Positions 1 to 64,000 of a stretch of DNA of 64,000 nucleotides are shown in pieces (the stretch's first letter is position 1; every line of letters starts with the position of its first letter). The translations under genes and the position numbers were made by a program. The notes beneath the pieces were generated by a model, which was given only the letters and a program-made list of their open reading frames with translations, searched no databases and was not told the DNA's origin. This stretch comes from Ruegeria sp. AD91A (GTDB lineage: Bacteria > Pseudomonadota > Alphaproteobacteria > Rhodobacterales > Rhodobacteraceae): assembly GCF_003443535.1 (NCBI RefSeq), contig NZ_CP031946.1, forward strand, positions 2,622,501-2,686,500, given 5' to 3'.

Positions 1-191
1 TTTGGCGATAAATCTTTCCCCCGAAGGGCTCATACGGTATTACTCTCCGTTTCCAGAGGCTATTCCGTACCAAAGGGTATATTCCCACGCGTTACTAACC
101 CGTCCGCCGCTCACCCGAAGGTGCGCTCGACTTGCATGTGTTAGGCCTGCCGCCAGCGTTCGTTCTGAGCCAGGATCAAACTCTCAAGTTG
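1..191 (-). rRNA. 16S ribosomal RNA, 5' end only (partial)
   Basis: The reverse complement contains the universal 5' 16S block AGAGTTTGATCCTGGCTCAG, followed by ACGCTGGCGGCAGGCCTAAC and further conserved helices. The gene runs off the left edge of the window, so only about 190 bases of the RNA are present. The mature 5' end is placed near 191 by analogy with E. coli. The variable helix around 60-120 is of Rhodobacteraceae type. Confidence 0.97.
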
Positions 192-613
192 AAAGGCTAT
201 TGCTAACCTATCCTTGACGTTCGAACCTCTGCACATCTCATCAGGAGGCTAATCCTGATGAAGTCTTCTGTCTGTATGTGCTTCTGGTTTCATCAGAAAC
301 CGAAAGCCGTACAAACAGTGAAGCTGACACTGGATCATCGAGCCGAAGCCCTACCAGCGCGATATACAGACATTCAATCCGTCGAAACGAACCAAACCGC
401 CCACATATCTCTTCAGTTATCCATCAATGTCAAAGAACAAACACCCAGAGCCAAAAATCAGACCGTTGCGCCAATAACATCAGCGCGCCCGCCTAACTCA
501 TTCCCTAAGATGCCCCCAGTCTATCCTGAGCGTCTCCACCGTCTCTCCGATGCGTCCGACCGTCTCTCCAGCCCGTCAGCACCGCCTCAGCAGCGCCGGT
601 GAAGGGGGTTCTA

Positions 614-700
614 AGTATAACCCGACAAAGCCGCAAGTGGAAAATTCACAAAAACAGAAGAAATTCTCAAAAAGATAATTTATCAATTAATTACAGCAAC
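614..700 (-). promoter_or_regulatory. Probable rRNA operon promoter with A/T-rich upstream element
   Basis: On the minus strand a TATACT hexamer (614-619) lies 17 bases downstream of TTCCAC (637-642). Upstream, 643-700 is strikingly A/T-rich, as expected for an UP element. The only downstream gene in this direction is the 16S rRNA, about 420 bases away, so 192-613 would be the rRNA leader. That leader holds no credible gene; the short open frames over it are not protein-like. The -35 match is weak, so the exact start is an inference. Confidence 0.5.
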
Positions 701-807
701 TTAAGAACATTTCATCAGCGCGTCGCCGCCGAAATCCAAGAAAATGCAGGTCAGAATTCGCGGCTCAACGCGTTATGCACATGATTACCCACAGACTCAC
801 CTCCGAG

Positions 808-1422
808 TCAGGCGGAATCTGCCCTGTTGGACCACAAAGACAGGATTGGAATCGGAAGACGCAGGGCAAGCAGGGCGATGATGGTTGCCAGATAAGCAAG
901 CGGCTCGATCTGAAATCCTTTTGCCAGCATGACGTAATGCACGCCCCCCAACAGCGCAGCCGCGTACACAAGGCAGTGCAGCTTGCGCCAGCGTGATCCC
1001 AGTCGGCGCACCGACCAATTATTGGACGTCAACGCCAACGGAAGCAGGAGAAGGAACGCCCCCATGCCGACCGTTATGTACGGGCGCTTGAGGATATCCG
1101 CCCAGATCTGGCTGGGAAGCTGCACATCCAGAACCAGCCACACAAGAAGATGCAACGCGACGTATACAAAAGTGAGCACTCCGATCGCTCGGCGATACTT
1201 CATCAGGTTCAAACCGACATGCCGGCGCAGAGGCGTGACGGCCAGACCGGCAATCAGCAACTGCAGGGCCAGTTCACCATATCTATGCTCCAACGCCTCA
1301 ATCGGTTCGACCCCCAGACCACCGGTAAGGCCAAGATAAAACAGCCAGGGCGCAGGCAACGCCCCCAGCAGATATATCGCCCATACCGGAATACGGCGGA
1401 GTGTCTGGTTAATCGACTGCAT
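808..1422 (-). CDS. msrQ: MsrQ, heme-binding membrane subunit of the methionine sulfoxide reductase system
   Basis: MsrQ passes electrons from the respiratory chain or flavin reductase to the periplasmic reductase MsrP, which repairs oxidised methionine in envelope proteins. The product (204 residues from this start) is a polytopic membrane protein of the ferric-reductase-like family. Helices are interspersed with conserved histidines, as in HRYGELALQ, ALHLLVW, KLHCLVY and GGVHYVML, which are candidate heme ligands. I chose the ATG at 1422 because it sits 4 bases after the msrP stop; a longer in-frame extension runs back into msrP. It forms a two-gene operon with msrP. Confidence 0.93.
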   Translation of the reverse strand: MQSINQTLRRIPVWAIYLLGALPAPWLFYLGLTGGLGVEPIEALEHRYGELALQLLIAGLAVTPLRRHVGLNLMKYRRAIGVLTFVYVALHLLVWLVLDVQLPSQIWADILKRPYITVGMGAFLLLLPLALTSNNWSVRRLGSRWRKLHCLVYAAALLGGVHYVMLAKGFQIEPLAYLATIIALLALRLPIPILSLWSNRADSA

Positions 1423-1426
1423 GATT

Positions 1427-2329
1427 CTAATAGTTCTTGGCCAAATCCATGCCCTCGTAAAGACTGGCGACCTCTTCTTCATACCCGTTGAACATCAGGG
1501 TCGGCTTACGTGACGCGAAAAGCCCGCCCCCGATCTCGCGTTCGGAAGCCTGAGACCAACGTGGATGGTCCACATTCGGGTTCACATTACTATAGAACCC
1601 GTATTCGCGCGGATTGGACATGTTCCAGCTGGTGGGCGGTTCCTCCTCGGTCAGAGTGATCCGAACGATCGACTTGATCGATTTGAAGCCATATTTCCAC
1701 GGAACGACCAAACGCAAAGGCGCGCCGTTCTGGTTGGGAATCGGTCGGTCGTAGATTCCGGTTGCCATGATTGTCAGAGGGTGCATCGCCTCGTCCAGGC
1801 GCAAGCCCTCCCGGTACGGCCATTCGAGAATGGGAAACCGCGTTCCCGGCATCTCGTCTGGGCGATAGGCCGTTTCGAATGCCGCATATTTTGCACCCTC
1901 CTGCACACCTGCCAGGTTCAGAAGGTCAGCCAGCTCGAAGCCGTTCCATGGAACGACCATCGACCACGCTTCTACACAGCGGAAGCGATAGATCCGTTCC
2001 TCGATCGTCATCTCGGACAGGATACTGTGGAAATCATAGTCGCCCGGGCGGTCAACCAGACCGTCGATCTGCACGCTCCAGGGTTCGGTCACCAGCGTGT
2101 GAGCATATTTCGCCGGGTCATCTTTTCCGGTCCCGAACTCATAGTAGTTGTTGTACGTGGTGATCTCTTCCCAGGTGTTCGGCTCCAACCCATCCTGTGC
2201 TGCCGCCGGTTTGGCCATCGCAGTCAGGCCGACACCTGCCAGCCCGGCCATAACCTGCCTCCGGTTGAGAAACGCCGCCCGGGGGGTGACGTCGGCATGT
2301 GTCAAAGTGTTGGTCCAGCGATGCGCCAT
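1427..2329 (-). CDS. msrP: MsrP, periplasmic molybdopterin methionine sulfoxide reductase
   Basis: Catalytic subunit of the MsrPQ system. It reduces protein-bound methionine sulfoxide in the periplasm using a molybdenum cofactor. The 300-residue product has a Tat-type leader (NRRQVMAGLAGVGLTAMA) and the sulfite-oxidase-type fold, with the cofactor cysteine in YRFRCVEAWSMVVPW. The motifs GAPLRLVVPWKYGFKSIKSI and WNMSNPREYGFYSNVNP are typical of the YedY family. The ATG at 2329 is preferred over the upstream in-frame starts because GGAGA lies 7 bases before it. The gene lies directly upstream of msrQ. Confidence 0.95.
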   Translation of the reverse strand: MAHRWTNTLTHADVTPRAAFLNRRQVMAGLAGVGLTAMAKPAAAQDGLEPNTWEEITTYNNYYEFGTGKDDPAKYAHTLVTEPWSVQIDGLVDRPGDYDFHSILSEMTIEERIYRFRCVEAWSMVVPWNGFELADLLNLAGVQEGAKYAAFETAYRPDEMPGTRFPILEWPYREGLRLDEAMHPLTIMATGIYDRPIPNQNGAPLRLVVPWKYGFKSIKSIVRITLTEEEPPTSWNMSNPREYGFYSNVNPNVDHPRWSQASEREIGGGLFASRKPTLMFNGYEEEVASLYEGMDLAKNY

Positions 2330-2659
2330 ATGGGTCTCCGTCATGTGCAACAGTCAGTGTTGACGTAGTGTGCTGATAGCACAGAGCCACAGAAACAGGC
2401 GTAACGATTGAGCGAAGTGATTGTAACGTTCCGGTGTGGCCGGACCTTCGGGGAACGGTGTCAGCAACGAAAACCATAGACGCGAAAACCTTTAGCGCCC
2501 GGCAGAAAACCGGGTTTTTCTTGGATTACAATCAAAACACGGGCACAAAACTTTACAACTGCTGACGCAAAGCTGCACTCTGTCATACGGGCGCCACGCC
2601 AAGCCGAACGCGAGGCAAGGCTGCGGTTGCAGCTTTTTGGCCGCAATGGGAGGAAGAAA
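2330..2659. other. Divergent intergenic region between msrP and the cyclase-family gene
   Basis: This stretch of 330 bases has no gene that I can support. It must hold the divergent promoters for msrP and the downstream exported hydrolase. A small hairpin (CCCGG, 7-base loop, CCGGG) followed by five T lies at 2498-2519 on the plus strand. It could be an attenuator in the leader of the downstream gene. Confidence 0.4.
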
Positions 2660-3475
2660 ATGTGTGATATTTGTGTAATGAATGCCGTCAAAGACAAGAT
2701 GCTGTCTCGTCGCGGATTCTTCAAAGCTGCTGCCGCTTCGGGTGTTGCAGCAGCCGCAACCGGGGCCGTCGCGCCGGCAGCATTGGCGGCTGGGCATGGC
2801 GGTGTCGAGGATATGACCCACACGCTAAGCCCGGATTTCCCGACATGGGGCGGCGAGCCCGGCATCTCGGCCGAGCAAGCTTTCAACTTTACTGATCACG
2901 GCTTCAATCTGTTCAACCTGTCAATCAACGAACATACGGGTACGCATATCGATGCACCGCTTCACTTCTCGGCGGATGGGACATCAGTTGACGAAATCCC
3001 TGTCACGGATCTGATCGCCTCCTTATGCGTCGTGGACATCGCTGCCCGAGCTGCCGAGGATGCTGACACGCGCGTCACCCCGGATGATCTGAAAGCCTGG
3101 ATTGCGGCCAATGGTGATATCCCTGATGGTGCCTGCGTGGCGATGCATTCCGGATGGGCAGGCAAAACCGCCACGGATGAGTTCCGCAATTTCGACGGCG
3201 AAGCGCAGCATTACCCGGGCTTCCACGTTGAAGCAGCGCAGATGCTGATGGAGGAGACCGGAGCACGATCAATTGCCGTTGATACCCTGTCCCTGGATCA
3301 CGGCATGTCCGCAGATTTTGCGACGCATTACGCGTGGTTGCCGTCAGGCCGGTTCGGGATCGAATGCCTGGCTGGGTTGGATCGCGTGCCTGCGTCTGGT
3401 GCAACGCTGGTGATCGGCGCGCCCAAGCACCAAGGCGGCACCGGCGGGCCGGCCCGGATCTTTGCGTTGATCTGA
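2660..3475 (+). CDS. Tat-exported cyclase-family hydrolase (kynurenine formamidase-like fold)
   Basis: Member of the metal-dependent cyclase/formamidase family. The signature HTGTHIDAPLHF (HxGTHxDxPxH) is present around residue 95, with further metal or active-site residues in DTLSLDHG and HQGGTGGPARIF. The substrate cannot be told from sequence. The N-terminus has a twin-arginine leader (SRRGFFK, then an Ala-rich hydrophobic stretch ending ALAAG), so it is exported folded. The start at 2660 follows GGGAGGAAGAAA, a strong ribosome binding site; the short N-terminal MCDIC segment precedes the Tat motif. It appears monocistronic, with a GC-rich hairpin after the stop. Confidence 0.85.
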   Translation: MCDICVMNAVKDKMLSRRGFFKAAAASGVAAAATGAVAPAALAAGHGGVEDMTHTLSPDFPTWGGEPGISAEQAFNFTDHGFNLFNLSINEHTGTHIDAPLHFSADGTSVDEIPVTDLIASLCVVDIAARAAEDADTRVTPDDLKAWIAANGDIPDGACVAMHSGWAGKTATDEFRNFDGEAQHYPGFHVEAAQMLMEETGARSIAVDTLSLDHGMSADFATHYAWLPSGRFGIECLAGLDRVPASGATLVIGAPKHQGGTGGPARIFALI

Positions 3476-3482
3476 CAAATTC

Positions 3483-3509
3483 CCGGGCGGCTGACCAACG
3501 CCCGCCCGG
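3483..3509 (+). terminator. Hairpin after the cyclase-family gene
   Basis: CCGGGCGG (3483-3490) pairs with CCGCCCGG (3502-3509) across an 11-base loop just after the stop codon. The T-tract that follows is poor (CCATCTTT), so this may act as a weak terminator or an mRNA 3' stabiliser. Confidence 0.4.
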
Positions 3510-3595
3510 CCATCTTTCCGGCAGGGCCAAAATTCCGCCACAGTTGCAAACCAAGACTTCGTGCATTCTTGAACTGTTCGGGACGCCCTGCCTCC

Positions 3596-4133
3596 ATGTT
3601 GCTCAGTCCACTGGTTATTTCTCTGTCTTTACTGTGCGGATCGGCATTGGCTGATGTGCAATCCTGCAAAAAAGCTGTTTGAGCGCGCGTCGCAGGTCCT
3701 GAGCGATCTGAACCAGATCGGGTCTGAAGTTTATAAAGACAGCCACCCGGGCCTTGGCAATTCCGCCACATTTGCAGACCCATCCTCCAAGATCACAGTT
3801 TTCTTCTATGACCACCAACAAAGGGTCGTCTCATCCGAAATGGCCCTTGAAAGCTTTAAACAAGCCGCACGCGATATCGCTGCAATAGCTGCGCGGCGCG
3901 GTGCTGAACTCGGCGAAATCAACGCCTATCAGTTGCGTGATCCGTCGCAGGTGTTGCCATTTCGGGCCGAGGCCAAAGCATCAGATGGCCTGTCCGAGTT
4001 TCTGGCGGTTGGCGTCGTGGACAATTGTATTATGAAGCTTAGGTTTACAGCCCAGTTTCCATTGGAGGAAGCGCAGGTCTGGATGAAAGCGCTCAACGAG
4101 TATCTGAACAAAGGCTATGGAAAGCCGACATGA
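3596..4133 (+). pseudogene. Small exported protein of unknown function, split by a one-base frameshift after the signal peptide
   Basis: A frame starting with ATG at 3596 encodes a clear signal peptide (MLLSPLVISLSLLCGSALAD) and then VQSCKK. It hits TGA after an A6 run near 3670. The body of the protein continues in the +1 frame to 4133. Read alone from the ATG at 3654, that frame gives 159 residues with no export signal. Removing one A joins both parts into one secreted protein of about 178 residues. The body has no domain that I recognise. Sequencing error in a homopolymer, a real mutation, or slippage on the A-run are all possible. The gene is followed by a strong shared terminator and faces clpB. 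Confidence 0.7.
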
Positions 4134-4135
4134 AA

Positions 4136-4162
4136 AAAGGCCCGCCTTTAAGGCGGGCCTTT
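4136..4162. terminator. Bidirectional rho-independent terminator between convergent genes
   Basis: A near-perfect palindrome, AAAGGCCCGCCTT / AAGGCGGGCCTTT, has A-runs on its left and T-runs on its right. It sits between the plus-strand small exported gene (stop 4133) and the 3' end of clpB (4181), so it can end transcription from both sides. Confidence 0.9.
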
Positions 4163-4180
4163 CCAGTTTCCGGTGTCAGA

Positions 4181-6799
4181 TCAATGCACCACAGCATCAT
4201 CCGGGCGGGGTCGTTTTGAAGTTCCCAACCGGTCACCGATGATCAGACCATCGGGCCCAACGGTCACAGGAACAGTCTCGCCGTCCTTGATCTCACCGGC
4301 CAGCAGAGCTTCTGCCAACGGGTTCTGCAAGGCGCGCTGGATGACGCGTTTCAGCGGGCGGGCACCGAAGACCGGGTCATAGCCTTCGTTTGCCAACCAC
4401 TCCTTGGCGGCATCGTCCAGTACCAAGTCGATCTTGCGCGCGGCCAGGCGTTTGAGAAGACGACCCAGCTGGATGTCAACAATCGCAGCCATATCCGACC
4501 GTTTCAGCCGGTCGAAGATGATGGTTTCGTCCAGACGGTTCAGGAATTCGGGCCGGAAATGGGCTCTTACGGCATCCATCACGTCATGCTTGGCCTGCGC
4601 ACTATCGGCACCCTCAGGCAATTGGCTGAGTGCCTGGCTACCAAGGTTCGAGGTCAGAATGATCAGCGTCTGCTTGAAATCAACCGTACGACCCTGACCG
4701 TCGGTCAGGACACCGTCATCAAGCACCTGCAACAGCACGTTGAACACGTCCGGATGAGCCTTTTCGACCTCGTCGAACAGGACAACCTGATACGGCCTGC
4801 GCCGAACTGCTTCGGTCAGAACGCCGCCTTCGTCATAGCCGACATAACCCGGCGGGGCACCGATCAGACGGGCAACGGCGTGTTTCTCCATGAATTCCGA
4901 CATGTCGACCCGCACCATAGCGTTTTCATCGTCGAACAGATACTCGGCGACGGCTTTGGTCAGCTCGGTCTTACCGACACCGGTTGGCCCAAGGAACAGG
5001 AACGAACCCAGCGGCCGCCCTTCGTCATTCAGACCGGCACGGGCCCGGCGCACGGCGTTGGCCACAGCTGTAACGGCCTCGTCCTGGCCGACCACGCGGG
5101 CGTGTAACGCTTCTTCCATACGCAGCAGCTTGTCGCGCTCGCCTTCCAGCATCTTCGAGGTCGGGATACCCGTCCAGCGTTCTACGACGGCTGCGATCTG
5201 TTCAGGGCGCACCGTTTCCTTGGCCGTGACCGCGTTGCTTTCCTGGCTTTCAGCCTCGGCCAGCTTGCGCTCCAACTCGGGGATGACGCCATAAGACAGC
5301 TCACCGGCCTTGGCCAGATTGCCTTCACGCTTGGCGATCTCCAGATCGGCCCGCGCCTTGTCGAGCTGTTCCTTCAGATCACGGGCGCTGGCCAGTTTGT
5401 CCCGCTCGGCCTGCCACTGAGCGGTCATCTCGGCGGATTTCTCCTTGAGGTCGGCCAATTCCTTTTGCAACGTTTCAAGCCGATCCTTGGAGGCCGCGTC
5501 ATCTTCAAGTTTCAACGCTTCTTCCTCGATCTGCAACTGCAGGATCTGACGATCCAACTGGTCCAGTTCTTCAGGCTTGCTGTCCACTTCCATGCGCAGA
5601 CGCGCGGCGGCCTCGTCGACGAGGTCGATAGCCTTGTCCGGCAGGAAGCGGTCGGTGATGTACCGATGCGACAGGGTCGCGGCCGATACCAACGCCGAAT
5701 CCGAAATACGGACTCCGTGGTGCAGCTCGTACTTTTCCTTGATACCGCGAAGGATGCTGATCGTATCCTCGACCGTCGGCTCCTGCACTATCACGGGCTG
5801 GAACCGCCGCGCGAGGGCCGCATCTTTTTCGACGTATTTACGGTACTCGTCCAACGTGGTCGCGCCGATACAATGCAGCTCACCCCGAGCAAGCGCAGGC
5901 TTGATCAGGTTGGCGGCATCCATCGCACCGTCGGATTTACCCGCACCAACCAGCGTGTGCATTTCGTCGATGAACAAAATGATCTCACCTGCGGCCTCGG
6001 TGACCTCGGTCAGAACGGCCTTGAGGCGTTCTTCGAATTCCCCACGGTACTTCGCACCTGCGATCAGCGCGCCCATGTCGAGCGCAAGCAGTTTCTTGTC
6101 CTTCAGCGATTCCGGCACGTCTCCGTTGACGATGCGCAGGGCCATGCCCTCGGCAATCGCGGTTTTACCGACGCCGGGTTCACCGATCAGAACCGGGTTG
6201 TTTTTGGTGCGGCGCGACAGGACCTGCATCGCGCGGCGGATTTCCTCATCCCGCCCGATGATCGGGTCGATCTTGCCCTCGCGCGCGGCCTCGGTCAGGT
6301 CGCGGGCATATTTCTTGAGTGCATCATAGCCCTCTTCCGCCGATGCGGTGTCAGCAGTGCGACCTTTGCGGATGTCGTTGATGGCTTCATTGAGTTTTTG
6401 CGCAGATACGGCACCGGCTTCAAGCGCCTCTTTGGCTTTGGATTTGACCATGCACAGCGCCATCAACACGCGTTCGACAGGCACAAAGCTGTCGCCCGCT
6501 TTGGTGGCGATCTTCTCGGCCTCGTCCAGAACCTTGGCAGTCTGGCCGTCCATGTAAATCTGGCTCGCATCGCCGCTGACTTTCGGGATCTTGCCCATTG
6601 CAGCGTCGAGCGCCTCAACCACGCGGTCCGGCGCGCCGCCCGCGCGCGTGATCAGATTGCTCGCCAGCCCCTGATCGTCATCCATCAATGCCTTGAGTAT
6701 ATGTGTGGGCTCCAGCCTCTGGTGCCCCTCGCGCAGCGCAATGGTCTGCGCCGCCTGCACGAACCCCCGTGCCCGTTCGGTGAACTTGTTCAAGTCCAT
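4181..6799 (-). CDS. clpB: ClpB, ATP-dependent disaggregase chaperone
   Basis: Hexameric AAA+ chaperone that works with DnaK to pull polypeptides out of aggregates in the cytoplasm. The 872-residue product is full length. It has the Clp-N domain (about 1-145), a first nucleotide domain with Walker A GEPGVGKT and Walker B LFIDEMHT, and a long coiled-coil middle domain (rich in E, K and L, about 400-520). The second nucleotide domain has GPTGVGKT and [13 protein letters not shown], followed by a C-terminal oligomerisation domain. The start at 6799 ([12 protein letters not shown]) follows GGAGAATACC; the longer in-frame extension lacks a ribosome binding site. No heat-shock promoter could be assigned by eye. 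Confidence 0.98.
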
Positions 6800-6925
6800 G
6801 GTATTCTCCTTTTCCAAGCGCCCGGTGGATTTGCGCCCGCTTGGCAGCACGCAGTGGTCCGGGCCTTGTCCTCAATCTGGGAAATATCCCCACCGCTTCA
6901 AGAGGCTGGAGAGTGAAAAATGCCG

Positions 6926-7243
6926 TCAGCCGCGCGAAATTGTATAGACTGTGTAGCCTCCGGTTTCGGCCACCTGCTGGGCATCGTGCATCTCGACCAG
7001 AGACTGCGCGGCGGCGCTGCCTGTGGGGCAGGATACAAGATCGGCGGTGTGGTCAAGGAAATTGCCTGTAAAGGCGGTTTCGCCGGTCAACTGGCACCAG
7101 TCATCCTCGGACCGATAACCGCGGACGAGGTAAAGGTCGTCATTGGTGGGGGCCGGGGCGGCACCGGTTTCGGGTGCGCTCGGCGGCGTGTCGGTGCAGG
7201 CCGCTATGGCCGCTGCCGCAGCCAGCGGAATGAGGTGCTTCAT
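6926..7243 (-). CDS. Small lipoprotein of unknown function
   Basis: The 105-residue product has a lipoprotein signal: MKHLIPLAAAAAIAAC places the lipobox cysteine at residue 16. A Pro/Ala-rich linker (TDTPPSAPETGAAPAP) follows, then a short globular part with two further cysteines (DDWCQLTG and VSCPTG) that may form a disulfide. I do not recognise a named family. The start at 7243 follows AAAGGGACAG; a longer in-frame start is less plausible because it would bury the lipoprotein signal. The Sel1 gene next door is on the same strand and upstream. Confidence 0.75.
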   Translation of the reverse strand: MKHLIPLAAAAAIAACTDTPPSAPETGAAPAPTNDDLYLVRGYRSEDDWCQLTGETAFTGNFLDHTADLVSCPTGSAAAQSLVEMHDAQQVAETGGYTVYTISRG

Positions 7244-7336
7244 GGTCTGTCCCTTTGGTGCAATTCCGTTTCTGAACGGCCGCACCATAGCACAGTTGAG
7301 ACAGTGCGGGGAAACCACGTCCCCCGGACTCAGGTC

Positions 7337-8284
7337 TCAATCGCCTTCGATCTGCCGGATCAGTTGTTGCGCCACGTCGTCACCCTGCCCGGCCGCGAGG
7401 CGATAAAACTTCAACGCCCCCGCGACATCGCCGGATTCGTACAGCAACCGGCCAAACTTGCGCTGCAACTTCATATCGCCGAGTTTCGCAGCCCTGCCCC
7501 AGAAAACAAAGGCTGCTTGGGTGTCCTGAGGCACGCCGTCCCGCCCGTGATAGGTCAGAGAACCAAGGTTGTGCAGTGCGACGACATCGTCCTGCTCGGC
7601 GGCCTGGAAACAATAGTCCAGCGCCTTGTCGATGTCGCGCGCCACACCGTCCTCGTTCTCGTAGCCATACGCAACGATATGCATCCCCATCGACAGACCG
7701 GATTCGGCGGCCGCCATGTACCAGGCAAACGCGGTTTCGTCGTCCTCGGGAACGATCTCGCCATCGTTATAGAGCGTGGCCAGCGTGTTCATCGCCAGCC
7801 CGCTGCCCTCCATCGCGGCCAGTTCCGAAAACTCGAGCGTCATTTCCAGCCTGCCGCCCTTCACCAGCGAGCGGCCAAACGCCGCCACGACCTCGGCGTC
7901 GACATCCTGGTCTTTCAGCAGGAGATCGGCGCAGATCGCCATCGCGTTCTCGGCGTCCATGTCGGCCCATTTTACCCCGTCGAAATAGGGCGACTGGCCC
8001 GGAGCGGCGGCAGCCATCAGGCAGTCGTACTCTCCGTCCGAATAGTCGGGGTCCTGCGGTGGATCGTCGGAGGCGGTTTCCGGCCGAGGGCGAAGGTCGG
8101 AGACCCGCAGGCGCCGTTGCGGTCCCTTGGGGGCGTCAGCCTTTGCCGGCGCGGGAGCGTCACCCATCAGCCCCGCCAGCAGATTGCGCGCCAGTTGGGC
8201 CTCGCCGCAATCCGTCTCACCGGCCCAGACCGCGCCCGCCCCGGCCTAAAATGCCGCCGAGGCCACCACACCCAACCGTATCAT
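7337..8284 (-). pseudogene. Exported Sel1-repeat protein with a stop codon inside its signal peptide
   Basis: The body contains Sel1-like alpha-helical repeats (for example AFAWYMAAAESG, ALDYCFQAAEQDD, AFVFWGRAAKLGD and ALKFYRLAAGQGD), a fold used for protein-protein contacts. Reading in frame upstream gives an ATG at 8284 after AGGAAAATACGGG. The signal-peptide start MIRLGVVASAAF is then interrupted by TAG (8246-8248), after which AGAGAVWAGETDCG continues in frame. One base change would restore a normal secreted protein of about 315 residues. Without readthrough, translation could only start at the internal ATG at 8167, giving a cytoplasmic form of 276 residues. Sequence error and true inactivation cannot be told apart here. 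Confidence 0.7.
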
Positions 8285-8371
8285 CCCGTATTTTCCTGCG
8301 TCTTTTCTTGTCTCAATGCGCCACACGCTCTACAGAAGCGCCGATCCCGCCAAGCCTGAAAGGTCGAAACA

Positions 8372-9082
8372 ATGCCCCAAACCGCCGATGACCGCCTGAT
8401 CGTAGCCCTCGATGTCCCCAACGCACTGGAGGGGCTGAAGCTGGCCGAGACGCTGGGCGACGTCGTTTCGTTCTACAAGATCGGCCTGGGTATGCTGACC
8501 GGCGGCGGGCTGGCCTTGGCCAATGAGTTGAAGCAGGAACACGGCAAGCGCATCTTTCTGGACATGAAGCTGTTCGACATCGGCAACACGGTGGAAAACG
8601 CAGTGCGGGGGCTGGCGCAGTTCGATCTGGATTTCCTGACCGTGCATGGTGACCCGCACGTGGTGCGCGCCGCCAAGGAAGGGGCGGCGGGCAAGGATCT
8701 GAAGATCCTGGCGGTGACCATCCTGACCTCGCTGAACCGCGACGATCTGGATGCGGGCTTGATGAAGACCGGAGCCATGCAGGACATGGTGGTGGAACGC
8801 GCCGCCCGCGCCTTTGAGGCCGGGGCCGATGGCGTGATCGCAAGCCCGCAGGAGGCCGCCCTGATCCGCGCCTTGCCCCAGGCAAGGGGCCGACTGATCG
8901 TAACCCCCGGCGTGCGTCCGGCTGGCGCGGCACTTGGAGATCAAAAACGTGTGGCCACACCAGCCAGCGCCATCCAGGACGGAGCGGATCATATCGTTGT
9001 TGGCCGTCCCATTTATCAGGCGGAAGACCCGAAATCCGCAGCCGCAGCCGTTTTGACCGAGCTAAGTTCTCTGAAAACGTGA
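8372..9082 (+). CDS. pyrF: Orotidine 5'-phosphate decarboxylase
   Basis: Catalyses the last step of UMP synthesis, decarboxylation of OMP. At 236 residues it has the usual length for the bacterial type. The catalytic loop LDMKLFDIGNT carries the Lys/Asp pair (DxKxxD). PGVRPAG, with QDGADHIVVGRPIY near the C-terminus, forms the phosphate-binding loop. It starts 87 bases after the divergent Sel1 gene start. A stretch with three hairpins follows it. Confidence 0.97.
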   Translation: MPQTADDRLIVALDVPNALEGLKLAETLGDVVSFYKIGLGMLTGGGLALANELKQEHGKRIFLDMKLFDIGNTVENAVRGLAQFDLDFLTVHGDPHVVRAAKEGAAGKDLKILAVTILTSLNRDDLDAGLMKTGAMQDMVVERAARAFEAGADGVIASPQEAALIRALPQARGRLIVTPGVRPAGAALGDQKRVATPASAIQDGADHIVVGRPIYQAEDPKSAAAAVLTELSSLKT

Positions 9083-9252
9083 TGACCGGAATCATCGTTT
9101 CAGCCGGTATTCGTACTGAAAAAACCGCCGCAACAGGTTGACCTTACGTCAATTTTTGACGAATCCGCGCCAAATCGTCCCTGTGCCAGAAAACACACAT
9201 TCAGAAAGTGAGTTTTTCCAAAGCAGCCTTCACTCTATCTCCGTAGGGAAAT

Positions 9253-9345
9253 CTTGGCGATTCTTAAGGGGATTAACTCCCCAACGAACCTTTTCTTCCT
9301 GAGGTTCGTTACTTCCCCCCGCGATGCTGCGGGGGGTTTTCTTTT
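9253..9345 (+). ncRNA. Candidate small RNA with three stem-loops downstream of pyrF
   Basis: Three consecutive hairpins are packed here. GGGG/CCCC lies at 9268-9282. AACGAACC/GGTTCGTT lies at 9283-9310, with a 12-base loop TTTTCTTCCTGA. CCCCCCGC/GCGGGGGG lies at 9315-9336, followed by TTTTCTTTT. The last is a strong rho-independent terminator, 230 bases beyond the pyrF stop. The middle loop carries CTTCCT, complementary to a ribosome binding site. There is no open frame. The 5' end is not defined by the sequence, and the element could instead be a long pyrF 3' UTR. Confidence 0.4.
9315..9345 (+). terminator. Strong rho-independent terminator
   Basis: An eight-pair GC stem (9315-9322 with 9329-9336) and a six-base loop are followed by TTTTCTTTT. 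It lies between pyrF and dinB and would end pyrF readthrough or the candidate small RNA. Confidence 0.85.
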
Positions 9346-9423
9346 ATCTGAATGATCTTTGATCGATATCACTGCATGATATAAAGAACTCCCAAGCCAA
9401 CTGCGGAACACACGAGGACGCAG

Positions 9424-10677
9424 ATGCCCGGTCTTTGCCGAGATTGCCTGACCCTTTTGAAAAACGAACGGCGCTGCACGGGCTGCGGTAGCCCCAGGGT
9501 AAAGTCACACCCCGAACTCCTTGACCTGACCATCGCTCATATGGATTGCGATGCCTTTTATGCTTCGGTGGAAAAGCGGGACAATCCGGAACTGGCAGAC
9601 AAACCTGTCATCATCGGCGGCGGTAAACGCGGCGTTGTTTCCACGGCATGCTACGTGGCCCGAATTCGGGGTGTACGATCCGCCATGCCCATGTTCAAAG
9701 CGCTGCAACTGTGCCCTGATGCCGTCGTGATCAAACCACGCATGTCTGTGTATGCCCAGGTGTCACGCGACATCCGAGCTATGATGGATGAACTGACGCC
9801 AGTGGTCGAACCTCTGTCCCTGGACGAAGCCTTCATGGACTTGTCCGGCACCCAACGCCTGCACGGGGCACCTCCTGCCGCCATGTTGGCGCGCCTCGTC
9901 AAACGCATGAAAGATGAACTGGGTGTGACCGGATCTATCGGGCTGAGTCACAACAAGTTCCTGGCCAAGGTTGCCTCGGACCTCGATAAGCCCCGCGGGT
10001 TTTCGGTGATTGGCAAGGCCGAGACGGCAGAGTTTTTGAATGACAAACCCGTACGGTTGATCTGGGGCATTGGCCCCGCCGCGCAGGAATCACTGGACCG
10101 TGCAGGGATTCGAACCTTCAACGACCTGCTGCGTTGGGATCAGGAGGCTTTGACTGCGCGTTTCGGCTCGATGGGGTATCGCCTGTGGCATTTGGCACGG
10201 GGTCAAGACAAACGACGCGTTTCAACTCATGAGCCGATGAAATCGATCAGCAATGAGACCACATTTTTCGAGGACACCGCCAATATTGACGTTCTGGACG
10301 GGCATTTGTGGCGCATGGCCCTGAAGGTCTCGGACCGGGCCAAGGCCAAGGATCTAGCTGGCCGGGTCGTTACGCTGAAGCTGAAGAAAGCCAATCATAA
10401 GATTCTGACACGGCGCGTGTCATTGCGGGACGCAACGCAGATCGCAGACCGGATTTATCGCACGGCAAGGGGGCTTTTCGATCAGGTGGGGGATCAGGGG
10501 CCGTACCGCCTGTTGGGGTGTGGTCTGTCTGACCTGTGCCCGGCGGATCTGGCCGACATTTCCGGCGACCTGCTTGATCCCGGCGCCGTCCGCAGATCGC
10601 GGGCCGAGCGGGCCACCGACGAAATCCGTCAGAGATTCGGCGCAGACGCAATCGTGAAGGGCCGCGCTTTGCGCTAG
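9424..10677 (+). CDS. dinB: DNA polymerase IV (Y family)
   Basis: Translesion polymerase of the Y family. Catalytic carboxylates are in MDCDAFYASVE and LSLDEAFMD, and the little-finger domain occupies the C-terminal third. The 417-residue product carries an N-terminal extension of about 35 residues with four cysteines (C5, C8, C18, C21), arranged as a zinc-ribbon-like CxxC-x9-CxxC. This is absent from E. coli DinB, though I believe it is common in related alphaproteobacteria. The start at 9424 is supported by GAGGACGCAG upstream. I could not identify a LexA box with confidence. Confidence 0.95.
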   Translation: MPGLCRDCLTLLKNERRCTGCGSPRVKSHPELLDLTIAHMDCDAFYASVEKRDNPELADKPVIIGGGKRGVVSTACYVARIRGVRSAMPMFKALQLCPDAVVIKPRMSVYAQVSRDIRAMMDELTPVVEPLSLDEAFMDLSGTQRLHGAPPAAMLARLVKRMKDELGVTGSIGLSHNKFLAKVASDLDKPRGFSVIGKAETAEFLNDKPVRLIWGIGPAAQESLDRAGIRTFNDLLRWDQEALTARFGSMGYRLWHLARGQDKRRVSTHEPMKSISNETTFFEDTANIDVLDGHLWRMALKVSDRAKAKDLAGRVVTLKLKKANHKILTRRVSLRDATQIADRIYRTARGLFDQVGDQGPYRLLGCGLSDLCPADLADISGDLLDPGAVRRSRAERATDEIRQRFGADAIVKGRALR

Positions 10678-10679
10678 GC

Positions 10680-11540
10680 TCATTCCGCAGCCAAACGGAC
10701 CGGCTTGGAACCGATGCTGCATATCTCGCGAACCACTTGCCGGAGAAGTTTCGAAAACGTCATGAAATTGGCGTTCGGCGCAATCTTCTCTTCGTTCATA
10801 TACAGGGCGCGGTCAATTTCGATCTGAATCGCGTGTTGCTGGCGGGTCGGGCGGCCATATGTCTGCGTTACGTAGGCCCCGGCAAACGGGGCATTGCGCG
10901 CCACATTCAATCCTGCCGCAGAAAACGCCGATTCGATGAGGTCCACAATCTCGGACGAGGCCGAAGCACCGAACCTATCACCCAACACGATTTCGGGCCG
11001 TTTGTTTAGGGTCGTACCAGCCATGGACACCGCCTCATGCGGCATCGAGTGGCAATCCACCAGAATGGCCTGCCCGAACTTCTCATGCGATTCGGCCAAC
11101 AGGGACTTCAATCGTGCATGATAAGGACGCCAATAGGTATCTAAGCGCAGCCGCGCTTCGTCCATGGTCAGCTTGCCGCTGTAAATTGCTCGTCCATTGG
11201 CCACAACGCGGGGAATCACTCCTAACCCCGATGCGACCCTTGGGTTATGCCCGTGCCTGCGGGCGCCGCTGATCAACGCCGGGTCCAATTCGTCCAGACT
11301 GCGATTCAGGTCCAGATAAGCGCGCGGCATGGTCGCTTTGATCAAAGGCGCGCCATTCTCGGCTGCTGCCGCAAACAATTGATCGACAAATGCGTCTTCC
11401 GAGGACCGAATCACGCTTTGGTTCAGAACGGACCGCTTCAGAAACGCTTCGGGATAGTCCCGCCCGCTATGTGGGGATGAAAAAACCACACATGAACTGC
11501 GGTTTTCCGGCATATCCAATACAAAGGCTGCGTTCTGCAT
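10680..11540 (-). CDS. N-formylglutamate amidohydrolase family protein
   Basis: Zinc-dependent amidohydrolase of the HutG-type family. Typical motifs are FSSPHSGRDYP near the N-terminus, ATMPRAYLDLNR, VDCHSMP and NAPFAGAYVTQTYG. N-formylglutamate is the family substrate, but no histidine-degradation genes lie nearby, so the true substrate is open. The 286-residue reading starts at the ATG 11540 after GGGAGGGATC; the in-frame extension upstream runs towards the tRNA and is not coding-like. It converges on dinB with only 2 bases between the stop codons. Confidence 0.85.
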   Translation of the reverse strand: MQNAAFVLDMPENRSSCVVFSSPHSGRDYPEAFLKRSVLNQSVIRSSEDAFVDQLFAAAAENGAPLIKATMPRAYLDLNRSLDELDPALISGARRHGHNPRVASGLGVIPRVVANGRAIYSGKLTMDEARLRLDTYWRPYHARLKSLLAESHEKFGQAILVDCHSMPHEAVSMAGTTLNKRPEIVLGDRFGASASSEIVDLIESAFSAAGLNVARNAPFAGAYVTQTYGRPTRQQHAIQIEIDRALYMNEEKIAPNANFMTFSKLLRQVVREICSIGSKPVRLAAE

Positions 11541-11688
11541 GATCCCTCCCTCTTCGCAATCAACATAGACCGGAAAATAGTTCTTCCAAACCCCTTGAAC
11601 CCCTTTGCGACTCCTTTTATAGACCCCGCTACCGGCGCGGGGTTCCGCGCCCCATTTCGTTATGGGGCAGGGCACGCAAAGGGAAAGT

Positions 11689-11763
11689 GGGCGGTTAGCT
11701 CAGCGGTAGAGCACTTCGTTGACATCGAAGGGGTCACAAGTTCGATCCTTGTACCGCCCACCA
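11689..11763 (+). tRNA. tRNA-Val (anticodon GAC)
   Basis: A complete cloverleaf is visible. The acceptor stem GGGCGGT pairs with ACCGCCC, the anticodon loop is TTGACAT with GAC, and the T-arm loop is TTCGATC. CCA is encoded at the end. It lies upstream of the L36 gene on the same strand. Confidence 0.95.
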
Positions 11764-11853
11764 TGATTTCACTGTTCCGGATATCCGGGACACCCGAGTA
11801 ACCCAGGCGCTGGCCACGTCCTTGATGAAGGCGCCGCAGATTGGAGACAGACC

Positions 11854-11979
11854 ATGAAGGTCAAGAACTCGCTCCGCTCGCTCAAGAACCGGCACCGTGA
11901 CTGCCGTATTGTGCGTCGCAAAGGCCGCGTCTACGTTATCAACAAGACGCAGCGCAAGTTCAAAGCTCGCCAGGGCTGA
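11854..11979 (+). CDS. rpmJ: 50S ribosomal protein L36
   Basis: This 41-residue basic protein starts [17 protein letters not shown] and ends [11 protein letters not shown], the L36 form common in alphaproteobacteria. It lacks the complete zinc-ribbon cysteine set, because the only cysteine is at position 17. GGAGACAGACC precedes the ATG. A strong terminator follows 26 bases after the stop. A minus-strand membrane protein gene appears to overlap its last 49 bases. Confidence 0.95.
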
Positions 11980-12449
11980 GAACGGCGAAACACCGCTTTA
12001 AAGAGCCGCGCCTTCGGGCGCGGTTTTTGTGTTATCTCGACCCCGCGGCGCCGTCTGAGAACCATCCGCACCATCCATGGAATGGAACAGACCGCCATCG
12101 CGGCGGGAACTGAATCGAACAGGGCGAATCCTGTCTTTATCGGCCAGCCGACACCCAACCGTTCGGGGGAAAAGACCACGCGCTCCGCCTGGTCTCGCAA
12201 ATGTGGCGCGACACCGCGCATCCGCTCATCGGTCGTAAAACCGTCAAGATCGACCCCCATTGCAAACAACTCCAGACCAAGCGCGTAGTCGCGCCACCAC
12301 GAAAACAGGATGGTCAGACCGACGACGACCACGAAGCTCCAGGTGAACCCGGACGGAAAATCGGGCCGCCTGACGCAAAGCCAGACCGGTCCCGCGACCA
12401 GCCCGAGAAGCAACAGCAGCGCCACGGCATCCAGCAACACCTCGACCAT
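11931..12449 (-). CDS. Predicted inner-membrane protein of unknown function
   Basis: The 172-residue product has two strong hydrophobic helices near its N-terminus ([18 protein letters not shown] and [15 protein letters not shown]), then an amphipathic part ([20 protein letters not shown]) and a weaker third helix ([19 protein letters not shown]). The start at 12449 follows GGAGGG at good spacing. The last 50 or so residues are read through the L36 terminator and the end of rpmJ. That looks like an artefactual extension, so the true 3' end may be damaged. No family was recognised. Confidence 0.5.
12006..12028 (+). terminator. Rho-independent terminator of rpmJ
   Basis: CCGCGCC-TTCG-GGCGCGG, a seven-pair stem closed by a UUCG tetraloop, is followed by five T. 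It ends the L36 transcript. Confidence 0.9.
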
Positions 12450-12584
12450 TTCGACAGCCCTCCCGCCATTTGCACCGAGCCCACCTGACACCTGAGCACT
12501 CGCCGGTATCCGACGGCGGCCCTACCAACTGATCCCGACATGGTTAACAAATGAAAAAGCTCCAGTAAGCGCTGCGACATTATA

Positions 12585-12604
12585 TGACCAAGTAAATTTG
12601 TCAG
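12585..12604. promoter_or_regulatory. Candidate iron-responsive operator upstream of the iron-binding protein gene
   Basis: TGAC and GTCA face each other across an A/T-rich centre (TGACCAAGTAAATTTGTCAG), 88 bases before the ATG of the FutA/FbpA-type gene. Rhodobacterales control iron uptake genes by palindromic Irr/RirA/IscR-type boxes, and this is the best-placed palindrome. Which regulator would bind is not decided by the sequence. Confidence 0.4.
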
Positions 12605-12691
12605 TTTTTCTTGCATCCCGCCGAGAATCGTATAATTGAGCAAATCAGTCGGGTTATCGACCGACGCGAAATTCAATTGTTGGGGCAAACT

Positions 12692-13708
12692 ATGCTGAAA
12701 TCCACAACCTGCCTGGCCGCCGCTCTGTCGGCATTGATCGCAACATCCGCCGCGGCTGAAGGCGAGCTGAACCTTTATTCGTCGCGCCACTATGACACCG
12801 ACGAACGTCTGTACACGGACTTCGAAGATGCGACTGGTATCAAGATCAACCGGATCGAAGGCAAGGCAGACGAGTTGATCGCGCGCATGGAAGCAGAAGG
12901 CGCGAACTCTCCTGCCGACGTTATGCTGACCGTCGACACTTCTCGTCTGGCGCGTGCCAAAGATGCGGGCATTCTGCAAGCTATCGACAGCGAAACCATG
13001 GAAGAGCGCATCCCCGCCAACCTTCAGGACGAAGACAACCAGTGGTTCGGCTTCTCACAGCGCGGTCGGATCATCTTTTACAACAAAGAAAACGTCACCA
13101 ACCCGCCAGCCACTTACGCAGACCTGGCCAAGCCGGAGTACAAGGACCTGATCTGCATCCGGTCCTCGACCAACACCTACAACCAGACCCTGCTCGCCTC
13201 GATCATCACACATGAAGGCGCAGAAGCTGCAAAGTTCTGGGCGGAAGGCGTTGTCGCCAACATGGCGCGGGACCCGCAAGGGGGTGACACCGACCAGCTG
13301 CGTGGCATCGTTTCGGGCGAATGCGATATCGCTGTGTCGAACACTTACTACTATGCACGGGCCATCCGCAAAGACGTCAAAGGTCTTTCCTCTGACCTCG
13401 ACATGATCGGTTGGGTCTTCCCCAATCAGGACAGCTATGGTGCGCATATGAACCTATCGGGCGGTGGCGTCGCGGCGCACGCACCGAATAAGGAAAACGC
13501 AATCCTGTTCCTTGAGTATCTGGCAAGCGATCAGGCGCAGGAGTACTTTTCGGCAGGAAATGACGAATTCCCGGCAGTACAGAGCGTTGAGCTGGCAGAT
13601 TCGGTAAAAGCACTGGGTGACTTCAAAGCTGACGACGTGAACCTGTCAGACGTCGCCAAGAACATCCCGGAAGCACAGAAAATCTTCAACGAAGTTGGCT
13701 GGAAATAA
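12692..13708 (+). CDS. Periplasmic iron(III)-binding protein of an ABC transporter (FutA/FbpA type)
   Basis: Substrate-binding protein for ferric iron uptake. It has a signal peptide (cleavage after TSAAA), the family opening LNLYSSRHYDTDERLYTDF, and the twin tyrosines in SNTYYYAR that coordinate iron in FbpA/FutA. The 338 residues match the usual length. The start at 12692 gives a normal signal peptide; the in-frame upstream extension would bury it. No permease or ATPase gene is adjacent, so the rest of the transporter must be elsewhere. A strong terminator follows. Confidence 0.88.
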   Translation: MLKSTTCLAAALSALIATSAAAEGELNLYSSRHYDTDERLYTDFEDATGIKINRIEGKADELIARMEAEGANSPADVMLTVDTSRLARAKDAGILQAIDSETMEERIPANLQDEDNQWFGFSQRGRIIFYNKENVTNPPATYADLAKPEYKDLICIRSSTNTYNQTLLASIITHEGAEAAKFWAEGVVANMARDPQGGDTDQLRGIVSGECDIAVSNTYYYARAIRKDVKGLSSDLDMIGWVFPNQDSYGAHMNLSGGGVAAHAPNKENAILFLEYLASDQAQEYFSAGNDEFPAVQSVELADSVKALGDFKADDVNLSDVAKNIPEAQKIFNEVGWK

Positions 13709-13733
13709 TCCGCAACATCGTCAGCGATTTACC

Positions 13734-13763
13734 AAGGGCGCGGAGTTTCCGCGTCCTTTCTCG
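13734..13763 (+). terminator. Terminator of the iron-binding protein gene
   Basis: AAGGGCGCGGA (13734-13744) pairs with TCCGCGTCCTT (13748-13758), with one G-T pair and a three-base loop, followed by TCTCGTTT. Confidence 0.7.
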
Positions 13764-13826
13764 TTTACAAATTCATATTTTTTTAATATTTTTCTCGCAA
13801 TTGAAATTTCCTCTCTCTTTTGAGCC

Positions 13827-14381
13827 ATGCTTGATAACCTTTCGAACCGCCTCGCCGCACGTCTGAACGAACTCCGCCACGGGCGCGGATGGTCGCTGGA
13901 TCAACTGGCCGCTCACAGCGGAATCAGTCGGGCCACATTGTCCCGCATGGAGAAAGGAGAGGTCAGCCCCACCGCAGAGAATCTTGGCCGTCTCTGTGCC
14001 GCTTTTGACCTGCCAATGTCACGGCTTTTGATGATGGTCGAAGACAGCTTTGACCCCAAAGTGCCATTTGAACGCCAGACCGAATGGCGCGATCCCGCGA
14101 CGGGCTTTACCCGCCGTTCAGTTTCACCCCCAGCAAACGGTCTGAACGCCGAGGTCGTGGAATGCCACCTGCCGCGTGACACGGTCATCACTTACGAGAC
14201 GCCACCAAAATCAGGACAGGAACACCATCTGATCCTGATCGATGGCGCGCTGACACTGACTGTTGACGGAACGCCCCATACGCTGAGCGCCGGAGATTGC
14301 CTGCGCTATCACCTGTCAGGCCCAACCCGGTTCGAAACCGGCGCATCTCGCGGTGCGCGCTATCTCTTGGTGCTGACATGA
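13827..14381 (+). CDS. XRE-family transcriptional regulator with C-terminal cupin domain
   Basis: The 184-residue protein has an N-terminal Cro/CI-type helix-turn-helix (about 10-65, WSLDQLAAHSGISRATLSRM) and a small C-terminal cupin (about 115-182, with GQEHHLILIDGALTLTVDG). Regulators of this architecture sense small ligands through the cupin. It overlaps the following acetyltransferase gene by ATGA, so the two are translated together, and the regulator probably controls the pair. Confidence 0.88.
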   Translation: MLDNLSNRLAARLNELRHGRGWSLDQLAAHSGISRATLSRMEKGEVSPTAENLGRLCAAFDLPMSRLLMMVEDSFDPKVPFERQTEWRDPATGFTRRSVSPPANGLNAEVVECHLPRDTVITYETPPKSGQEHHLILIDGALTLTVDGTPHTLSAGDCLRYHLSGPTRFETGASRGARYLLVLT

Positions 14382-14899
14382 TCTCGCGTCTGACCGATCT
14401 CGATTTCAGCGCGGCAGTTGATGATCTGGCGGAAATCCTCCACGCCTGTGTACATGACGGGGCCAGCATCGGCTTTGTCCTTCCGTTTACCTTGGACGAT
14501 GCACGGACGTACTGGTTGCAAAACGTTCAGCCTGGACTGAAATCCGGTGCATTGGAGGTGTTTGTCACCCATGACAATCGGAGCATTCAGGGCACGGTGC
14601 AACTGATCCCCGCGATCATGCCAAATCAGCCACACCGCGCTGATGTCGCGAAGCTTCTGGTACACCCGAACGCCAGACGGCGTGGTTTGGGCCGCGCCCT
14701 GATGGAAGCCCTCTTTCAGCGAACAAAAGAGTTGGAGCGTACGATGCTGGTTCTTGATACGCGCAGTACCGATCCTTCTCGAATGCTCTATCTGGACCTT
14801 GGGTTTCAGATCGCAGGGGAAATTCCGAACTACTGCCGGAACCCGTTCGAAACCAAATTGGAACCCACAACTTACATGTATAAAGAGCTGTCAGCCTGA
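14378..14899 (+). CDS. GNAT-family N-acetyltransferase
   Basis: This 173-residue acetyltransferase carries the acetyl-CoA loop VHPNARRRGLGRALME and the family's C-terminal segment RMLYLDLGFQIAGEIPNYC. The start at 14378 overlaps the regulator stop (ATGA), so it needs no separate ribosome binding site. Its acyl acceptor is unknown. A longer in-frame start inside the regulator is possible but unlikely. Confidence 0.88.
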   Translation: MISRLTDLDFSAAVDDLAEILHACVHDGASIGFVLPFTLDDARTYWLQNVQPGLKSGALEVFVTHDNRSIQGTVQLIPAIMPNQPHRADVAKLLVHPNARRRGLGRALMEALFQRTKELERTMLVLDTRSTDPSRMLYLDLGFQIAGEIPNYCRNPFETKLEPTTYMYKELSA

Positions 14900-15058
14900 C
14901 GCCGAACAGCGACCGTTTGACCGTGGATCATGGATTTTTTCCGAGTGGTCCACGCGAAGTCGTGCGAATGGTCCGGGGGCATTCTCATGCCGCGCTTTTG
15001 GATTAGAGTCATCGCGGCACACGCTGCAACCAAGCCTGAACGCACCGAAATTCAATCA

Positions 15059-15084
15059 CCCGGCCACCTGAAGGGGTGGCCGGG
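15059..15084 (-). terminator. Hairpin between the GNAT gene and acnB
   Basis: CCCGGCCACC pairs perfectly with GGTGGCCGGG across six bases, 23 bases beyond the acnB stop on the minus strand. The T-tract is weak on both strands, so it may serve as a shared terminator for the convergent genes. Confidence 0.6.
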
Positions 15085-15106
15085 CAATCAATGAAGTGCC
15101 TTGCGT

Positions 15107-17899
15107 TTAGAAATGCGCTGACTTCGTGCCTGCTGGCTTTTCCATCGGAGGCGCAAATTTGGTCAGGTCGATACCTTTAACGGCCGACTTGTATTCCTCG
15201 GCGGTCGGCATCCGGCCCAAAACAGCCGACAGCACCACCACCGGGGTCGATGCCAGAAGGGATTCGCCTTTCTTCTCCGACGCGTCCTCAACAACACGCC
15301 CCTGGAACAGACGTGTGGACGTGGCCAGGACAGTGTCGCCCTTTGCGGCTTTTTCCTGGTTGCCCATGCAAAGGTTACATCCCGGACGCTCCAGATACAG
15401 GATGTTCTCGTATTCCGTCCGCGCTTTGCTCTTTGGGAACAGATCGTCGAATTCAAAGCCTGAATACTTCTGAAGAATGCTCCACTCGCCTTCTTCTTTC
15501 AGCTCATCAATGATATTGTAGGTCGGCGCTGCGACGACCAGCGGGGCCTTGAACTCTACTGTGCCCGTCTCCTGCTCGATGTTTTTCAGCATCTGCGAGA
15601 CGATGACCAGATCGCCCTTGTGCACCATGCACGATCCAACAAATCCCAGATCGACCTTCTTTTCCCCCTTGTAGTGGGAAACCGGCCGGATCGTGTCATG
15701 GGTATAACGCTTGGATACATCCGCGTTGTTGACATCCGGGTCGGCAATCATGGGTTCGCTAATCTCATCCAGATCAACCACCAGCTCGGCAAAGTACTTG
15801 GCGTTCTCATCCGGTTTCAGGGCCTGCTTTTCACCCGACTTGATTTCCGCGATCCGCGCGTTGGCCTTGTCGATCAGACCTTGCAGTGTCCGGGCTTCGT
15901 TATCCATTCCTTTGTCGATCATGATCTGGATACGGTTTTTTGCAATTTCCAGAGATTCGATCAACGTGTCATCCGCAGAGATGCAGATCGATGCCTTGGC
16001 CTTCATTTCGGCTGTCCAGTCGGTGAAGGTAAATGCCTGATCCGCCAGCAACGTTCCGATATGAACTTCGATGATCCGGCCCTGGAACACGTTGTCACCG
16101 AATTTCTTGAGCATCTGCGCCTGGGTGGCGTGAACCACATCGCGGAAATCCATGTGATCCGCCATCTGGCCCTTGAAGGTCACCTTGACCGATTCCGGGA
16201 TCGGCATGGTGGCTTCGCCAGTGGCCAGCGCCAGTGCAACAGTACCCGAATCCGCACCAAATGCGACGCCTTTGGACATACGTGTATGCGAGTCCCCACC
16301 GATGATGATTGCCCAGTCATCCACAGTGATGTCGTTCAAGACCTTGTGAATCACGTCTGTCATCGAGTGATAAACACCTTTGGGGTCACGCGCGGTGATC
16401 AGGCCGAAGTTGTTCATGAATTTCATCAATTTTGGGATATTTGCCTGCGCTTTGGAATCCCAAACCGAAGCAGTATGACAGCCAGACTGATAGGCACCGT
16501 CAACGGTGGGCGATATCACTGTCGCCGCCATCGCTTCCAGTTCCTGCGACGTCATCAGACCGGTGGTGTCCTGCGAACCGACGATGTTGACCTTCACCCG
16601 AACGTCCGAGCCCGCATGCAGAACTTTGCCGTCGGCCACGCCAACCGCGTTCTTGTTGAATATCTTTTCAACCGCCGTCAGGCCCTGCCCTTCATGCGAG
16701 ATCTCCTTGGACGGTGCGAAAGCGGATTTCAGCTCGATACCGAGCGTCGCGGCTGCGAATGTCTGGAGCTTTTTGCCAAAGACAATGGCATAAGATCCTC
16801 CGGCCTTTATGAATTCGATCTTTTGCGGCGTGAAGGACGATGACAGGTCGACAAGCTCCTTGTCGCCTTTGTCATTGTACAGCTTTTTGTCCTTGGTGTT
16901 GATGGTCAGCACCGTTCCGGTCTCGACGGAATATTTCTGCTCAAGGATTGGATTACCGTCATTGTTCAGGATCGGATTGCCGTCGGCATCCACTTTTTTG
17001 ACCCAGTTCTTGAGATCGATGCCGATCCCACCGGTCACGCCAACGGTGGTCAGAAAGATCGGTGAAATCCCGTTTGTACCAGCAACAACCGGCGCGATGT
17101 TCACGAAAGGCACATAGGGGCTGGCTGGCTTTCCGGTCCACAATGCGACGTTGTTGACTCCGGACATGCGCGACGATCCAACGCCCATCGTCCCTTTTTC
17201 AGCCACCAGCATGACGCGTTTATCCGGATGCTGCTTTTGCAAGTTCTGAATCTCGGCCTGTGCTTCAGGTGAGATCATGCACTTGCCGTGCAATTCACGG
17301 TCCGACCGCGAATGCGCCTGATTGCCGGGCGACAGAAGGTCAGTCGAGATGTCCCCTTCAGCCGCCACATAGGTCACAACCTTGATTTCTTCTTCGATGT
17401 CGGGAAGCCGGATAAGGAACTCGGCCTTGGCATAGCTTTCCAGAATGTCCTTGGCGACGGCGTTCCCGGCCTCAAACGCCGCTTTCAAACGGTCCGTGTC
17501 TGCGTCGTACAGGAATACCTGTGTTTTCAGAACTGCCGCCGCCTTCTGCGCAATGTCTGCATCGTCGCCCAGCGCCAGATCAAGCAGAACCTCCACTGAT
17601 GGGCCGCCCTTCATATGCGACAGCAATTCAAACGCGAAATCCAGCGAGATTTCTTCGACCATCGCGTCACCCAAGATGATCTCTTTCAGAAAGCGTGCCT
17701 TTTCACCTGCGGCACTGGTTGTGCCCGGCAGCGTGTTGTAGATTAGGTGGTTCAGTGAATCGGCGCGATGCGCGTTATCCGCATCTTTGATCTGCCCGAT
17801 GATTTCCTGCAAAAGGGCGCCGTCCTCGATGGGTTTGGGGTGCAGACCCTGTTCTTTGCGCGTTTCGATTTCGTTCAGGTATTCTGTGTAAAGGCTCAT
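15107..17899 (-). CDS. acnB: Aconitate hydratase B
   Basis: TCA-cycle enzyme that interconverts citrate and isocitrate through a 4Fe-4S cluster. The 930-residue product has the AcnB order of domains: an N-terminal HEAT-like helical domain, the swivel domain, then the cluster domains. Likely cluster cysteines are in SCMVHKGD and in RPGCNLCMGNQ near residues 770-780. GGDSHTRMSKG is the substrate-binding loop. The start at 17899 (MSLYTEYLNEIETRK) is preferred to an in-frame GTG-like start five codons earlier. The gene stands alone. Confidence 0.97.
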   Translation of the reverse strand: MSLYTEYLNEIETRKEQGLHPKPIEDGALLQEIIGQIKDADNAHRADSLNHLIYNTLPGTTSAAGEKARFLKEIILGDAMVEEISLDFAFELLSHMKGGPSVEVLLDLALGDDADIAQKAAAVLKTQVFLYDADTDRLKAAFEAGNAVAKDILESYAKAEFLIRLPDIEEEIKVVTYVAAEGDISTDLLSPGNQAHSRSDRELHGKCMISPEAQAEIQNLQKQHPDKRVMLVAEKGTMGVGSSRMSGVNNVALWTGKPASPYVPFVNIAPVVAGTNGISPIFLTTVGVTGGIGIDLKNWVKKVDADGNPILNNDGNPILEQKYSVETGTVLTINTKDKKLYNDKGDKELVDLSSSFTPQKIEFIKAGGSYAIVFGKKLQTFAAATLGIELKSAFAPSKEISHEGQGLTAVEKIFNKNAVGVADGKVLHAGSDVRVKVNIVGSQDTTGLMTSQELEAMAATVISPTVDGAYQSGCHTASVWDSKAQANIPKLMKFMNNFGLITARDPKGVYHSMTDVIHKVLNDITVDDWAIIIGGDSHTRMSKGVAFGADSGTVALALATGEATMPIPESVKVTFKGQMADHMDFRDVVHATQAQMLKKFGDNVFQGRIIEVHIGTLLADQAFTFTDWTAEMKAKASICISADDTLIESLEIAKNRIQIMIDKGMDNEARTLQGLIDKANARIAEIKSGEKQALKPDENAKYFAELVVDLDEISEPMIADPDVNNADVSKRYTHDTIRPVSHYKGEKKVDLGFVGSCMVHKGDLVIVSQMLKNIEQETGTVEFKAPLVVAAPTYNIIDELKEEGEWSILQKYSGFEFDDLFPKSKARTEYENILYLERPGCNLCMGNQEKAAKGDTVLATSTRLFQGRVVEDASEKKGESLLASTPVVVLSAVLGRMPTAEEYKSAVKGIDLTKFAPPMEKPAGTKSAHF

Positions 17900-18080
17900 G
17901 AGGGTTCCGACCATTTAGCTGATGCACCGAGCCGACAAAAGGACCGGCACCTTATGTTTGTATGCGGCGGTATACCAAAACTTGCCGAGATGCAAGATAT
18001 CGATCTGCGACCCGGTGTCCTGCCCACATGCAACGTCAGCCGAAATGGTCGGCGCAGCGTCGATCACAAGGCTCGATCCC

Positions 18081-19418
18081 TTACCCCCCGAAAGCCGAAA
18101 CAAGCTTTTTCGCCAGCGGCAAAGAAGAATAGCCCAACCGTGAAGGTGTAAGCCCCATCCGCACGACAACCATGTCATGCGACGGGAAAATTCCGATGGA
18201 CTGACCATCATGCCCTTGTAACCAAACCGCGTCCTCAAAGGATGGCAGGTCGCCCGGCGACTTCAGCCAAAGATGACCTTTGGCATATTTCCCGTCAGAA
18301 ACCGCAACGGGCTCGAACATCCAGTCTACAAAACCTGCGGGCAAGATCCGCGTGCCGTCCCACACCCCCTTTTGCAGCAGAAACTGGCCATACCTCGCCC
18401 AGTCACGGGCCGTGGCGTACATATAACTGGACCCGATGAATGTATCGGCGACATCTGTCTCGATGATCGCCGAAGTCATGCCGAGCGGTTCAAAAAGCGC
18501 ATCCCGAGGATAGCTCAAACCGCCATCGGGCAGCTTGTCCTGCCACACCCGGGACAATGCGGTGGATGTACCAGAGGAATAGTTGAAGTCGGTTCCAATG
18601 CCGGCTTCCAGTGCACGGTCAGCAGCGAAACTGGCCATGTCATCGCTGAGATACAGCATCCTGGTCACGTCCGACACGTCTCCGTATTCTTCATTCCATT
18701 GCAGACCGCTTGTCATGCCCAGCATGTCGGCAACAGTGATGTCTCGCCTTACATCTTCTGCCCATTCGGGAAAGCTGTCCACGAGGGTGTCCGATACGTT
18801 CATCCGGCCCGCGTCAATCAACGTTCCGATCAGCCCCGCAGTGACCGTCTTGGTCATGGACCAGCCCAGCAACGGTGTGTCGGCGTCAAACCCTTCGGCA
18901 TAGCGTTCGGCCACGATGCGCCCGCCTTGAACCACCACTACGGCGCGGTATCCTTCGCCAAGCAGCTTGTCATCCGACAATACAGCCCGAACTTTTGGAT
19001 CATCAGACAGCGCAACGTCGGTTCCACTTGGCCAGAGACCTGTCGGCGCGGACTTGGCGGCCTCAAGCCGCTGCTCACTCAGGGATGTACCATGGACGTT
19101 GGTGCAACCAAGCCCCTGTCGGAACTGCGACGTGGCGGGCGCGAAGAACCGAAAGAGTCGCGCGCGAACAGTCTGCGCCTCTCGATCAACTTCAATCGAA
19201 ACGTGTTTGAGCAGCGGATGCCCCGGGGCCTGCACATCCACCGTAAGGACCTCGTCCGGATCACGTCCGGCAATGAAAACGTTCGAACAGACAATCTTGG
19301 CCGAGTAATTCGTGCCCACTTTCAGCAAGTCCGGGGGGGCGATCAGCAGATAACCAAGCAAACCCACGATGCCCAGAACCACGACACCTAGACCCGTTTT
19401 CAATACCTTCGTGAACAT
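18081..19418 (-). CDS. Membrane-anchored serine hydrolase of the class C beta-lactamase family
   Basis: This protein carries one N-terminal membrane helix (VVVLGIVGLLGYLLI) and a periplasmic beta-lactamase-fold domain. The active-site serine is in GWSMTKT (SxxK), the tyrosine in FNYSSG (YxS instead of YxN), and HDGQ takes the place of the KTG triad. This pattern fits esterases or peptide hydrolases such as the EstB/6-aminohexanoate hydrolase group better than true beta-lactamases. About 110 residues between anchor and catalytic domain contain two cysteines that could pair. The length is 445 residues. Confidence 0.85.
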   Translation of the reverse strand: MFTKVLKTGLGVVVLGIVGLLGYLLIAPPDLLKVGTNYSAKIVCSNVFIAGRDPDEVLTVDVQAPGHPLLKHVSIEVDREAQTVRARLFRFFAPATSQFRQGLGCTNVHGTSLSEQRLEAAKSAPTGLWPSGTDVALSDDPKVRAVLSDDKLLGEGYRAVVVVQGGRIVAERYAEGFDADTPLLGWSMTKTVTAGLIGTLIDAGRMNVSDTLVDSFPEWAEDVRRDITVADMLGMTSGLQWNEEYGDVSDVTRMLYLSDDMASFAADRALEAGIGTDFNYSSGTSTALSRVWQDKLPDGGLSYPRDALFEPLGMTSAIIETDVADTFIGSSYMYATARDWARYGQFLLQKGVWDGTRILPAGFVDWMFEPVAVSDGKYAKGHLWLKSPGDLPSFEDAVWLQGHDGQSIGIFPSHDMVVVRMGLTPSRLGYSSLPLAKKLVSAFGG

Positions 19419-19575
19419 CCGCAGACCTGCCCTGTTGCTGTCTTTTCAGCTCAGGTTAGATACAACCAACTCGGTTTTGCTACCATTCCGTTGCGTATTC
19501 TTCCGATGTCGATCGGCAGACCCGGCGTCTTTATCTTCGAACTGCGCCGGTCGCCGCGTTGCTTTGATCTTGCGA

Positions 19576-20469
19576 CTACCAAAAGCTTTGCAATTGCCCG
19601 GCAAGACGTTGCCAAATCTGTTCACTGTACTCCGACTGCGGTCCAGCCAAACGGACCATTCTTATTGTCAGCGCCTGTGCAGGCAGAGCTTCTTCAACGC
19701 TTACAAGCTGCCCCTGAGCAAGCGGCGTGGCGACCAAAGAATGGGGTAGCCATGCAACGCCGATTTCATTCACGGCATATTGCAGCATCGCCAACGTCAG
19801 GGCCGTCTCGGCTTTGGCCATGATTCTGGTTTTGTCGGGCAAACGGGGTGCAATCAATCGGGAAAACACCTGCCCAAGAAATACATCAGGCGGATAGATA
19901 ATCGCGGGAACAGTCTCACCATCCAATTCCCTGCGCATTGCGGGTGCGCATACCGGGATCAAAGTATCAGCGCCAAGCGTCTTTGCCTCAAATGCATTTT
20001 CGAGGTTTTGCATCCTGCCGTCCGAGATCGCGTACATGATCGCGAAATCGACTTCTTTTGAGATCAGTTGCAACAGACACTCGTCCTGATTCCCTGATCG
20101 CACTCGAACCGAGATGTCGTCATCTGCGGTCAAAGTGCGGACCACTTTCGGTGAAACGGTTGTCGTGAGTGCATGTTGGCAGACAAAAGACAGAGACTGG
20201 CTGGCCTGATCACTCTCGGTTTTCAGGGTATGTCGAAGTTTGTGCAGACGCGCACTCAGCTCGCGCAATTCCGGTTCCAACGCCTGCACACCCGGCATCA
20301 GGGATACGGGCTTGCGGCGACGATCAAACAGGGTCGCACCGATACTACCTTCGATGAGCCGCACCCGACGGGTAAAGGCAGATTGGGTCAGCAGCCGTTT
20401 TTCCGCGGCGCGTGTCAGCGATCCGCTGTCCAACACGGCCAATATGTCATCGATCCATTCCAGGCGCAT
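19576..20469 (-). CDS. LysR-family regulator, probable cuyA regulator
   Basis: The 297-residue product has the LysR winged helix (about 1-60, SGSLTRAAEKRLLTQSAFTR) and an effector-binding domain. It is divergent from the cysteate sulfo-lyase gene, with 122 bases between, which hold a TGCAA-TTG-TTGCA palindrome. In roseobacters a LysR gene named cuyR is known beside cuyA. I infer the same role here, activation in response to cysteate or a derivative. Confidence 0.8.
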   Translation of the reverse strand: MRLEWIDDILAVLDSGSLTRAAEKRLLTQSAFTRRVRLIEGSIGATLFDRRRKPVSLMPGVQALEPELRELSARLHKLRHTLKTESDQASQSLSFVCQHALTTTVSPKVVRTLTADDDISVRVRSGNQDECLLQLISKEVDFAIMYAISDGRMQNLENAFEAKTLGADTLIPVCAPAMRRELDGETVPAIIYPPDVFLGQVFSRLIAPRLPDKTRIMAKAETALTLAMLQYAVNEIGVAWLPHSLVATPLAQGQLVSVEEALPAQALTIRMVRLAGPQSEYSEQIWQRLAGQLQSFW

Positions 20470-20499
20470 GTGTACCAGATACCGCAGCCCCGATTAACA

Positions 20500-20512
20500 T
20501 GCAATTGTTGCA
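20500..20512. promoter_or_regulatory. LysR-type operator candidate
   Basis: TGCAATTGTTGCA is a perfect inverted repeat (TGCAA/TTGCA) in the divergent spacer between the LysR gene and cuyA, 31 bases from the regulator start. It is the clearest T-N11-A-like site in the spacer. Confidence 0.45.
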
Positions 20513-20591
20513 ACATATTTGCTGAATTTCGAATTAGCAGCGCGGTAATTGAAAGTATAAATTGACGAAAATCAATATTAGGAATTGTGAT

Positions 20592-21605
20592 ATGCATCTC
20601 GCCCGCTTCCCCCGCCTTCACCTCGCCCATCTTCCGACACCACTTGAACCGATGAAGCGGCTTTCCAAAGAGTTGGGTGTGGAAATCTGGATCAAACGCG
20701 ACGATTGCACCGGCATGTCAACCGGCGGCAACAAGACCCGCAAGCTGGAATTCCTGATGGCCGAAGCGGAAGCGCAGGGCGCGGACATGGTGATGACGCA
20801 AGGTGCCACTCAAACAAACCACGGTCGACAAACCGCAGCATTTGCCGCCAAACTGGGCCTTGAATGCCATATTCTTCTGGAAGACCGCACCGGCTATCAA
20901 GATGGCAACTACAATACAAACGGCAATGTCCTGCTGGACCACTTGCACGGCGCGATGACCGAGAAGTTTCCCGGAGGTCACGATATGCCGGGCGAAATGG
21001 AAAAGGCTGCCGAGAAGAAACGGGCAGAAGGCCGCAACGTCTATGTCATTCCCGGCGGCGGCTCGAACCCGACCGGGGCGCTTGGCTACGTAAACGCGGC
21101 CTTTGAACTGTTGGGGCAGGCCAATGACAGCGGATTGCAGATTGACCGGCTGGTACATGCAACCGGGTCATCCGGTACGCAGGCAGGTTTGGTGACCGGA
21201 ATGTGCGCCATGAATGCGCAAGTGCCGGTGCTTGGCATCGGGACAAGGGCACCTCAGCCAAAGCAGGAACAGATGGTTTACGACCTCGCCTGCAAGACAG
21301 CCGAAAAACTGAGGTGCGCAGGCGTGGTAAAGCGCGAAGATGTCATGGCCAATACCGACTATGTCGGTGAAGGCTATGGACTGCCCACTGAAAGCGGTAT
21401 CGAAGCGATTCAGATGTTTGCTGAATTGGAAGGTATTCTTCTGGATCCCTGCTACTCGGCCAAGGGCGCTGCGGGCCTGATCGATCTGGCGCGCAAAGGC
21501 GAGTTCAAAGATCAGCGGGTCGTTTTCCTTCACACGGGCGGCGCCGCGGCTTTGGCGGGGTATGACTTTGCCTTCGATCACAAAAACCGCTGGGTGAATA
21601 TCTGA
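20592..21605 (+). CDS. cuyA: Probable L-cysteate sulfo-lyase (PLP enzyme of the D-cysteine desulfhydrase family)
   Basis: PLP-dependent enzyme of the ACC deaminase/D-cysteine desulfhydrase family, 337 residues. The PLP lysine lies in [10 protein letters not shown], the phosphate-binding loop is [11 protein letters not shown], and the segment TGATQTNH usually decides substrate. The opening [20 protein letters not shown] and the block [20 protein letters not shown] look like CuyA, which splits L-cysteate to pyruvate, sulfite and ammonia. D-cysteine desulfhydrase is the alternative. The start at 20592 has AGGAATTG upstream. The divergent LysR gene supports a dedicated catabolic role. No sulfite exporter (cuyZ) is adjacent. 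Confidence 0.75.
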
Positions 21606-21608
21606 GCA

Positions 21609-22316
21609 ATGATGCTGCGCCCCATCGGCATTCTTGGCGGCATGGGCCCCGAGGCAACGATCCTCCTCCAGCGCAAGCTGGTGGAGGCTGTACCGGTGCG
21701 CGATGATCGGGACCACATTCCGCTTCTGATCGACATGAACACACAAGTGCCATCGCGGATCGCTCATCTGATCGAAGGGTCGGGCGAAGATCCGGGGCCG
21801 ACACTGGCAGCAATGGCGCGTCGCCTTCAGGATGCCGGCGCCGTGGCGCTGGCAATGCCCTGCAACACAGCGCATCACTATGCCAAGGCGGTCACCGATG
21901 CCGTGACTGTTCCGCTATTGAATATAGTTGATCTGGCAGCGGATCATGCCCTCCGTGAACTGGGGGCAGGCGGTTGCGTTGGTATGCTCGCTTCTCCTGC
22001 AGTGCGCCGTACTTGTCTTTTCGATACAGCACTGCAGGCGCGCGGGCTATCACCTGTTTGGCCAGCAGATGACGACATGATGCTGGCGGCGATCCGCGAG
22101 ATTAAGGTCAACGGCCCTAGTGACAAGGCGCGCGAGACACTGCGAGCGTCTTCAAAGGCACTGGTCAAGGCGGGGGCGGACTTGCAACTTATCGCTTGCT
22201 CCGAGTTTTCTCTCATTGCTGACATCGTCGCGGACGACGCCAAAGCATTGGACACGGTCGATCTACTGGTCCGCGCGATCGTCGGTTTTTCTCAGACGGG
22301 CTGCTCTGCGAGTTAG
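21609..22316 (+). CDS. Aspartate/glutamate racemase family protein
   Basis: This 235-residue member of the cofactor-independent Asp/Glu racemase family has the two-cysteine arrangement MPCNTAHHY and LIACSEFS, plus the N-terminal loop GILGGMGPEAT. Both catalytic cysteines are present, so it should be an active racemase. It begins 3 bases after cuyA. A racemase acting on cysteate, which is the sulfonate analogue of aspartate, is a reasonable inference from this position, but it is not shown by the sequence. Confidence 0.85.
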   Translation: MMLRPIGILGGMGPEATILLQRKLVEAVPVRDDRDHIPLLIDMNTQVPSRIAHLIEGSGEDPGPTLAAMARRLQDAGAVALAMPCNTAHHYAKAVTDAVTVPLLNIVDLAADHALRELGAGGCVGMLASPAVRRTCLFDTALQARGLSPVWPADDDMMLAAIREIKVNGPSDKARETLRASSKALVKAGADLQLIACSEFSLIADIVADDAKALDTVDLLVRAIVGFSQTGCSAS

Positions 22317-22367
22317 CGTAGGGCTTTTTTCAACGGCAGTCGGTGGGCCCAAAATGGTTTTGTTTGG

Positions 22368-23252
22368 TCACAAACGCTGCCAAAGCTGGTACGCAATCTG
22401 ATCCAAGCTGACTGGATTGGAAAAGGCTGAAATCGTCAACGTCGCGCACCATGCATCATCGCCGACCGGCACCAATACCCCCTGATCAAGTTCCTCGGCA
22501 ATCGCCGTTTCGGGCATCCAGGCAAATCCGCTGCCTGTCATCAATCGTCGTTTGATCGTTTCGACCAGACTATCGACATATATCGTTTCGGTATTCTGGG
22601 GTTTCCGGTCAACGGTGTTTTCGACGACCATGCCCAAAAACGACGATCGGTCATAGGCCAGATAGGGGATCGGCGGGCCATCCTGTCTGGATAAATCCCA
22701 TCCCATTGTCCGTACCGGCTCAACGGCAGCTACGGGTATCAGACGATCCTTCAGCAGATCCTTACGCTCAAACGCGGTTTCGTCGATCATGGGCGAGACA
22801 GAGTGGTGATAGTAGCACAGCAGGATATCCACCGCGCCCTCGACCAAGAGATCACAGCAGGTGCTCAGAGAATCAGACAGAACGCGTGTTCGCAGATCCG
22901 GGATTTGCTTCTGCAATTCCTCTATGCGGGCCGCCAAAAAATTTACCGCGATGGTGTGTAGAACCGAAAAACGGATGAACCGACTGTCGCCCCGGTCGGC
23001 GTCCCGCAGGGATTGGCGGGATTCTGACAGCTGTGAAATCGCCGCCTGAGCAACAGGCAGAAATTGTTTGCCGGCTTCTGTCAGTTGCACCGGATACGTT
23101 GCCCGATTGACCAAGGGCAGCCCAACCCAACTCTCCAACGCCTTGATTCTGCGACTGAATGCGGATTGCGTGATGTTACGCTCATCGGATGCACGGGTGA
23201 AGTTCAAGGTCCGGGCGAGGCATTCAAAGTCGCGTAGCCAATTCAGATCCAA
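22368..23252 (-). CDS. LysR-family regulator, probably of the betaine-type transporter operon
   Basis: The 294-residue protein has a standard LysR helix-turn-helix (LNFTRASDERNITQSAFSRR) and a substrate-binding domain. It is divergent from the ABC transporter operon that starts at 23521, with a 268-base spacer, so it probably controls that operon. It converges on the racemase gene (52 bases apart). Its closest resemblance is to LysR proteins of osmolyte and amino-acid uptake loci; the inducer is unknown. Confidence 0.85.
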   Translation of the reverse strand: MDLNWLRDFECLARTLNFTRASDERNITQSAFSRRIKALESWVGLPLVNRATYPVQLTEAGKQFLPVAQAAISQLSESRQSLRDADRGDSRFIRFSVLHTIAVNFLAARIEELQKQIPDLRTRVLSDSLSTCCDLLVEGAVDILLCYYHHSVSPMIDETAFERKDLLKDRLIPVAAVEPVRTMGWDLSRQDGPPIPYLAYDRSSFLGMVVENTVDRKPQNTETIYVDSLVETIKRRLMTGSGFAWMPETAIAEELDQGVLVPVGDDAWCATLTISAFSNPVSLDQIAYQLWQRL

Positions 23253-23520
23253 TGAGTATCCCCGCTAGTTAACGAACGTTTTCAACAAGCATACAGGAAC
23301 TATGCAGAAACAGAATAGTTTGATGAAATGTTCGAATTGGCTCTCTGAAAAGTTCCTGTTCTAGACTTCTGGGTAGGGTCTGGCGGTTGGTCCTCTTTTC
23401 AGCCTTCCGTCCGTAGTTGCGGCCAAATGCATGTTGGCACGACCCTATTGCGCAATAGGAAAGTCGAACGACGGAAAAAACGACGCCGAACCACGGCGCA
23501 TTTCAACAGAGGAGAAGACC

Positions 23521-24486
23521 ATGAGAACCAATCTAAAAACGCTGGGGATGGCTGCTGCGGTCAGCATCTGCGCCGTGCCTGCATTCGCAGCCGAAGAAGT
23601 GAAGATCGGCGTGCCATCCTGGACCGGCGCACAGGCCATTGCCCATCTGCTGGGCGCGGTCGTGGAAATGCGCATCGGTGGCAAAGTGGAATATGTGCCC
23701 GGCAACAACGCCACGATCTTTCAGGCGATGGATCAGGGCAAGGGCGATATCGATGTGCATCCCGACGTTTGGCTGCCCAACCAGGAAAGCTTCACCAAGA
23801 AGTATGTGGACGAAGCCGGCACCGTTACCTTGTCGTCGAACCCCTACGAGGGCAATCAGGGCTTTTGCGTCAGCAAAGACTTTGGTGAAGCCAACAACAT
23901 CACCGACATCGCTGATCTGGGTCGCCCGGATGTAGCCGCATTGATGGACAGTGACGGCAATGGCAAAGGTGAAATGTGGATTGGCGCGCCGGGTTGGGCT
24001 TCGGCCAATGTGAACGAAGTCAAAACTCGCGACTATGGTCTGCTTGATTTCATCGAGCCGGTACGTGCCGAGGAAAGCGTGAAGACCGCGCGGATCAAGG
24101 ACAGCATAGCCAAGGGTGAAGGATACGCCTTCTATTGCTACAAGCCGCATGCGGTCTGGTACATGTTCGACGTTCAGATGTTGACCGAGCCGACATTTGA
24201 CCCGGCAAAATACGTGATGGTCCAGCCGTCTGATGATCCGGACTGGTACAACAAATCCAGTGTTGCGACCAAGGACGCGCTCAAGAACGTGCAGATTGCA
24301 TGGTCCAACACGCTGCCAGAGCGCTCTCCGGCGATTGCTGATTTCTTCACGAATTTCGCGCTGACAGCAGATGATGTGAGCGGGTTCGCCTATGAGATCA
24401 GCGGCAAGGGCCGGGATCCGGCAGAGGTTGCCCGTGAATGGGTCGAAGCGAACCCGGATCGTGTCGACGCCTGGCTGGGTCTCTGA
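23521..24486 (+). CDS. Betaine-type ABC transporter substrate-binding protein (OpuAC family)
   Basis: Periplasmic binding protein of the glycine betaine/proline family, 321 residues. It has a signal peptide (cleavage near VPAFA-AEE) and the family segments VPSWTGAQ, DVHPDVWLPNQ, GAPGWAS and YCYKPHAVWYMF. Their tryptophans and tyrosines usually form the cage for a quaternary ammonium group. The start at 23521 follows AGAGGAGAAGACC. The true substrate could be a betaine, or, given the neighbours, a taurine- or cysteate-like zwitterion. A hairpin between this gene and the ATPase may raise its expression relative to the rest of the operon. Confidence 0.87.
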   Translation: MRTNLKTLGMAAAVSICAVPAFAAEEVKIGVPSWTGAQAIAHLLGAVVEMRIGGKVEYVPGNNATIFQAMDQGKGDIDVHPDVWLPNQESFTKKYVDEAGTVTLSSNPYEGNQGFCVSKDFGEANNITDIADLGRPDVAALMDSDGNGKGEMWIGAPGWASANVNEVKTRDYGLLDFIEPVRAEESVKTARIKDSIAKGEGYAFYCYKPHAVWYMFDVQMLTEPTFDPAKYVMVQPSDDPDWYNKSSVATKDALKNVQIAWSNTLPERSPAIADFFTNFALTADDVSGFAYEISGKGRDPAEVAREWVEANPDRVDAWLGL

Positions 24487-24507
24487 TCTCACGTCCAGAA
24501 ACAGGGT

Positions 24508-24529
24508 GGCGGCGATTGGCGGCGCCGCC
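24508..24529 (+). other. Intercistronic hairpin between binding protein and ATPase genes
   Basis: GGCGGCG (24508-24514) pairs with CGCCGCC (24523-24529) 22 bases after the binding-protein stop, without a T-tract. Such stems commonly protect the 5' part of the mRNA and so favour the binding protein. Confidence 0.5.
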
Positions 24530-24553
24530 CAAATGCGCACCTCTGGGGGACCT

Positions 24554-25609
24554 ATGAGCGACGATACCGTTATTGAAATCTCGAATGTCTGGAAGATATT
24601 CGGGAGCAGGCCAGAGGTGGCGCTGCAGGCGATCCGCGACCGCGGGTTGGACAAGGCCCAAGTGCTGGCTGAATACAACTGCGTTGTCGGCGTGGCGGAT
24701 GTCAGCCTGTCGGTCAATCGGGGCGAGATATTCTGCATCATGGGCCTGTCAGGCAGCGGAAAATCCACTCTGGTCCGCCACTTCAACAGGTTGTTGGAGC
24801 CTACCGCCGGCAAGATCGAGATCGAGGGCACTGACGTGATGGCTCTGGGTCCGAAAGAGCTCCAGCAGTTTCGCAACAACAAGATCGGTATGGTTTTTCA
24901 GAACTTTGCGCTGATGCCGCATCGATCTGTGCTGGACAATGTCGCGATGCCGCTGGAAATCCGGCAGGTCAGCAAGAATGAACGCATGCGTCAGGCCGCC
25001 GCTATTCTGGATATCGTCGAACTCGGAGCCTGGGGATCGAAATTCGCACACGAGCTGTCCGGTGGTATGCAGCAACGTGTGGGCCTTGCCCGGGCACTGG
25101 CGGCGAACCCGGATGTGTTGTTAATGGACGAACCGTTCTCGGCGCTGGACCCATTGATCCGGCGGCAGTTGCAGGATGAGTTCATCCGACTGAGCAAAAT
25201 CCTGAAAAAGACGACGATCTTCATCACCCACGACCTGGATGAAGCAGTTCGCATCGGGAACCGGATCGCGATCATGCGCGACGGCAAGGTGGTGCAGATC
25301 GGGACGGCCGAAGACATCGTCATGAACCCCGCCGACGACTATGTGGCCGATTTCGTTGCGGGCATATCGCGGCTCAAAGTGGTGCGCGCCCATGCGGTCA
25401 TGCGGCCCATACCAGAGCATGTTGTGACCCATGGGCCGCTATCGGCAGATGCCCCACGTGTAAATGAGAGTGAGAACCTGAGCACGCTGATCAATCTGGC
25501 AATCGACAACGACAGCGCAATCCTAGTGGAGGACGGCGGCGCGGATGTTGGCGTCATAACCCGTGCCGATCTGTTGCGCACCGTGATCGAAGGGACCGAA
25601 GTATCATGA
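24554..25609 (+). CDS. Betaine-type ABC transporter ATP-binding protein (ProV/OpuAA type)
   Basis: This ATPase has 351 residues. Walker A is GLSGSGKST, the signature is LSGGMQQRVGLARAL, and Walker B is VLLMDEPFSALDP, followed by the switch histidine in FITHD. A C-terminal CBS-like region of about 80 residues (VNESENLSTLINLAIDN to GVITRADLLRTVIEG) is typical of osmo-regulated ProV proteins. The start at 24554 follows GGGGGACCT. Its stop overlaps the permease start (ATGA), so the subunits are co-translated. Confidence 0.93.
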   Translation: MSDDTVIEISNVWKIFGSRPEVALQAIRDRGLDKAQVLAEYNCVVGVADVSLSVNRGEIFCIMGLSGSGKSTLVRHFNRLLEPTAGKIEIEGTDVMALGPKELQQFRNNKIGMVFQNFALMPHRSVLDNVAMPLEIRQVSKNERMRQAAAILDIVELGAWGSKFAHELSGGMQQRVGLARALAANPDVLLMDEPFSALDPLIRRQLQDEFIRLSKILKKTTIFITHDLDEAVRIGNRIAIMRDGKVVQIGTAEDIVMNPADDYVADFVAGISRLKVVRAHAVMRPIPEHVVTHGPLSADAPRVNESENLSTLINLAIDNDSAILVEDGGADVGVITRADLLRTVIEGTEVS

Positions 25610-27147
25610 GCACATCTGATGTGAACCCGCTGGAAGATACCGAAAGCGAAGCTGCTTTGGCGTATGCCGAAGAGCGGCGCAAGAACATTCGGGCATTTGT
25701 ACGCACCAGCCCCGACTACTACATCCGCAACTTCGACAAGATCGGCGCGTCGTCCCGCTTTACACCAACCTTCAATCTGATGGCCGGATTATTTGGTCCG
25801 GTCTGGTTCGGTGCCCGGGGCTTGTGGTCATGGGCGCTTCCATTTCTGATCCTCGAAACAATAGCCTATGTGCAGATCGCGCGAGGGATGTTCGGCGATC
25901 TGGCGGCCGAGGCTATGGAACGCATCGCTTCTATTGAAGGGACGCTTGAACTGCGCCGTCAGCAGTTGGCCGCTGCCATTGAAAACAATTCGGACAAGAT
26001 CGATGTCTATCAGCGAACGGTGGATTCGCTTGAGGAAAACATAGGCGGCATCCGCGCTGAAGCCGAGGCGATGGCCGCCGAGGGCCCGTACATTGTTTTG
26101 ACCGGCCTGATCATTCTGATCATCGTCAAGCTTGTTCAGTCACAGGTGGCAAACTGGGCGCTCGAGGCGCGTTTCTCGGAGTGGTTGTCAGATCGCTCAA
26201 TCCGATCAGCAATGCCGTTATCGCAGATCGTGTTCAGCGCGGTATTCATGGCGCTGATCGTTGCTGCGGCGATGATGCATTACAGCTTTCCGGGGCGTTT
26301 CTCGTTGCTCAGCCATTTCCCGACGGACCCCAACATCCGCCTGACCAGCATCACTTGGGTGGAAGACTTCATCGCCTGGTGCGTGCGCAACAGCGAAGCG
26401 TTCTTTGACGGGCTGACATTCGGTATCCGTACCCTGCTGGACGCGCTTGAGGTCATATTGGTACAGACTCCGTGGATCGTGATCGCCAGTCTCATCATTC
26501 TGCTGACATGGCTGACTGCGGGCGTCAGCACGGCAATCTACTCGGGCGCATTTCTGGCCTATATGGGGCTGTTGGGCTTCTGGGAGGGCGCAATGACCAC
26601 ACTGGCCTTGTTGGGGACAGCGGCGTGCCTGTCGATTGTCATCGGAATTCCATTGGGCATGTTCGCGGCGCGTCGGCCACGGTTTTACGCTTTCATCCAG
26701 CCGATCATGGACTTCATGCAAACCATGCCCGCCTTTGTTTTCATGGTCCCCGTGATCGCGTTTTTTGGTGTTGGCAAACCAGCGGCGGTCGTGGTCACGA
26801 TGATTTTCGGCGGCACACCAGTGGTGCGCCTGACCGTTCTGGGCTTGCGCGGAGTACCCGAAAGTGTGCGTGAAGCAGCGATCAGTTTTGGCGCCAACAA
26901 ATGGTATCTGCTCACCAAGGTCGACTTGCCGCTGGCAAGCCCGTCGATCCGGGCGGGGATCAACCAGACAATCATGCTGTCATTGGCAATGGTTGTGGTC
27001 GCGTCGCTGATCGGTGCCAAAGGGCTGGGCGAAGACGTTCTGGAGGCGTTGCAGTACGCGAATGTTGGCCAGGGTATCCTTGCAGGGTTCTCAATTCTGT
27101 TCTGTGCGATGATTCTGGATCGGATTGTGCAGGGCGGCCGGAAATGA
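25606..27147 (+). CDS. Betaine-type ABC transporter permease with a long N-terminal extension
   Basis: The 513-residue product is longer than ordinary ProW (about 350). The C-terminal part (about 310-510) is a standard permease domain with the EAA-like loop REAAISFGANKWYLL. The first 230 or so residues contain a membrane pair near 60-95 (NLMAGLFGPVWFGARGLW), a helical, probably coiled-coil stretch at about 100-155 (SIEGTLELRRQQLAAAI), and another membrane helix at about 160-180. This extension has no transport motif and might contact membrane or sensor partners. ATGA overlaps link it to the genes on both sides. Confidence 0.9.
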   Translation: MSTSDVNPLEDTESEAALAYAEERRKNIRAFVRTSPDYYIRNFDKIGASSRFTPTFNLMAGLFGPVWFGARGLWSWALPFLILETIAYVQIARGMFGDLAAEAMERIASIEGTLELRRQQLAAAIENNSDKIDVYQRTVDSLEENIGGIRAEAEAMAAEGPYIVLTGLIILIIVKLVQSQVANWALEARFSEWLSDRSIRSAMPLSQIVFSAVFMALIVAAAMMHYSFPGRFSLLSHFPTDPNIRLTSITWVEDFIAWCVRNSEAFFDGLTFGIRTLLDALEVILVQTPWIVIASLIILLTWLTAGVSTAIYSGAFLAYMGLLGFWEGAMTTLALLGTAACLSIVIGIPLGMFAARRPRFYAFIQPIMDFMQTMPAFVFMVPVIAFFGVGKPAAVVVTMIFGGTPVVRLTVLGLRGVPESVREAAISFGANKWYLLTKVDLPLASPSIRAGINQTIMLSLAMVVVASLIGAKGLGEDVLEALQYANVGQGILAGFSILFCAMILDRIVQGGRK

Positions 27148-27863
27148 CACCCATAGTATTTGTCCATGGGTTTCTGGGCGGCAGTCGGCAATGGCAGCGG
27201 CAGGTCGAGGCCCTGGAAGGTTACGATGTGATCACGCTGGATTTGCCGGGTTTTGGTGAAAATACTCACCGCGATGCATTCTGCAGTATCTCGGGCTTCG
27301 CGGACTGGGCGTTGAATGAATTGAAGTTGCGCAACATCGAGAAATTCCATCTGGTTGGTCACTCGATGGGTGGAATGGTCGCGCAGGAAATGGTTGCCCG
27401 TGCGCCCAAGCGTGTTGACCGTTTGGTTCTTTATGGCACCGGGTCCGTAGGAGTGCTGCCCGGGCGGTTTGAGACCATTGATACCTCGAAAACCCGTGCC
27501 TGTGCAGACGGACCGAAAGTGACGGCGCGGCGAATTGCGGCAACCTGGTTTCTAGAGCGCGAAAAGGCGATGGAATATGAACTTTGCGCCACGATAGCGC
27601 AGAAAAGCAATCTGAAAGCCATGCTCACTGGTTTGGACGCGATGAATTCCTGGAGCGGCGCTGAAAACCTGTCAGCAATCAAGACCCCGACACTGGTTAT
27701 GTGGGGGGATCGGGATCGTACCTACCCATGGAGTCAGACAGAACAGTTGTGGCAATCTATCCCGAATGCAAATCTCGCGGTGATTCCGAACTCTGCACAT
27801 GCGACGCATCTGGAGAAAGTCGAACTGTTTAACGGGGTATTGCGGGATTTCCTTGATGCCTGA
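27144..27863 (+). CDS. Alpha/beta-fold hydrolase in the transporter operon
   Basis: The 239-residue hydrolase has the oxyanion segment FVHGFLGGSRQW, the nucleophile elbow LVGHSMGGMV (serine near 82), an acid in VMWGDRDRTYP and the histidine in NSAHATHLEKVE, so the triad is complete. Its ATG overlaps the permease stop, so it belongs to the transporter operon. It may open an ester or amide of the imported substrate. The exact reaction is not predictable. Confidence 0.88.
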   Translation: MTPIVFVHGFLGGSRQWQRQVEALEGYDVITLDLPGFGENTHRDAFCSISGFADWALNELKLRNIEKFHLVGHSMGGMVAQEMVARAPKRVDRLVLYGTGSVGVLPGRFETIDTSKTRACADGPKVTARRIAATWFLEREKAMEYELCATIAQKSNLKAMLTGLDAMNSWSGAENLSAIKTPTLVMWGDRDRTYPWSQTEQLWQSIPNANLAVIPNSAHATHLEKVELFNGVLRDFLDA

Positions 27864-27940
27864 TGAATTGCGCCAATCAAATGAACCGGACAGTTGACGC
27901 CATCCTGCGGATAACCGATTGATTTATATGGTCGAACGCC

Positions 27941-28201
27941 ATGGTCTGCCAGATCAATCCATTGATCGGCAGGCTTTTCCGTATCAGCGCGTCGCTGCAA
28001 GACCACCAGTTCGCGACCCTGTATTCAGCAGGGCCCAAATACGCATGCGTTCCTGCCGTCACGCAGGGTTGGTGGAAAGAGTTTCCTTCGCGCCATTTGT
28101 GCAACAAAGCCGACAGCATTGCGCAGGCGATCAGATTTGCAATACACGAACGTCCTGCATGGACCGGATCGTGGCCAGATCCTGCTCGTAAAGATCTGTA
28201 A
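27941..28201 (+). CDS. Possible small protein of unknown function
   Basis: This 86-codon frame encodes a plausible globular stretch (QFATLYSAGPKYACVPAV, then WWKEFPSRHLCNKADSIA) with amino-acid composition unlike a random frame. It has no good ribosome binding site, and its 3' end overlaps the convergent minus-strand gene by 71 bases. It may be a genuine small gene, or the remains of one whose true end is earlier. No family was recognised. Confidence 0.35.
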   Translation: MVCQINPLIGRLFRISASLQDHQFATLYSAGPKYACVPAVTQGWWKEFPSRHLCNKADSIAQAIRFAIHERPAWTGSWPDPARKDL

Positions 28202-29006
28202 ACGCTTCAACTATGTCGGCATTCCAACCCGGCATATCGAGCTCTTCTTCGATCTGCTCCAGACGGGCGTATTCGTCCAAAATATTTGCCATCTCTTCAC
28301 GTCGGCTGGTCCGGTCAAGGGCGTCCCCTTTTCTCACGATGTCCAATACATGTCGTTGACCGGCCTCCGTCAAAAGTGAAGACAGGAATGCATATTCTTC
28401 ATGAAGTGGAGCCTCGTCAGGCAATCCGGATATAGCGCGGATAATATCTCCCCAAATAAGCGGGGAATTCTCGTGTTCCCACAAGGTGAGTTGAACCTGC
28501 GGGGCAAGATCCAGCAGGTCTTCGACCATACCAAGCCAACTGAGGCAGCTTAAATCGGTGCTGGCCAGTATGTCCTGACGATGATCTTCATGGATCGACG
28601 TAAGGATCTTTGGAATAAAAACCACGGGATTTACCAGCCCTGCAAATACTTCAACCTGCGCGCCGTCCAGCAGAGATTCTGTGTAAGCCGTTCTTTTCCC
28701 CGCAAACGGATAGATCTGCCCGTGTTGCAGCGCGGTGCGTCTGGGGCCAAAGAATTTGTCGCTCGACAAAATCACGCGGTCCAGGTTGGGATTGCCGGTT
28801 ACAAGCTCCGCCAAGCTGTTTGGTGTTTCTGCATCAGGTTGACCTTGCAAGATCGAGTCAGACACAACTTTGACGAATTGCCGGGACCGACGCGGCCCCA
28901 GAACAGCCGTTCGGTAATCCGCCAATATCCGCCTGTTCGCGCCAAGCGAGGACATCACCAGCCCTTCATCCGAAAAGGCAACACCAGCGTGGATAGCAAC
29001 CTGCAT
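28131..29006 (-). CDS. Conserved hypothetical cytoplasmic protein
   Basis: The 291-residue product starts MQVAIHAGVAFSDEGLV at 29006 after AAGGGAAACAAG; a longer frame upstream lacks a binding site. It has no signal peptide or membrane helix. The N-terminal pattern (a beta-strand, HAG, then a helix with small residues) followed by SDKFFGPRR and IPKILTSIHEDH recalls proteins with a nucleotide- or sulfate-binding fold, but no P-loop is present. The C-terminal third is acidic and helical. It sits next to tRNA-Thr, at the left edge of the island. Confidence 0.7.
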   Translation of the reverse strand: MQVAIHAGVAFSDEGLVMSSLGANRRILADYRTAVLGPRRSRQFVKVVSDSILQGQPDAETPNSLAELVTGNPNLDRVILSSDKFFGPRRTALQHGQIYPFAGKRTAYTESLLDGAQVEVFAGLVNPVVFIPKILTSIHEDHRQDILASTDLSCLSWLGMVEDLLDLAPQVQLTLWEHENSPLIWGDIIRAISGLPDEAPLHEEYAFLSSLLTEAGQRHVLDIVRKGDALDRTSRREEMANILDEYARLEQIEEELDMPGWNADIVEAFTDLYEQDLATIRSMQDVRVLQI

Positions 29007-29181
29007 CTTGTTTCCCTTAACCCTGGCTTTTCTGTATAGCCGCGTTCGCCACCTCTCGCGAGATCTCTGCTGCGAATGAGCCCAGCGTTTTTGCACGTTC
29101 TCAGGAAATCGGGCAATGTCTAAGTTAGGGGTAAAATTCAGACTTGCAGTCCACCGCCAGAGGAAGTAATCGACAGCCAGT

Positions 29182-29257
29182 GCCCCTATAGCTCAGCTGG
29201 TAGAGCAACTGATTTGTAATCAGTAGGTCCGCGGTTCGAGTCCGTGTGGGGGCACCA
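29182..29257 (+). tRNA. tRNA-Thr (anticodon TGT), island integration site
   Basis: A full cloverleaf is present. Acceptor GCCCCTA pairs with TGGGGGC, the anticodon loop is ATTTGTAAT with TGT, the T-loop is TTCGAGT, and CCA is encoded. Its 3' end is duplicated at 44.5 kb, so it served as the attachment site for the element to its right. The tRNA itself is intact. Confidence 0.95.
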
Positions 29258-29258
29258 T
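29243..29258. repeat. Proximal attachment repeat (tRNA-Thr 3' end)
   Basis: CGTGTGGGGGCACCAT covers the end of the T-arm, the acceptor 3' strand and CCA plus one base. It is identical to 44535-44550. Confidence 0.75.
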
Positions 29259-29813
29259 CATATCAATAACTTAGCCTGTATATACACTGGCCATGCACCG
29301 CCCTGTGCTACCCTCGTGCTACCTATGTGCGTTGCGAAACCCAGATTGGATAAACTGCGCGCGCATTGAAAACCCAGTTTCTCCAATCTGGCAGAGCCAA
29401 AAATAGCCAGAGAAAAAAGACAACTTGATTTGAAACTTGGCAGGTTTCGCCAACTGCATACTATACGCTAGCTCAATCAAATCCCTTGCTGGCCATACGC
29501 CATGCAATGTCAGTTTGCTATGCGCCTTCGGTTGGGGCAGAGCTGGCTTACGTTTGGGGCTTCTTGAATTTTGTTACAATCTTCCACGGTGAACGGGTTC
29601 TTTCGCCTTGTGTATGGGGCGGGGGGTCAAAAACTTTGATACCGGGTTAGTGACTTTACCCAAACACTGGATACTTCTCGCGCGGGCTAGGTTTACGTTG
29701 CGTCAGTACTTCCACTAGGCAATTAGGCATCGGCTGGAACTTGCAACTGGATGTTAGCTTCGGACTGGGTTACTCACTTTGCCAACAACCTTGCAAAAGA
29801 AAAAGGGTGAGCA
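29259..29813. other. Non-coding start of the island with a large hairpin
   Basis: No gene is supported in these 555 bases. The main structure is an inverted repeat: CCAGATTGGATAAACTG (29341-29357) faces its complement (29375-29391) with one mismatch and a 17-base loop. The direct repeat GTGCTACC occurs twice just before it. These may be recombination or transcription-control sites of the element. Confidence 0.55.
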
Positions 29814-30704
29814 ATGGCGTTGAGGGACCGAGCATACACTGTATTGATTACCGATGTAGACAACACATTGTTTGACTGGTTTCACGTCTGGCACGCCACT
29901 TTTCGCGCTATGCTGGATCAGATTATTGCCATATCAGGTTTCAGTGAAGCGGAGTTGCTTCCAGAAATTCGCAAAATCCACCAGCAACACGGCACGTCAG
30001 AGTATGCGTTTTTGATCGAAGCCATGCCCTCGCTGCGCCGACGTTTTCCTCACGACAATCTCTTAGAGGTCTTTAAACCTGCAATTGAGGCCTTCAGGTT
30101 CGTGCGCCGCAGAGAATTGAAGCTCTATGACGGGGTTGCGGACACTCTGAGAAAACTCAAGGAACAGGGCGTTCTGATTGTCGCTTACACTGAAAGCCAA
30201 TCATTTTATACATCTTATCGCTTTCGAAAGCTGAACCTAGATGGTCTTGTTGATTATCTTTATTCGCCCCCGGATCATGACTTTCCAGAAGGTCAATCTC
30301 TGCTTTCAATTAGATCCAAACCCGCGAGCGAATACAGTTTATCGCACACTGTGCATAGGAATACTCCAAAGGATGAGTTGAAACCAAACCCTGAGCTTCT
30401 TCTCGACATCATTGAGACGTTGGGTGCCCGCAAGCAGGACGTGTTGTATGTTGGTGATAGTAGGGTGAAGGATGTTGCGATGGCCCAGGACGCTGGGGTC
30501 AGCGATGTTTTGGCTGAATATGGCAGTTCTCACCTGAAGGAGGAATACCAATTACTGGTCAATGTAACGCACTGGACTGATGAAGATGTGCAACGCGAGA
30601 AATTAATTGGAGATCGTGAGGTGTCCCCCACCCACACGCTCAAGAATTCGTACTCCGAATTGCTGCAGCTTTTTCAATTTGAAGAATTCAGGATGAACAA
30701 ATGA
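29814..30704 (+). CDS. HAD-superfamily hydrolase coupled to a membrane protein
   Basis: The 296-residue enzyme carries all HAD motifs: nucleophile and acid in ITDVDNTLFDW (D14, D16), motif II threonine in AYTES (T126), motif III lysine in ELKPNPELL (K190) and motif IV in YVGDSRVKDVAMA (D215, D220). A helical cap lies at about 25-105. The C-terminal 65 residues (THWTDEDVQREKLIGDRE to the end) are an extra tail. The start at 29814 follows AAAAGGGTGAGCA. Its stop overlaps the start of the next gene (ATGA), so enzyme and membrane protein are made together. The substrate is unknown; phosphatase or nucleotidase activity is the usual guess. Confidence 0.85.
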   Translation: MALRDRAYTVLITDVDNTLFDWFHVWHATFRAMLDQIIAISGFSEAELLPEIRKIHQQHGTSEYAFLIEAMPSLRRRFPHDNLLEVFKPAIEAFRFVRRRELKLYDGVADTLRKLKEQGVLIVAYTESQSFYTSYRFRKLNLDGLVDYLYSPPDHDFPEGQSLLSIRSKPASEYSLSHTVHRNTPKDELKPNPELLLDIIETLGARKQDVLYVGDSRVKDVAMAQDAGVSDVLAEYGSSHLKEEYQLLVNVTHWTDEDVQREKLIGDREVSPTHTLKNSYSELLQLFQFEEFRMNK

Positions 30705-31282
30705 CCAAAGACATTGATGACAAAGACCTCGAAATCTGGAAAACGGTAGTGAGCGTCCAGATGCATTTTAATGATCTGGAACTTAGAATTCGAAATTTTG
30801 CAATATTATCTTTGGGTGCAACATTGACCGTCGCAGGTTACTCTTTAAGGGTTGGGAACAATGTAGTGCTTATGGGCAAGGATGTCCCGTTTGCGTCGAT
30901 AGCTTTGACAATCGGGACAATTGTTTGGCTTTGCTTCTGGTTCATGGATCGCCATTGGTATCACAGACTTCTTTTAGGCTCTGTGTATCACGGTATCGAC
31001 ATCGAAACACGTTACGCGAAGATGAGACCTTCGTTGAGCTTGTCTGCTTCAATCAAGAAACAAAGTCCAAACGAATTATTCGGTAGAGAATTGCGATCAA
31101 AGCACCGCCTTGATATTTTTTACTGGATAGTAGCGATTGTTCTACTGGTGGCGGCGCTTGCGCTGATTTCTGTCAGTTTCGCCGTTTTTGTCGCAATTAT
31201 TTCAATTGCCATTGGTTTAATTTACCTCTTTTTTGGTATGGGCTTCTTAAAAAAAGAAAATGCTGTTTCCTCAGGCAGTTGA
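30701..31282 (+). CDS. Four-helix membrane protein, partner of the HAD hydrolase
   Basis: The 193-residue product has a charged cytoplasmic N-terminus (about 1-30), two membrane helices (about 32-50 and 64-83), and a basic loop containing MDRHWYHRLLLGSVYHGIDI. A hydrophobic pair follows near 139-181, with a short tail. The layout of helix pairs around a helical soluble segment recalls two-TM and SLATT-type effector proteins of immune loci, but I see no diagnostic motif. Translational coupling to the HAD gene argues for a joint function at the membrane. Confidence 0.75.
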   Translation: MTKDIDDKDLEIWKTVVSVQMHFNDLELRIRNFAILSLGATLTVAGYSLRVGNNVVLMGKDVPFASIALTIGTIVWLCFWFMDRHWYHRLLLGSVYHGIDIETRYAKMRPSLSLSASIKKQSPNELFGRELRSKHRLDIFYWIVAIVLLVAALALISVSFAVFVAIISIAIGLIYLFFGMGFLKKENAVSSGS

Positions 31283-31392
31283 CATGGTGCAGCTGGCGTC
31301 AAGGCTACCCACAACGGATGAAGTTGCGGCGAAGCAGATAAGTGCAACAGCTGTATGTTTCACGGTTCCTTATTTCGCCAATCAAGATTTGC

Positions 31393-31830
31393 CTATCGGC
31401 AGTAGTTGGCCTGAGCCAACCGTGACCGAGCAGCCCGAGTTTCATATTTCTTGTACCGACCGCCTGAATACCGTGCGCAGTCAAGCGCGTAACCATTGGC
31501 AATCAATACAGCGGCCACATCTTCACTGTTCGCGTAGCAGACCCCGATCATGCGGTCATACGACCTTTCACCATTGAGTTCGCAGGTGACGTTTTTGCGG
31601 TGTACGATCTTGGACGTTGCAGCCTTGGCCTGTTGGCCTGCCTGTGTGCCTAGTTCCATGGCGTCAACGCCGTTAAGCCGGACTTTGACACCTGCAACCA
31701 GGATTGTGTCGCCGTCGATAGCTCGGGCTTTGCCTTCGATTGTTTGGCCAGCGGTGGCCATATTGCCTACCATCAGGGCAGCCGAAACTATTAACCAGAA
31801 CGACTTCTTCACGTCGAACTTCCTATTCAT
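31393..31830 (-). CDS. Exported thermonuclease-family (SNase-like) protein
   Basis: The 145-residue protein has a signal peptide (FWLIVSAALMVGNMATAG) and a staphylococcal-nuclease fold. Its segments include ARAIDGDTILVAGVKVRLNG (calcium and active-site strand), GQQAKAATSKI and ERSYDRMIGVCYA, followed by the final helix region. The arginines and acids used for catalysis appear to be present. Export suggests nutrient scavenging or attack on foreign DNA. It follows a small Cys/His-rich peptide gene on the same strand after 17 bases. Confidence 0.82.
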   Translation of the reverse strand: MNRKFDVKKSFWLIVSAALMVGNMATAGQTIEGKARAIDGDTILVAGVKVRLNGVDAMELGTQAGQQAKAATSKIVHRKNVTCELNGERSYDRMIGVCYANSEDVAAVLIANGYALDCARYSGGRYKKYETRAARSRLAQANYCR

Positions 31831-31847
31831 AAGGCCAACGCTCTACG

Positions 31848-32033
31848 TTAATGGCAGTGATACGGTTTTTTGCCAGCATGACAGCACTGACCCTGCGGAC
31901 TGTCTTTGCGGCACCCGCCACCGTGGGCCACATCTCTTGTTATGGAGAATGTAGGCTGGACCGGCTGTTTTGCATAAGCAGGCACGGCGAAGATCATGGT
32001 TGCAGTGCTGAATACTGTGAACAAGCTTTTCAT
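31848..32033 (-). CDS. Small exported Cys/His-rich peptide next to the nuclease
   Basis: The 61-residue product has a signal peptide (MKSLFTVFSTATMIFAVPAYA) and a mature part of about 40 residues ending GGCRKDSPQGQCCHAG and PYHCH. The clustered Cys and His could bind a metal or form disulfides. The start at 32033 is supported by GGAG at 9 bases; a start five codons upstream is less likely. Similar HCH-ending peptides are, as I recall, seen beside SNase genes, which suggests a functional partner, but no function is known to me. Confidence 0.7.
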   Translation of the reverse strand: MKSLFTVFSTATMIFAVPAYAKQPVQPTFSITRDVAHGGGCRKDSPQGQCCHAGKKPYHCH

Positions 32034-32616
32034 GTGAACAGTCTCCAAAATCCAATATATTACATCGGTTTAAATGGTGACTGTTTATCTATGCTGCTTG
32101 CTTTAGTCGGTCAGTGTTTTTCGATTTTCTGCCATATCTTAAATAGCGGTTCACATATTGAACGTCTTCTTTCGCAGGCAGCCGACGTAAAATGCAAACT
32201 GTACAACGACCGATTTGCGGCTAGAGCAGACCTCCTTTTTTTGATGATGCAGAATGTAAGATGTTAGGCTATTTCGCTGTTCGAGGTTGCACAGCGCGAA
32301 AAATTTTTGGCCTTTCGGCCGCGCGGCTCCAGCACAATTGCGGAGTCGTGCTGGAAAGTTGAGGCCCTTGCTCTCCCTAAAATTGGCAAATGTACAAAAC
32401 AATTTGACCGAATTTCGCATTCGGTAAGTGTCGACGAAGACTATGTCTCCTGCGTCAAACGTAGTTTTGCAGTGTCATAAAAGACGCCATCCGTAGGGCA
32501 GCCCGAACTTAGTTCGCAGCCCTGCTTGAGGACCTTGTGAAATCAGCGTTAGTTAATGTCGAAGGCGCGATTTCGGCCGCGCTGCTAAGACCAAAGAAAA
32601 AAGGAGTTTTGAACTT
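32034..32616. other. Non-coding spacer in the island
   Basis: No gene is supported. A short GGCC-TTTC-GGCC hairpin with an upstream T-run lies near 32308-32322. The rest is A/T-rich and must contain the promoters of the divergent peptide/nuclease pair and the exported protein. Confidence 0.5.
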
Positions 32617-33630
32617 ATGCGCATTATATCATTAATATCTGCTTGTCTCATCTCCACCGCGGCATCTGCAGAGTACATTCGGGGCAGTGACTATGGATTC
32701 AAGCTTTGGGAAGGTGCAGCATACACCGACGACGAGAGCGGTCAGTTCTCCCATTGCGTAGTTTCAGCGCCATACAAATCAGGTGATACCCTTCTAATTT
32801 CTTTTTCGAAGGATAAAACTTTGATAGTCGGCGTTGCAAACGACGATTTCAATTTTGACATCAATAAAAATATTCCCGTTACGATCTACGTGGATCGTAG
32901 GCAACCAATTTATGCAACGGCAATTCCTGTTTCATCGACAATGGTTACGCTGTCGATGCCGAACTTTGACCAGGCGATGCACTACATTCAGATGGGTCGA
33001 ACTATGAAGATCGACGGCCGTCAATTCTCAGGTATTTATGACCTCACTGGTACAAAGGTGGCGCTGGAGCGAACTTATAGCTGTGCAGCTAGCTACTATG
33101 ACTACGCAAGCGCACCGGTCCAACCGGACGCACCGGTCCAGCAGGAAGGATTGAGCAAAACCGCGCTGTTTCAAGTGGCCACCAATATGATCACTTCGAT
33201 TGACGTGTCAGATGCTAAATATTTGAGCGAAGCAGAAATAGAAAACTTGGGCTTTGGGGCGGCCTCGGTGTTTTGGCAGTCTGACGATCTTGGAATCCTG
33301 GCTGGCACACTAACGGCGCACCGACCGACTGGAGACTTAAGGGCAACTGATAGTCAGGATCTGGCGCTAATGTCGGATTTTTGCGAAGGCGATTTTGCCA
33401 GTTCATCGCAGAAGGTCTCGCATGTTGAAGGTGTAAGTCAGCGTGAACTGCGTGGAATTTGCCGTTTGGATGACAGTGAGACGCAAATAATCACGACAAA
33501 AACTGATATTGGTGAGCACACGCTCTACAATATTGTTTTTTTCCTCAACACTGAGAAGGCTGGCGAGGTGAAACGTGCAGAAGCGACCGGCAACATTGCA
33601 ATCCACGCTGCCAGCTACGCCATTGAGTGA
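32617..33630 (+). CDS. Exported protein of unknown function
   Basis: The 337-residue protein has a signal peptide (MRIISLISACLISTAASA). The first domain (about 20-155) is beta-rich with two cysteines (SHCVVSAPY and TYSCAASYY), resembling small invasion/stress-type exported proteins, although no motif is decisive. A Pro/Gln linker (APVQPDAPVQQ) leads to a second domain (about 185-337) with another cysteine pair (SDFCEGDF and RGICRLDD). AAGGAG lies 10 bases before the start. Confidence 0.72.
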   Translation: MRIISLISACLISTAASAEYIRGSDYGFKLWEGAAYTDDESGQFSHCVVSAPYKSGDTLLISFSKDKTLIVGVANDDFNFDINKNIPVTIYVDRRQPIYATAIPVSSTMVTLSMPNFDQAMHYIQMGRTMKIDGRQFSGIYDLTGTKVALERTYSCAASYYDYASAPVQPDAPVQQEGLSKTALFQVATNMITSIDVSDAKYLSEAEIENLGFGAASVFWQSDDLGILAGTLTAHRPTGDLRATDSQDLALMSDFCEGDFASSSQKVSHVEGVSQRELRGICRLDDSETQIITTKTDIGEHTLYNIVFFLNTEKAGEVKRAEATGNIAIHAASYAIE

Positions 33631-34140
33631 TCTAGTTAAAGGCACCTCTTATAGCCTTAGTGGCGAGTCATAAACCAATTGGGGAATGCGTTGACTGTCC
33701 CCAATTGTGTATTGACGGTCGCGCGCTCTGTTTTGAATAAGCGGTCCTTTTTGTCGTGGTTGAAAGTCTTTACGTGATGCTTCTTTCCTTGGCGCATATT
33801 TCACCGGAAGAATGCCCCCTTTGCAAGTTGTTCGTGAAAGCCCAAAGGGCCAGAACGATCCCACTTGCTCCAATATTCACTCCCTTGTTCAGGCGTTCTG
33901 ATTACTAAGTTGTCGGGAAACCTAAAAATGCAAATTCATCAGAGAGACGGCTGGGCTATGAGATCCCAATTTGGTCGTTGGCGACGTTGGCGACGTTGGC
34001 GACGTTGGGGAAAGTGGGGAGATCAGTGCCGTAACGAAAGCCGGGTCAGTTTGCAGTTCTCAAACTGATGACCGGTGAGGATACGTTAGCCTGTGAGAAA
34101 CTTGCAGTCCGCGGAGTGCAGTTGTCAGGAAAACTTTCGA
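33631..34140. other. Non-coding spacer with a 9-base tandem repeat
   Basis: No credible gene is present. The only structure is the tandem GTTGGCGAC array listed separately; short frames across it encode Trp/Arg-rich repeats and are not protein-like. Confidence 0.5.
33977..34003. repeat. Three tandem copies of GTTGGCGAC
   Basis: Three exact 9-base units lie in direct order, followed by a partial copy. The array is in a non-coding spacer between an exported protein gene and the large hydrolase gene. A slippage-prone minisatellite is the simplest reading. Confidence 0.85.
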
Positions 34141-37017
34141 CTACTGAACTGGCAAAGACAGCTTCGCACGCAGCCTATCTAGGTTAAAATTGGCATCCAT
34201 TTCACGAAAGAGCGGAATATTCCTACCTCGTACGTGAAGGCAGGGTTGCTCACATTCCTCTGATTGCCCGACGAACCAAAAACCGAGGCGATCTTGCGTC
34301 AGCACGGTCGTTTCTTGAACATAGTCGGGAAGGGGTAGCCATCCAAGGAAGAGACCGGTTTGTGCATCGAGTACGTGTACCTTGTCGTAGCCATATGCGG
34401 CGACTAATCCCGCGGTTGCGGAAACAGCAAGATTTGGTGTCCAAGGTTCCCCGAAGTAGGGAGAGAGCACGAGTGGTGGTGCATCACCTTCAGCAAGTTC
34501 CGTTGTCCAAGATGCGATACCACTTTCAATTGCTACCGCTGATACCGAAATTGCTTTCGACGGCAACCGTAAGAGCTGTTCTACATCGTATAGATCGACA
34601 GAACCATAAAGGTGTGAGGGTGGTTCATCTTGCGTAATTACGACAACAGTGTCGTCGTTCAAGAAGCGGCCAGCAAGAAACCTATTTCCATCTGGTGGAC
34701 TTATTTGTCCTTCACGTTCACAGCCTCCCATGCCCACACACTCGAAAATGAATGCTTGCCTGGTGGAAACGGCAAGCATTTTGCTTGCTTCAGAAGTGAG
34801 GTCACCATCAATAATGTCGGCATCTGGTTTTCCCCGAATTGGCACACTGGAAAAAGCGATTAGATCTTCTTCAATAGAAAAGGCTTCTATTCCTTCTTGG
34901 TTATCTCCCCCGCTCAGAGCGAGCAAAAAACTTCCGTCATCCGAGAAAATTGGCAGAGTTCGGTTGTAGAAATACTGTTCATTGGTATTACCAGTAAGGT
35001 ATGCGCAGCGTGGCATATTGGGGCTTATTTGCACGCACGAATATTCTGATCGCCCCGCATTCCCGATGTTTTCAACCGTCAACGCTACTAGCTTGTCCCC
35101 TTTTTTGACAAGTTCGCTGTAATACCACAGAGGGTGGTTTTGGAACCACGGATCCTCAGCCCCCTGTTTAATGTAATCGGCGTGGTTTTCTATTTGAGGG
35201 TAGTGCTTAATTACTTCCCAATCATCGTTAGAGTCTGACATCCATCGCTCTTCGTTGGCCCTTGCCCAAGCTAGCATATTAGCCAGGATTTTTGTCTCGT
35301 CAGATTTGAGTTGATCAACGGCCTTTGGGTTAGGCATTCCCTCTGATGGAATGCCTTCGCCAGCCGTACTGTCTGGTTCATATTTGGTTTTCAACGAGGG
35401 GTATTTAAGTGTTGAAACAGGCTCGAATTGAGGGTCTGGCCCGATAGAATCTGGGACGTGCCAGACTTCGTGAGCGTCGATGCTGAAGAAATCGTAGACA
35501 CCCAATAGCGCGCGCAACTGTTCTCGAACTGCTTCGGCTTCTGCCTCTTGCATCGCAAAATATGTTTCTTCATCAGGGTAACTGTCTTGATTGGCTTCCT
35601 TTTTTTCCAGATGCATCCAATATTCTTTCGAATTTGAAGTTAAAGGAATTGTTTTTACCACCTCATATGTAGACCCTCCGGTCGGCCCGTAGTGAGTTCC
35701 GAGCAGCAAAGCTGTTTCGCCGTCACTGCTCACGTGAATAGTCGGTTCCGAGTTGATGCGTGTATCAGCCTCGTAAATTCGCGTACCCATGTGCCACACG
35801 GACAAAAGCCCTGTTTCTGATAGGTTAATTTGGGTGGAGTTATCGTAGGTTCTTGCAGCATAGACTGCCGCCCAGTCTTCCAATTTTTTGATTGTATTTC
35901 TCTCAGAAAGGTACGTCGAGCCTAGCCACACAAAGGTTTTACCCTCAAATTCTCTTAGCAAGTTTTCAGGCGACTCTAGTTGAACTGCCATAGCAGTTGC
36001 TCGCCTGGCAGCCATTTTTGGATCTATCCATCCGTTCCAATTCTCGGGCGCTCGAAACTCTGCCCGATGCGTCTCTATGAGGCTCCAAGCATCAAGGAAC
36101 ACTCGTAGTGCCCCTATGGTGTCGCCTGCTCGATAAAGGTTGGCACCTAGATGAGAAGTTGCCTTAATTGTTTCAATTGAAAGCTCATTCGCTCGTGCGA
36201 CTGCAAGTTTCTCGTTCTGTGATGCGTCCAACCAAAGATAAGCAAAGACCCCGCCAATGACTGAAACAATGATGCCATAGATAGACACCGTAAAGGCTGC
36301 ACCGTTCTCTCCAAGTGTTCGAATAACCCTCTCCGATAACGAAGGAGATGCAGGACGACTATCATGTCGTGCAATTGGAGCGTCTTCTAAAAGCAACGGT
36401 GCCCAGTGTTTCCTCATGAAATGATTGTCGTCATCCTTCCCTAAGAAGTAGCCGCTATGGCCAAGATCAAAGTATCGATTCTGAAATCTTGAACTTTGAA
36501 AGCCGTGAAGTCCAAGACGACCAGCCATTCCAACACCAAAAACTAGAAGGGTTAGCAGAAGCACTCCGTCGCGAGTTCCGCATTCGTTAATAATCCGCTG
36601 GACAGGCCGGTTTTCACCGCAAATTTTCGAAATGTTAGTATCAGGCGACAACACGCTTCCACAAAGGACTAGCGAATTTATCCTGACATTCTCCTGAGAC
36701 TCTTCATGCAACAACGCGTTAGTGGCGAGGTATGTACCAAAACTGTGCGCTACGATGTCAACGCGGTCGTATTTTGAGAGTTCCAAGCCATGAAGCAGCT
36801 GAGATCGAAACCGTGCAACGGCAATCTTTCGAAGAAATGGAACGATAAACGAAAACAGCGTGAAGAAACCATACGTATAATTTAGAAAATCAAATTCGAT
36901 TTCTTTCGCATCCGCGTCGCTTTCGAGGATTTTTTCTAGCCTATCTTGCCACCGACCGTATGTTCTGATGCCGTGCACAGTAATGATCGCGTGCTTTTTC
37001 ATCCTGAACGACCTCAT
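34141..37017 (-). CDS. Large alpha/beta-hydrolase-TM-beta-propeller protein
   Basis: The 958-residue product has an N-terminal alpha/beta hydrolase domain (about 1-215). Its oxyanion motif is ITVHGIRTYG, the nucleophile elbow VAHSFGTY (Ser92), and DLGHSGYF contains a likely catalytic histidine (His187). A single membrane helix follows at about 241-264. The rest, about 690 residues, is beta-rich with WD40/quinoprotein-like blades, for example IHVSSDGETALLLG, PIFSDDGSFLLALSG and AYGYDKVHVLDAQTGLFLG. The start is uncertain: ATG 37017, ATG 37002 or TTG 37044, none with a strong binding site. The layout (hydrolase effector, membrane helix, propeller sensor) suggests a membrane-bound immune or signalling protein. 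That is inference only. Confidence 0.8.
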   Translation of the reverse strand: MRSFRMKKHAIITVHGIRTYGRWQDRLEKILESDADAKEIEFDFLNYTYGFFTLFSFIVPFLRKIAVARFRSQLLHGLELSKYDRVDIVAHSFGTYLATNALLHEESQENVRINSLVLCGSVLSPDTNISKICGENRPVQRIINECGTRDGVLLLTLLVFGVGMAGRLGLHGFQSSRFQNRYFDLGHSGYFLGKDDDNHFMRKHWAPLLLEDAPIARHDSRPASPSLSERVIRTLGENGAAFTVSIYGIIVSVIGGVFAYLWLDASQNEKLAVARANELSIETIKATSHLGANLYRAGDTIGALRVFLDAWSLIETHRAEFRAPENWNGWIDPKMAARRATAMAVQLESPENLLREFEGKTFVWLGSTYLSERNTIKKLEDWAAVYAARTYDNSTQINLSETGLLSVWHMGTRIYEADTRINSEPTIHVSSDGETALLLGTHYGPTGGSTYEVVKTIPLTSNSKEYWMHLEKKEANQDSYPDEETYFAMQEAEAEAVREQLRALLGVYDFFSIDAHEVWHVPDSIGPDPQFEPVSTLKYPSLKTKYEPDSTAGEGIPSEGMPNPKAVDQLKSDETKILANMLAWARANEERWMSDSNDDWEVIKHYPQIENHADYIKQGAEDPWFQNHPLWYYSELVKKGDKLVALTVENIGNAGRSEYSCVQISPNMPRCAYLTGNTNEQYFYNRTLPIFSDDGSFLLALSGGDNQEGIEAFSIEEDLIAFSSVPIRGKPDADIIDGDLTSEASKMLAVSTRQAFIFECVGMGGCEREGQISPPDGNRFLAGRFLNDDTVVVITQDEPPSHLYGSVDLYDVEQLLRLPSKAISVSAVAIESGIASWTTELAEGDAPPLVLSPYFGEPWTPNLAVSATAGLVAAYGYDKVHVLDAQTGLFLGWLPLPDYVQETTVLTQDRLGFWFVGQSEECEQPCLHVRGRNIPLFREMDANFNLDRLRAKLSLPVQ

Positions 37018-37619
37018 TGCTTTGTCCAGTTCGGAGACTAGCAAGTATTAGATTTTTGGTCTATTTGGACGGTGAGTGCAGGAATTTGAATCGCTCCGGA
37101 CGATCTTTCACCAAGCTTATACCAACGTTCCATTTCAATAGTTACATCGCCTGTGCATGCGACTTTTAGGCTCCAAGCCGTATCTCAAAACTCAGAGTAC
37201 GGTCATTTTGAAGCGCCCTTGAAGACGCTGGAGCCAACAGCGACGTTGCTCGCAATTTACGTATAGTCATTTCGATTGTTTGTATGGGATAAGTTGGAAT
37301 GAGTTAGTGAGGGTTGGAAAAGGCCGACGGCTTTGTTCGGATTTGTGTCTCAAGGCCCAGCGCTTTGCTTATCAACAAGTTCACCAACTTCTGAGTGATC
37401 AAGTTAACCAGACGATTGCTGCGGTTTGGCCGGGCAACAGTTTAGACACACATTTACTTGAGCCAGTTGAACCAATGAGTGCTTGTTTCGGCCCCAGCGC
37501 GCTACTTCGCCCTGGGCCAGCGCCAAAATCATCCTGCGACCAAAACTTTCGGTAAGATTAACGCCATCTTGTATCTTGCTCCCTGTTACGTACTTCAAAG
37601 ACAGACGAAGGAGACCAAA
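37018..37619. other. Non-coding spacer in the island
   Basis: No gene is supported in these 600 bases; frames present have no ribosome binding site and improbable composition. It must carry the promoter of the large minus-strand gene and that of the small plus-strand pair. Confidence 0.5.
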
Positions 37620-37796
37620 ATGACAATGCCAACTGAAGAACACTTCGAGATTGAGAGAGCCATTGAGGCCTATTTTCGAGAGCAATGTTCACTGCAAGAG
37701 CGGATCGCTGCTGAGTTGGTAACAGTCAGTAAGCAGCAAAAGGCGCTACTGGCGATCTTTGGTCAGGCATCTGAGAAACTAGGGAAAAGCAGATGA
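37620..37796 (+). CDS. Small helical protein of unknown function
   Basis: The 58-residue protein (MTMPTEEHFEIERAIEAYF opening) is predicted to be mostly helical and amphipathic. AAGGAGACCAAA is a strong ribosome binding site and decides the start at 37620. Its stop overlaps the next start (ATGA). The size and pairing suggest a phage- or plasmid-derived small operon. Confidence 0.65.
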   Translation: MTMPTEEHFEIERAIEAYFREQCSLQERIAAELVTVSKQQKALLAIFGQASEKLGKSR

Positions 37797-38008
37797 TTGG
37801 ATTGCTGCGTGGTTTGATGGGGATGGGGGTCGTCATGACAGTGAACCTTAATAGTCGTTTGAGTGAGTCACTAAGAGGGGCGGGGGGCCGGAAAGTACCG
37901 GCCCGAAGTGCCGCAAATAGAGCGGCTGCGATTGGGATGCTGACGGCTTGGGCCATGATGGCGCGGGCCAAGCAGGACGTTGCGTTTTACAGCCGAATGG
38001 GGATGTAG
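37793..38008 (+). CDS. Small basic protein of unknown function, coupled to the preceding gene
   Basis: The 71-residue product is translated by ATGA coupling. It is basic and Ala/Met-rich, with weakly hydrophobic ends (MIGLLRGLMGMGVVM and AAIGMLTAWAMMA). It might associate with the membrane, or act with the 58-residue partner as a two-component toxin-like pair; this is speculative. Confidence 0.5.
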   Translation: MIGLLRGLMGMGVVMTVNLNSRLSESLRGAGGRKVPARSAANRAAAIGMLTAWAMMARAKQDVAFYSRMGM

Positions 38009-38010
38009 AA

Positions 38011-38226
38011 TTAGGGATTCATGGCGTCGTTGATAATCTTGTCAATGTCGATGCCATCATTGGCCAGCCCTGAGTTTTCGGGGTTCCAGCGGTCGCCCAT
38101 TTCTTCGAGCAGCTCAACCATGCGTTTCCCTGTTATCGCTTGCGCTGCTTTCCACCAAGCGGATGAACAGCGGCCAAGGTGAGCAATGGAATCTTCGATT
38201 TCTGAGAGGGGTTTTTGATAGGTCAT
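38011..38226 (-). CDS. Small soluble protein of unknown function
   Basis: The 71-residue protein starts MTYQKPLSEIEDSIAHLG after AAGGAGGACCGCAAA, an excellent ribosome binding site. The composition is that of a small soluble helical protein with a Trp pair (AWWKAAQ). It converges on the preceding plus-strand gene with 2 bases between the stops. Confidence 0.65.
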   Translation of the reverse strand: MTYQKPLSEIEDSIAHLGRCSSAWWKAAQAITGKRMVELLEEMGDRWNPENSGLANDGIDIDKIINDAMNP

Positions 38227-38285
38227 TTTGCGGTCCTCCTTGTTTTACCTGACAGGCAAATGGGAGGGTAAATGCAAGGAAACGT

Positions 38286-38308
38286 AAAAAAGGGGGCTGA
38301 CTGCCCCC
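38286..38308 (-). terminator. Rho-independent terminator on the minus strand
   Basis: On the minus strand GGGGGC-AGTCA-GCCCCC is followed by six T. It ends transcription of the small gene at 38465-38680 before the next small gene. Confidence 0.75.
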
Positions 38309-38464
38309 GGCGCTGTTGGGACTCCATCGTGAACATTCCGCTCAGAAAAGAAGGAGCTTGAATTCGGGATGATTTCTGACATTTGCAAAATGCCGGGGTT
38401 GGCGAGACATTTGCCCTGCCTCGGGAATGCCCCCAGCAATGAGCCAAAGCTGGGGGGTAAGGCA

Positions 38465-38680
38465 TCACATGCCTTTCATTTTGAAAGTATGATCGTGATG
38501 CTCAGATCCGTCGGCCAACGGCTCTAGAAGGCTGCATTTCTTAGCATACAGGCGGCGTAAATGGCGCTCACTGTAAAAGAGGTCGGTCCATCCGGAGGCT
38601 TCCTCGGTGGCGTCAAATGCCTTCGCAATCTCGTCATCGATATTGTCGAGGTCTAGTAGATCGTATTGATATTCACACAT
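38465..38680 (-). CDS. Small acidic protein of unknown function
   Basis: The 71-residue protein starts MCEYQYDLLDLDNIDDEIAK at 38680, with AGGAGCAAAT upstream. The N-terminal half is acidic, and the C-terminal end is His-rich (GSEHHDHTF). The longer in-frame reading upstream has non-coding composition, so the internal ATG is preferred. A terminator lies 160 bases downstream. Confidence 0.6.
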   Translation of the reverse strand: MCEYQYDLLDLDNIDDEIAKAFDATEEASGWTDLFYSERHLRRLYAKKCSLLEPLADGSEHHDHTFKMKGM

Positions 38681-38982
38681 ATTTGCTCCTGGTTTTGTGG
38701 GAATGTGGTGGGCTGCACGCGATGATTTTCTAGTTTCTGGTAAGGCTGCGGGAGATTGTGAATCTGCCCTTGCGTGCATGGTTGCCTTCGATTGTGCCTT
38801 GGGGGGCATCGTAGGTTCTGCGTGAAAGGCGGCCGCCGAACTCCCGCCCTCTCTCGGGTTTTCGAACGTTGTCCACAAGCCGACCTCGAAAAACTCTTTG
38901 GGAAGGCTCAGATTTTCCGCAGTATGCGGCTATCCAATAGCCGGGGAATGGGGCGTTCCCCTTGGGGCATTCCATTCGGGGT

Positions 38983-39401
38983 GAAGGGGCGAGTGTTTAC
39001 GGCGGCGATGAGCGTATTGAACAGGTCCGTGAGTGGCTGGTGAAGGCAGGGCTTTAAGCCAGAAAAACACTTCAGACAGCCTCAGGGAGTCCCTCAGGGC
39101 GCGCGTTGAAGGGCGTAAGGGTGACGAGCCTCTGTTCCCTTCTCTTGGCCGTGACGGAGGCCCTACGGCTGCCTCTGCGGCGCTGATGAAAGCGGTCAGG
39201 AAGAACACTGACGACAAGCGCATGAAGGTCCACGGACTGCGCCACAGGGCGAGCGACAAACTGAGAGACGCAGGGGCACCTGTTGAAGTTCGTCACGGGT
39301 ACCTAGGGCATTCTGTTCAATCGGTTGCTGAGAATACTTATGGTGGACGTGAGGCGCGGCTTAGAGAGTTCGCTAGGTGGGGCGTGAAGGCTGGGCTCTA
39401 G
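38983..39401 (+). pseudogene. Remnants of tyrosine recombinase C-termini
   Basis: Two successive integrase tails can be read. The first (about 38983-39056) gives SVYGGDERIEQVREWLVKAG and a stop. The second (39033-39401, another frame) contains MKVHGLRHRASDKLRDAG (the HxxR box), EVRHGYLGHSVQSVAENTYG (the His and the catalytic Tyr) and a matching tail. The N-terminal and core-binding parts are missing, so neither can be active. They mark one or more past integrations in this island. Confidence 0.7.
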
Positions 39402-39413
39402 GCTAAGCACAGT

Positions 39414-40421
39414 TCAAGAAAAGGTGTGGTAAAATGTTTGAAGTTGATCCGTGCCGCCCTGTGTGGACATGGCATAGATACCCAGAAATGTCGGCGAATC
39501 TTTGACAAACTTTATTTGTACCCCGAAGTTCTCCGAATTGCTGATTGCACGCGCTTGATCACTAGTTATTCTTGCAAAAACATGAACGTCGGTTCCGTAC
39601 GAAAACCGTGAACACGCCTTTGAGATATCAAAATTTTGTTCTTCTCCGTTCACGGTTATCTCTACTACGCCAAAACTCGTCAGTTCATCGTGTCGGTTTT
39701 GCGCTTCAATCACTGCCCAGAAAAAGAAACCAGCGTTTTTGGTGAAACCCAACATGACCTTGTGACGGCCATAGATGGAGTCTCGTTCACCGCGCACGTA
39801 GATCATATTACCTCGCGCTTGGACATCCCAAGAAACGTCTGTTTGTCCACCAGTTACAACCCGAAGTTCTTTCAGTCGTTCCTCGCCAATAAGGTAAATG
39901 TCCTTGGCGTCCGTTGCGGAAGACAGTTCTAGAAACTCAGGCGAAATACCCATGTCGCTTACGTAAGAGGCAATCCTTGCAGACAAGATTTGGGACAGAC
40001 CTGCGTTTTCTGGAAAGGGGTTCTTAAGTGAGAATTGATGCACCCCAAACTCGCTTCCGTTAGAAAAGTATCTGAGACGCCCACCAAGGTAAATCATGGT
40101 TGCCGCGCTCATACATTTCCCAGCTACTCGTTTTCGCGGTACCAGCGGGTTTGTTGGGTCAGGTTCTTCCAGAAAGAAACAACCTATGTCAGTCCAAAGC
40201 CCGTACTCACGTATCCTTCTGCCAATGCCGATTGCCGCTTCCAAGTCGCCACCTAAGGAATCGATGTAGATGGTCATGTGTGAGGGTGGGCTGTGCGTGT
40301 CTAGGAACTCTGAGAACTTGCTATCATCGCCATATTTGATGGGACCGATGGCATTGATGCAGAAGAACCCGCCCAACATCTTTTCGAGTTCATTTTGGGG
40401 TTCTGTATAGTGAAAATCCAT
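39414..40421 (-). CDS. ClpP/crotonase-fold serine protease-like protein with extra C-terminal domain
   Basis: The 335-residue protein has an N-terminal ClpP-like domain. Strand-turn YIDSLGGDLEAAIGIGR, the nucleophile-like serine in GKCMSAATMIYLGG and the histidine in FGVHQFSL match the ClpP catalytic layout. There is no signal peptide. The C-terminal half (about 195-335) is a beta-rich domain that I do not recognise. The ATG at 40421 is preferred over a TTG two codons earlier. Stand-alone ClpP-like proteins of this kind occur in defence and phage contexts; the role here is unknown. Confidence 0.72.
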   Translation of the reverse strand: MDFHYTEPQNELEKMLGGFFCINAIGPIKYGDDSKFSEFLDTHSPPSHMTIYIDSLGGDLEAAIGIGRRIREYGLWTDIGCFFLEEPDPTNPLVPRKRVAGKCMSAATMIYLGGRLRYFSNGSEFGVHQFSLKNPFPENAGLSQILSARIASYVSDMGISPEFLELSSATDAKDIYLIGEERLKELRVVTGGQTDVSWDVQARGNMIYVRGERDSIYGRHKVMLGFTKNAGFFFWAVIEAQNRHDELTSFGVVEITVNGEEQNFDISKACSRFSYGTDVHVFARITSDQARAISNSENFGVQIKFVKDSPTFLGIYAMSTQGGTDQLQTFYHTFS

Positions 40422-42065
40422 GCACAAATTTGCTCTCTAATTTATGAAGACAATAGCCTAAGGGTACTAAGCACTACAGTACGGCACACGTAGAAATTGC
40501 AACCTTAGCCACTTTATTCATTCGATCAGATAGAGATCGCTAGCGCAGATTTCTACCGAGAAAGTCTAAAGAGAAACCCATTACCTGAACTCAAGTAGGC
40601 ATCGCGAGGGATGAATGCCTTCGTCGAAAGCAAGTTTTCGGCAACGTTGGCATTGACCATGAAAGTACAGGTTACCCTAAGCACGCGCTCCAAGAATCCA
40701 GCGGCGCTATCTGTCGGTCAACGCATGAAACTTGTTTATACCCCACAAGGCATCTCTCAGGGGTGCAGTGTGATTTATAATAGAGGGCGTTAGGTCTTGT
40801 TCTCGTCAGGCTGACCTTTCTAGTGTCCCCTCAGGCTCACCGTAAGCCAACCCTAGAGGTCACCAGAAAGAAGTCGGGAGAGTTGAACTCTCCTAGGGGT
40901 CAATTTTACCTATATAAATTAAGCACTTAAGGACCTGTTCTCGTTAGATAAAAGTTTTAGTTCAATCCCTTCCTAAGGGCACCATCAGGGGACACTCAAG
41001 GGTCGCATTCGCTCCGAAAGACCAATTGAGGATGGATGATAGCTTTCCATCACTTCCGGCTGATACCTCATCACCATGTTCGAAAGAACAGGTAAGTCTG
41101 CACCTTAAGGCTAGCACCGGATAGGGCACCTGAATAATTCAGGGATACCATCAGGGGGCACCTTAGAGCCATTCGGCTTTGGTTGGTTGATGAGAGTGGT
41201 CGAACCTTAACCCACCATCACACACCCCTCAGGAAGCCTTAGAGCAGGCCGACAGGGTACCTTAAGTGGAAGCATTCAGGGTCATCGACCTGCGGAACCT
41301 ACAGGTGAGCTTAAGGGTTGACCGTAGGGGTAGCCCCAAAAGGTCCTGCTAAGGTGTTGGTGAGGCTGGTTAAATGCTCATTTCTTTCATGGTCTTTACC
41401 ACCATCACGTTCCTTATTTTTGGCGAAAAATTGTGAGTGGCAGAGATAGATATAGATGCCGCGCATACCCCCCGGTGCCCCCCATCATTGCCTATTCGCG
41501 CAGCAATCAGGGGACATCTCAGCCCACTTTTTGAGGCCGAACGTGGGCACCATGTCACCGCGCGCGTCACCGCACTAATACCGGACCCCCTTGTTTCATT
41601 GGTCTTCGCGCGAGTATGCCGAGGATTGCAAATCTCCGGACACCGCTTGATGTGTCCTAATCGTGTACCACTGGGCACCATCGGGGAAGACTTATAGCAG
41701 TCTCAGGGAGTTGGTCTGGTGGTCTTTTTCCTGAGCGGCTGGGCATCTGTGCAATGGGGCGTACAGACCATTACACCTTCAGCAGACACCTAAGCCACCA
41801 CCTCAGGCACCCATCAGGTTCCCGTAATATAACACCTTTAGGTATCACGTTTGGTGATCGACCTGCGTCATTCCTTCAATCACCGTGAAGTCGCGCCATC
41901 AAGTAACGCGCAGGGAGCAGTGTAGGCTCACTCTCAGACCATGGCGACAGGGTAGCTTGACGGCTAACGCTATGCGCGCTCGGTCGCTCCGCTGCTCCGC
42001 ATATCCCCAGTTAACGAGATGTAAGCATAAGGTGCCCCTTTGGTTACGAGGGCTACAAGCTACCC
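40422..42065. other. Long non-coding region with recurrent CCTNAGG-like words
   Basis: No gene is supported over 1.6 kb. From about 40820 to 41850 short words of the type CACC-TTAAGG, CACCATCAGG and CCTCAGG recur (for instance at 40829, 40971, 41101, 41147, 41226 and 41800). A palindrome GGAGAGTTGAACTCTCC sits near 40877-40893 and resembles a tRNA T-arm on the minus strand. The region may hold a decayed RNA cluster, an origin-like repeat region or recombination sites. I cannot decide which. Confidence 0.5.
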
Positions 42066-42266
42066 GTGAAGGTGCCCGTGAGGTTGAAGCCGACGACTTA
42101 TGTCTTGCTCGACATAGTCCGCGAACGCTTTGCCGAAGCACACCCAGAAATTCCGTTTGAACTTGGGAACCAAGAGATTGTCGCTGGTCTCTTGGCGAAG
42201 GGTTTGGAGGCCATCGCTGCCTCTGAAGACGACGTATTCAGCGACACACTCCCGACAAAAGGATAA
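42066..42266 (+). CDS. Small putative ribbon-helix-helix protein
   Basis: The product of 66 residues or fewer (GTG start at 42066, or GTG at 42072) begins KVPVRLKPTTYVLLDIVRER. A beta-strand followed by two helices is typical of ribbon-helix-helix DNA-binding proteins of the CopG/Arc type. It lies 4 bases before the next gene and may regulate it. The start codon choice is uncertain, because the GAGGG signal is weak. Confidence 0.55.
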   Translation: MKVPVRLKPTTYVLLDIVRERFAEAHPEIPFELGNQEIVAGLLAKGLEAIAASEDDVFSDTLPTKG

Positions 42267-42270
42267 GACC

Positions 42271-42750
42271 ATGAACACAAAGCGTATCGTTGTGGCGAAC
42301 CGTCCCCACCGCAATCAGACGTCATCCACCGAGTATTGCGGTGACGACTTCTGGAAAATCACTAAGGCGCAGGATGAAGACCTGTTTTCCTTCGAATGGC
42401 GCGACCACAAGCAAGCCCCTTGGAAGGTGATTGTAAGTCACGTTGAACCTGTCACTCTCTACAACCGTGTCCGCGTTCACTTCGCCGCTCAGGCAGGCTT
42501 TGATGCTGAGCAAGTGGACCTGCGCGTAGACATTTGCAACGCCCTGCTGAGAACGATCTACGGCAACGCCAAGGGTCACTTCAGGCACATGAAAGCAGCC
42601 AACTCTGGGCCGTCCTTAGAAGAACGCCTGAACGCTGAACTATCGGCTGGCAAGATCACTCCTGAACAAGTCGAGCAGACTAAGCAGGACGTCGACAAAC
42701 GCAAGCGCCGGGACTTCCGTCGCATCGCCCGAGAACAAGCACACGCATAA
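42271..42750 (+). CDS. Hypothetical protein downstream of the ribbon-helix-helix gene
   Basis: The 159-residue soluble protein follows AAAAGGATAAGACC. The first 110 residues look like one compact domain (DDFWKITKAQDEDLFSFEW, then NRVRVHFAAQAGFDAEQVDL). The C-terminal 45 residues are a charged helix (ITPEQVEQTKQDVDKRKRRD). No family was recognised. It is the second gene of a small operon ended by a hairpin. Confidence 0.65.
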   Translation: MNTKRIVVANRPHRNQTSSTEYCGDDFWKITKAQDEDLFSFEWRDHKQAPWKVIVSHVEPVTLYNRVRVHFAAQAGFDAEQVDLRVDICNALLRTIYGNAKGHFRHMKAANSGPSLEERLNAELSAGKITPEQVEQTKQDVDKRKRRDFRRIAREQAHA

Positions 42751-42764
42751 CACGCCACTGATGA

Positions 42765-42816
42765 GGCCCTGAGCAGCTACTACGGTAAAACTAGTGGTAG
42801 TCGCTTGGGCCCTTTC
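42765..42816 (+). terminator. Imperfect terminator hairpin
   Basis: GGCCC, then AGC and ACTAC on the left arm pair with GTAGT, GCT and GGGCC on the right arm. The stem is interrupted and is followed by CTTTCTGTG. It lies just after the stop of the small operon. Confidence 0.5.
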
Positions 42817-43131
42817 TGTGTTGAGCGCGCACCCGGCAGGCAAGACCGAAAGGAGGCAGCCCACTGGGTCACCGAGTGCGCGCGAGTGCGGCGCTTTTCA
42901 TCAACACGCCGCAAACCCAGCGACGATTGAATAACATCCGCTGTCGCGGCGATGTTCCGAAGAAAAAGGTGAAGTGGTGGGAGATTTAGGTGGAGTCAAA
43001 TTACTCGCACAAGTCAACGAGATATTGTCGTCGTAACCCTTGAAACCAGTCGAGAAATTGAAACGATCCAAAAACAAGCGTCAATGTGATACTATAGAGG
43101 TGTTGAAAACTATCATTTGAGGGTAAAAATT
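42817..43131. other. Spacer before the Tat-exported orphan
   Basis: No gene is supported. GCGCGCAC and its complement GTGCGCGC flank about 45 bases (42824-42890), forming a second, larger hairpin after the terminator. The remainder is A/T-rich and probably contains the promoter of the next gene. Confidence 0.4.
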
Positions 43132-44061
43132 ATGTCTATCTGTAGACGCAGTTTATTGAAAAGTACCGCTAGCGTAGGCGTTTTGGCCTCAGCAGGGGGC
43201 GCAGCACTCTGGGCCGATGCCGTCAGTGCGCAGACAATAACAGACTCTGGTTTCGATATCCTCAACTATCAACCCATGGTTGCCGACCCATTCACTTGGG
43301 CGTGGTTCGGGACGCAACTTGCTAATGGAGCAGCGGCTTGGGTAGGCGGACAAATTCTAAATGAACTTTTGGGAAATGGTGGCGTCGATTTAGAAAGCCT
43401 CGTCAAGAACATCGCCGAAGCTGTCCGGGTGGTAGTTCGTCAGGAAATCGAACGTGCCACGTTGCTACGCCTTGCCGCTGAGCATCGTGCCCTACAAAGC
43501 CTGTTCCAGATTTATGCCACAGGATGCGACAGAGGCATATGGAACGAGTTGATTACTGGCTCAAGTACAGTAATTGAGGAGCTTAGGGGTCTTGGCTTCC
43601 CAGCGCATTACTTGTTCTTATCTGCGATGGCTCAACACATCGTGCTTATTCAAGAGGGCTTTGGGCGAACGCCGGAGACAAAAGATTTGTTGACTCCGTT
43701 GATCGAGCGGGCGTCAGGCCATCTCGACAGATTGCACTCAGAATGGCGAGTTTGGCACAACTCCAGATACAGCATCTCTAGAACAGTTATTCCGGGCGAC
43801 CGTCCGCCCGATGGTCCGCCAAACGACCGAGTTCTTTGGCACACAATGAGAGATGGCGTGGTTTATGCTACCTATGAAAGGGGCCGACCTAGAGACGACG
43901 CGATTACGACAATGACCCACATCAGAGAAGTCGATTGGGATAGCGATACGTTTCCTAGGTTCGTAAAGCCGTCCATCGAAATACAAGCGCAGTGGGGACG
44001 TTTGTTGGGTGGAAGTTTTGAGGACGATCCGCAGAACCCATATCAACGGGTATGTAGGTAG
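43132..44061 (+). CDS. Tat-exported protein of unknown function
   Basis: The 309-residue protein has a twin-arginine-like leader (CRRSLLKSTASVGVLASAGG, cleavage near SAQ). The mature part opens with a hydrophobic, possibly membrane-active segment (FTWAWFGTQLANGAAAWVGG). Long helices follow (LESLVKNIAEAVRVVVRQEI), then a C-terminal Arg/Asp-rich region. The start at 43132 has GAGGG 8 bases upstream. The helical, amphipathic character would suit a pore-forming or lipid-binding protein, but this is a guess. Confidence 0.65.
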   Translation: MSICRRSLLKSTASVGVLASAGGAALWADAVSAQTITDSGFDILNYQPMVADPFTWAWFGTQLANGAAAWVGGQILNELLGNGGVDLESLVKNIAEAVRVVVRQEIERATLLRLAAEHRALQSLFQIYATGCDRGIWNELITGSSTVIEELRGLGFPAHYLFLSAMAQHIVLIQEGFGRTPETKDLLTPLIERASGHLDRLHSEWRVWHNSRYSISRTVIPGDRPPDGPPNDRVLWHTMRDGVVYATYERGRPRDDAITTMTHIREVDWDSDTFPRFVKPSIEIQAQWGRLLGGSFEDDPQNPYQRVCR

Positions 44062-44610
44062 AGCTGCGTCCATTGCCTAAACTGCTTCGAAATCAACGCG
44101 CGTAGGTATTGAGGCACCAGAAAGTTGAGGTTTTGCCCTCTCATATGCGGTGATTTGTGCCACCAAACCGATCATGTTTGAAAGCGCGTTTGAAACGTCC
44201 GCGGCAGCGTGGCGAAACCACTTGCTGCTTTGATGCAGCTGACGGCGGGCCTACTGATATGGCATCAGTTTGGCGGCAACCACTAAGTTGGTTGTAGAAT
44301 TCGCCGAATTCACAACAAAGCGCGCGAAGCACGTCTGGTAAGACACGATCTGCCGCCATAGGTCTTGCTCTTTTCTTTGGGAGAACTTGATCAAGTGGTA
44401 TGTGTTTAGTCTGCCAGATTAGTACACAGAAACCCGTGTCATTAGGACACAGTAAGACCTAAAGAAGGGGCAAAGACTATTCTAAAAACCTGAAAGTAAT
44501 ACATTTTCTGAGCTGGTGCTTTTTGGCTTGAAATCGTGTGGGGGCACCATAGAATCAGATAACTCATTGGTATAGCTCCAAATTTTAGCCACTGCTAGGA
44601 GCCGTAGACC
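44062..44610. other. Right end of the island with the distal attachment repeat
   Basis: No gene is supported. The sequence up to 44534 has no clear structure. The 16-base copy of the tRNA-Thr end lies at 44535-44550 and is followed by ATCA/ATAAC, faintly similar to the bases after the tRNA. Confidence 0.5.
44535..44550. repeat. Distal attachment repeat
   Basis: CGTGTGGGGGCACCAT is an exact copy of the tRNA-Thr 3' end at 29243-29258. It is not part of a tRNA here, as no T-arm or other helix precedes it. Confidence 0.75.
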
Positions 44611-45431
44611 ATGTCGGAGACCGTTTCGCGCCCTTTCACCTTCGTAAAAGACGGTGTTTTCTACTTCAGCCGCCGCATCCTGAAAGAATTGAGAAACCAC
44701 TACACGTCGCCTCGGATCGCGTATTCGCTGCGGACAAAGTCGCCCAAGATCGCTGAAGCCAGAGCCAGAAGAGCAGCTGGACGAGTACTGGTATCACCTG
44801 CGTTGTCGTGACGCAAACCTACCCGGCAAGCACATGCTGAGGCTACAACGCACAACTGACACATCAGTCGTTGACCAGCCGCTTTCTGTCTCCTCGTCAT
44901 CTGTTCTTTTGTCGGAGGCGGTGGGGATTTACCTTCAGCTGAAGGGGAATGGTCGCCCCGTAACCTTTCGTCGAGCTGCTGAGAGGGCCTGTGGCTACGT
45001 CATTGACGCCTGTGGAGACAAGCACCTCGATGCCTACACCAAAGCAGACGCCAACGCATTCCGAGATGCTCTGATTGCTCGTGGTCTTGCTGGCAGCAGC
45101 ATGACGCGGGTCTTCGGTACCGTCAGGGCCGTAACGAACTTCGCTGCAAGCGAACAGGGCCTCACCCTGAACAACCCCTTTGCAGGCGTCTACTACGACA
45201 GATCGGCTGGCGTCTCCGATCGCACTTCTGTTCCTGCTGACGCCTTGGTTGTAGTTCAAGATAAGTGCAGAGAGCTGGATGACGATCTTCGCTGGCTCGT
45301 GGCGTTGGTGTCAGATACAGGAATGCGCTTGGCCGAAGCCGCCGGGATGACAAGAGCGGACTTTGTTCGTGGAGAGGACGGAGTGCTGACGGCTCGGGTT
45401 CGCCCCCATCCGTGGCGTAGCCTAACGCATC
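44611..45431 (+). pseudogene. Tyrosine-family integrase, frameshifted and cut off by an insertion sequence
   Basis: The ATG at 44611 opens a typical integrase N-terminus (FVKDGVFYFSRRILKELRNH). After ARRAA the frame is lost near 44775 and continues in the +1 frame (EEQLDEYWYHLRCRDANLPG). The core-binding domain then follows, then the start of the catalytic domain (LVSDTGMRLAEAAGMTRADF, with the first catalytic Arg). The frame loss fits deletion of one copy of a short AGAGCAGC-like repeat. The C-terminal box with His, Arg and Tyr is missing where the IS element begins. It was probably the integrase of an element at tRNA-Thr. Confidence 0.8.
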
Positions 45432-45435
45432 CTAG

Positions 45436-46266
45436 GGTCAGGATGCATTGATTTCCGCCGCGCCACGTGATTCACGGCTCCGAAAATGGAGCGGTCACAT
45501 GAGCGATCTTTTTCTGGTTGACTGACGCGCAGATTGCGCGCCTCAAACCCTTTTTCCCGAAGTCGCATGGCAAGCCTCGGGTTGATGACAAGCGGGTGCT
45601 AAGCGGGATTATCTTCATCAACCGCAATGGGTTAAGGTGGCGCGATGCCCCTGCAGTCTATGATCCGCACAAAACACTCTACAGCTGCTGGAAACGCTGG
45701 AGCGAGAAAGGCAACTTCGCACGGATGATGGCTGGTCTGGCCGCTGAGCACGGCGAACAGAAGACTGTGATGATCGACGCGACCTACCTGAAGGCACATC
45801 GAACGGCGACCAGCATGGCCGCCAAAAAAGGGGGCGCGGGCGTCTGATCGGCCGAACCAAAGGCGGCATGAACACCAAACTGCACGCCATCTGTGACAGC
45901 CAGGGGCGCCCGCTCGACCTGTTCGTCACCGCCGGTCAGGTCAGCGACTACATCGGCGCGCGGACATTGCTCAGCAGCCTCCCAAAAGTCGACTGGCTGC
46001 TCGGGGATCGCGGCTATGACGCCGACTGGTTCCGAGAAGCGTTAAAAGACAAAGGGATAAGCGCCTGCATCGCAGGCCGCAAGCAACGAAAGACCCCGGT
46101 CAAATACGATAAGCGCAGGTACAAACGCCGCAACCGGATCGAGATCATGTTCGGCAGGCTCAAAGACTGGAGACGCGTCGCAACCCGCTATGACCGCCTT
46201 CCCAAGGTGTTCCTATCAGCCATCGCGCTCGCGGCTATCGTCATCTATTGGTTATGAATCCTGACA
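45436..46266 (+). mobile_element. IS5-family (IS427-like) insertion sequence
   Basis: This element of about 831 bases has imperfect terminal inverted repeats (GTCAGGATGCAT inside the left end, GTCAGGATTCAT inverted at the right). CTAG tetranucleotides on both sides (45432-45435 and 46267-46270) form the likely target duplication. It contains a two-frame transposase. The insertion lies at the broken end of the integrase pseudogene. Confidence 0.8.
45518..46257 (+). CDS. IS5-family transposase in two overlapping frames
   Basis: Frame A (45518-45847) encodes LTDAQIARLKPFFPKSHGKP through KKGGAGV and carries DDE residue 1 (MIDATYLKAHRT). Frame B (to 46257) carries DRGYDADWFREAL and the glutamate region RRNRIEIMFGRLKDWRRVA. 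The two join by a -1 shift at the A6G5 run (45824-45834), the usual programmed arrangement in this group. The natural start ATG at 45499 (MSDLF) is out of frame because of a T5 run at 45509-45513. As written, only a TTG at 45518 opens frame A. The copy may therefore be defective, or one base may be a sequencing error. Confidence 0.8.
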
Positions 46267-46352
46267 CTAGTACCAGTTGGGGTGCATAATTTTTAGCCAT
46301 GTTACGAAAGCGTGTTAAGCAAGCCGGCTCACGACAAGTTTCATCTGCGGCT

Positions 46353-46973
46353 TCAGCGGAAGCGGCGGAAAAGACTGAACTGGAAGGACTGACTTTTGCC
46401 TGAGGGAGTTTGATGCAGGTGGTGGCGATGCGCCACGAGTTCGAAGCTTTCTCCAAGTAGCTCGGCGAGGTCGCTTGGACTATATCGGGCGACCGGGAAA
46501 CCACTGCACTTCTCCGGCCCGTCTGGCGCAAAGGTGGAAATGATCGCATTGCCGCCGATGCTCACCCCGCGCGCGAGGCTTTCCAGATAGGCCGCCCGCT
46601 CCGCCGCATCGACGAGGAAATGGAACACTGCCCTATCGTGCCACAGGTCGTAATGACGATCAGGAGCCCAAGTGGTGATGTCTGCCGAAATCCATTTCAC
46701 TGTTTCACCGGCTTGTCCCAGCCGGTCCCGGGCTACAACCAGGGCGACCTGCGAAAGATCGAGGACTGTGATATCGTGAAGTCCCATCGCGAGCAGAGCG
46801 CCCGCAAGACGGGAGGTTCCCCCGCCAATGTCGATGACTGATGAATTCGCAGTTGCGCCAGCCATCTCGATTAGTTCGAGCGAGACCCGTGGATTATCCT
46901 GATGCCAACTCAACTGGGCCTCGGACTTCTCGCCATAGACGGTGTCCCAGTGTGCCTTTCTGTCGACCGTCAT
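46353..46973 (-). CDS. Class I SAM-dependent methyltransferase
   Basis: The 206-residue methyltransferase begins MTVDRKAHWDTVYGEK. It has the SAM motif I VIDIGGGTSRLAGAL, the acidic motif II VLDLSQVALVVAR, and WHDRAVFHFLVDAAERAAY. The length and the YGEKSEAQLSWHQDNP opening fit a widespread small-molecule methyltransferase group, often annotated as TPMT- or UbiE-like. The acceptor is unknown. The start at 46973 is preferred over an in-frame ATG six codons upstream. It lies between two transposase remnants, so it may be cargo. Confidence 0.82.
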   Translation of the reverse strand: MTVDRKAHWDTVYGEKSEAQLSWHQDNPRVSLELIEMAGATANSSVIDIGGGTSRLAGALLAMGLHDITVLDLSQVALVVARDRLGQAGETVKWISADITTWAPDRHYDLWHDRAVFHFLVDAAERAAYLESLARGVSIGGNAIISTFAPDGPEKCSGFPVARYSPSDLAELLGESFELVAHRHHLHQTPSGKSQSFQFSLFRRFR

Positions 46974-46992
46974 GTCTCTACACCCTCCCAAC

Positions 46993-47598
46993 TCATTGTA
47001 GCGAAAGCACCCTTCGAAAGACTGCTCCGCCGTCCATCTTCGACCGGAGTAGAAACCAACGTAGGTAACGCCCCAGATACTTCGACGCCGGGCCTTTGAA
47101 GGGCCCCATGAAGTCTTTGTAGCGGGAGTGTAATGCGTTCACATTCTGGATGTGAAAGGCTTTCTGCGTGACCCGTTTGCCTGGCTTTTTGCTGAGAACA
47201 TGATGGTCCAAGGTGTTTTTCTTGGTGAAGCGGGCATAGGCCGCCGCACCGTCGGTGCAAAGAATCGCATCTGTCGCAACCACAGGCGAAAGCGCCGCGT
47301 CGATGACGGGAATACTGCGGTTTTTGATCCGCTCCAGATATTGTTTGCCGGAGCGGCTGGTGATTGTGAGAAGCGGAAGTTGCCACCGCGACAACCCTCT
47401 CTGCATCTTCACTCTTCCGCTCTTGAAGACATACCACTGGTGGCGGGGCGGGCGCGGATACTGGAGCGGATTCCTCAGGTGCAGAGCCCATTCCCGTGAA
47501 CCTTTGCGGCTCTCCCGTTGATGAGTTTCGTCTATCTCGACAATGCCACTGAAGGCATCGTCGGAAGCGACGCCTACACCTGATGTAGGCGCGCTCAT
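46993..47598 (-). pseudogene. IS1595-type transposase, N-terminally truncated
   Basis: The remaining 201 codons contain the DDE pieces of ISXO2/IS1595 transposases: GIVEIDETHQR (first Asp), ILCTDGAAAYARF (second), and the C-terminal part HIQNVNALHSRYKDFM and ASKYLGRYLRWFLL. The N-terminal zinc-ribbon and start are missing, and I see no ends with inverted repeats. It is a dead remnant marking the right boundary of the accessory region. Confidence 0.75.
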
Positions 47599-47728
47599 AG
47601 CTATGCATTCCTGCTATTGATTTCATTCATTAAATTCAGATGTTCTTGCCCATAAGTTTACGTGGTATTTGCGCATAATTTTGCACGATTTACCCAAAAG
47701 TTTGCACACTCCCCCTATCGGTGTCCAA

Positions 47729-48370
47729 CTACATCCTTCCGAAAGTCTCTTTGAGTTCTGCGACTTGTTCTTCATCCAACATCCGGGTTGGCATACCCCG
47801 CAGTGCCACGAACAGCTTGGCTGTTTCTTCCAACTCTTCCGCTGCACAGACCGCTGAAAAGAGATCCTTTCCTGATACGACGGGACCGTGATTGGCCAGC
47901 AGAACAGCACTATACTTGCCGCCCAGTTCGCGGATCAAATCACCGGATTTTGGATCACCCGGCTTAACGTATCGAACCAGTTTAACCGTGCCTACGCGCA
48001 TGACCACGTATGGTGTAAGCGGCGGAATACAGTCATTGGGATCGGTGTCTTCCAGACACGACAGTGCGGTGGCCCAGGTCGAATGCAGATGCACCACTGC
48101 ACCAGCTTCCGACCGCGTCTCATAGAAGGCTTGGTGCAGAAAGACCTCCTTGGTCGGCTTGTCTCCGGAGACGTGGTTGCCATCCAAATCAATCTTGGCA
48201 ATTCGCTCGGGGTCAACATTGCCCAAAGTCGAATTCGTTGGCGTCATGAGAATCCCGTCCGGTAAACGCGCGGAGACATTGCCCGCAGTGCCAACGGAAA
48301 AGCCACGCGTAAACAGCGAGGCGCACAGCTCCGACATCTGCTGCCGCAGCGCCATTTCTTCAGAACTCAT
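47729..48370 (-). CDS. otnC: Class II aldolase family protein, probable 3-oxo-tetronate 4-phosphate decarboxylase
   Basis: The 213-residue class II aldolase/adducin-fold enzyme has the zinc histidines in VVHLHSTWATAL and ANHGPVVSG and the phosphate-binding region SVGTAGNVSARL. In the acid-sugar pathways OtnC decarboxylates 3-oxo-tetronate 4-phosphate to dihydroxyacetone phosphate. Its ATG overlaps the kinase stop (ATGA), the usual otnK-otnC arrangement. It is the last gene of the minus-strand operon. L-fuculose-type aldolase is the alternative, but the kinase partner argues against it. Confidence 0.82.
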   Translation of the reverse strand: MSSEEMALRQQMSELCASLFTRGFSVGTAGNVSARLPDGILMTPTNSTLGNVDPERIAKIDLDGNHVSGDKPTKEVFLHQAFYETRSEAGAVVHLHSTWATALSCLEDTDPNDCIPPLTPYVVMRVGTVKLVRYVKPGDPKSGDLIRELGGKYSAVLLANHGPVVSGKDLFSAVCAAEELEETAKLFVALRGMPTRMLDEEQVAELKETFGRM

Positions 48371-49644
48371 CTGCCTGCCTCCATCATTCTGAGCGCTTTA
48401 GCGAAGAAATCCTGAGCGCCAAAGTTCCCAGACTTTAGAGCCATTGCAATGGGTTCTATTTTCCCAACGCTCAGGACTGGCACGCCCGGGTCAATCTCTG
48501 GCCCGATTGACATAGCCGGTGACCCCAGTGCCTCAGAGACGGCCTTGGCAACAGCTCCCGACGTCTCCCCTCCGGCCACGACAAGGCGCTTATAACCCGT
48601 TTGGACAAGTTCCCGTGCAGTTTCTGCAAAGAGATTATCCAGCCTGTTCGCTACAGCTTCCTGACCAAATTGATTTTGAATCGCTCGCACATCATCCGGG
48701 CTTCCCGATGAATACGCGAGCGGCGCCTGACCCGGATGCGCTTTAAAGAAATCCAAAAGCGTTTGCGTGGTCACATCCCCGGACATGACACCCGGAACAT
48801 CAATGGCGAAGCTCGGATGGGATTCGGCATGTACATGTATCTGCCCACGGGTCGCACCGGAACACGACCCAGCAAGGATCGCGGCAGGCCCTGCAGCACC
48901 GGTGAACAAACTGCCAGTACTTTTTGATGAAGCCTCTCTTAAGAAGTTTCTGGGTAGCCCCAGCGCTATCCCGGATCCCCCTGAAATGAGCTTGGCATCC
49001 TTTAGAGCTTCGCCCCAAGCCAACAAATCCTCGTCCGAAATCGCATCACCGATCACAAAGCGTTCGTCGACGTTCCGCAAAGCAGCAGCAATTGCCTCTG
49101 AACCTTGCTTCACAGTGTCAATTGGCACCAACCCAACCGCTTCTTCAGTCTGATACTGCAACCATCGCCGGATGTTGGCATCCGTCATCGGTGTAAGAGG
49201 GTGATTTTCCATCCCGGATTCGTGCAACAGCTTACAAAGCACAAAGAGATGACCGTAATAGATAGTACGCCCCGTTGCCGGAAAGGCCGGGCAGAAAACC
49301 ACCTTTTGCGCACCCAGTTCTTGGGCCAGTGCTTCTGCAACGGGGCCGATATTCCCTTCTGCCGTGGAATCGAAGGTCGAGCAATATTTGAAGATGAACT
49401 GGCGGCATCCTTGGTCCGCGAGCCACCGCAGAGCCCGCAGGCTGTCCGCTACAGCTTCCTCGATAGGTGCTGTGCGGCTTTTGAGCGAGATTACACCCGC
49501 TTCGATCTCCTTCTCAGCCGGGGTCGTCGGAATACCTGGAAATTGAGCCGTTCGTAACCCACCTTCCGGCTCTACGCCCTTCGCTAAGGTGTTCGCGATA
49601 TCACTCGCACCGGTAAAGTCATCGGCTATGACACCGATTTTCAT
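48367..49644 (-). CDS. otnK: DUF1537-type four-carbon acid sugar kinase, OtnK-like
   Basis: The 425-residue kinase has the N-terminal substrate-binding domain opening IGVIADDFTGASDIANTL, with FKYCSTFDSTAEGNIGPV. The C-terminal nucleotide-binding domain contains GLPRNFL and VVAGGETSGAVAKAV. Family members phosphorylate 3-oxo-tetronate, D-threonate or D-erythronate, or 3-oxo-isoapionate (OiaK). OtnK is the best guess because an OtnC-like decarboxylase follows. It overlaps the upstream hydrolase gene by ATGA. Confidence 0.83.
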   Translation of the reverse strand: MKIGVIADDFTGASDIANTLAKGVEPEGGLRTAQFPGIPTTPAEKEIEAGVISLKSRTAPIEEAVADSLRALRWLADQGCRQFIFKYCSTFDSTAEGNIGPVAEALAQELGAQKVVFCPAFPATGRTIYYGHLFVLCKLLHESGMENHPLTPMTDANIRRWLQYQTEEAVGLVPIDTVKQGSEAIAAALRNVDERFVIGDAISDEDLLAWGEALKDAKLISGGSGIALGLPRNFLREASSKSTGSLFTGAAGPAAILAGSCSGATRGQIHVHAESHPSFAIDVPGVMSGDVTTQTLLDFFKAHPGQAPLAYSSGSPDDVRAIQNQFGQEAVANRLDNLFAETARELVQTGYKRLVVAGGETSGAVAKAVSEALGSPAMSIGPEIDPGVPVLSVGKIEPIAMALKSGNFGAQDFFAKALRMMEAGR

Positions 49645-50438
49645 AGTTCGATGTCCCTGTTTGGCCCAGGATCCAACCTATGGATATGCGGCGCCGCACC
49701 GACGGGAAAAACCTCACGCACAAGTGGATCATGGCCGGGTACGATAAGTCGAGGATGCGAGGCCAACCTCTCGAGTGTCTCGAAACCATCCATCATGTCC
49801 TGCAGGTCGACGACGATGGGAAAGGCTTTGCGCTCCATGAAATTCTCGTAGTAATGCGAGGCATCCGAGGCCAGAACCATCCACCCGGCTGCTGTTCTTA
49901 CACGAACACATTGCAACCCTCGCGAATGCCCACCAATGCAGTGCACCGTGACCCCATCTATAATCTCGGCTTCTCCATCGTAGAACACGACCTTCCCTGA
50001 ATAGAGACGCTTTACGACCTCGCAAATATGGCCCGCCGTGAAAGGTGCGCGCAGATGGTCGTGGCACATGCAGGGGCCTGTGGCGAAGGCCATCTCCGCC
50101 GATTGCATATGCAACTTCGCGTTCGGGAACATATGCAGCCCCCCCGCGTGGTCATAGTGAAGATGGGTCACGATGATGTTTGTCACCGCTTCCGGCGTGA
50201 TGTCCAAGGGGCGCAGAGCCTCACGTGGGTCCATCGCAATTGGACGACCACGGGCGGCTGCCTCTTCGGAATCGTAACCAGTATCGACCAGAATGACTTC
50301 GTTGCCGCGCTTCAATACCCAAACGAAATAGTCCATCGCGTGAGGTGCGTCGTGATTGTCATCCAAGATGAAGCTGTCGCGTCGAGTGCGGGCATTGCGA
50401 TCCGCATACTTGACGGCGTGAATCTCCCAATTGTTCAT
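49641..50438 (-). CDS. Metallo-beta-lactamase-fold hydrolase, possible lactonase
   Basis: The 265-residue protein has the binuclear zinc motif THLHYDHAGG, further ligands in GGHSRGLQ and ASDASHYY, and a C-terminal PGHDPL. It resembles the N-acyl-homoserine lactonase (AttM/AiiA) branch of the fold. Inside a sugar-acid operon a role in opening a sugar lactone is more plausible than quorum quenching, but that is inference. Both ends overlap neighbouring genes by ATGA. Confidence 0.8.
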   Translation of the reverse strand: MNNWEIHAVKYADRNARTRRDSFILDDNHDAPHAMDYFVWVLKRGNEVILVDTGYDSEEAAARGRPIAMDPREALRPLDITPEAVTNIIVTHLHYDHAGGLHMFPNAKLHMQSAEMAFATGPCMCHDHLRAPFTAGHICEVVKRLYSGKVVFYDGEAEIIDGVTVHCIGGHSRGLQCVRVRTAAGWMVLASDASHYYENFMERKAFPIVVDLQDMMDGFETLERLASHPRLIVPGHDPLVREVFPVGAAPHIHRLDPGPNRDIEL

Positions 50439-50722
50439 CGGATGACCTCGGTATACTGGTGAACAACTTTGGCTTTTATCATATCAGCAACCGCCGCATC
50501 GAAAGTCTTGAAGTGCGCGCTTTCGAGGTGAGCGCCAAACGCGGCAGCGTCATCGTATACCTCATAGAGGAACACCGTCTCGGGATCGTCGCCGAGGCAA
50601 ACGTCAAACTGCTGGCATCCGAATTCTTCACGTAAAGAGGTTGAAGCGTTTTCGACCATCAGCGGCAAAAAGGTGTCTCTCGTACCGGGCATGAGAGTGA
50701 AGGTGACAGTAACCACAAACAT
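50435..50722 (-). CDS. ABM-domain protein (putative monooxygenase/mutarotase-like)
   Basis: The 95-residue ferredoxin-like ABM domain opens MFVVTVTFTLMPGTRDTFLP and contains FLYEVYDDAAAFGAHLESAHF. Such small dimers act as quinol monooxygenases (YgiN type), but in carbohydrate operons similar folds serve as isomerase- or mutarotase-like partners. It overlaps the transporter permease stop by one base and the hydrolase start by four. Confidence 0.78.
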   Translation of the reverse strand: MFVVTVTFTLMPGTRDTFLPLMVENASTSLREEFGCQQFDVCLGDDPETVFLYEVYDDAAAFGAHLESAHFKTFDAAVADMIKAKVVHQYTEVIR

Positions 50723-52233
50723 CAGACGGAAAGTCCTTTCAGACGCGAGAAAGCGCGCTTTGCGACAGGCAATTGGCTGAGGATCAAACCAATGTTGAGC
50801 ACCATCAGAATGGCCGCACCGGGCCGCGAAAAGAAGACCGAAAGATCCCCATCCGACAAGAACAGCGACCGGCGGAAGGTTTCATCAAACAAGCTGCCTA
50901 AAATAACTCCAATAACCAACGGCGCGATTGGGTACTTCATCAGGTTCATAAAATAGGCGACGGCGCCGACACCAAGCATCAGGTAGAGATCATTGATGCC
51001 ACCACCGACGCTGAAAGACCCGATTGTTGTCAGAACCATCACGACTGGCAAGAAGATGGTCTGCGGTATGGCGAGTATCTTGATAAAAACCCGAGCAGTG
51101 AACAGGCCCATCAAGAACATTGTCAGGGATGCCAGCACCAGGATTGCAACCACGCGCAGAATGATCTCGGGGTCTATCGTGGGGCCCGGGATCACGTTGT
51201 TGATCTTGAAGGCCCCCATCAAAGCCGCGGCGGGTGGTGAACCGGGAATGCCTAACACTAAAAGTGGGATCAGCGCGCCACCAATACAGGCGTTGTTTGC
51301 TGTTTCAGAACACAGCAGACCTTCCAAAGAGCCTTTTCCAAACTTGTCGCCCTCGGCAGATACGGTCTTGCCGACACCGTAACTGACCCAACCGGCGACA
51401 TCTTCGCCCACGCCGGGAAGCGCTCCTACCCCGGTCCCGATCACTCCTGAACGGCCAATGGTCGGCAAGTAACGTCGAATAGAGCGAAGGTTTGGAAGAA
51501 TACGGCCTTTAAGGGCCAGAACTTTCCCAGCCTCAACGTGCCTTAAACCGTCGATGATTTGGGGAATGGCAAAGGCCCCCATTAAAACTGGCACGACCTG
51601 AAATCCGCTCATCAGGTAAGACCAGCCGAAGGTATAGCGCGGCTCGGACAACAGAGGGTCGAGACCCACCATGGACATCGCGAGCCCGATCAAACCGGCG
51701 ATCCATCCCTTAATCACCAAATCTTCGCTCATCAAAGTGCCAGAAAGCAGAATACCGAAGAGGGCCAGCAGTGCTTTCTCCGGGCTTGCGATGTTTTTTG
51801 AAACCAAAAGCAGTGCCCAGACAAATATCAAAAGCGTGATGGTCCCGATAACTGTGCCAATGAAACTGGCCGTTGTGGTCAGCCCTAGGGCTTCGCCGCC
51901 TCGACCTGCTTTGGCCAGAGGGTAGCCATCCATGGCCGTCGCGGCGTTGGCTGCTGTGCCAGGTATGTTCAGCAGAATAGATGGGTAGGAGCCGCCGTAA
52001 ATCGCGCCGACATAGGCCCCGAGCAAAGCGATGAGCGAATAGTCCAGCGGGATTTTGTTGCCGAAGAAACCCGTCAGGATCGTCACTGCCAGGGTTGCTG
52101 TTAGGCCCGGCAATGCGCCGAATGTGATGCCCAGGAATACGGATGCGATCAAATACAGATAGGTCAGCGGGTCTACTGCCAGGCCCACGAATGCGGTCCC
52201 AAATCCAGCCAGTTGCGAAAGGATAAAATCCAT
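50722..52233 (-). CDS. tctA: Tripartite tricarboxylate transporter, large permease (TctA)
   Basis: The 503-residue polytopic membrane protein has the two TctA signature repeats FGALPGLTATLAV near residue 40 and GALPGVGEDVAGWVSYG near residue 275. With TctB and TctC it forms a proton- or sodium-driven importer for carboxylates. The operon context suggests a sugar acid or lactone as substrate rather than citrate. Four bases separate it from tctB upstream. Confidence 0.92.
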   Translation of the reverse strand: MDFILSQLAGFGTAFVGLAVDPLTYLYLIASVFLGITFGALPGLTATLAVTILTGFFGNKIPLDYSLIALLGAYVGAIYGGSYPSILLNIPGTAANAATAMDGYPLAKAGRGGEALGLTTTASFIGTVIGTITLLIFVWALLLVSKNIASPEKALLALFGILLSGTLMSEDLVIKGWIAGLIGLAMSMVGLDPLLSEPRYTFGWSYLMSGFQVVPVLMGAFAIPQIIDGLRHVEAGKVLALKGRILPNLRSIRRYLPTIGRSGVIGTGVGALPGVGEDVAGWVSYGVGKTVSAEGDKFGKGSLEGLLCSETANNACIGGALIPLLVLGIPGSPPAAALMGAFKINNVIPGPTIDPEIILRVVAILVLASLTMFLMGLFTARVFIKILAIPQTIFLPVVMVLTTIGSFSVGGGINDLYLMLGVGAVAYFMNLMKYPIAPLVIGVILGSLFDETFRRSLFLSDGDLSVFFSRPGAAILMVLNIGLILSQLPVAKRAFSRLKGLSV

Positions 52234-52237
52234 CCGG

Positions 52238-52987
52238 TCAATCTTTCCATAGCGGACGAAGCGTCACGTAGTAGTGGTATTCGATTTGCTTGAAGATCAG
52301 CCCACCGCGCGCGGGCACGTTCTGTCGGAAAACAAAGGCCATCGCGCAAACGAGAATCAAAGGGGCCAGTATCGCGACCAGTGGTACGAACCGCAAAAGC
52401 CGTTCTGAAGCCGCTTTGGTCAACACCACAAGTGTTAGCGAGACCCATAGGACCAGTGTAAACCAATCATCACCGTGTGCATTCCAATCCGCCTGCGCGG
52501 GAAATATGGCGAACGCAAAAAGTCCGGCAGAGGCAACTGCGATACAGGCCACCAAAGAACGCCGCGCATGGCCGCCGTAGTACCCGTAAGTCAAAGCTGT
52601 AATCAGTAACCCCGAGCACAAAATGAAGTCCACTCTGGGAACCAGTCCGACGACATATGCAAGAAGGATCAGGCCTATTGTTGAAGCTCGATAGGCTTCC
52701 GACTTATCCCATCCGATCCCCAAAGCCGTGAGCGCGTTTTGGGCCCCACCAGAGCGGATCGAAATTGCCAGCAAAACGAAGGACAAGCCAAGCAATCCAC
52801 CGAAGATGAACAACGGTACAATTGCAGCCGAGTTGTACCAATCCGACCCACTTACTCCTGCGCGGTTTTCACCCCAAAGTGGAATGTCCGACGTCTTCCA
52901 AAGAAAAAAGACGGACACTGTTATAAGAACAATTGCTGCCCAAAAGTCGCGCGACCGCATGACCAGTGTTTCGTCAGGTTTGTCCAT
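52238..52987 (-). CDS. tctB: Tripartite tricarboxylate transporter, small permease (TctB)
   Basis: The 249-residue membrane protein has about six to seven helices, somewhat longer than a minimal TctB (about 150). The first helix follows SRDFWAAIVLITVSVFFLW, and others include LFIFGGLLGLSFVLLAI and the C-terminal RFVPLVAILAPLILV. The start at 52987 follows AGGAGGCA. It is weakly conserved, as usual for TctB, so identification rests mainly on its place between tctC and tctA. Confidence 0.85.
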   Translation of the reverse strand: MDKPDETLVMRSRDFWAAIVLITVSVFFLWKTSDIPLWGENRAGVSGSDWYNSAAIVPLFIFGGLLGLSFVLLAISIRSGGAQNALTALGIGWDKSEAYRASTIGLILLAYVVGLVPRVDFILCSGLLITALTYGYYGGHARRSLVACIAVASAGLFAFAIFPAQADWNAHGDDWFTLVLWVSLTLVVLTKAASERLLRFVPLVAILAPLILVCAMAFVFRQNVPARGGLIFKQIEYHYYVTLRPLWKD

Positions 52988-53004
52988 TGCCTGCCTCCTG
53001 AGGG

Positions 53005-53030
53005 AAAGGGCGCAATCAAGCGCGCCCTTT
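53005..53030 (-). other. Intercistronic hairpin between tctC and tctB
   Basis: AAAGGGCGC (53005-53013) pairs with GCGCCCTTT (53022-53030). It lies just after the tctC stop and has T-rich ends. A stem here would terminate part of the transcription, or protect the tctC message, giving more binding protein than permease. Confidence 0.6.
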
Positions 53031-53044
53031 CAAAATTGATCGGA

Positions 53045-54052
53045 TTAGGGCTTCTCGATACCCAGCGAGGCCGGATCGACGGTGGCAGCGCCAAGGTCCT
53101 GCAAGGTATAGGCAAAAGTAGCCTCGAGGTTCGCAAACAGTTCTTGAGCCGCTTCACCGTGCTGACCACCGACGTCGTAATTGTTTGCCGCAGCCCATTC
53201 GGCGACGGTGTCAGACGCAATCGCCTGCTCAAAGGCATCGCCAAGCGCGGCCTTTACGTCGTCACCAGCTGAGCTGTGAACTGCAAAACCAATGGCCTGT
53301 TTGAGTGGAAGATACTGATCGAGACCGTCATAGATGCCAAAGGCAGATGGCACCGTAGCTCCTGCGATTTGCGCGTCCTCGGGCGTCAGCATCGCGAGCG
53401 GTTTCAACTGACCGCCCTCGATCAAAGGCGCCTGCTCAGCCAGAGAGGTTACGACCAATGCGACCTCGCCCGCTATCGCTGCTTCTTGCCCTGGCGCCGA
53501 GCCTTTGTATGGAACAAACTTGAATTCCGCCCCGGACCCTTTTTCGATGGCGAGAAGGTTCAAGTGGTGGATAGACCCTGCGCCGGAAGCCGCTGCCGGA
53601 ATAGTGCCAGGAGCTGCTTTCGCAGCGTCGACCAGTTCTTCCAGCGTGTTGTAAGGGCTGTCCGCCGGGACCGAGATCAGATCAGGTGATCCACCAACAA
53701 TGAACGGATACCAAAAATCAAATTTCTTATCCCAACCACCCTGCACAGCGGCGGTAACGTTAGACTCTGACAAACCAACCAATGTATAGCCATCGTCTGG
53801 TTGGTTCATGACGTAGACCATGCCATTGGAACCTGCGACGCCACCAGTTTGATTGATCACATTGATCGAGACCGGAAGGTGTTTTTCCATCTCGGCCATG
53901 ATCATTCGGTTGATCGTGTCCGTGCCGCCACCGGCCCCCCAGACCACAGCTGTGGTGATGTCACGATAAGGGTAATCCTGCGCAGCAGCTGCCCCTGCAA
54001 TCCCGGTCGCCATCACGGCTGCGGCGGCCAACCGCCCTAGCTTTAGTTTCAT
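53045..54052 (-). CDS. tctC: Tripartite tricarboxylate transporter, substrate-binding protein (TctC)
   Basis: The 335-residue Bug-type periplasmic receptor has a signal peptide (LAAAAVMATGIAGAAAAQ). The mature opening YPYRDITTAVVWGAGGGTD, and VINQTGGVAGSNGMVYV, form the carboxylate-binding loops of the family. The ATG at 54052 is preferred, because GGGAGG lies 8 bases before it and the in-frame TTG two codons earlier is too close to it. It is the first gene of the operon and sits opposite the dehydrogenase operon. Confidence 0.92.
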   Translation of the reverse strand: MKLKLGRLAAAAVMATGIAGAAAAQDYPYRDITTAVVWGAGGGTDTINRMIMAEMEKHLPVSINVINQTGGVAGSNGMVYVMNQPDDGYTLVGLSESNVTAAVQGGWDKKFDFWYPFIVGGSPDLISVPADSPYNTLEELVDAAKAAPGTIPAAASGAGSIHHLNLLAIEKGSGAEFKFVPYKGSAPGQEAAIAGEVALVVTSLAEQAPLIEGGQLKPLAMLTPEDAQIAGATVPSAFGIYDGLDQYLPLKQAIGFAVHSSAGDDVKAALGDAFEQAIASDTVAEWAAANNYDVGGQHGEAAQELFANLEATFAYTLQDLGAATVDPASLGIEKP

Positions 54053-54100
54053 TTCCAAGTCCTCCCAAACAACTTTGCGTTTATTGTTGCATTTAATTGC

Positions 54101-54121
54101 GTATACATTACAGAATGCATT
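54101..54121. promoter_or_regulatory. Candidate GntR operator between the divergent operons
   Basis: GTATAC (54101-54106) and AATGCATT (54114-54121) are palindromes in the 135-base spacer that separates tctC from the dehydrogenase operon. FadR-type GntR proteins bind short palindromes of this kind, and the local GntR gene is in the operon to the right. The assignment is tentative. Confidence 0.4.
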
Positions 54122-54187
54122 GTCAACGGACTGTAGTGGAAGCTGCTATCGCGCTATGAATGCGAAACGGGAAGGAAGCGGGCCAGA

Positions 54188-55276
54188 ATGAAAATGATTT
54201 ACGATGTTGCGGTGTTCCACGGGGACGGGATCGGCCCGGAAATTATGGCCCCTACGCTTGAAATTCTGCACCAACTCTCGCTAAGAAATCCAACCTACGA
54301 GCTGGCGTTTACAGACGCACCAGCTGGCGCAGGCCACTACGCCAAAACTGGAGAATCATTTCCGGCTGGATCACTCGAAACTGCACGCAATGCGGACGCA
54401 ATTCTGCTGTCTGCAATGGGCTTGCCGGATGTTCGATATCCTGACGGAACCGAGATTTCACCGCAAATTGATCTGCGAAAGCAACTGGGACTTTTTGCTG
54501 GTGTGCGTCCTGTAAAAGTAAGCAGCGGACAAATGACCCCTTTGGCGCTGCCTCCCGGAAAAGAGATCGACTTTGTCTTGATACGCGAAAGCACAGAAGG
54601 ACTGTTCTTCACCCAAGGCGCTGGCGAAGTTTCCGAACACGAAGCACGTGAAACTCTGCTGATCACTCGTGAGGTATCCGAAAAACTGTTCCGTTTCGCG
54701 TTTGAACTCGCCAAGAACCGCAAGGCATCCGGTCGCGGCCAAGGACGGGTTACATGTATCGACAAAGCCAATGTTTTCAGGGCCTTTGCATTCTTCAGAT
54801 CTATCTTTGACGTGGAGGCTGCACGCCATCCCGATTTGAAAGCTGACCATGCCTATGTTGATGCCACCGCTCTATGGATGGTCCAAAAGCCTTGGGAATT
54901 CGATGTTTTGGTGACTGAGAACATGTTCGGAGATATCCTCTCCGACCTTGGTGCGGGTCTCATGGGCGGTCTTGGACTGGCGCCATCAGCGGATATCGGG
55001 TTGAACCACGCTGTTTTCCAACCCTGCCATGGTTCCGCTCCGGACATTGCGGGACGGGGTATTGCTAACCCTTTTGCGATGATCCTGTCCGCAGCAATGA
55101 TGCTTGAATGGTTAGGTTTGACCCATGATCACCTAGGCCTGTCCAACGACGGCGAACGATTGCGTGAAGCCGTGGAAAAGGTGACTGCGAACGGACAGAA
55201 CCTGACGCGTGACCTAGGTGGCACCGCCGGAACGCAGGACGCAGCCTCATCGGTATTGGAAGAATTGCGGGCATGA
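54188..55276 (+). CDS. Isopropylmalate/tartrate dehydrogenase-like decarboxylating dehydrogenase
   Basis: The 362-residue beta-decarboxylating dehydrogenase is of the isocitrate/isopropylmalate family. Typical parts are FHGDGIGPEI, the arginine-bearing LRKQLGLFAGVRPVKV, RESTEGLFF, the catalytic Tyr/Lys area with TCIDKANVF, the metal aspartates in ENMFGDILSDLGAGLMGGLG, and HGSAPDIAGRGIANP. Related enzymes act on tartrate, D-malate or isopropylmalate. No leuB-type partners are nearby, so a sugar-acid-derived substrate is inferred. The gene is coupled to the following oxidoreductase by ATGA. Confidence 0.85.
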   Translation: MKMIYDVAVFHGDGIGPEIMAPTLEILHQLSLRNPTYELAFTDAPAGAGHYAKTGESFPAGSLETARNADAILLSAMGLPDVRYPDGTEISPQIDLRKQLGLFAGVRPVKVSSGQMTPLALPPGKEIDFVLIRESTEGLFFTQGAGEVSEHEARETLLITREVSEKLFRFAFELAKNRKASGRGQGRVTCIDKANVFRAFAFFRSIFDVEAARHPDLKADHAYVDATALWMVQKPWEFDVLVTENMFGDILSDLGAGLMGGLGLAPSADIGLNHAVFQPCHGSAPDIAGRGIANPFAMILSAAMMLEWLGLTHDHLGLSNDGERLREAVEKVTANGQNLTRDLGGTAGTQDAASSVLEELRA

Positions 55277-56304
55277 ATACTCAACAAGCCATCAGGGTCG
55301 CGTGTGTGGGTGCGGGGTATTTCAGTAGGTTCCACTACGAAAGCTGGTCCCGAATGCCCGGAGCGGTTCCGATTGCATCCTGCAACCGTGATATCAACAA
55401 GGCGAAAGAAACAGGACTGGCGGCTTACGATGATCTGTCAAAAATGCTGGAGGCGGAAAAGCCAGATCTCGTGGACATCATCCTTCCACCTGTGGCGCAG
55501 GCCGACACCATCCGGACGGCACTGCGCTCTGGGATAAAGTGGGTGATCTGCCAAAAACCTTTCTGCATGTCTTTGGATGAAGCTGAGATGATTGTTTCAG
55601 AGGCTGAAGCGGTTGGGGCAACTATTGTTATACACGAAAACTTTCGCTTCCAGCCTTGGTATCGAGCAATCAAAGAGGCGATGGCCAAGGGTCGAATTGG
55701 AACTCCTCTACAAGCGACTTTCCGACTTCGACCCGGTGACGGACAGGGTCTACACGCCTACCTTGACCGGCAGCCGTACTTTCAGGACATGCCTCGTTTC
55801 CTTGTTCATGAAACAGCGGTTCACTGGGTAGACACGTTCCGGTTTCTGTTCGATGCGCCCAGTGCTGTTTACGCGGACTTGCGCCAAGTTAACTCCGTAA
55901 TCGCGGGCGAGGACGCAGGCTACATCTTGTTTGACCACCCCAAAGGTTTGAAAGCTCTGTTCGATGGGAACAGGTGCCTTGACCACAGCGCCGAAAACCT
56001 GCGTCAGACCATGGGCGAAGCTCTCATCGAAGGAACGGAAGGATCACTGGTTCTTAGCGGCGACGGTTCAGTTGACCTCCGCGCTTTTGGAAAACAGGAG
56101 CGACAGCAGATTTTACCTCCGAGCGATCATGATGGGTTTGGAGGAGACTGCGTACACGCCTTGCAAAGTCACGTCGTTTCAGGCCTTGTAAAGGGCACGC
56201 CGCTGGAAAACACGGCTCGAGACTATTTGGACGTGATCCGCATCGAAGAGAACATCTATCTCTCGGCTGCGGAGGGACGAAAGATCAACCTGGAGACTCC
56301 GTGA
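55273..56304 (+). CDS. Gfo/Idh/MocA-family NAD(P)-dependent dehydrogenase
   Basis: The 343-residue two-domain enzyme has the Rossmann opening RVACVGAGYFSRFHYESW, the CQKPFC segment (QKP in place of the common EKP), HENFRFQPWYRAI and the active-site LVHETAVHWVDTFRF. The QKP/ENFRFQPWYR combination reminds me of D-apiose dehydrogenase (ApsD) relatives. The substrate here is probably a sugar or sugar acid imported by the TctABC system. It overlaps both neighbouring genes. Confidence 0.82.
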   Translation: MNTQQAIRVACVGAGYFSRFHYESWSRMPGAVPIASCNRDINKAKETGLAAYDDLSKMLEAEKPDLVDIILPPVAQADTIRTALRSGIKWVICQKPFCMSLDEAEMIVSEAEAVGATIVIHENFRFQPWYRAIKEAMAKGRIGTPLQATFRLRPGDGQGLHAYLDRQPYFQDMPRFLVHETAVHWVDTFRFLFDAPSAVYADLRQVNSVIAGEDAGYILFDHPKGLKALFDGNRCLDHSAENLRQTMGEALIEGTEGSLVLSGDGSVDLRAFGKQERQQILPPSDHDGFGGDCVHALQSHVVSGLVKGTPLENTARDYLDVIRIEENIYLSAAEGRKINLETP

Positions 56305-56978
56305 AGGATCAGGACGCAAAAACTCTTTCCAATACGCAACGCGCTGTAAGAGATTTGCGGCGGATGATCCTGTCCGGCGAACTTGCAGCCGGAACTGACC
56401 ATCTGGAATCGGAACTCGCCGAGACCCTTGGCATGTCCCGCACCCCGATACGGGAAGCTGCGCTTATGTTGGAAAGCAAGGGGTTGCTGGAAATGCGGCC
56501 CCGCAAAGGCGTGCGGATACTGCCTGTTTCATCAGACGATATGCGTGAAATTTACGACATACTGACGGAACTCGAGAGTCTCGCAGCACAGCGCGCTGCC
56601 GAAGCGGGCTATTCAGAAGATGAACTGGCGGTACTTGCTGGATCAATTGCAAAGATGGACCAAGCCATCGAAGCCGAAGACCTTGAAGCCTGGGCCAAGG
56701 CCGACGAGTTGTTTCACCAGGAGCTCGTTCGGTTGGGCGGCAACAAACGGGCCGAAGCGATTGTTGCCATGATGAGCGACCAGGTACGTCGCGCGCGCGC
56801 AACGACGTTGTTCATCAGGCCCCTGCCCGTCAAATCCAATGAAGATCACCGGGTTGTTTTCCAAGCGATTAGTGAAGGTCGTCCGGATGCTGCCCGTGAA
56901 CGTCATCGAGAACACAGGCTGCAAGCGCAGGCTATGCTTTGCGGGATACTTGAAAAGCATCGGCTCAACAGCCTCTGA
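56301..56978 (+). CDS. GntR-family regulator with FCD ligand domain
   Basis: The 225-residue protein has an N-terminal winged helix (LESELAETLGMSRTPIREAA) and an all-helical FCD domain with likely metal or ligand histidines (ELFHQELVRLGG and DHRVVFQAISEGR). It starts with GTG in a GTGA overlap with the preceding gene. It probably represses both divergent sugar-acid operons until a pathway intermediate binds. Confidence 0.88.
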   Translation: MKDQDAKTLSNTQRAVRDLRRMILSGELAAGTDHLESELAETLGMSRTPIREAALMLESKGLLEMRPRKGVRILPVSSDDMREIYDILTELESLAAQRAAEAGYSEDELAVLAGSIAKMDQAIEAEDLEAWAKADELFHQELVRLGGNKRAEAIVAMMSDQVRRARATTLFIRPLPVKSNEDHRVVFQAISEGRPDAARERHREHRLQAQAMLCGILEKHRLNSL

Positions 56979-57144
56979 TCTTCTCGTTTCCAATCCTTAA
57001 TCGGCTAAAATAACTGCTTATTTTCGGCACTAAAAGCGCTCCGAATAATTGTCTGCCAAGGCAGTCCGCAGTTGAGCCCGGCTGTTCTGATTTTCTTTTT
57101 ATAAATCACTCAGCCAATCACTGCATCGATTGGGGTTGATGTAG

Positions 57145-57179
57145 TACGAATTCGTATTAAATTAGTCCGATATCGCACT
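57145..57179. promoter_or_regulatory. Pair of palindromic operators upstream of the nitroreductase-like/MarR operon
   Basis: TACGAATTCGTA (57145-57156) is a perfect palindrome. AGTCCGATATCGCACT (57164-57179) is a near-perfect one, 21 bases further on, with a two-turn spacing of centres. Both precede the start at 57194. MarR repressors bind such sites and typically regulate their own operon, here through the gene at 58284. Confidence 0.6.
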
Positions 57180-57193
57180 ACTGGAGAGTCAAC

Positions 57194-58294
57194 ATGCCAA
57201 ACCGAAGACGTTTTCTCAAGATTCTAGGCGGAGGCACAATACTGGCGGCAACGGGCGCGGTTGCGTTCCTCGCTACACGCACGCCGCATGACGCGCTGGC
57301 TCCGTGGACGCCAAAACCGAATGACGACCCACGTAAAGCCGCTTTATCCTACGCAATTCTCGCCCCCAATCCGCACAACTTGCAACCTTGGCTGGTTGAG
57401 TTGGCTGGACAAGACAAGGTGCGCATCCACCGTGATCCTGATCGCGAGCTTCCGGAAACCGATCCTTACCACCGCCAGCTCTATATTGGCCTCGGTGCAT
57501 TTGTTGAGACTATGGTCCTGGCGGCAGGTGCACAGGGGTTTGATACCGAGGTCAAGTTACTGCCTGATGGAGATGACGGACCCGTCGCAGAAGCAGTGTT
57601 TGTGCCGGGCGGGGCATCCGATCCACTATCGGATCAAATCCTCAAACGGCATTCGAACAAAGAACCATACACTGAACAGCGCCTCTCTGCCGATCAAGTG
57701 GCTACGCTTGGCGACTATGCAACTTTGATTACCGACGAAGATTTGGTGACCCGTATTCAAGATCTTACGAAACGCGCTTTTGAAATCGAAATGCGAACGC
57801 CGCAGACCCTGAAAGAATCCGTCGACCTGATGCGGATCGGGAAAGCAGAAATCAACGCCAACCCGGACGGGATTGAATTGCGCGATCCCATGCTGGAAAC
57901 GCTGCGACTTACCGGCCTATTGGACAATGAGACCCTGATGAACGTTGACCACCCAGGCACTCAGTCACACATGCGAGACTACTTCGCGATGCTAGACGCG
58001 ACGCCGCAATACGCAGTCCTTACGACAGCCACAAATACGCGAAGCGATCAACTCGATGCCGGACGTCAATTGATGCGTTTTTACTTGAAGACAACCGAAA
58101 TGGGCCTGGGCGTTCATCCGGTCAGTCAGGCCCTTCAGGAATATCCTGAGATGGCTAACGAATACGCGCTGGCTCATGAGCTTCTTGCGTCACCGGGCCA
58201 CACAGTGCAAATGTTGCTGCGTTTGGGGCATGGACCCGAGCCAATCGCCACACCGCGCTGGCCGCTGGAGACACGAATTCTGAATGAAGCCTGA
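57194..58294 (+). CDS. Tat-exported nitroreductase-like (Acg-family) flavoprotein
   Basis: The 366-residue protein begins with a twin-arginine leader (NRRRFLKILGGGTILAATGA), so it is exported. The mature part matches Acg/nitroreductase-fold proteins: NPHNLQPWLVEL, the doubled fold with KRHSNKEPYTEQRL, and the C-terminal LLRLGHGPEPIATPRW. A flavin cofactor and periplasmic redox role are inferred. It is the first gene of an operon with the MarR gene, which overlaps its end by 11 bases. EcoRI-like palindromic operators lie just upstream. Confidence 0.82.
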   Translation: MPNRRRFLKILGGGTILAATGAVAFLATRTPHDALAPWTPKPNDDPRKAALSYAILAPNPHNLQPWLVELAGQDKVRIHRDPDRELPETDPYHRQLYIGLGAFVETMVLAAGAQGFDTEVKLLPDGDDGPVAEAVFVPGGASDPLSDQILKRHSNKEPYTEQRLSADQVATLGDYATLITDEDLVTRIQDLTKRAFEIEMRTPQTLKESVDLMRIGKAEINANPDGIELRDPMLETLRLTGLLDNETLMNVDHPGTQSHMRDYFAMLDATPQYAVLTTATNTRSDQLDAGRQLMRFYLKTTEMGLGVHPVSQALQEYPEMANEYALAHELLASPGHTVQMLLRLGHGPEPIATPRWPLETRILNEA

Positions 58295-58733
58295 AGATGA
58301 GACCAACGAAGTCTACCGGTTCTTCACCGAGGTCGGGATCATCAATCAGTTGATCTCGACCAAGCTTGAAGCGTTCTTACCTGGTCGAATGACGGCGACT
58401 CAATTTGGAATTTTGGGCCATCTGGTACGGCGGCCCGAAGGTGAAACCCCACTGCAACTCTCAAACGCGTTTCAGGTGCCCAAGACGTCGATGACGCACA
58501 TGCTCTCCAGTCTTGAAAATCATGCTCTGATTACCCTTGAAGCCAACCCCAATGACAAGCGTTCAAAAATTGTCCGGTCCACGCCGCAAGGCGCAGAGTT
58601 TTTGGAAGCTTGTATGGAGCGGATTTCGGAAGCCCTGGTTCCAATTTTGTTCCAACTCGGGCTCGATCCGTTTCACAATTCGTTGCCGAATCTGACGCTC
58701 ATACGCGAAGCTTTGGACAGCGAACGGGACTAG
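58284..58733 (+). CDS. MarR-family transcriptional regulator
   Basis: The 149-residue regulator has a winged helix (TPLQLSNAFQVPKTSMTHML, wing at EANPNDKRSKIVRSTPQGAEFL) and a dimerising C-terminal helix. It overlaps the upstream flavoprotein gene by 11 bases, which couples their translation. It probably represses this operon through the palindromes at 57145-57179 and responds to a reactive or aromatic ligand. No terminator was seen after the stop. Confidence 0.88.
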   Translation: MKPEDETNEVYRFFTEVGIINQLISTKLEAFLPGRMTATQFGILGHLVRRPEGETPLQLSNAFQVPKTSMTHMLSSLENHALITLEANPNDKRSKIVRSTPQGAEFLEACMERISEALVPILFQLGLDPFHNSLPNLTLIREALDSERD

Positions 58734-58897
58734 GCAAAAACCGGTGTTAGCTAGAATACGAAGCCAAATTCTCAAACATCATGCAATCTCAGCCCGGGGG
58801 AAGCGGCGGTGATCCTTCAGGCAAAGTGGGCGTGTAGTTAAATGTCACAATCTTCGCGCCGCCGTCGAACGCCACGAACAGTTGGTTAGATCCCGGC

Positions 58898-59401
58898 CTA
58901 CGCTACGACCCCAACTGTGGTGATTTCGTCAGCGACGGGAATAGCGCGCAACATGGCACCTGAAGCCTTGAAGCCTGACAGGGGTAAACTGATTTTGGTC
59001 CATTCTTCAGAAGTTGGAAACTCGGCCTGATAGTATTGCCATGGAAGCACTGTGCCACGTGTTCTGAGGTGAACGAAGTATTGCTCGCCGTTCCCTCGGA
59101 CCAACAGTCTGACGCCTGATACACCCTCATCTGGCCGATCAGGCAACTTGCGTCGGAATTGGATGAAACCGCCGTTGTTTTCTGTACTGACGGTTCCGGT
59201 CAACCGCGCGAATGCAACATTACCTTCCGAACTAAACTGCACCTGCCCTGAAGAAACTCCGCCCATGACAGTGTCGGCAACGTAGTCCCAACGCGTCTCC
59301 GGAGACTTGGAGAAGTCTTCTGCAAGTTTTTCATCAGCCTGTGCCATTGTAGATCCGATGATATAAAGACTTGAAACAAGCCCAACAAATTTGGCACGCA
59401 T
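58898..59401 (-). CDS. CIA30-family exported protein (NDUFAF1-like), possibly C-terminally shortened
   Basis: The 167-residue protein has a signal peptide (LVSSLYIIGSTMAQA) and a CIA30 jelly-roll domain. Family segments include WDYVADTVMGGVSSGQV, GGFIQFRRKLP and VSGVRLLVRGNGEQYFVHLRT. It ends abruptly at ITTVGVVA, where I would expect one more beta-strand (an additional 15 or so residues). A further reading frame without a start continues beyond the stop. The start at 59401 has AAGGAAC before it. It stands downstream of tspO on the minus strand. Confidence 0.72.
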   Translation of the reverse strand: MRAKFVGLVSSLYIIGSTMAQADEKLAEDFSKSPETRWDYVADTVMGGVSSGQVQFSSEGNVAFARLTGTVSTENNGGFIQFRRKLPDRPDEGVSGVRLLVRGNGEQYFVHLRTRGTVLPWQYYQAEFPTSEEWTKISLPLSGFKASGAMLRAIPVADEITTVGVVA

Positions 59402-59412
59402 ATTGTTCCTTC

Positions 59413-59865
59413 TCAGTTCAGTATTGCAATGGAAAGGTTCAGTGCCGCGGCAAATGCGACCCATGCAAAGTAAGGCAAGAAGGCCAGTGCGGAGACCCGA
59501 TCCGAGTTCCTGACCCGAGCGATGAACACGACGATGACAATCAGCAACGCGACAATGACCACAAGGGCAAACCACGGCAGTTGCAGTACAAAAAAGGTTG
59601 GGGACCACAAAAAATTCAGAGCCATCTGTGCCCACCACAGCTTCATGGCAGCCGAGCTTCGGTCTGTTTCGAACTGACGCCAACCCGCCATGGCGATCAA
59701 CACATAAAGCACCGTCCAGACCGGGCCAAATATCCAATTTGGTGGATTGAAAGCAGGTTTAGAAAGCTGCGCATACCAATCGCCAGGTGCGGTCAGTGTC
59801 CCGATCAGGATGCCGCCTCCCAACATGAGCGCGAGAAATGCTATGCGGATCAACAAATTCGACAT
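59413..59865 (-). CDS. tspO: TspO/MBR-family membrane protein
   Basis: The 150-residue protein has five membrane helices. Family hallmarks are GDWYAQLSKPAFNPPNWIFGP, WTVLYVLIAMAGW and the FLWSPTFF segment between helices three and four. TspO binds tetrapyrroles and, in Rhodobacter, modulates photosynthesis-gene expression and porphyrin flux under oxygen. It lies 12 bases upstream of the CIA30 gene, suggesting co-transcription. Confidence 0.95.
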   Translation of the reverse strand: MSNLLIRIAFLALMLGGGILIGTLTAPGDWYAQLSKPAFNPPNWIFGPVWTVLYVLIAMAGWRQFETDRSSAAMKLWWAQMALNFLWSPTFFVLQLPWFALVVIVALLIVIVVFIARVRNSDRVSALAFLPYFAWVAFAAALNLSIAILN

Positions 59866-59878
59866 TGCGGGACTGCTT

Positions 59879-60382
59879 TCAGCAATCCTTGGTCGTCACG
59901 TTGACAAGCGCTTCGGAAGAGAAGGTTGCAGTACTGGTCTTATCCGCATCGGAATAAGACACCGTGGCGCCTTCTATCTCCGACCCTGTTACGGTGATTT
60001 CGCGTTGCCCGATGGTGTCATCCACATCGATGGTAAAGGCGAGTTTATCCCCGACTGCGAGGGAGGCGATCTGAAGTTCAATTGAATCTTGCCCGTCCAC
60101 GACCGCTGGAATTTGCCGCAGAGCATCCGCACCCTCAACGAATTCGAGAGGTTGAAAGACCTCTACGCCTGCACCTTTTTCGGTAACGTCGAAAATCAGA
60201 CGTCCGGCAGATTGCGACAAGTCGATTTTGAGGGTCGAAGCTTCAACTTCGCACGTTCCGACATTTGTCAGAACAAAACGGTCCTTGGGTGCGCCTTCTA
60301 TAAAGCGAATTTGTACACCAGCATGAAGCGAAGTAGCTGCAAATAGTCCAAGGGTCGCTGCAAGAATACTCTTCGGGAGCAT
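59879..60382 (-). CDS. Exported protein of unknown function, roseobacter 'aggregation factor core' type
   Basis: The 167-residue protein has a signal peptide (ILAATLGLFAATSLHA). The mature part is beta-rich (VQIRFIEGAPKDRFVLTN, then EVFQPLEFVEGAD and FTIDVDDTIGQREITVTG), with a C-terminal Cys. The label 'aggregation factor core' is often used for such roseobacter proteins but has little experimental support. It shares the strand with tspO, 13 bases away. Confidence 0.65.
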   Translation of the reverse strand: MLPKSILAATLGLFAATSLHAGVQIRFIEGAPKDRFVLTNVGTCEVEASTLKIDLSQSAGRLIFDVTEKGAGVEVFQPLEFVEGADALRQIPAVVDGQDSIELQIASLAVGDKLAFTIDVDDTIGQREITVTGSEIEGATVSYSDADKTSTATFSSEALVNVTTKDC

Positions 60383-60518
60383 ATTTATCTTCTTTCTAAA
60401 AGGTTCTTGATAGATACGCTTCGGCGGGTTTCTTGGATCAGACTTATGACTTTTGACTATCGTGGCTCAGCCGGCAGGAGTCTTCAAAGTTCCATGCACA
60501 GTAGTCACAACGGTTAAG

Positions 60519-60902
60519 TCAAAACATGCCATTTTCATTCGCGCTGTTTGCTGGAATTTCCTGAAGAACATCCCAGTGCTCGACAACCTTACCATCAGCA
60601 TCCAGGCGAAAAATATCGATCCCTGCGTACTCGAGACCATCGGGCCAGATTTGGTGGCAATGCAGAATAACGTGGTCGTCTTCGGCAAACGCGCGTTTGA
60701 TGTCCACTCGCTTTCCGGGGTGTTCGGCAGCCATGCGCTCGAAATACTCGACAAAGGCTTGCTTGCCGTCGCCAACATGCGGGTTGTGCTGCGTATAGGT
60801 TTCACCAACAAAGGTCGCTATGGCCTCGGCAGGTCGACACTCGTTGAACATCATTTCGTAGAAAGCGATGACGTTTTTCTTGTTTGTTTCGAGGTCCGGC
60901 AT
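60519..60902 (-). CDS. SnoaL-like (NTF2-fold) protein
   Basis: The 127-residue protein has the SnoaL-like cone fold. Segments [19 protein letters not shown] and HWDVLQEIP frame the pocket. Family members are isomerases or cyclases, or have no assigned activity. The start at 60902 follows GGAGATCAGC and is preferred to an in-frame start four codons upstream. It is the lowest gene of the minus-strand group and is separated by 138 bases from the decayed VOC gene. Confidence 0.8.
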
Positions 60903-61040
60903 GCTGATCTCCAAATCGGTGTTTTTCTACCCAAAACCGTTGGCTCGTAAAGCACAGAAAACAAATAATAAGAATCTCGATCAATAGTTGGGAAAAGTAA
61001 CGAGCTTTTTTGCGTTCCAACTATTTCGAGGATTTGCCAG

Positions 61041-61432
61041 TTAATCGGTATCCTCGAAGTCGATATGAATATGATTTCCATCAGGATCGGCCACATGGAT
61101 TTGGATCATGCGGGGCACTGGGACTTCGGTTTTGCGATACTGCATCTGACGTGATGCCAGTTTTTCTTCAAATGGTCTCAATCTCAGTCATGCGCTGCCA
61201 TAAAGTCCACGCTCATGTCATCCGTCGCAAAAAGGCTTCAGCCGACGTTAGGTGTTCCTTCTTGACCCACTAGGTGGAGCACGGCGTCATCACCCGCATA
61301 CAACCATGCTCCAGGAAACGGAAAATCAGGACGAGCCCCGAGTCTCAAACCCAAGACCTCTTCATACCAAGTAACCATGTCAGACAACTTAGTTGTCACG
61401 ATATTCACATGATCTAGTCGCTCAATTCTCAT
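61041..61432 (-). pseudogene. Decayed VOC-family (glyoxalase/dioxygenase fold) gene
   Basis: The first 64 codons are intact (IERLDHVNIVTTKLSDMV, WLYAGDDAVLHLVG). Then a TGA ends the frame, more stops follow, and the matching C-terminus (QMQYRKTEVPVPRMIQIHV, then DPDGNHIHIDF) lies in another frame, ending at 61041. Part of the middle strand has frameshifts. The ATG directly follows the stop of the alcohol dehydrogenase gene, so it was once co-transcribed with it. Confidence 0.8.
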
Positions 61433-62446
61433 CTAAAAACCCTCAAGCACGAGCTTTCCTTTGGCCTTGCCACTTTCGAGGATAGCATGCGCTTTCATTA
61501 AGTTTGCAGCATTGATTGTACCAAGTGTATCGGTTGCTGTGGATCTGATCTTTCCATCGTCTATCAACCCGGCAACCTGATTCAGTATTTCGCTTTGACG
61601 ATTCATATCTCCAGTCCCAAACAGCGACCGAGTGTACATGAACTCCCAATGCAAAGAGATCGATTTGGGTTTGAATGGCGCGATGTCAAAGGTCTCAGGA
61701 TCATCGATCAACCCAAAGCGACCTTGAGGTGTCATCACCTCTCCGGCTTGAGTCGCATAAAGCTGGGAATGGTTCGTTGAATAGATGAAATCCACGCTTT
61801 CGATATCGAGAGCCCCGAGTTGTGTGCTAAAAGGTTCCGCATGGTTGATGACATGGTGTGCGCCAAGCTCTTGAACCCAGTCTTGTGTCTCGGGGCGGGA
61901 CGCCGTCGCTATCACTGTCAATTCAGTGAGAGCCCGGGCCAATTGAATGGTGATTGACCCGACACCGCCTGCGCCACCTATAACCAGCAACGTATTTGTC
62001 CCGCCGGGAATGGCATCTTGGACTCGCAAGCGGTCGAACAGCATCTCATAAGCAGTGAGCGTCGTAAGCGGCATCGCCGCAGCCGCTGATGCAGGTATGG
62101 ATTTAGGAGCAGCCCCCACGATGCGCTCATCCACAAGATGGTATTCGGCATTGGTTCCAGGCCGATTGATCGCCCCGGCATACCAAACGGTGTCTCCCGG
62201 TTTGAAAGTCTCGACCTCTTCGCCAACGGCTTCGACGATCCCTACGGCGTCCCACCCTAGAATGTCAGGTGCGGGACCCTCAGGAGCACGTCGTTGCCGA
62301 ATTTTTGTGTCGACCGGGTTCACCGAAACGGCTTGCACTTCGACAAGCAAATCATGACCTGACGGGGTGGGTTTGTCTGCTTCGAATTCGATCAATGCAT
62401 CCGCCTGATCAATTGGTCCGGCCGTACGAAATCCAACAGCTTTCAT
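61433..62446 (-). CDS. Zinc-type/quinone-oxidoreductase family dehydrogenase (MDR superfamily)
   Basis: The 337-residue medium-chain dehydrogenase belongs to the quinone oxidoreductase branch. The N-terminal catalytic domain has EVQAVSVNPVDTKIRQRR, the Rossmann part has VIGGAGGVGSITIQLA, and the C-terminal tail is INAANLMKAHAILESGKAKG. No structural-zinc cysteine set is visible, so NADPH-quinone or enone reduction is more likely than alcohol oxidation. The start at 62446 follows GAGGAGCACGCC. It lies 26 bases downstream of the ABM gene and under probable control of the divergent LysR. Confidence 0.86.
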   Translation of the reverse strand: MKAVGFRTAGPIDQADALIEFEADKPTPSGHDLLVEVQAVSVNPVDTKIRQRRAPEGPAPDILGWDAVGIVEAVGEEVETFKPGDTVWYAGAINRPGTNAEYHLVDERIVGAAPKSIPASAAAAMPLTTLTAYEMLFDRLRVQDAIPGGTNTLLVIGGAGGVGSITIQLARALTELTVIATASRPETQDWVQELGAHHVINHAEPFSTQLGALDIESVDFIYSTNHSQLYATQAGEVMTPQGRFGLIDDPETFDIAPFKPKSISLHWEFMYTRSLFGTGDMNRQSEILNQVAGLIDDGKIRSTATDTLGTINAANLMKAHAILESGKAKGKLVLEGF

Positions 62447-62472
62447 GGCGTGCTCCTCGTTCTGGTTCAAAA

Positions 62473-62763
62473 TCAACCGATGACGGTCATCTCATTCAAT
62501 GTGAATTCGGCGACCGCTCCGTCTGTCGCCGCCATGTATGCAGCCAGATGTGGGGCCCCCATATGAGTTTGCCAAAGCTCTCGGCTTTCCCAATTTTCAT
62601 AAAACACGAAATGAGCCGGGTTATCGTTGTCTTGGTGCAGGTCGTAGTTGATGCAACCTTTTTCAGACCGGGTGATGTCGATGAGCTTGGTGAGCTCTGC
62701 TTTGACAAGGTCGATCTTGCCGGGGTTGGCTTTGATGTTGGCGACAATGGTCAGCTTGGCCAT
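62473..62763 (-). CDS. ABM-domain putative quinol monooxygenase
   Basis: The 96-residue ABM domain begins LTIVANIKANPGKIDLVKAE, with CINYDLHQDNDNPAHFVFYE and an active-site-like WQTHMGAPHL. The YgiN/quinol monooxygenase subgroup fits well. It is the first gene of the minus-strand operon with the oxidoreductase and the dead VOC gene, suggesting a quinone detoxification unit. Confidence 0.85.
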   Translation of the reverse strand: MAKLTIVANIKANPGKIDLVKAELTKLIDITRSEKGCINYDLHQDNDNPAHFVFYENWESRELWQTHMGAPHLAAYMAATDGAVAEFTLNEMTVIG

Positions 62764-62865
62764 CAGGTCGTTCCTTTGCTGTTTCGTTGGTGTCGTAGAT
62801 TTACGCCGCCGACAAAACGGGATAAACAGTCATTCATCGGAAATATAATCCGGAAATACCGACCA

Positions 62866-63753
62866 ATGCTGCTCGACAACCTCCGCCTCTTCCTGACCAT
62901 CGCCGAGAAAGGCAGCCTTGTCGCGGCGGCCCGAGAGACAGGTTTATCGAGTACAACTGTCTCCGAACGGCTCGCTACGCTGGAATCACACTACGGTGTG
63001 GTATTGTTCAACCGAACGACACGCTCAATCAGTTTGACCGAAGAGGGTCGGGTCCTGATCGATGGTGCCAAGAGCGTTCTCAGTGAAGTCACCGACCTCG
63101 ACACCCGCATTCGCCTCGGCGCCGAAACCCTTTCTGGCCTGATCCGCGTCAGTGCGCCTATTGATTTTGGTCGTGGTGTTGTCTCTGATGTGATCGCTGA
63201 ATTCACCGAAGAGAACCCGGCTGTGTCGATAGAACTGTCGCTATCCGATGGCTATGTCGATCTCGTGGGTCAGGGTTTTGACTTGGCTGTTCGGTTTGGG
63301 GACATCACCGACAGCTCACTCCGAATACGCAACCTTGGAAGCTACCCGCGTTTCGTCTGCGCAGCACCCAGCTATCTGGCGACATATGGAGCACCAGAAC
63401 TGCCCGAAGACCTCGCAAATCATAACTGCCTGGTTATGCGTTTCGGTGGTTCGCTCGACAATGTTTGGGAGTTTGGCGCAGGCCGAGAACGCCAGCTTGT
63501 TCCAGTCAAGGGAAACCGAATTGTAAATGATGGCTCGCTTATCCGCAGTTGGGCTCTGGCAGGCCATGGCATTGTGTTGAAGTCGGAACTGGATGTTGGC
63601 GATGATGTCAGAGCCGGAAAGCTTGTGGCACTGTTAGGCGACTTCCTCCCACCACCCAAGCCGCTACAAATGATGTTTCCACCCGGTCGAGCCCAACCTC
63701 GCCGAGTGGCAGAGTTCGCGCAGTATCTACGCCGGAAAATGGGTGCGGTCTGA
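62866..63753 (+). CDS. LysR-family regulator divergent from the ABM/oxidoreductase operon
   Basis: The 295-residue regulator has a LysR winged helix (GSLVAAARETGLSSTTVSERL) and a substrate-binding domain (ATYGAPELPEDLANHNCLVM). It belongs to the CrgA/quinone-responsive-like group by general shape. The start at 62866 (MLLDNLRLFLTIAEKG) has a weak binding site; the longer upstream frame is not coding-like. The divergent position and the direct repeat CGGAAATA (62838-62845 and 62851-62858) in the spacer suggest it controls the neighbouring operon. Confidence 0.87.
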   Translation: MLLDNLRLFLTIAEKGSLVAAARETGLSSTTVSERLATLESHYGVVLFNRTTRSISLTEEGRVLIDGAKSVLSEVTDLDTRIRLGAETLSGLIRVSAPIDFGRGVVSDVIAEFTEENPAVSIELSLSDGYVDLVGQGFDLAVRFGDITDSSLRIRNLGSYPRFVCAAPSYLATYGAPELPEDLANHNCLVMRFGGSLDNVWEFGAGRERQLVPVKGNRIVNDGSLIRSWALAGHGIVLKSELDVGDDVRAGKLVALLGDFLPPPKPLQMMFPPGRAQPRRVAEFAQYLRRKMGAV

Positions 63754-64000
63754 CCCAAACGGGTACAAGCAGCTGCGAACTGTTCCAAGAGGGCAATTCT
63801 TCAGCGCTCAGTTTCAAGATCACTCAACGACCCACAACCTTTTTGGAAGTCGCGCTAGACCCAGACCATTCGATCCTCAAACCACATTTTACCACCTGAG
63901 ATCATAACGATTCCAAGGCAGATGAACCCGATATCGAACTTCCACAATATCTGTAGGGACGCGCATAGCGCTGCATCCCTATCATTAATTTTATTCAGAA
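63754..64000. other. Right end of the window, no gene seen
   Basis: These 247 bases hold no frame that I can support. The sequence is A/T-rich towards the end and may contain the 3' part of a gene that begins outside the window. Confidence 0.5.

Follow-up and report, generated by a model that had tools for sequence, protein, structure and literature searches.

Two stacked mobile elements at a tRNA-Thr gene of Ruegeria sp. AD91A, the outer one a relic of a two-arc integrative family

Why does the 3' end of a tRNA gene recur, with no tRNA attached, 15.3 kb further along the chromosome of Ruegeria sp. AD91A, and to which mobile element does this second copy belong? In the window (the whole stretch of 64,000 nucleotides analysed here), ARAGORN places an integration hotspot, tRNA-Thr(TGT), at 29182..29257 on the plus strand, and the last 15 bases of this gene plus one more make up a 16-bp core, O, at 29243..29258 on the same strand. 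This word, CGTGTGGGGGCACCAT, occurs at 29243-29258 and 44535-44550, both on the plus strand with 0 mismatches, and ARAGORN finds no tRNA at the distal copy, as an earlier reading made from the letters of the window (the sequence-only reading) had already noted. That reading had also warned that the word might be scattered at random through the genome; over all 4,405,563 bp (2 contigs) these two are the only copies at up to 1 mismatch, while control matches numbered 0. In dinucleotide shuffles of the window the 16-mer had a mean of 0.09 matches at up to 2 mismatches, and two copies were reached in 0 of 100.

The distal core (44535..44550, plus strand) is directly followed by an attachment arm, P, at 44551..44610 on the plus strand. 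A profile built from 59 integrase-side attachment arms matched the 124-kb region at 44535-44621 with E=3.3e-15, the next best match having E=0.1, and the arm aligns with that of a locus in another genus (L062). Within P, an arm site, CCGTAGACCA, lies at 44602-44611 with 0 mismatches and adjoins the start codon of an integrase gene at 44611, 60 nt past the distal 16-mer. What remains of this gene (44611..45424, plus strand; PHROG 1, E=4e-17) encodes residues 1-47 at 44611-44751 and residues 57-275 at 44771-45424 in different frames; over these parts it has 74-80% amino acid identity to the integrase of L101, and by alignment it belongs to the A1 family. In L062, an intact tRNA-Thr(TGT), O, P and an integrase 64% identical to the one studied here are directly joined. 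The reading of the second 16-mer as a chance or general tRNA-end word, for which we found no support, is refuted by the genome-wide copy number, the shuffles and the adjoining arm P, and keeps next to no probability.

The distal 16-mer together with arm P (44535-44610) is the left attachment site (attL) of a second, older element, which we call element B and whose core O at 44535..44550 is its left attachment core. Element B is dead: its integrase is frameshifted and truncated at residue ~275, an insertion sequence adjoins it and its right half was not found. The C-terminal ~138 aa of the integrase are not found beside the remaining parts in the 124-kb region. The insertion sequence, of the IS4/5 type (45437..46265, plus strand), has the terminal inverted repeat GTCAGGAT and two ORFs matching Pfam DUF4096 (4.5e-18) and DDE_Tnp_1 (1.2e-17). 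The integrase that had been reported just outside the distal copy is indeed there, starting at 44611, though the gene is broken.

Since the distal copy is the attL of B, the block between the two copies, island A, forms a stack with B, lying between it and the tRNA, and each of these two neighbours keeps one O. In L062 arm and integrase stand directly behind tRNA-Thr(TGT); a 15.3-kb island thus separates the tRNA from a B that would otherwise abut it. Two mobile elements are therefore stacked at tRNA-Thr(TGT), with A between the tRNA and B, and B probably arrived before A. Of the two options that the sequence-only reading had left standing, two adjacent elements or a rearranged one, the P-profile match and the arrangement in L062 uphold the former.

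Island A (29259..44534, no strand assigned) is a low-GC accessory block: GC content is 49.4% between the 16-mer copies, compared with 56.7% in the left and 53.9% in the right flank. Like tRNA integrative islands, it is bounded on either side by the tRNA 3' end in direct orientation. It carries a candidate defence pair on the plus strand, consisting of a HAD-type hydrolase (29814..30704; PADLOC model 'Hydrolase', E=1.6e-95) and its membrane partner (30701..31282; 'Hydrolase-TM', E=1.6e-33), followed by an SNase-like nuclease (31393..31830, minus strand) and a 967-aa protein with a weak N-terminal alpha/beta-hydrolase match below the Pfam cut-off (34141..37044, minus strand). Further along are a ClpP-like protease (39414..40427, minus strand; PHROG 1827, E=5.5e-5) and a protein whose leader looks twin-arginine-like by eye (43117..44061, plus strand) and which has no family match in Pfam or PHROG. 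No intact integrase gene belongs to A itself, the one at 44611 being outside it and broken. The earlier statement that the integrase lies outside the distal copy needs one addition, as the island also holds a C-terminal tyrosine integrase remnant at 39033..39401 on the plus strand (Pfam PF00589, E=2e-7; PHROG integrase, 1.6e-8). The remnant has only weak similarity to the C-terminal portion of B-type integrases (30% identity, E=0.001-0.002). Just 5' of it, ~38990-39057 resembles, by eye only, another C-terminal end.

The repeats do flank an accessory block from 29243 to 44550, as had been claimed, but the variable region continues past 44.5 kb: the flank shared with the closest relative compared (G029) resumes only 79.7 kb to the right of the tRNA, and much of the right flank from ~46 to 64 kb of the window is placed elsewhere in relatives. 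The empty tRNA-Thr site that had been proposed as a check did not turn up in clean form among 12 congener loci, which hold other sequence after their tRNA-Thr. In these loci, the only protein matches to A are an SNase (74% in G008, 42% in G011) and, in G008, small ORFs adjoining it; at the DNA level, short stretches of A recur in G008, G036 and G024.

A may have moved either by an integrase of its own that it has lost, or in trans by a B-type integrase. The first option, that an unrelated integrase inserted A at the tRNA core and B is incidental, merely supplying the second 16-mer, we rate at a little under even odds. In its favour, A contains a remnant of some integrase (39033-39401), and it shares 29305-29416 (94%) and the SNase block with the tRNA-Thr island of G008, where the distal integrase belongs to a different type (Pfam Phage_integrase plus Arm-DNA-bind_3). 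Against it, the second tRNA copy is 45-50 bp long in 6 of the 12 congener loci (among these the integrase type is known for G008 only), compared with 16 bp here; direct cores measure 16-25 bp in nine complete elements of the B family; and the first 46 bp past the tRNA are unmatched between A and G008. The G008 island sits at the same tRNA-Thr, shares sequence with the left part of A and carries Toprim and AAA genes; we take it to be P4-type. Unlike A, for which no P4-type integrase was found in the 124-kb region, it has its Arm-DNA-bind_3 integrase, whose sole match in the 124-kb region is to 15 residues that the tRNA end itself encodes. We rejected A as an island of the G008 type, since the two share no more than the SNase block and a stretch close to the left end, and no such integrase was found. 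The second option, that a B-family integrase moved A in trans as a passenger between two O sites, is conceivable, though we would sooner doubt it than adopt it. It agrees with the exact 16-bp O at both ends of A, which is within the core length of the B family, and with the alignment of 30 nt from the left O to the O-P of B (87%, E=6e-4, mostly core); it is weakened by the present state of the B integrase, which is broken. Neither the P nor the P' profile gave a significant match at the ends of A beyond the core, which speaks for the unrelated integrase and against movement in trans, and the ends of A were rejected as B-family arms.

What B once was can be learned from its relatives, of which 80 loci were kept out of 288 found, by title mostly from Rhodobacterales; IMG/VR yielded only 3 relatives. 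An inverted copy of O-P, whole or in part and at least 40 nt long, lies downstream of the integrase in 65 of the 80 loci, being at least 96% identical in 61 of these. Such arms have a median identity of 100% within a locus (41/59 exactly identical), compared with 59% between loci (1711 pairs). In a 36-locus alignment, a conserved block, P', with two TGGTCTACGG-like arm sites follows the inverted O in most loci. Nine elements are complete (4.0-12.8 kb, cores 16-25 bp) and follow one plan, O-P-int-P-O(inverted)-P'-replication arc-P'-O, in which P' is repeated in inverse before the direct O. Four of them lie in one single-contig genome (G105) and one in a 4.6-Mb contig; an intact tRNA adjoins seven of the nine, while L154 and L181 have none beside the left O. 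The 4.0-kb one (L101) is a natural two-arc element of Leisingera aquaemixtae CECT 8399. Closed into virtual circles, all nine contain one inverted repeat (265-3252 bp, 95.9-100% identical) that encloses two complete att sites of opposite orientation; these part the integrase arc from another arc, which mostly bears replication genes. As the relatives show, the integrase and arm of B belong to a group of tRNA-targeting two-arc integrative elements between direct O repeats.

The plan is not found everywhere. Inverted P' is present in only 4 of 14 loci with more than 8 kb downstream and, among 13 more loci that have inverted arms, in 5; L107, L134, L158 and L161, each with more than 1 kb downstream, have no inverted O-P copy. 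Twelve other tRNA-Thr loci of the genus of the window have no inverted repeat of at least 60 bp at 90% identity or more, and the G008 island differs from the B family by its Arm-DNA-bind_3 integrase, its 47-bp distal tRNA copy and the lack of such a repeat. The 124-kb region has no inverted O-P copy and no P' block, so that B is classed only as the remnant of an integrase arc; nor does this region contain a match to second-arc proteins of the relatives (except for IS transposase), a replication gene or the right half. The window itself holds only a relic of the two-arc family, namely O, P and part of the integrase. The inverted two-site architecture lay beyond what could be seen from its letters.

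One relative, L160, has precise empty sites in two congeners, as its joined flanks align unbroken to G470 (753 columns, 89.9%) and G471 (817 columns, 84.2%), and neither of these two loci contains a B-type integrase. An empty site for L177, from its flanks against the same two genomes, was dropped, the first 110 nt after O being not above shuffles; the match belongs to the flank of L160, and we therefore claim the empty site for L160 only. Replication genes of the second arc include Prim-Pol, D5_N and DNA-primase PHROGs (1e-21 and 2e-112), and a 634-aa protein has a helicase-like, XPD/DinG-like predicted fold in a weak model (pLDDT 63.9, pTM 0.39). The model of a 497-aa arc protein was unusable (pLDDT 36.8), and a PDB sequence search gave nothing useful. 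Each of four families has loci with the replication gene in one orientation and loci with it in the other, the PrimPol family having one locus each way, but assemblies may misorient a segment between long inverted repeats, which makes this mixture weaker than it appears. RecA-dependent exchange would give the same mixed orientation. The tRNA adjoins the 5' side of the integrase in 51 loci and its 3' side in a single one (L149), and in 13 more it flanks neither side; equivalent sites would lead one to expect a mixed orientation of the integrase arc as well, and 51 versus 1 counts against equivalence.

From this layout we infer circle release, fork-turning inversion and amplification by the B-type integrase. 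The integrase would recombine the two outer O sites, giving a circle in which two complete att sites (P'-O-P) point in opposite directions, while the second arc would provide a primase, helicase or polymerase-like protein. Inversion by the integrase during replication of the circle could turn one fork and so set off rolling-circle amplification, after which the circle would re-integrate at a tRNA 3' end. Taken together, the stacking of A and B, the two-arc family of B and this putative mechanism have in our estimate a probability of roughly 0.7. Two other explanations of the inverted arms were weighed. The arms might make the integrase or the replication gene phase-variable, since phase switches typically have inverted recombination sites beside a tyrosine recombinase; the inverted repeats of the complete elements are, however, 265-3252 bp long, so that the sequence adjoining the genes would be unchanged after a flip, and we consider this explanation unlikely. 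Even less probable is that the arms fold a single-stranded copy into a double-stranded att site for single-stranded entry, as integron attC sites do: near-perfect inverted copies around the integrase gene could conceivably fold in this way, but the repeat also spans up to thousands of second-arc bases, more than a fold-back core needs, and the loops of 1-11 kb are large.

Tyrosine integrases, insertion at tRNA 3' ends, direct core repeats and several elements in a row at one tRNA are well known from tRNA-associated and stacked (accretion) islands; what sets the B family apart is a further att site, inverted and placed between the integrase and the cargo, which creates the two arcs. In the yeast 2-micron plasmid, two inverted sites likewise divide a circle into two arcs, and to our knowledge this plasmid neither integrates at tRNAs nor has a primase or helicase of its own. 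The computed circles resemble it in this division (9/9), and the fork-turning amplification that we propose would parallel that proposed for Flp; the bacterial elements differ in integrating site-specifically and in having complex arms. Flp, acting on FRT, is a tyrosine recombinase too (PMC3737535). Strand-biased circularizing integrative elements, which were found in Gammaproteobacteria, use tyrosine recombinases, have inverted repeats at their ends and carry the genes intA, tfp, intB and srap (PMC10214605). Both groups are integrative, with a tyrosine recombinase and inverted repeats, but the 13-19 bp imperfect repeats of the latter contrast with the 265-3252 bp repeats, 95.9-100% identical, of the two-arc elements, which are mostly from Rhodobacterales and in which one A1-family integrase was seen per element among the ORFs scanned for recombinases. 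A search of open-licence papers found no description of two-arc elements with inverted att sites; being limited to such papers, it is no proof of novelty.

For the window, the owner of the second tRNA end is settled as element B, and the tRNA-Thr gene stacks elements. Beyond it, we tentatively suggest that tRNAs of Rhodobacterales may host widespread, undescribed elements whose circles have two inverted att sites parting an integrase arc from a replication arc, with an integrase that might also serve as a Flp-like fork-turning invertase, a counterpart to that of 2-micron, and B as a fossil of them. We found no earlier account, for elements that integrate at tRNAs, of a single integrase facing two mirror-image attachment sites placed around a replicon. 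Should inversion drive their replication, bacteria would have evolved the amplification trick of the 2-micron plasmid independently.

The sequence-only reading had placed a 16-base word at the end of a tRNA-Thr gene and again at 44535-44550. We located both copies there, and chance occurrence elsewhere, which that reading had considered, can be set aside, as these two are the only copies in the genome at up to one mismatch. The proximal copy consists of the final 15 bases of tRNA-Thr(TGT) (29182..29257) plus one base, and GC content is 49.4% between the copies versus 56.7% to the left and 53.9% to the right. The suggestion of two adjacent elements also holds. The distal copy is the attL of a probably older element, B (core 44535-44550, arm to 44610, integrase relic 44611..45424), and the low-GC island A (29259..44534) lies between B and its tRNA. 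This assignment follows from locus L062, in which a 64%-identical integrase lies directly behind tRNA-Thr(TGT) and its core, arm and start codon can be aligned gap-free to 44535-44613, and from a profile built from 59 arms, which matches the window at 44535-44621 (E=3.3e-15). The integrase piece surviving to the right of the distal copy has matches in 45 of 394 family genomes (E<=1e-10, own genome counted), at identities from 100% down to 27%, and a tRNA (Leu, Phe, Thr, Arg or Met) is present in the locus of 19 of the 29 relatives fetched from this search. The closest complete relative of the relic is the integrase of L101, at the same tRNA type and with 74-80% amino acid identity. Further right, a repeat of about 130 bp (47565-47705) has related copies near 63952-64058, near 84.5 kb of the flanking extension and in relatives, and the block at 47.6-59 kb is located elsewhere in relatives.

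Island A has exact cores whose length agrees with those of B's family; a P and P' profile search (integrase-side arm and arm beyond the inverted core) of A's ends gave no significant match to that family beyond the core, and no intact integrase was found in A. Among its genes is a candidate defence pair (29814-31282), a two-gene unit with strong matches to the PADLOC models Hydrolase and Hydrolase-TM, for which a literature search under that name found no paper containing it. The island further encodes a nuclease and a ClpP-like protease and retains part of an integrase. Two integrase C-terminal ends stand in tandem at 38990-39401 (the first recognised by eye), which suggests an older third element within A. 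Three GGGCACCATCAGGGG-like words and other short repeats occur at 40780-42060. Stacking has parallels in L101, where a degenerate core and arm immediately follow the intact element, and in G030, where by eye an insert of 2.8 kb stands between the tRNA and sequence that adjoins it in G010.

A search with the tRNA and its preceding 1 kb gave matches in 60 of 61 genomes, many via the tRNA alone, and 12 loci were fetched from the 36 congeners in this search. A 45-50-bp tRNA copy lies 2.8-15.5 kb downstream in six of the 12, a share biased by the choice of G036, G024, G011 and G008 for an already visible second tRNA end; G030 has an 18-bp copy downstream. In the closest relative, G029, no second copy was found within the stretch examined, and its flank does not agree with the window's genome again until 79.7 kb to the right of the tRNA, which corresponds to 26 kb in G029. 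Among the 12 loci, the sole matches to A's proteins (ORFs of at least 60 aa) were the SNase and adjoining small ORFs in G008, the SNase matching at 74% in G008 and 42% in G011; at the DNA level, G036 and G024 contain short stretches that match the window at 42.9 and 44.2 kb. Across 54 congener genomes, A's left end (555 nt) matched G008 and, over 71 nt, G016, and its right end (473 nt) matched G024 over 43 nt. The G008 tRNA-Thr island (L034:5284-13215), which has the SNase in common with A, carries a distal 451-aa integrase (Arm-DNA-bind_3) and Toprim and AAA proteins.

In L062, core and arm are repeated in inverse orientation behind the integrase, and such a repeat is found in 10 of 30 loci (the window's own, L058, counted in). 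A scan of genome contigs gave 288 relatives, of which the best 80 were retained, mostly Rhodobacterales by title (exceptions include L107, L110, L161 and L167). Among these best 80, 65 have an inverted copy of at least 40 nt (43-163 nt long; at least 96% identical in 61). Of the 15 others, L132 and L167 have no upstream sequence, nine (L096, L100, L130, L140, L141, L146, L156, L166 and L170) are on contigs stopping 3-724 nt past the integrase, where a farther copy would be invisible (39-41 nt of one can be seen before the contig end in L100), and four (L107, L134, L158 and L161) are true misses. In most cases the repeat runs from a point 14-17 nt within the adjoining tRNA to about where the integrase begins. 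Its inverted copy lies at most 100 nt behind the integrase in 41 loci, the largest distance being 3.8 kb. Arm copies are identical within loci (median 100%, 41 of 59 identical) and diverged between them (median 59%), indicating that both copies evolve together. Many draft contigs in the L093-L172 series stop a few hundred nucleotides beyond the integrase or inverted arm, and these assembly breaks may keep such elements out of sight in public genomes.

In most loci of a 36-locus alignment, a conserved P' block follows the inverted core. This block contains the arm site TGGTCTACGG twice; the site that precedes the integrase is its reverse complement. An inverted P' immediately before a direct core was found in L101, L119, L154 and L160, four of 14 loci whose downstream sequence exceeds 8 kb; the remaining loci may be longer, broken or different elements. 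Twenty further genome stretches, some from genomes already represented, showed inverted arms in 13 (at 77% in L175), five of them with an inverted P' (L174, L176, L177, L178 and L181). The nine complete elements measure 4,018 to 12,819 bp, with direct cores of 16-25 bp, and an intact tRNA adjoins seven; none adjoins L154, and ARAGORN detected none at L181. Closed into virtual circles, all nine contain a single continuous inverted repeat that comprises P', core and arm and is 265-3252 bp long, with 95.9-100% identity. In a flank test of L160 and L177, L160 proved to be a clean insertion, its joined flanks aligning uninterrupted with G470 and G471, and those of L177 gave no uninterrupted match. 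The 12.8-kb L181 has a perfect 3180-bp inverted repeat within its second arc, duplicating a 633-aa gene.

In the arc between the P' copies we found four families of known or putative replication proteins: PrimPol plus D5 helicase in L154 (Pfam 1e-12 and 3e-19; PHROG DNA primase 2e-112); a protein of about 1079 aa with a DNA-primase-like N-terminus in L160 and relatives (PHROG 1e-21); one of about 640 aa with no Pfam and at best weak PHROG matches, whose weak structure model is akin to XPD/DinG-type helicases (Foldseek 2.7e-10, TM 0.32); and one of about 490 aa (PHROG 4756), whose L119 member weakly matches phage RNA polymerase (E=0.001). Among 21 loci with at least 1.4 kb past the inverted arm, 13 clearly match these families, two match by fragments and six (L113, L124, L137, L145, L163 and L169) match none of the four. 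Relative to the integrase, the replication gene is in plus orientation in L160 and L177 and minus in L174 and L176; plus in L101 and minus in L094, L099, L109, L111, L114 and L117, with a plus fragment in L112 and one copy per orientation in L181; plus in L119, L128 and L178 and minus in L121; and plus in L154 and minus in L142. The arc common to L160, L177, L174 and L176 (86-92% DNA or protein identity) has opposite order in the first and second pair. Beside the primase, these four encode a TPR-repeat protein of 664-983 aa, with a methyltransferase domain detected in L160.

For B's relatives, the sequences show direct cores at both ends, a single precise insertion, a pair of mirror-image att sites, arms that evolve in concert, proteins for replication and, in assemblies, both orientations of one arc. 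We propose that the element would be excised as a circle, that the integrase rather than RecA would perform the inversion, and that the circle might be amplified in the manner of Flp, whose amplification mechanism, as described in PMC3737535, serves as our model. The integrase arc itself lies one way in 51 loci and the other way in one, with 13 loci unassigned, which argues that the two sites are used unequally or that one orientation is under selection. The sole flipped arc (L149:1-1473) has a tRNA-Leu on the integrase 3' side, and its contig begins at the repeat. Given the length of the repeats, the sequence adjoining the genes would stay nearly the same after a flip; this argues against a phase switch and favours a topological role.
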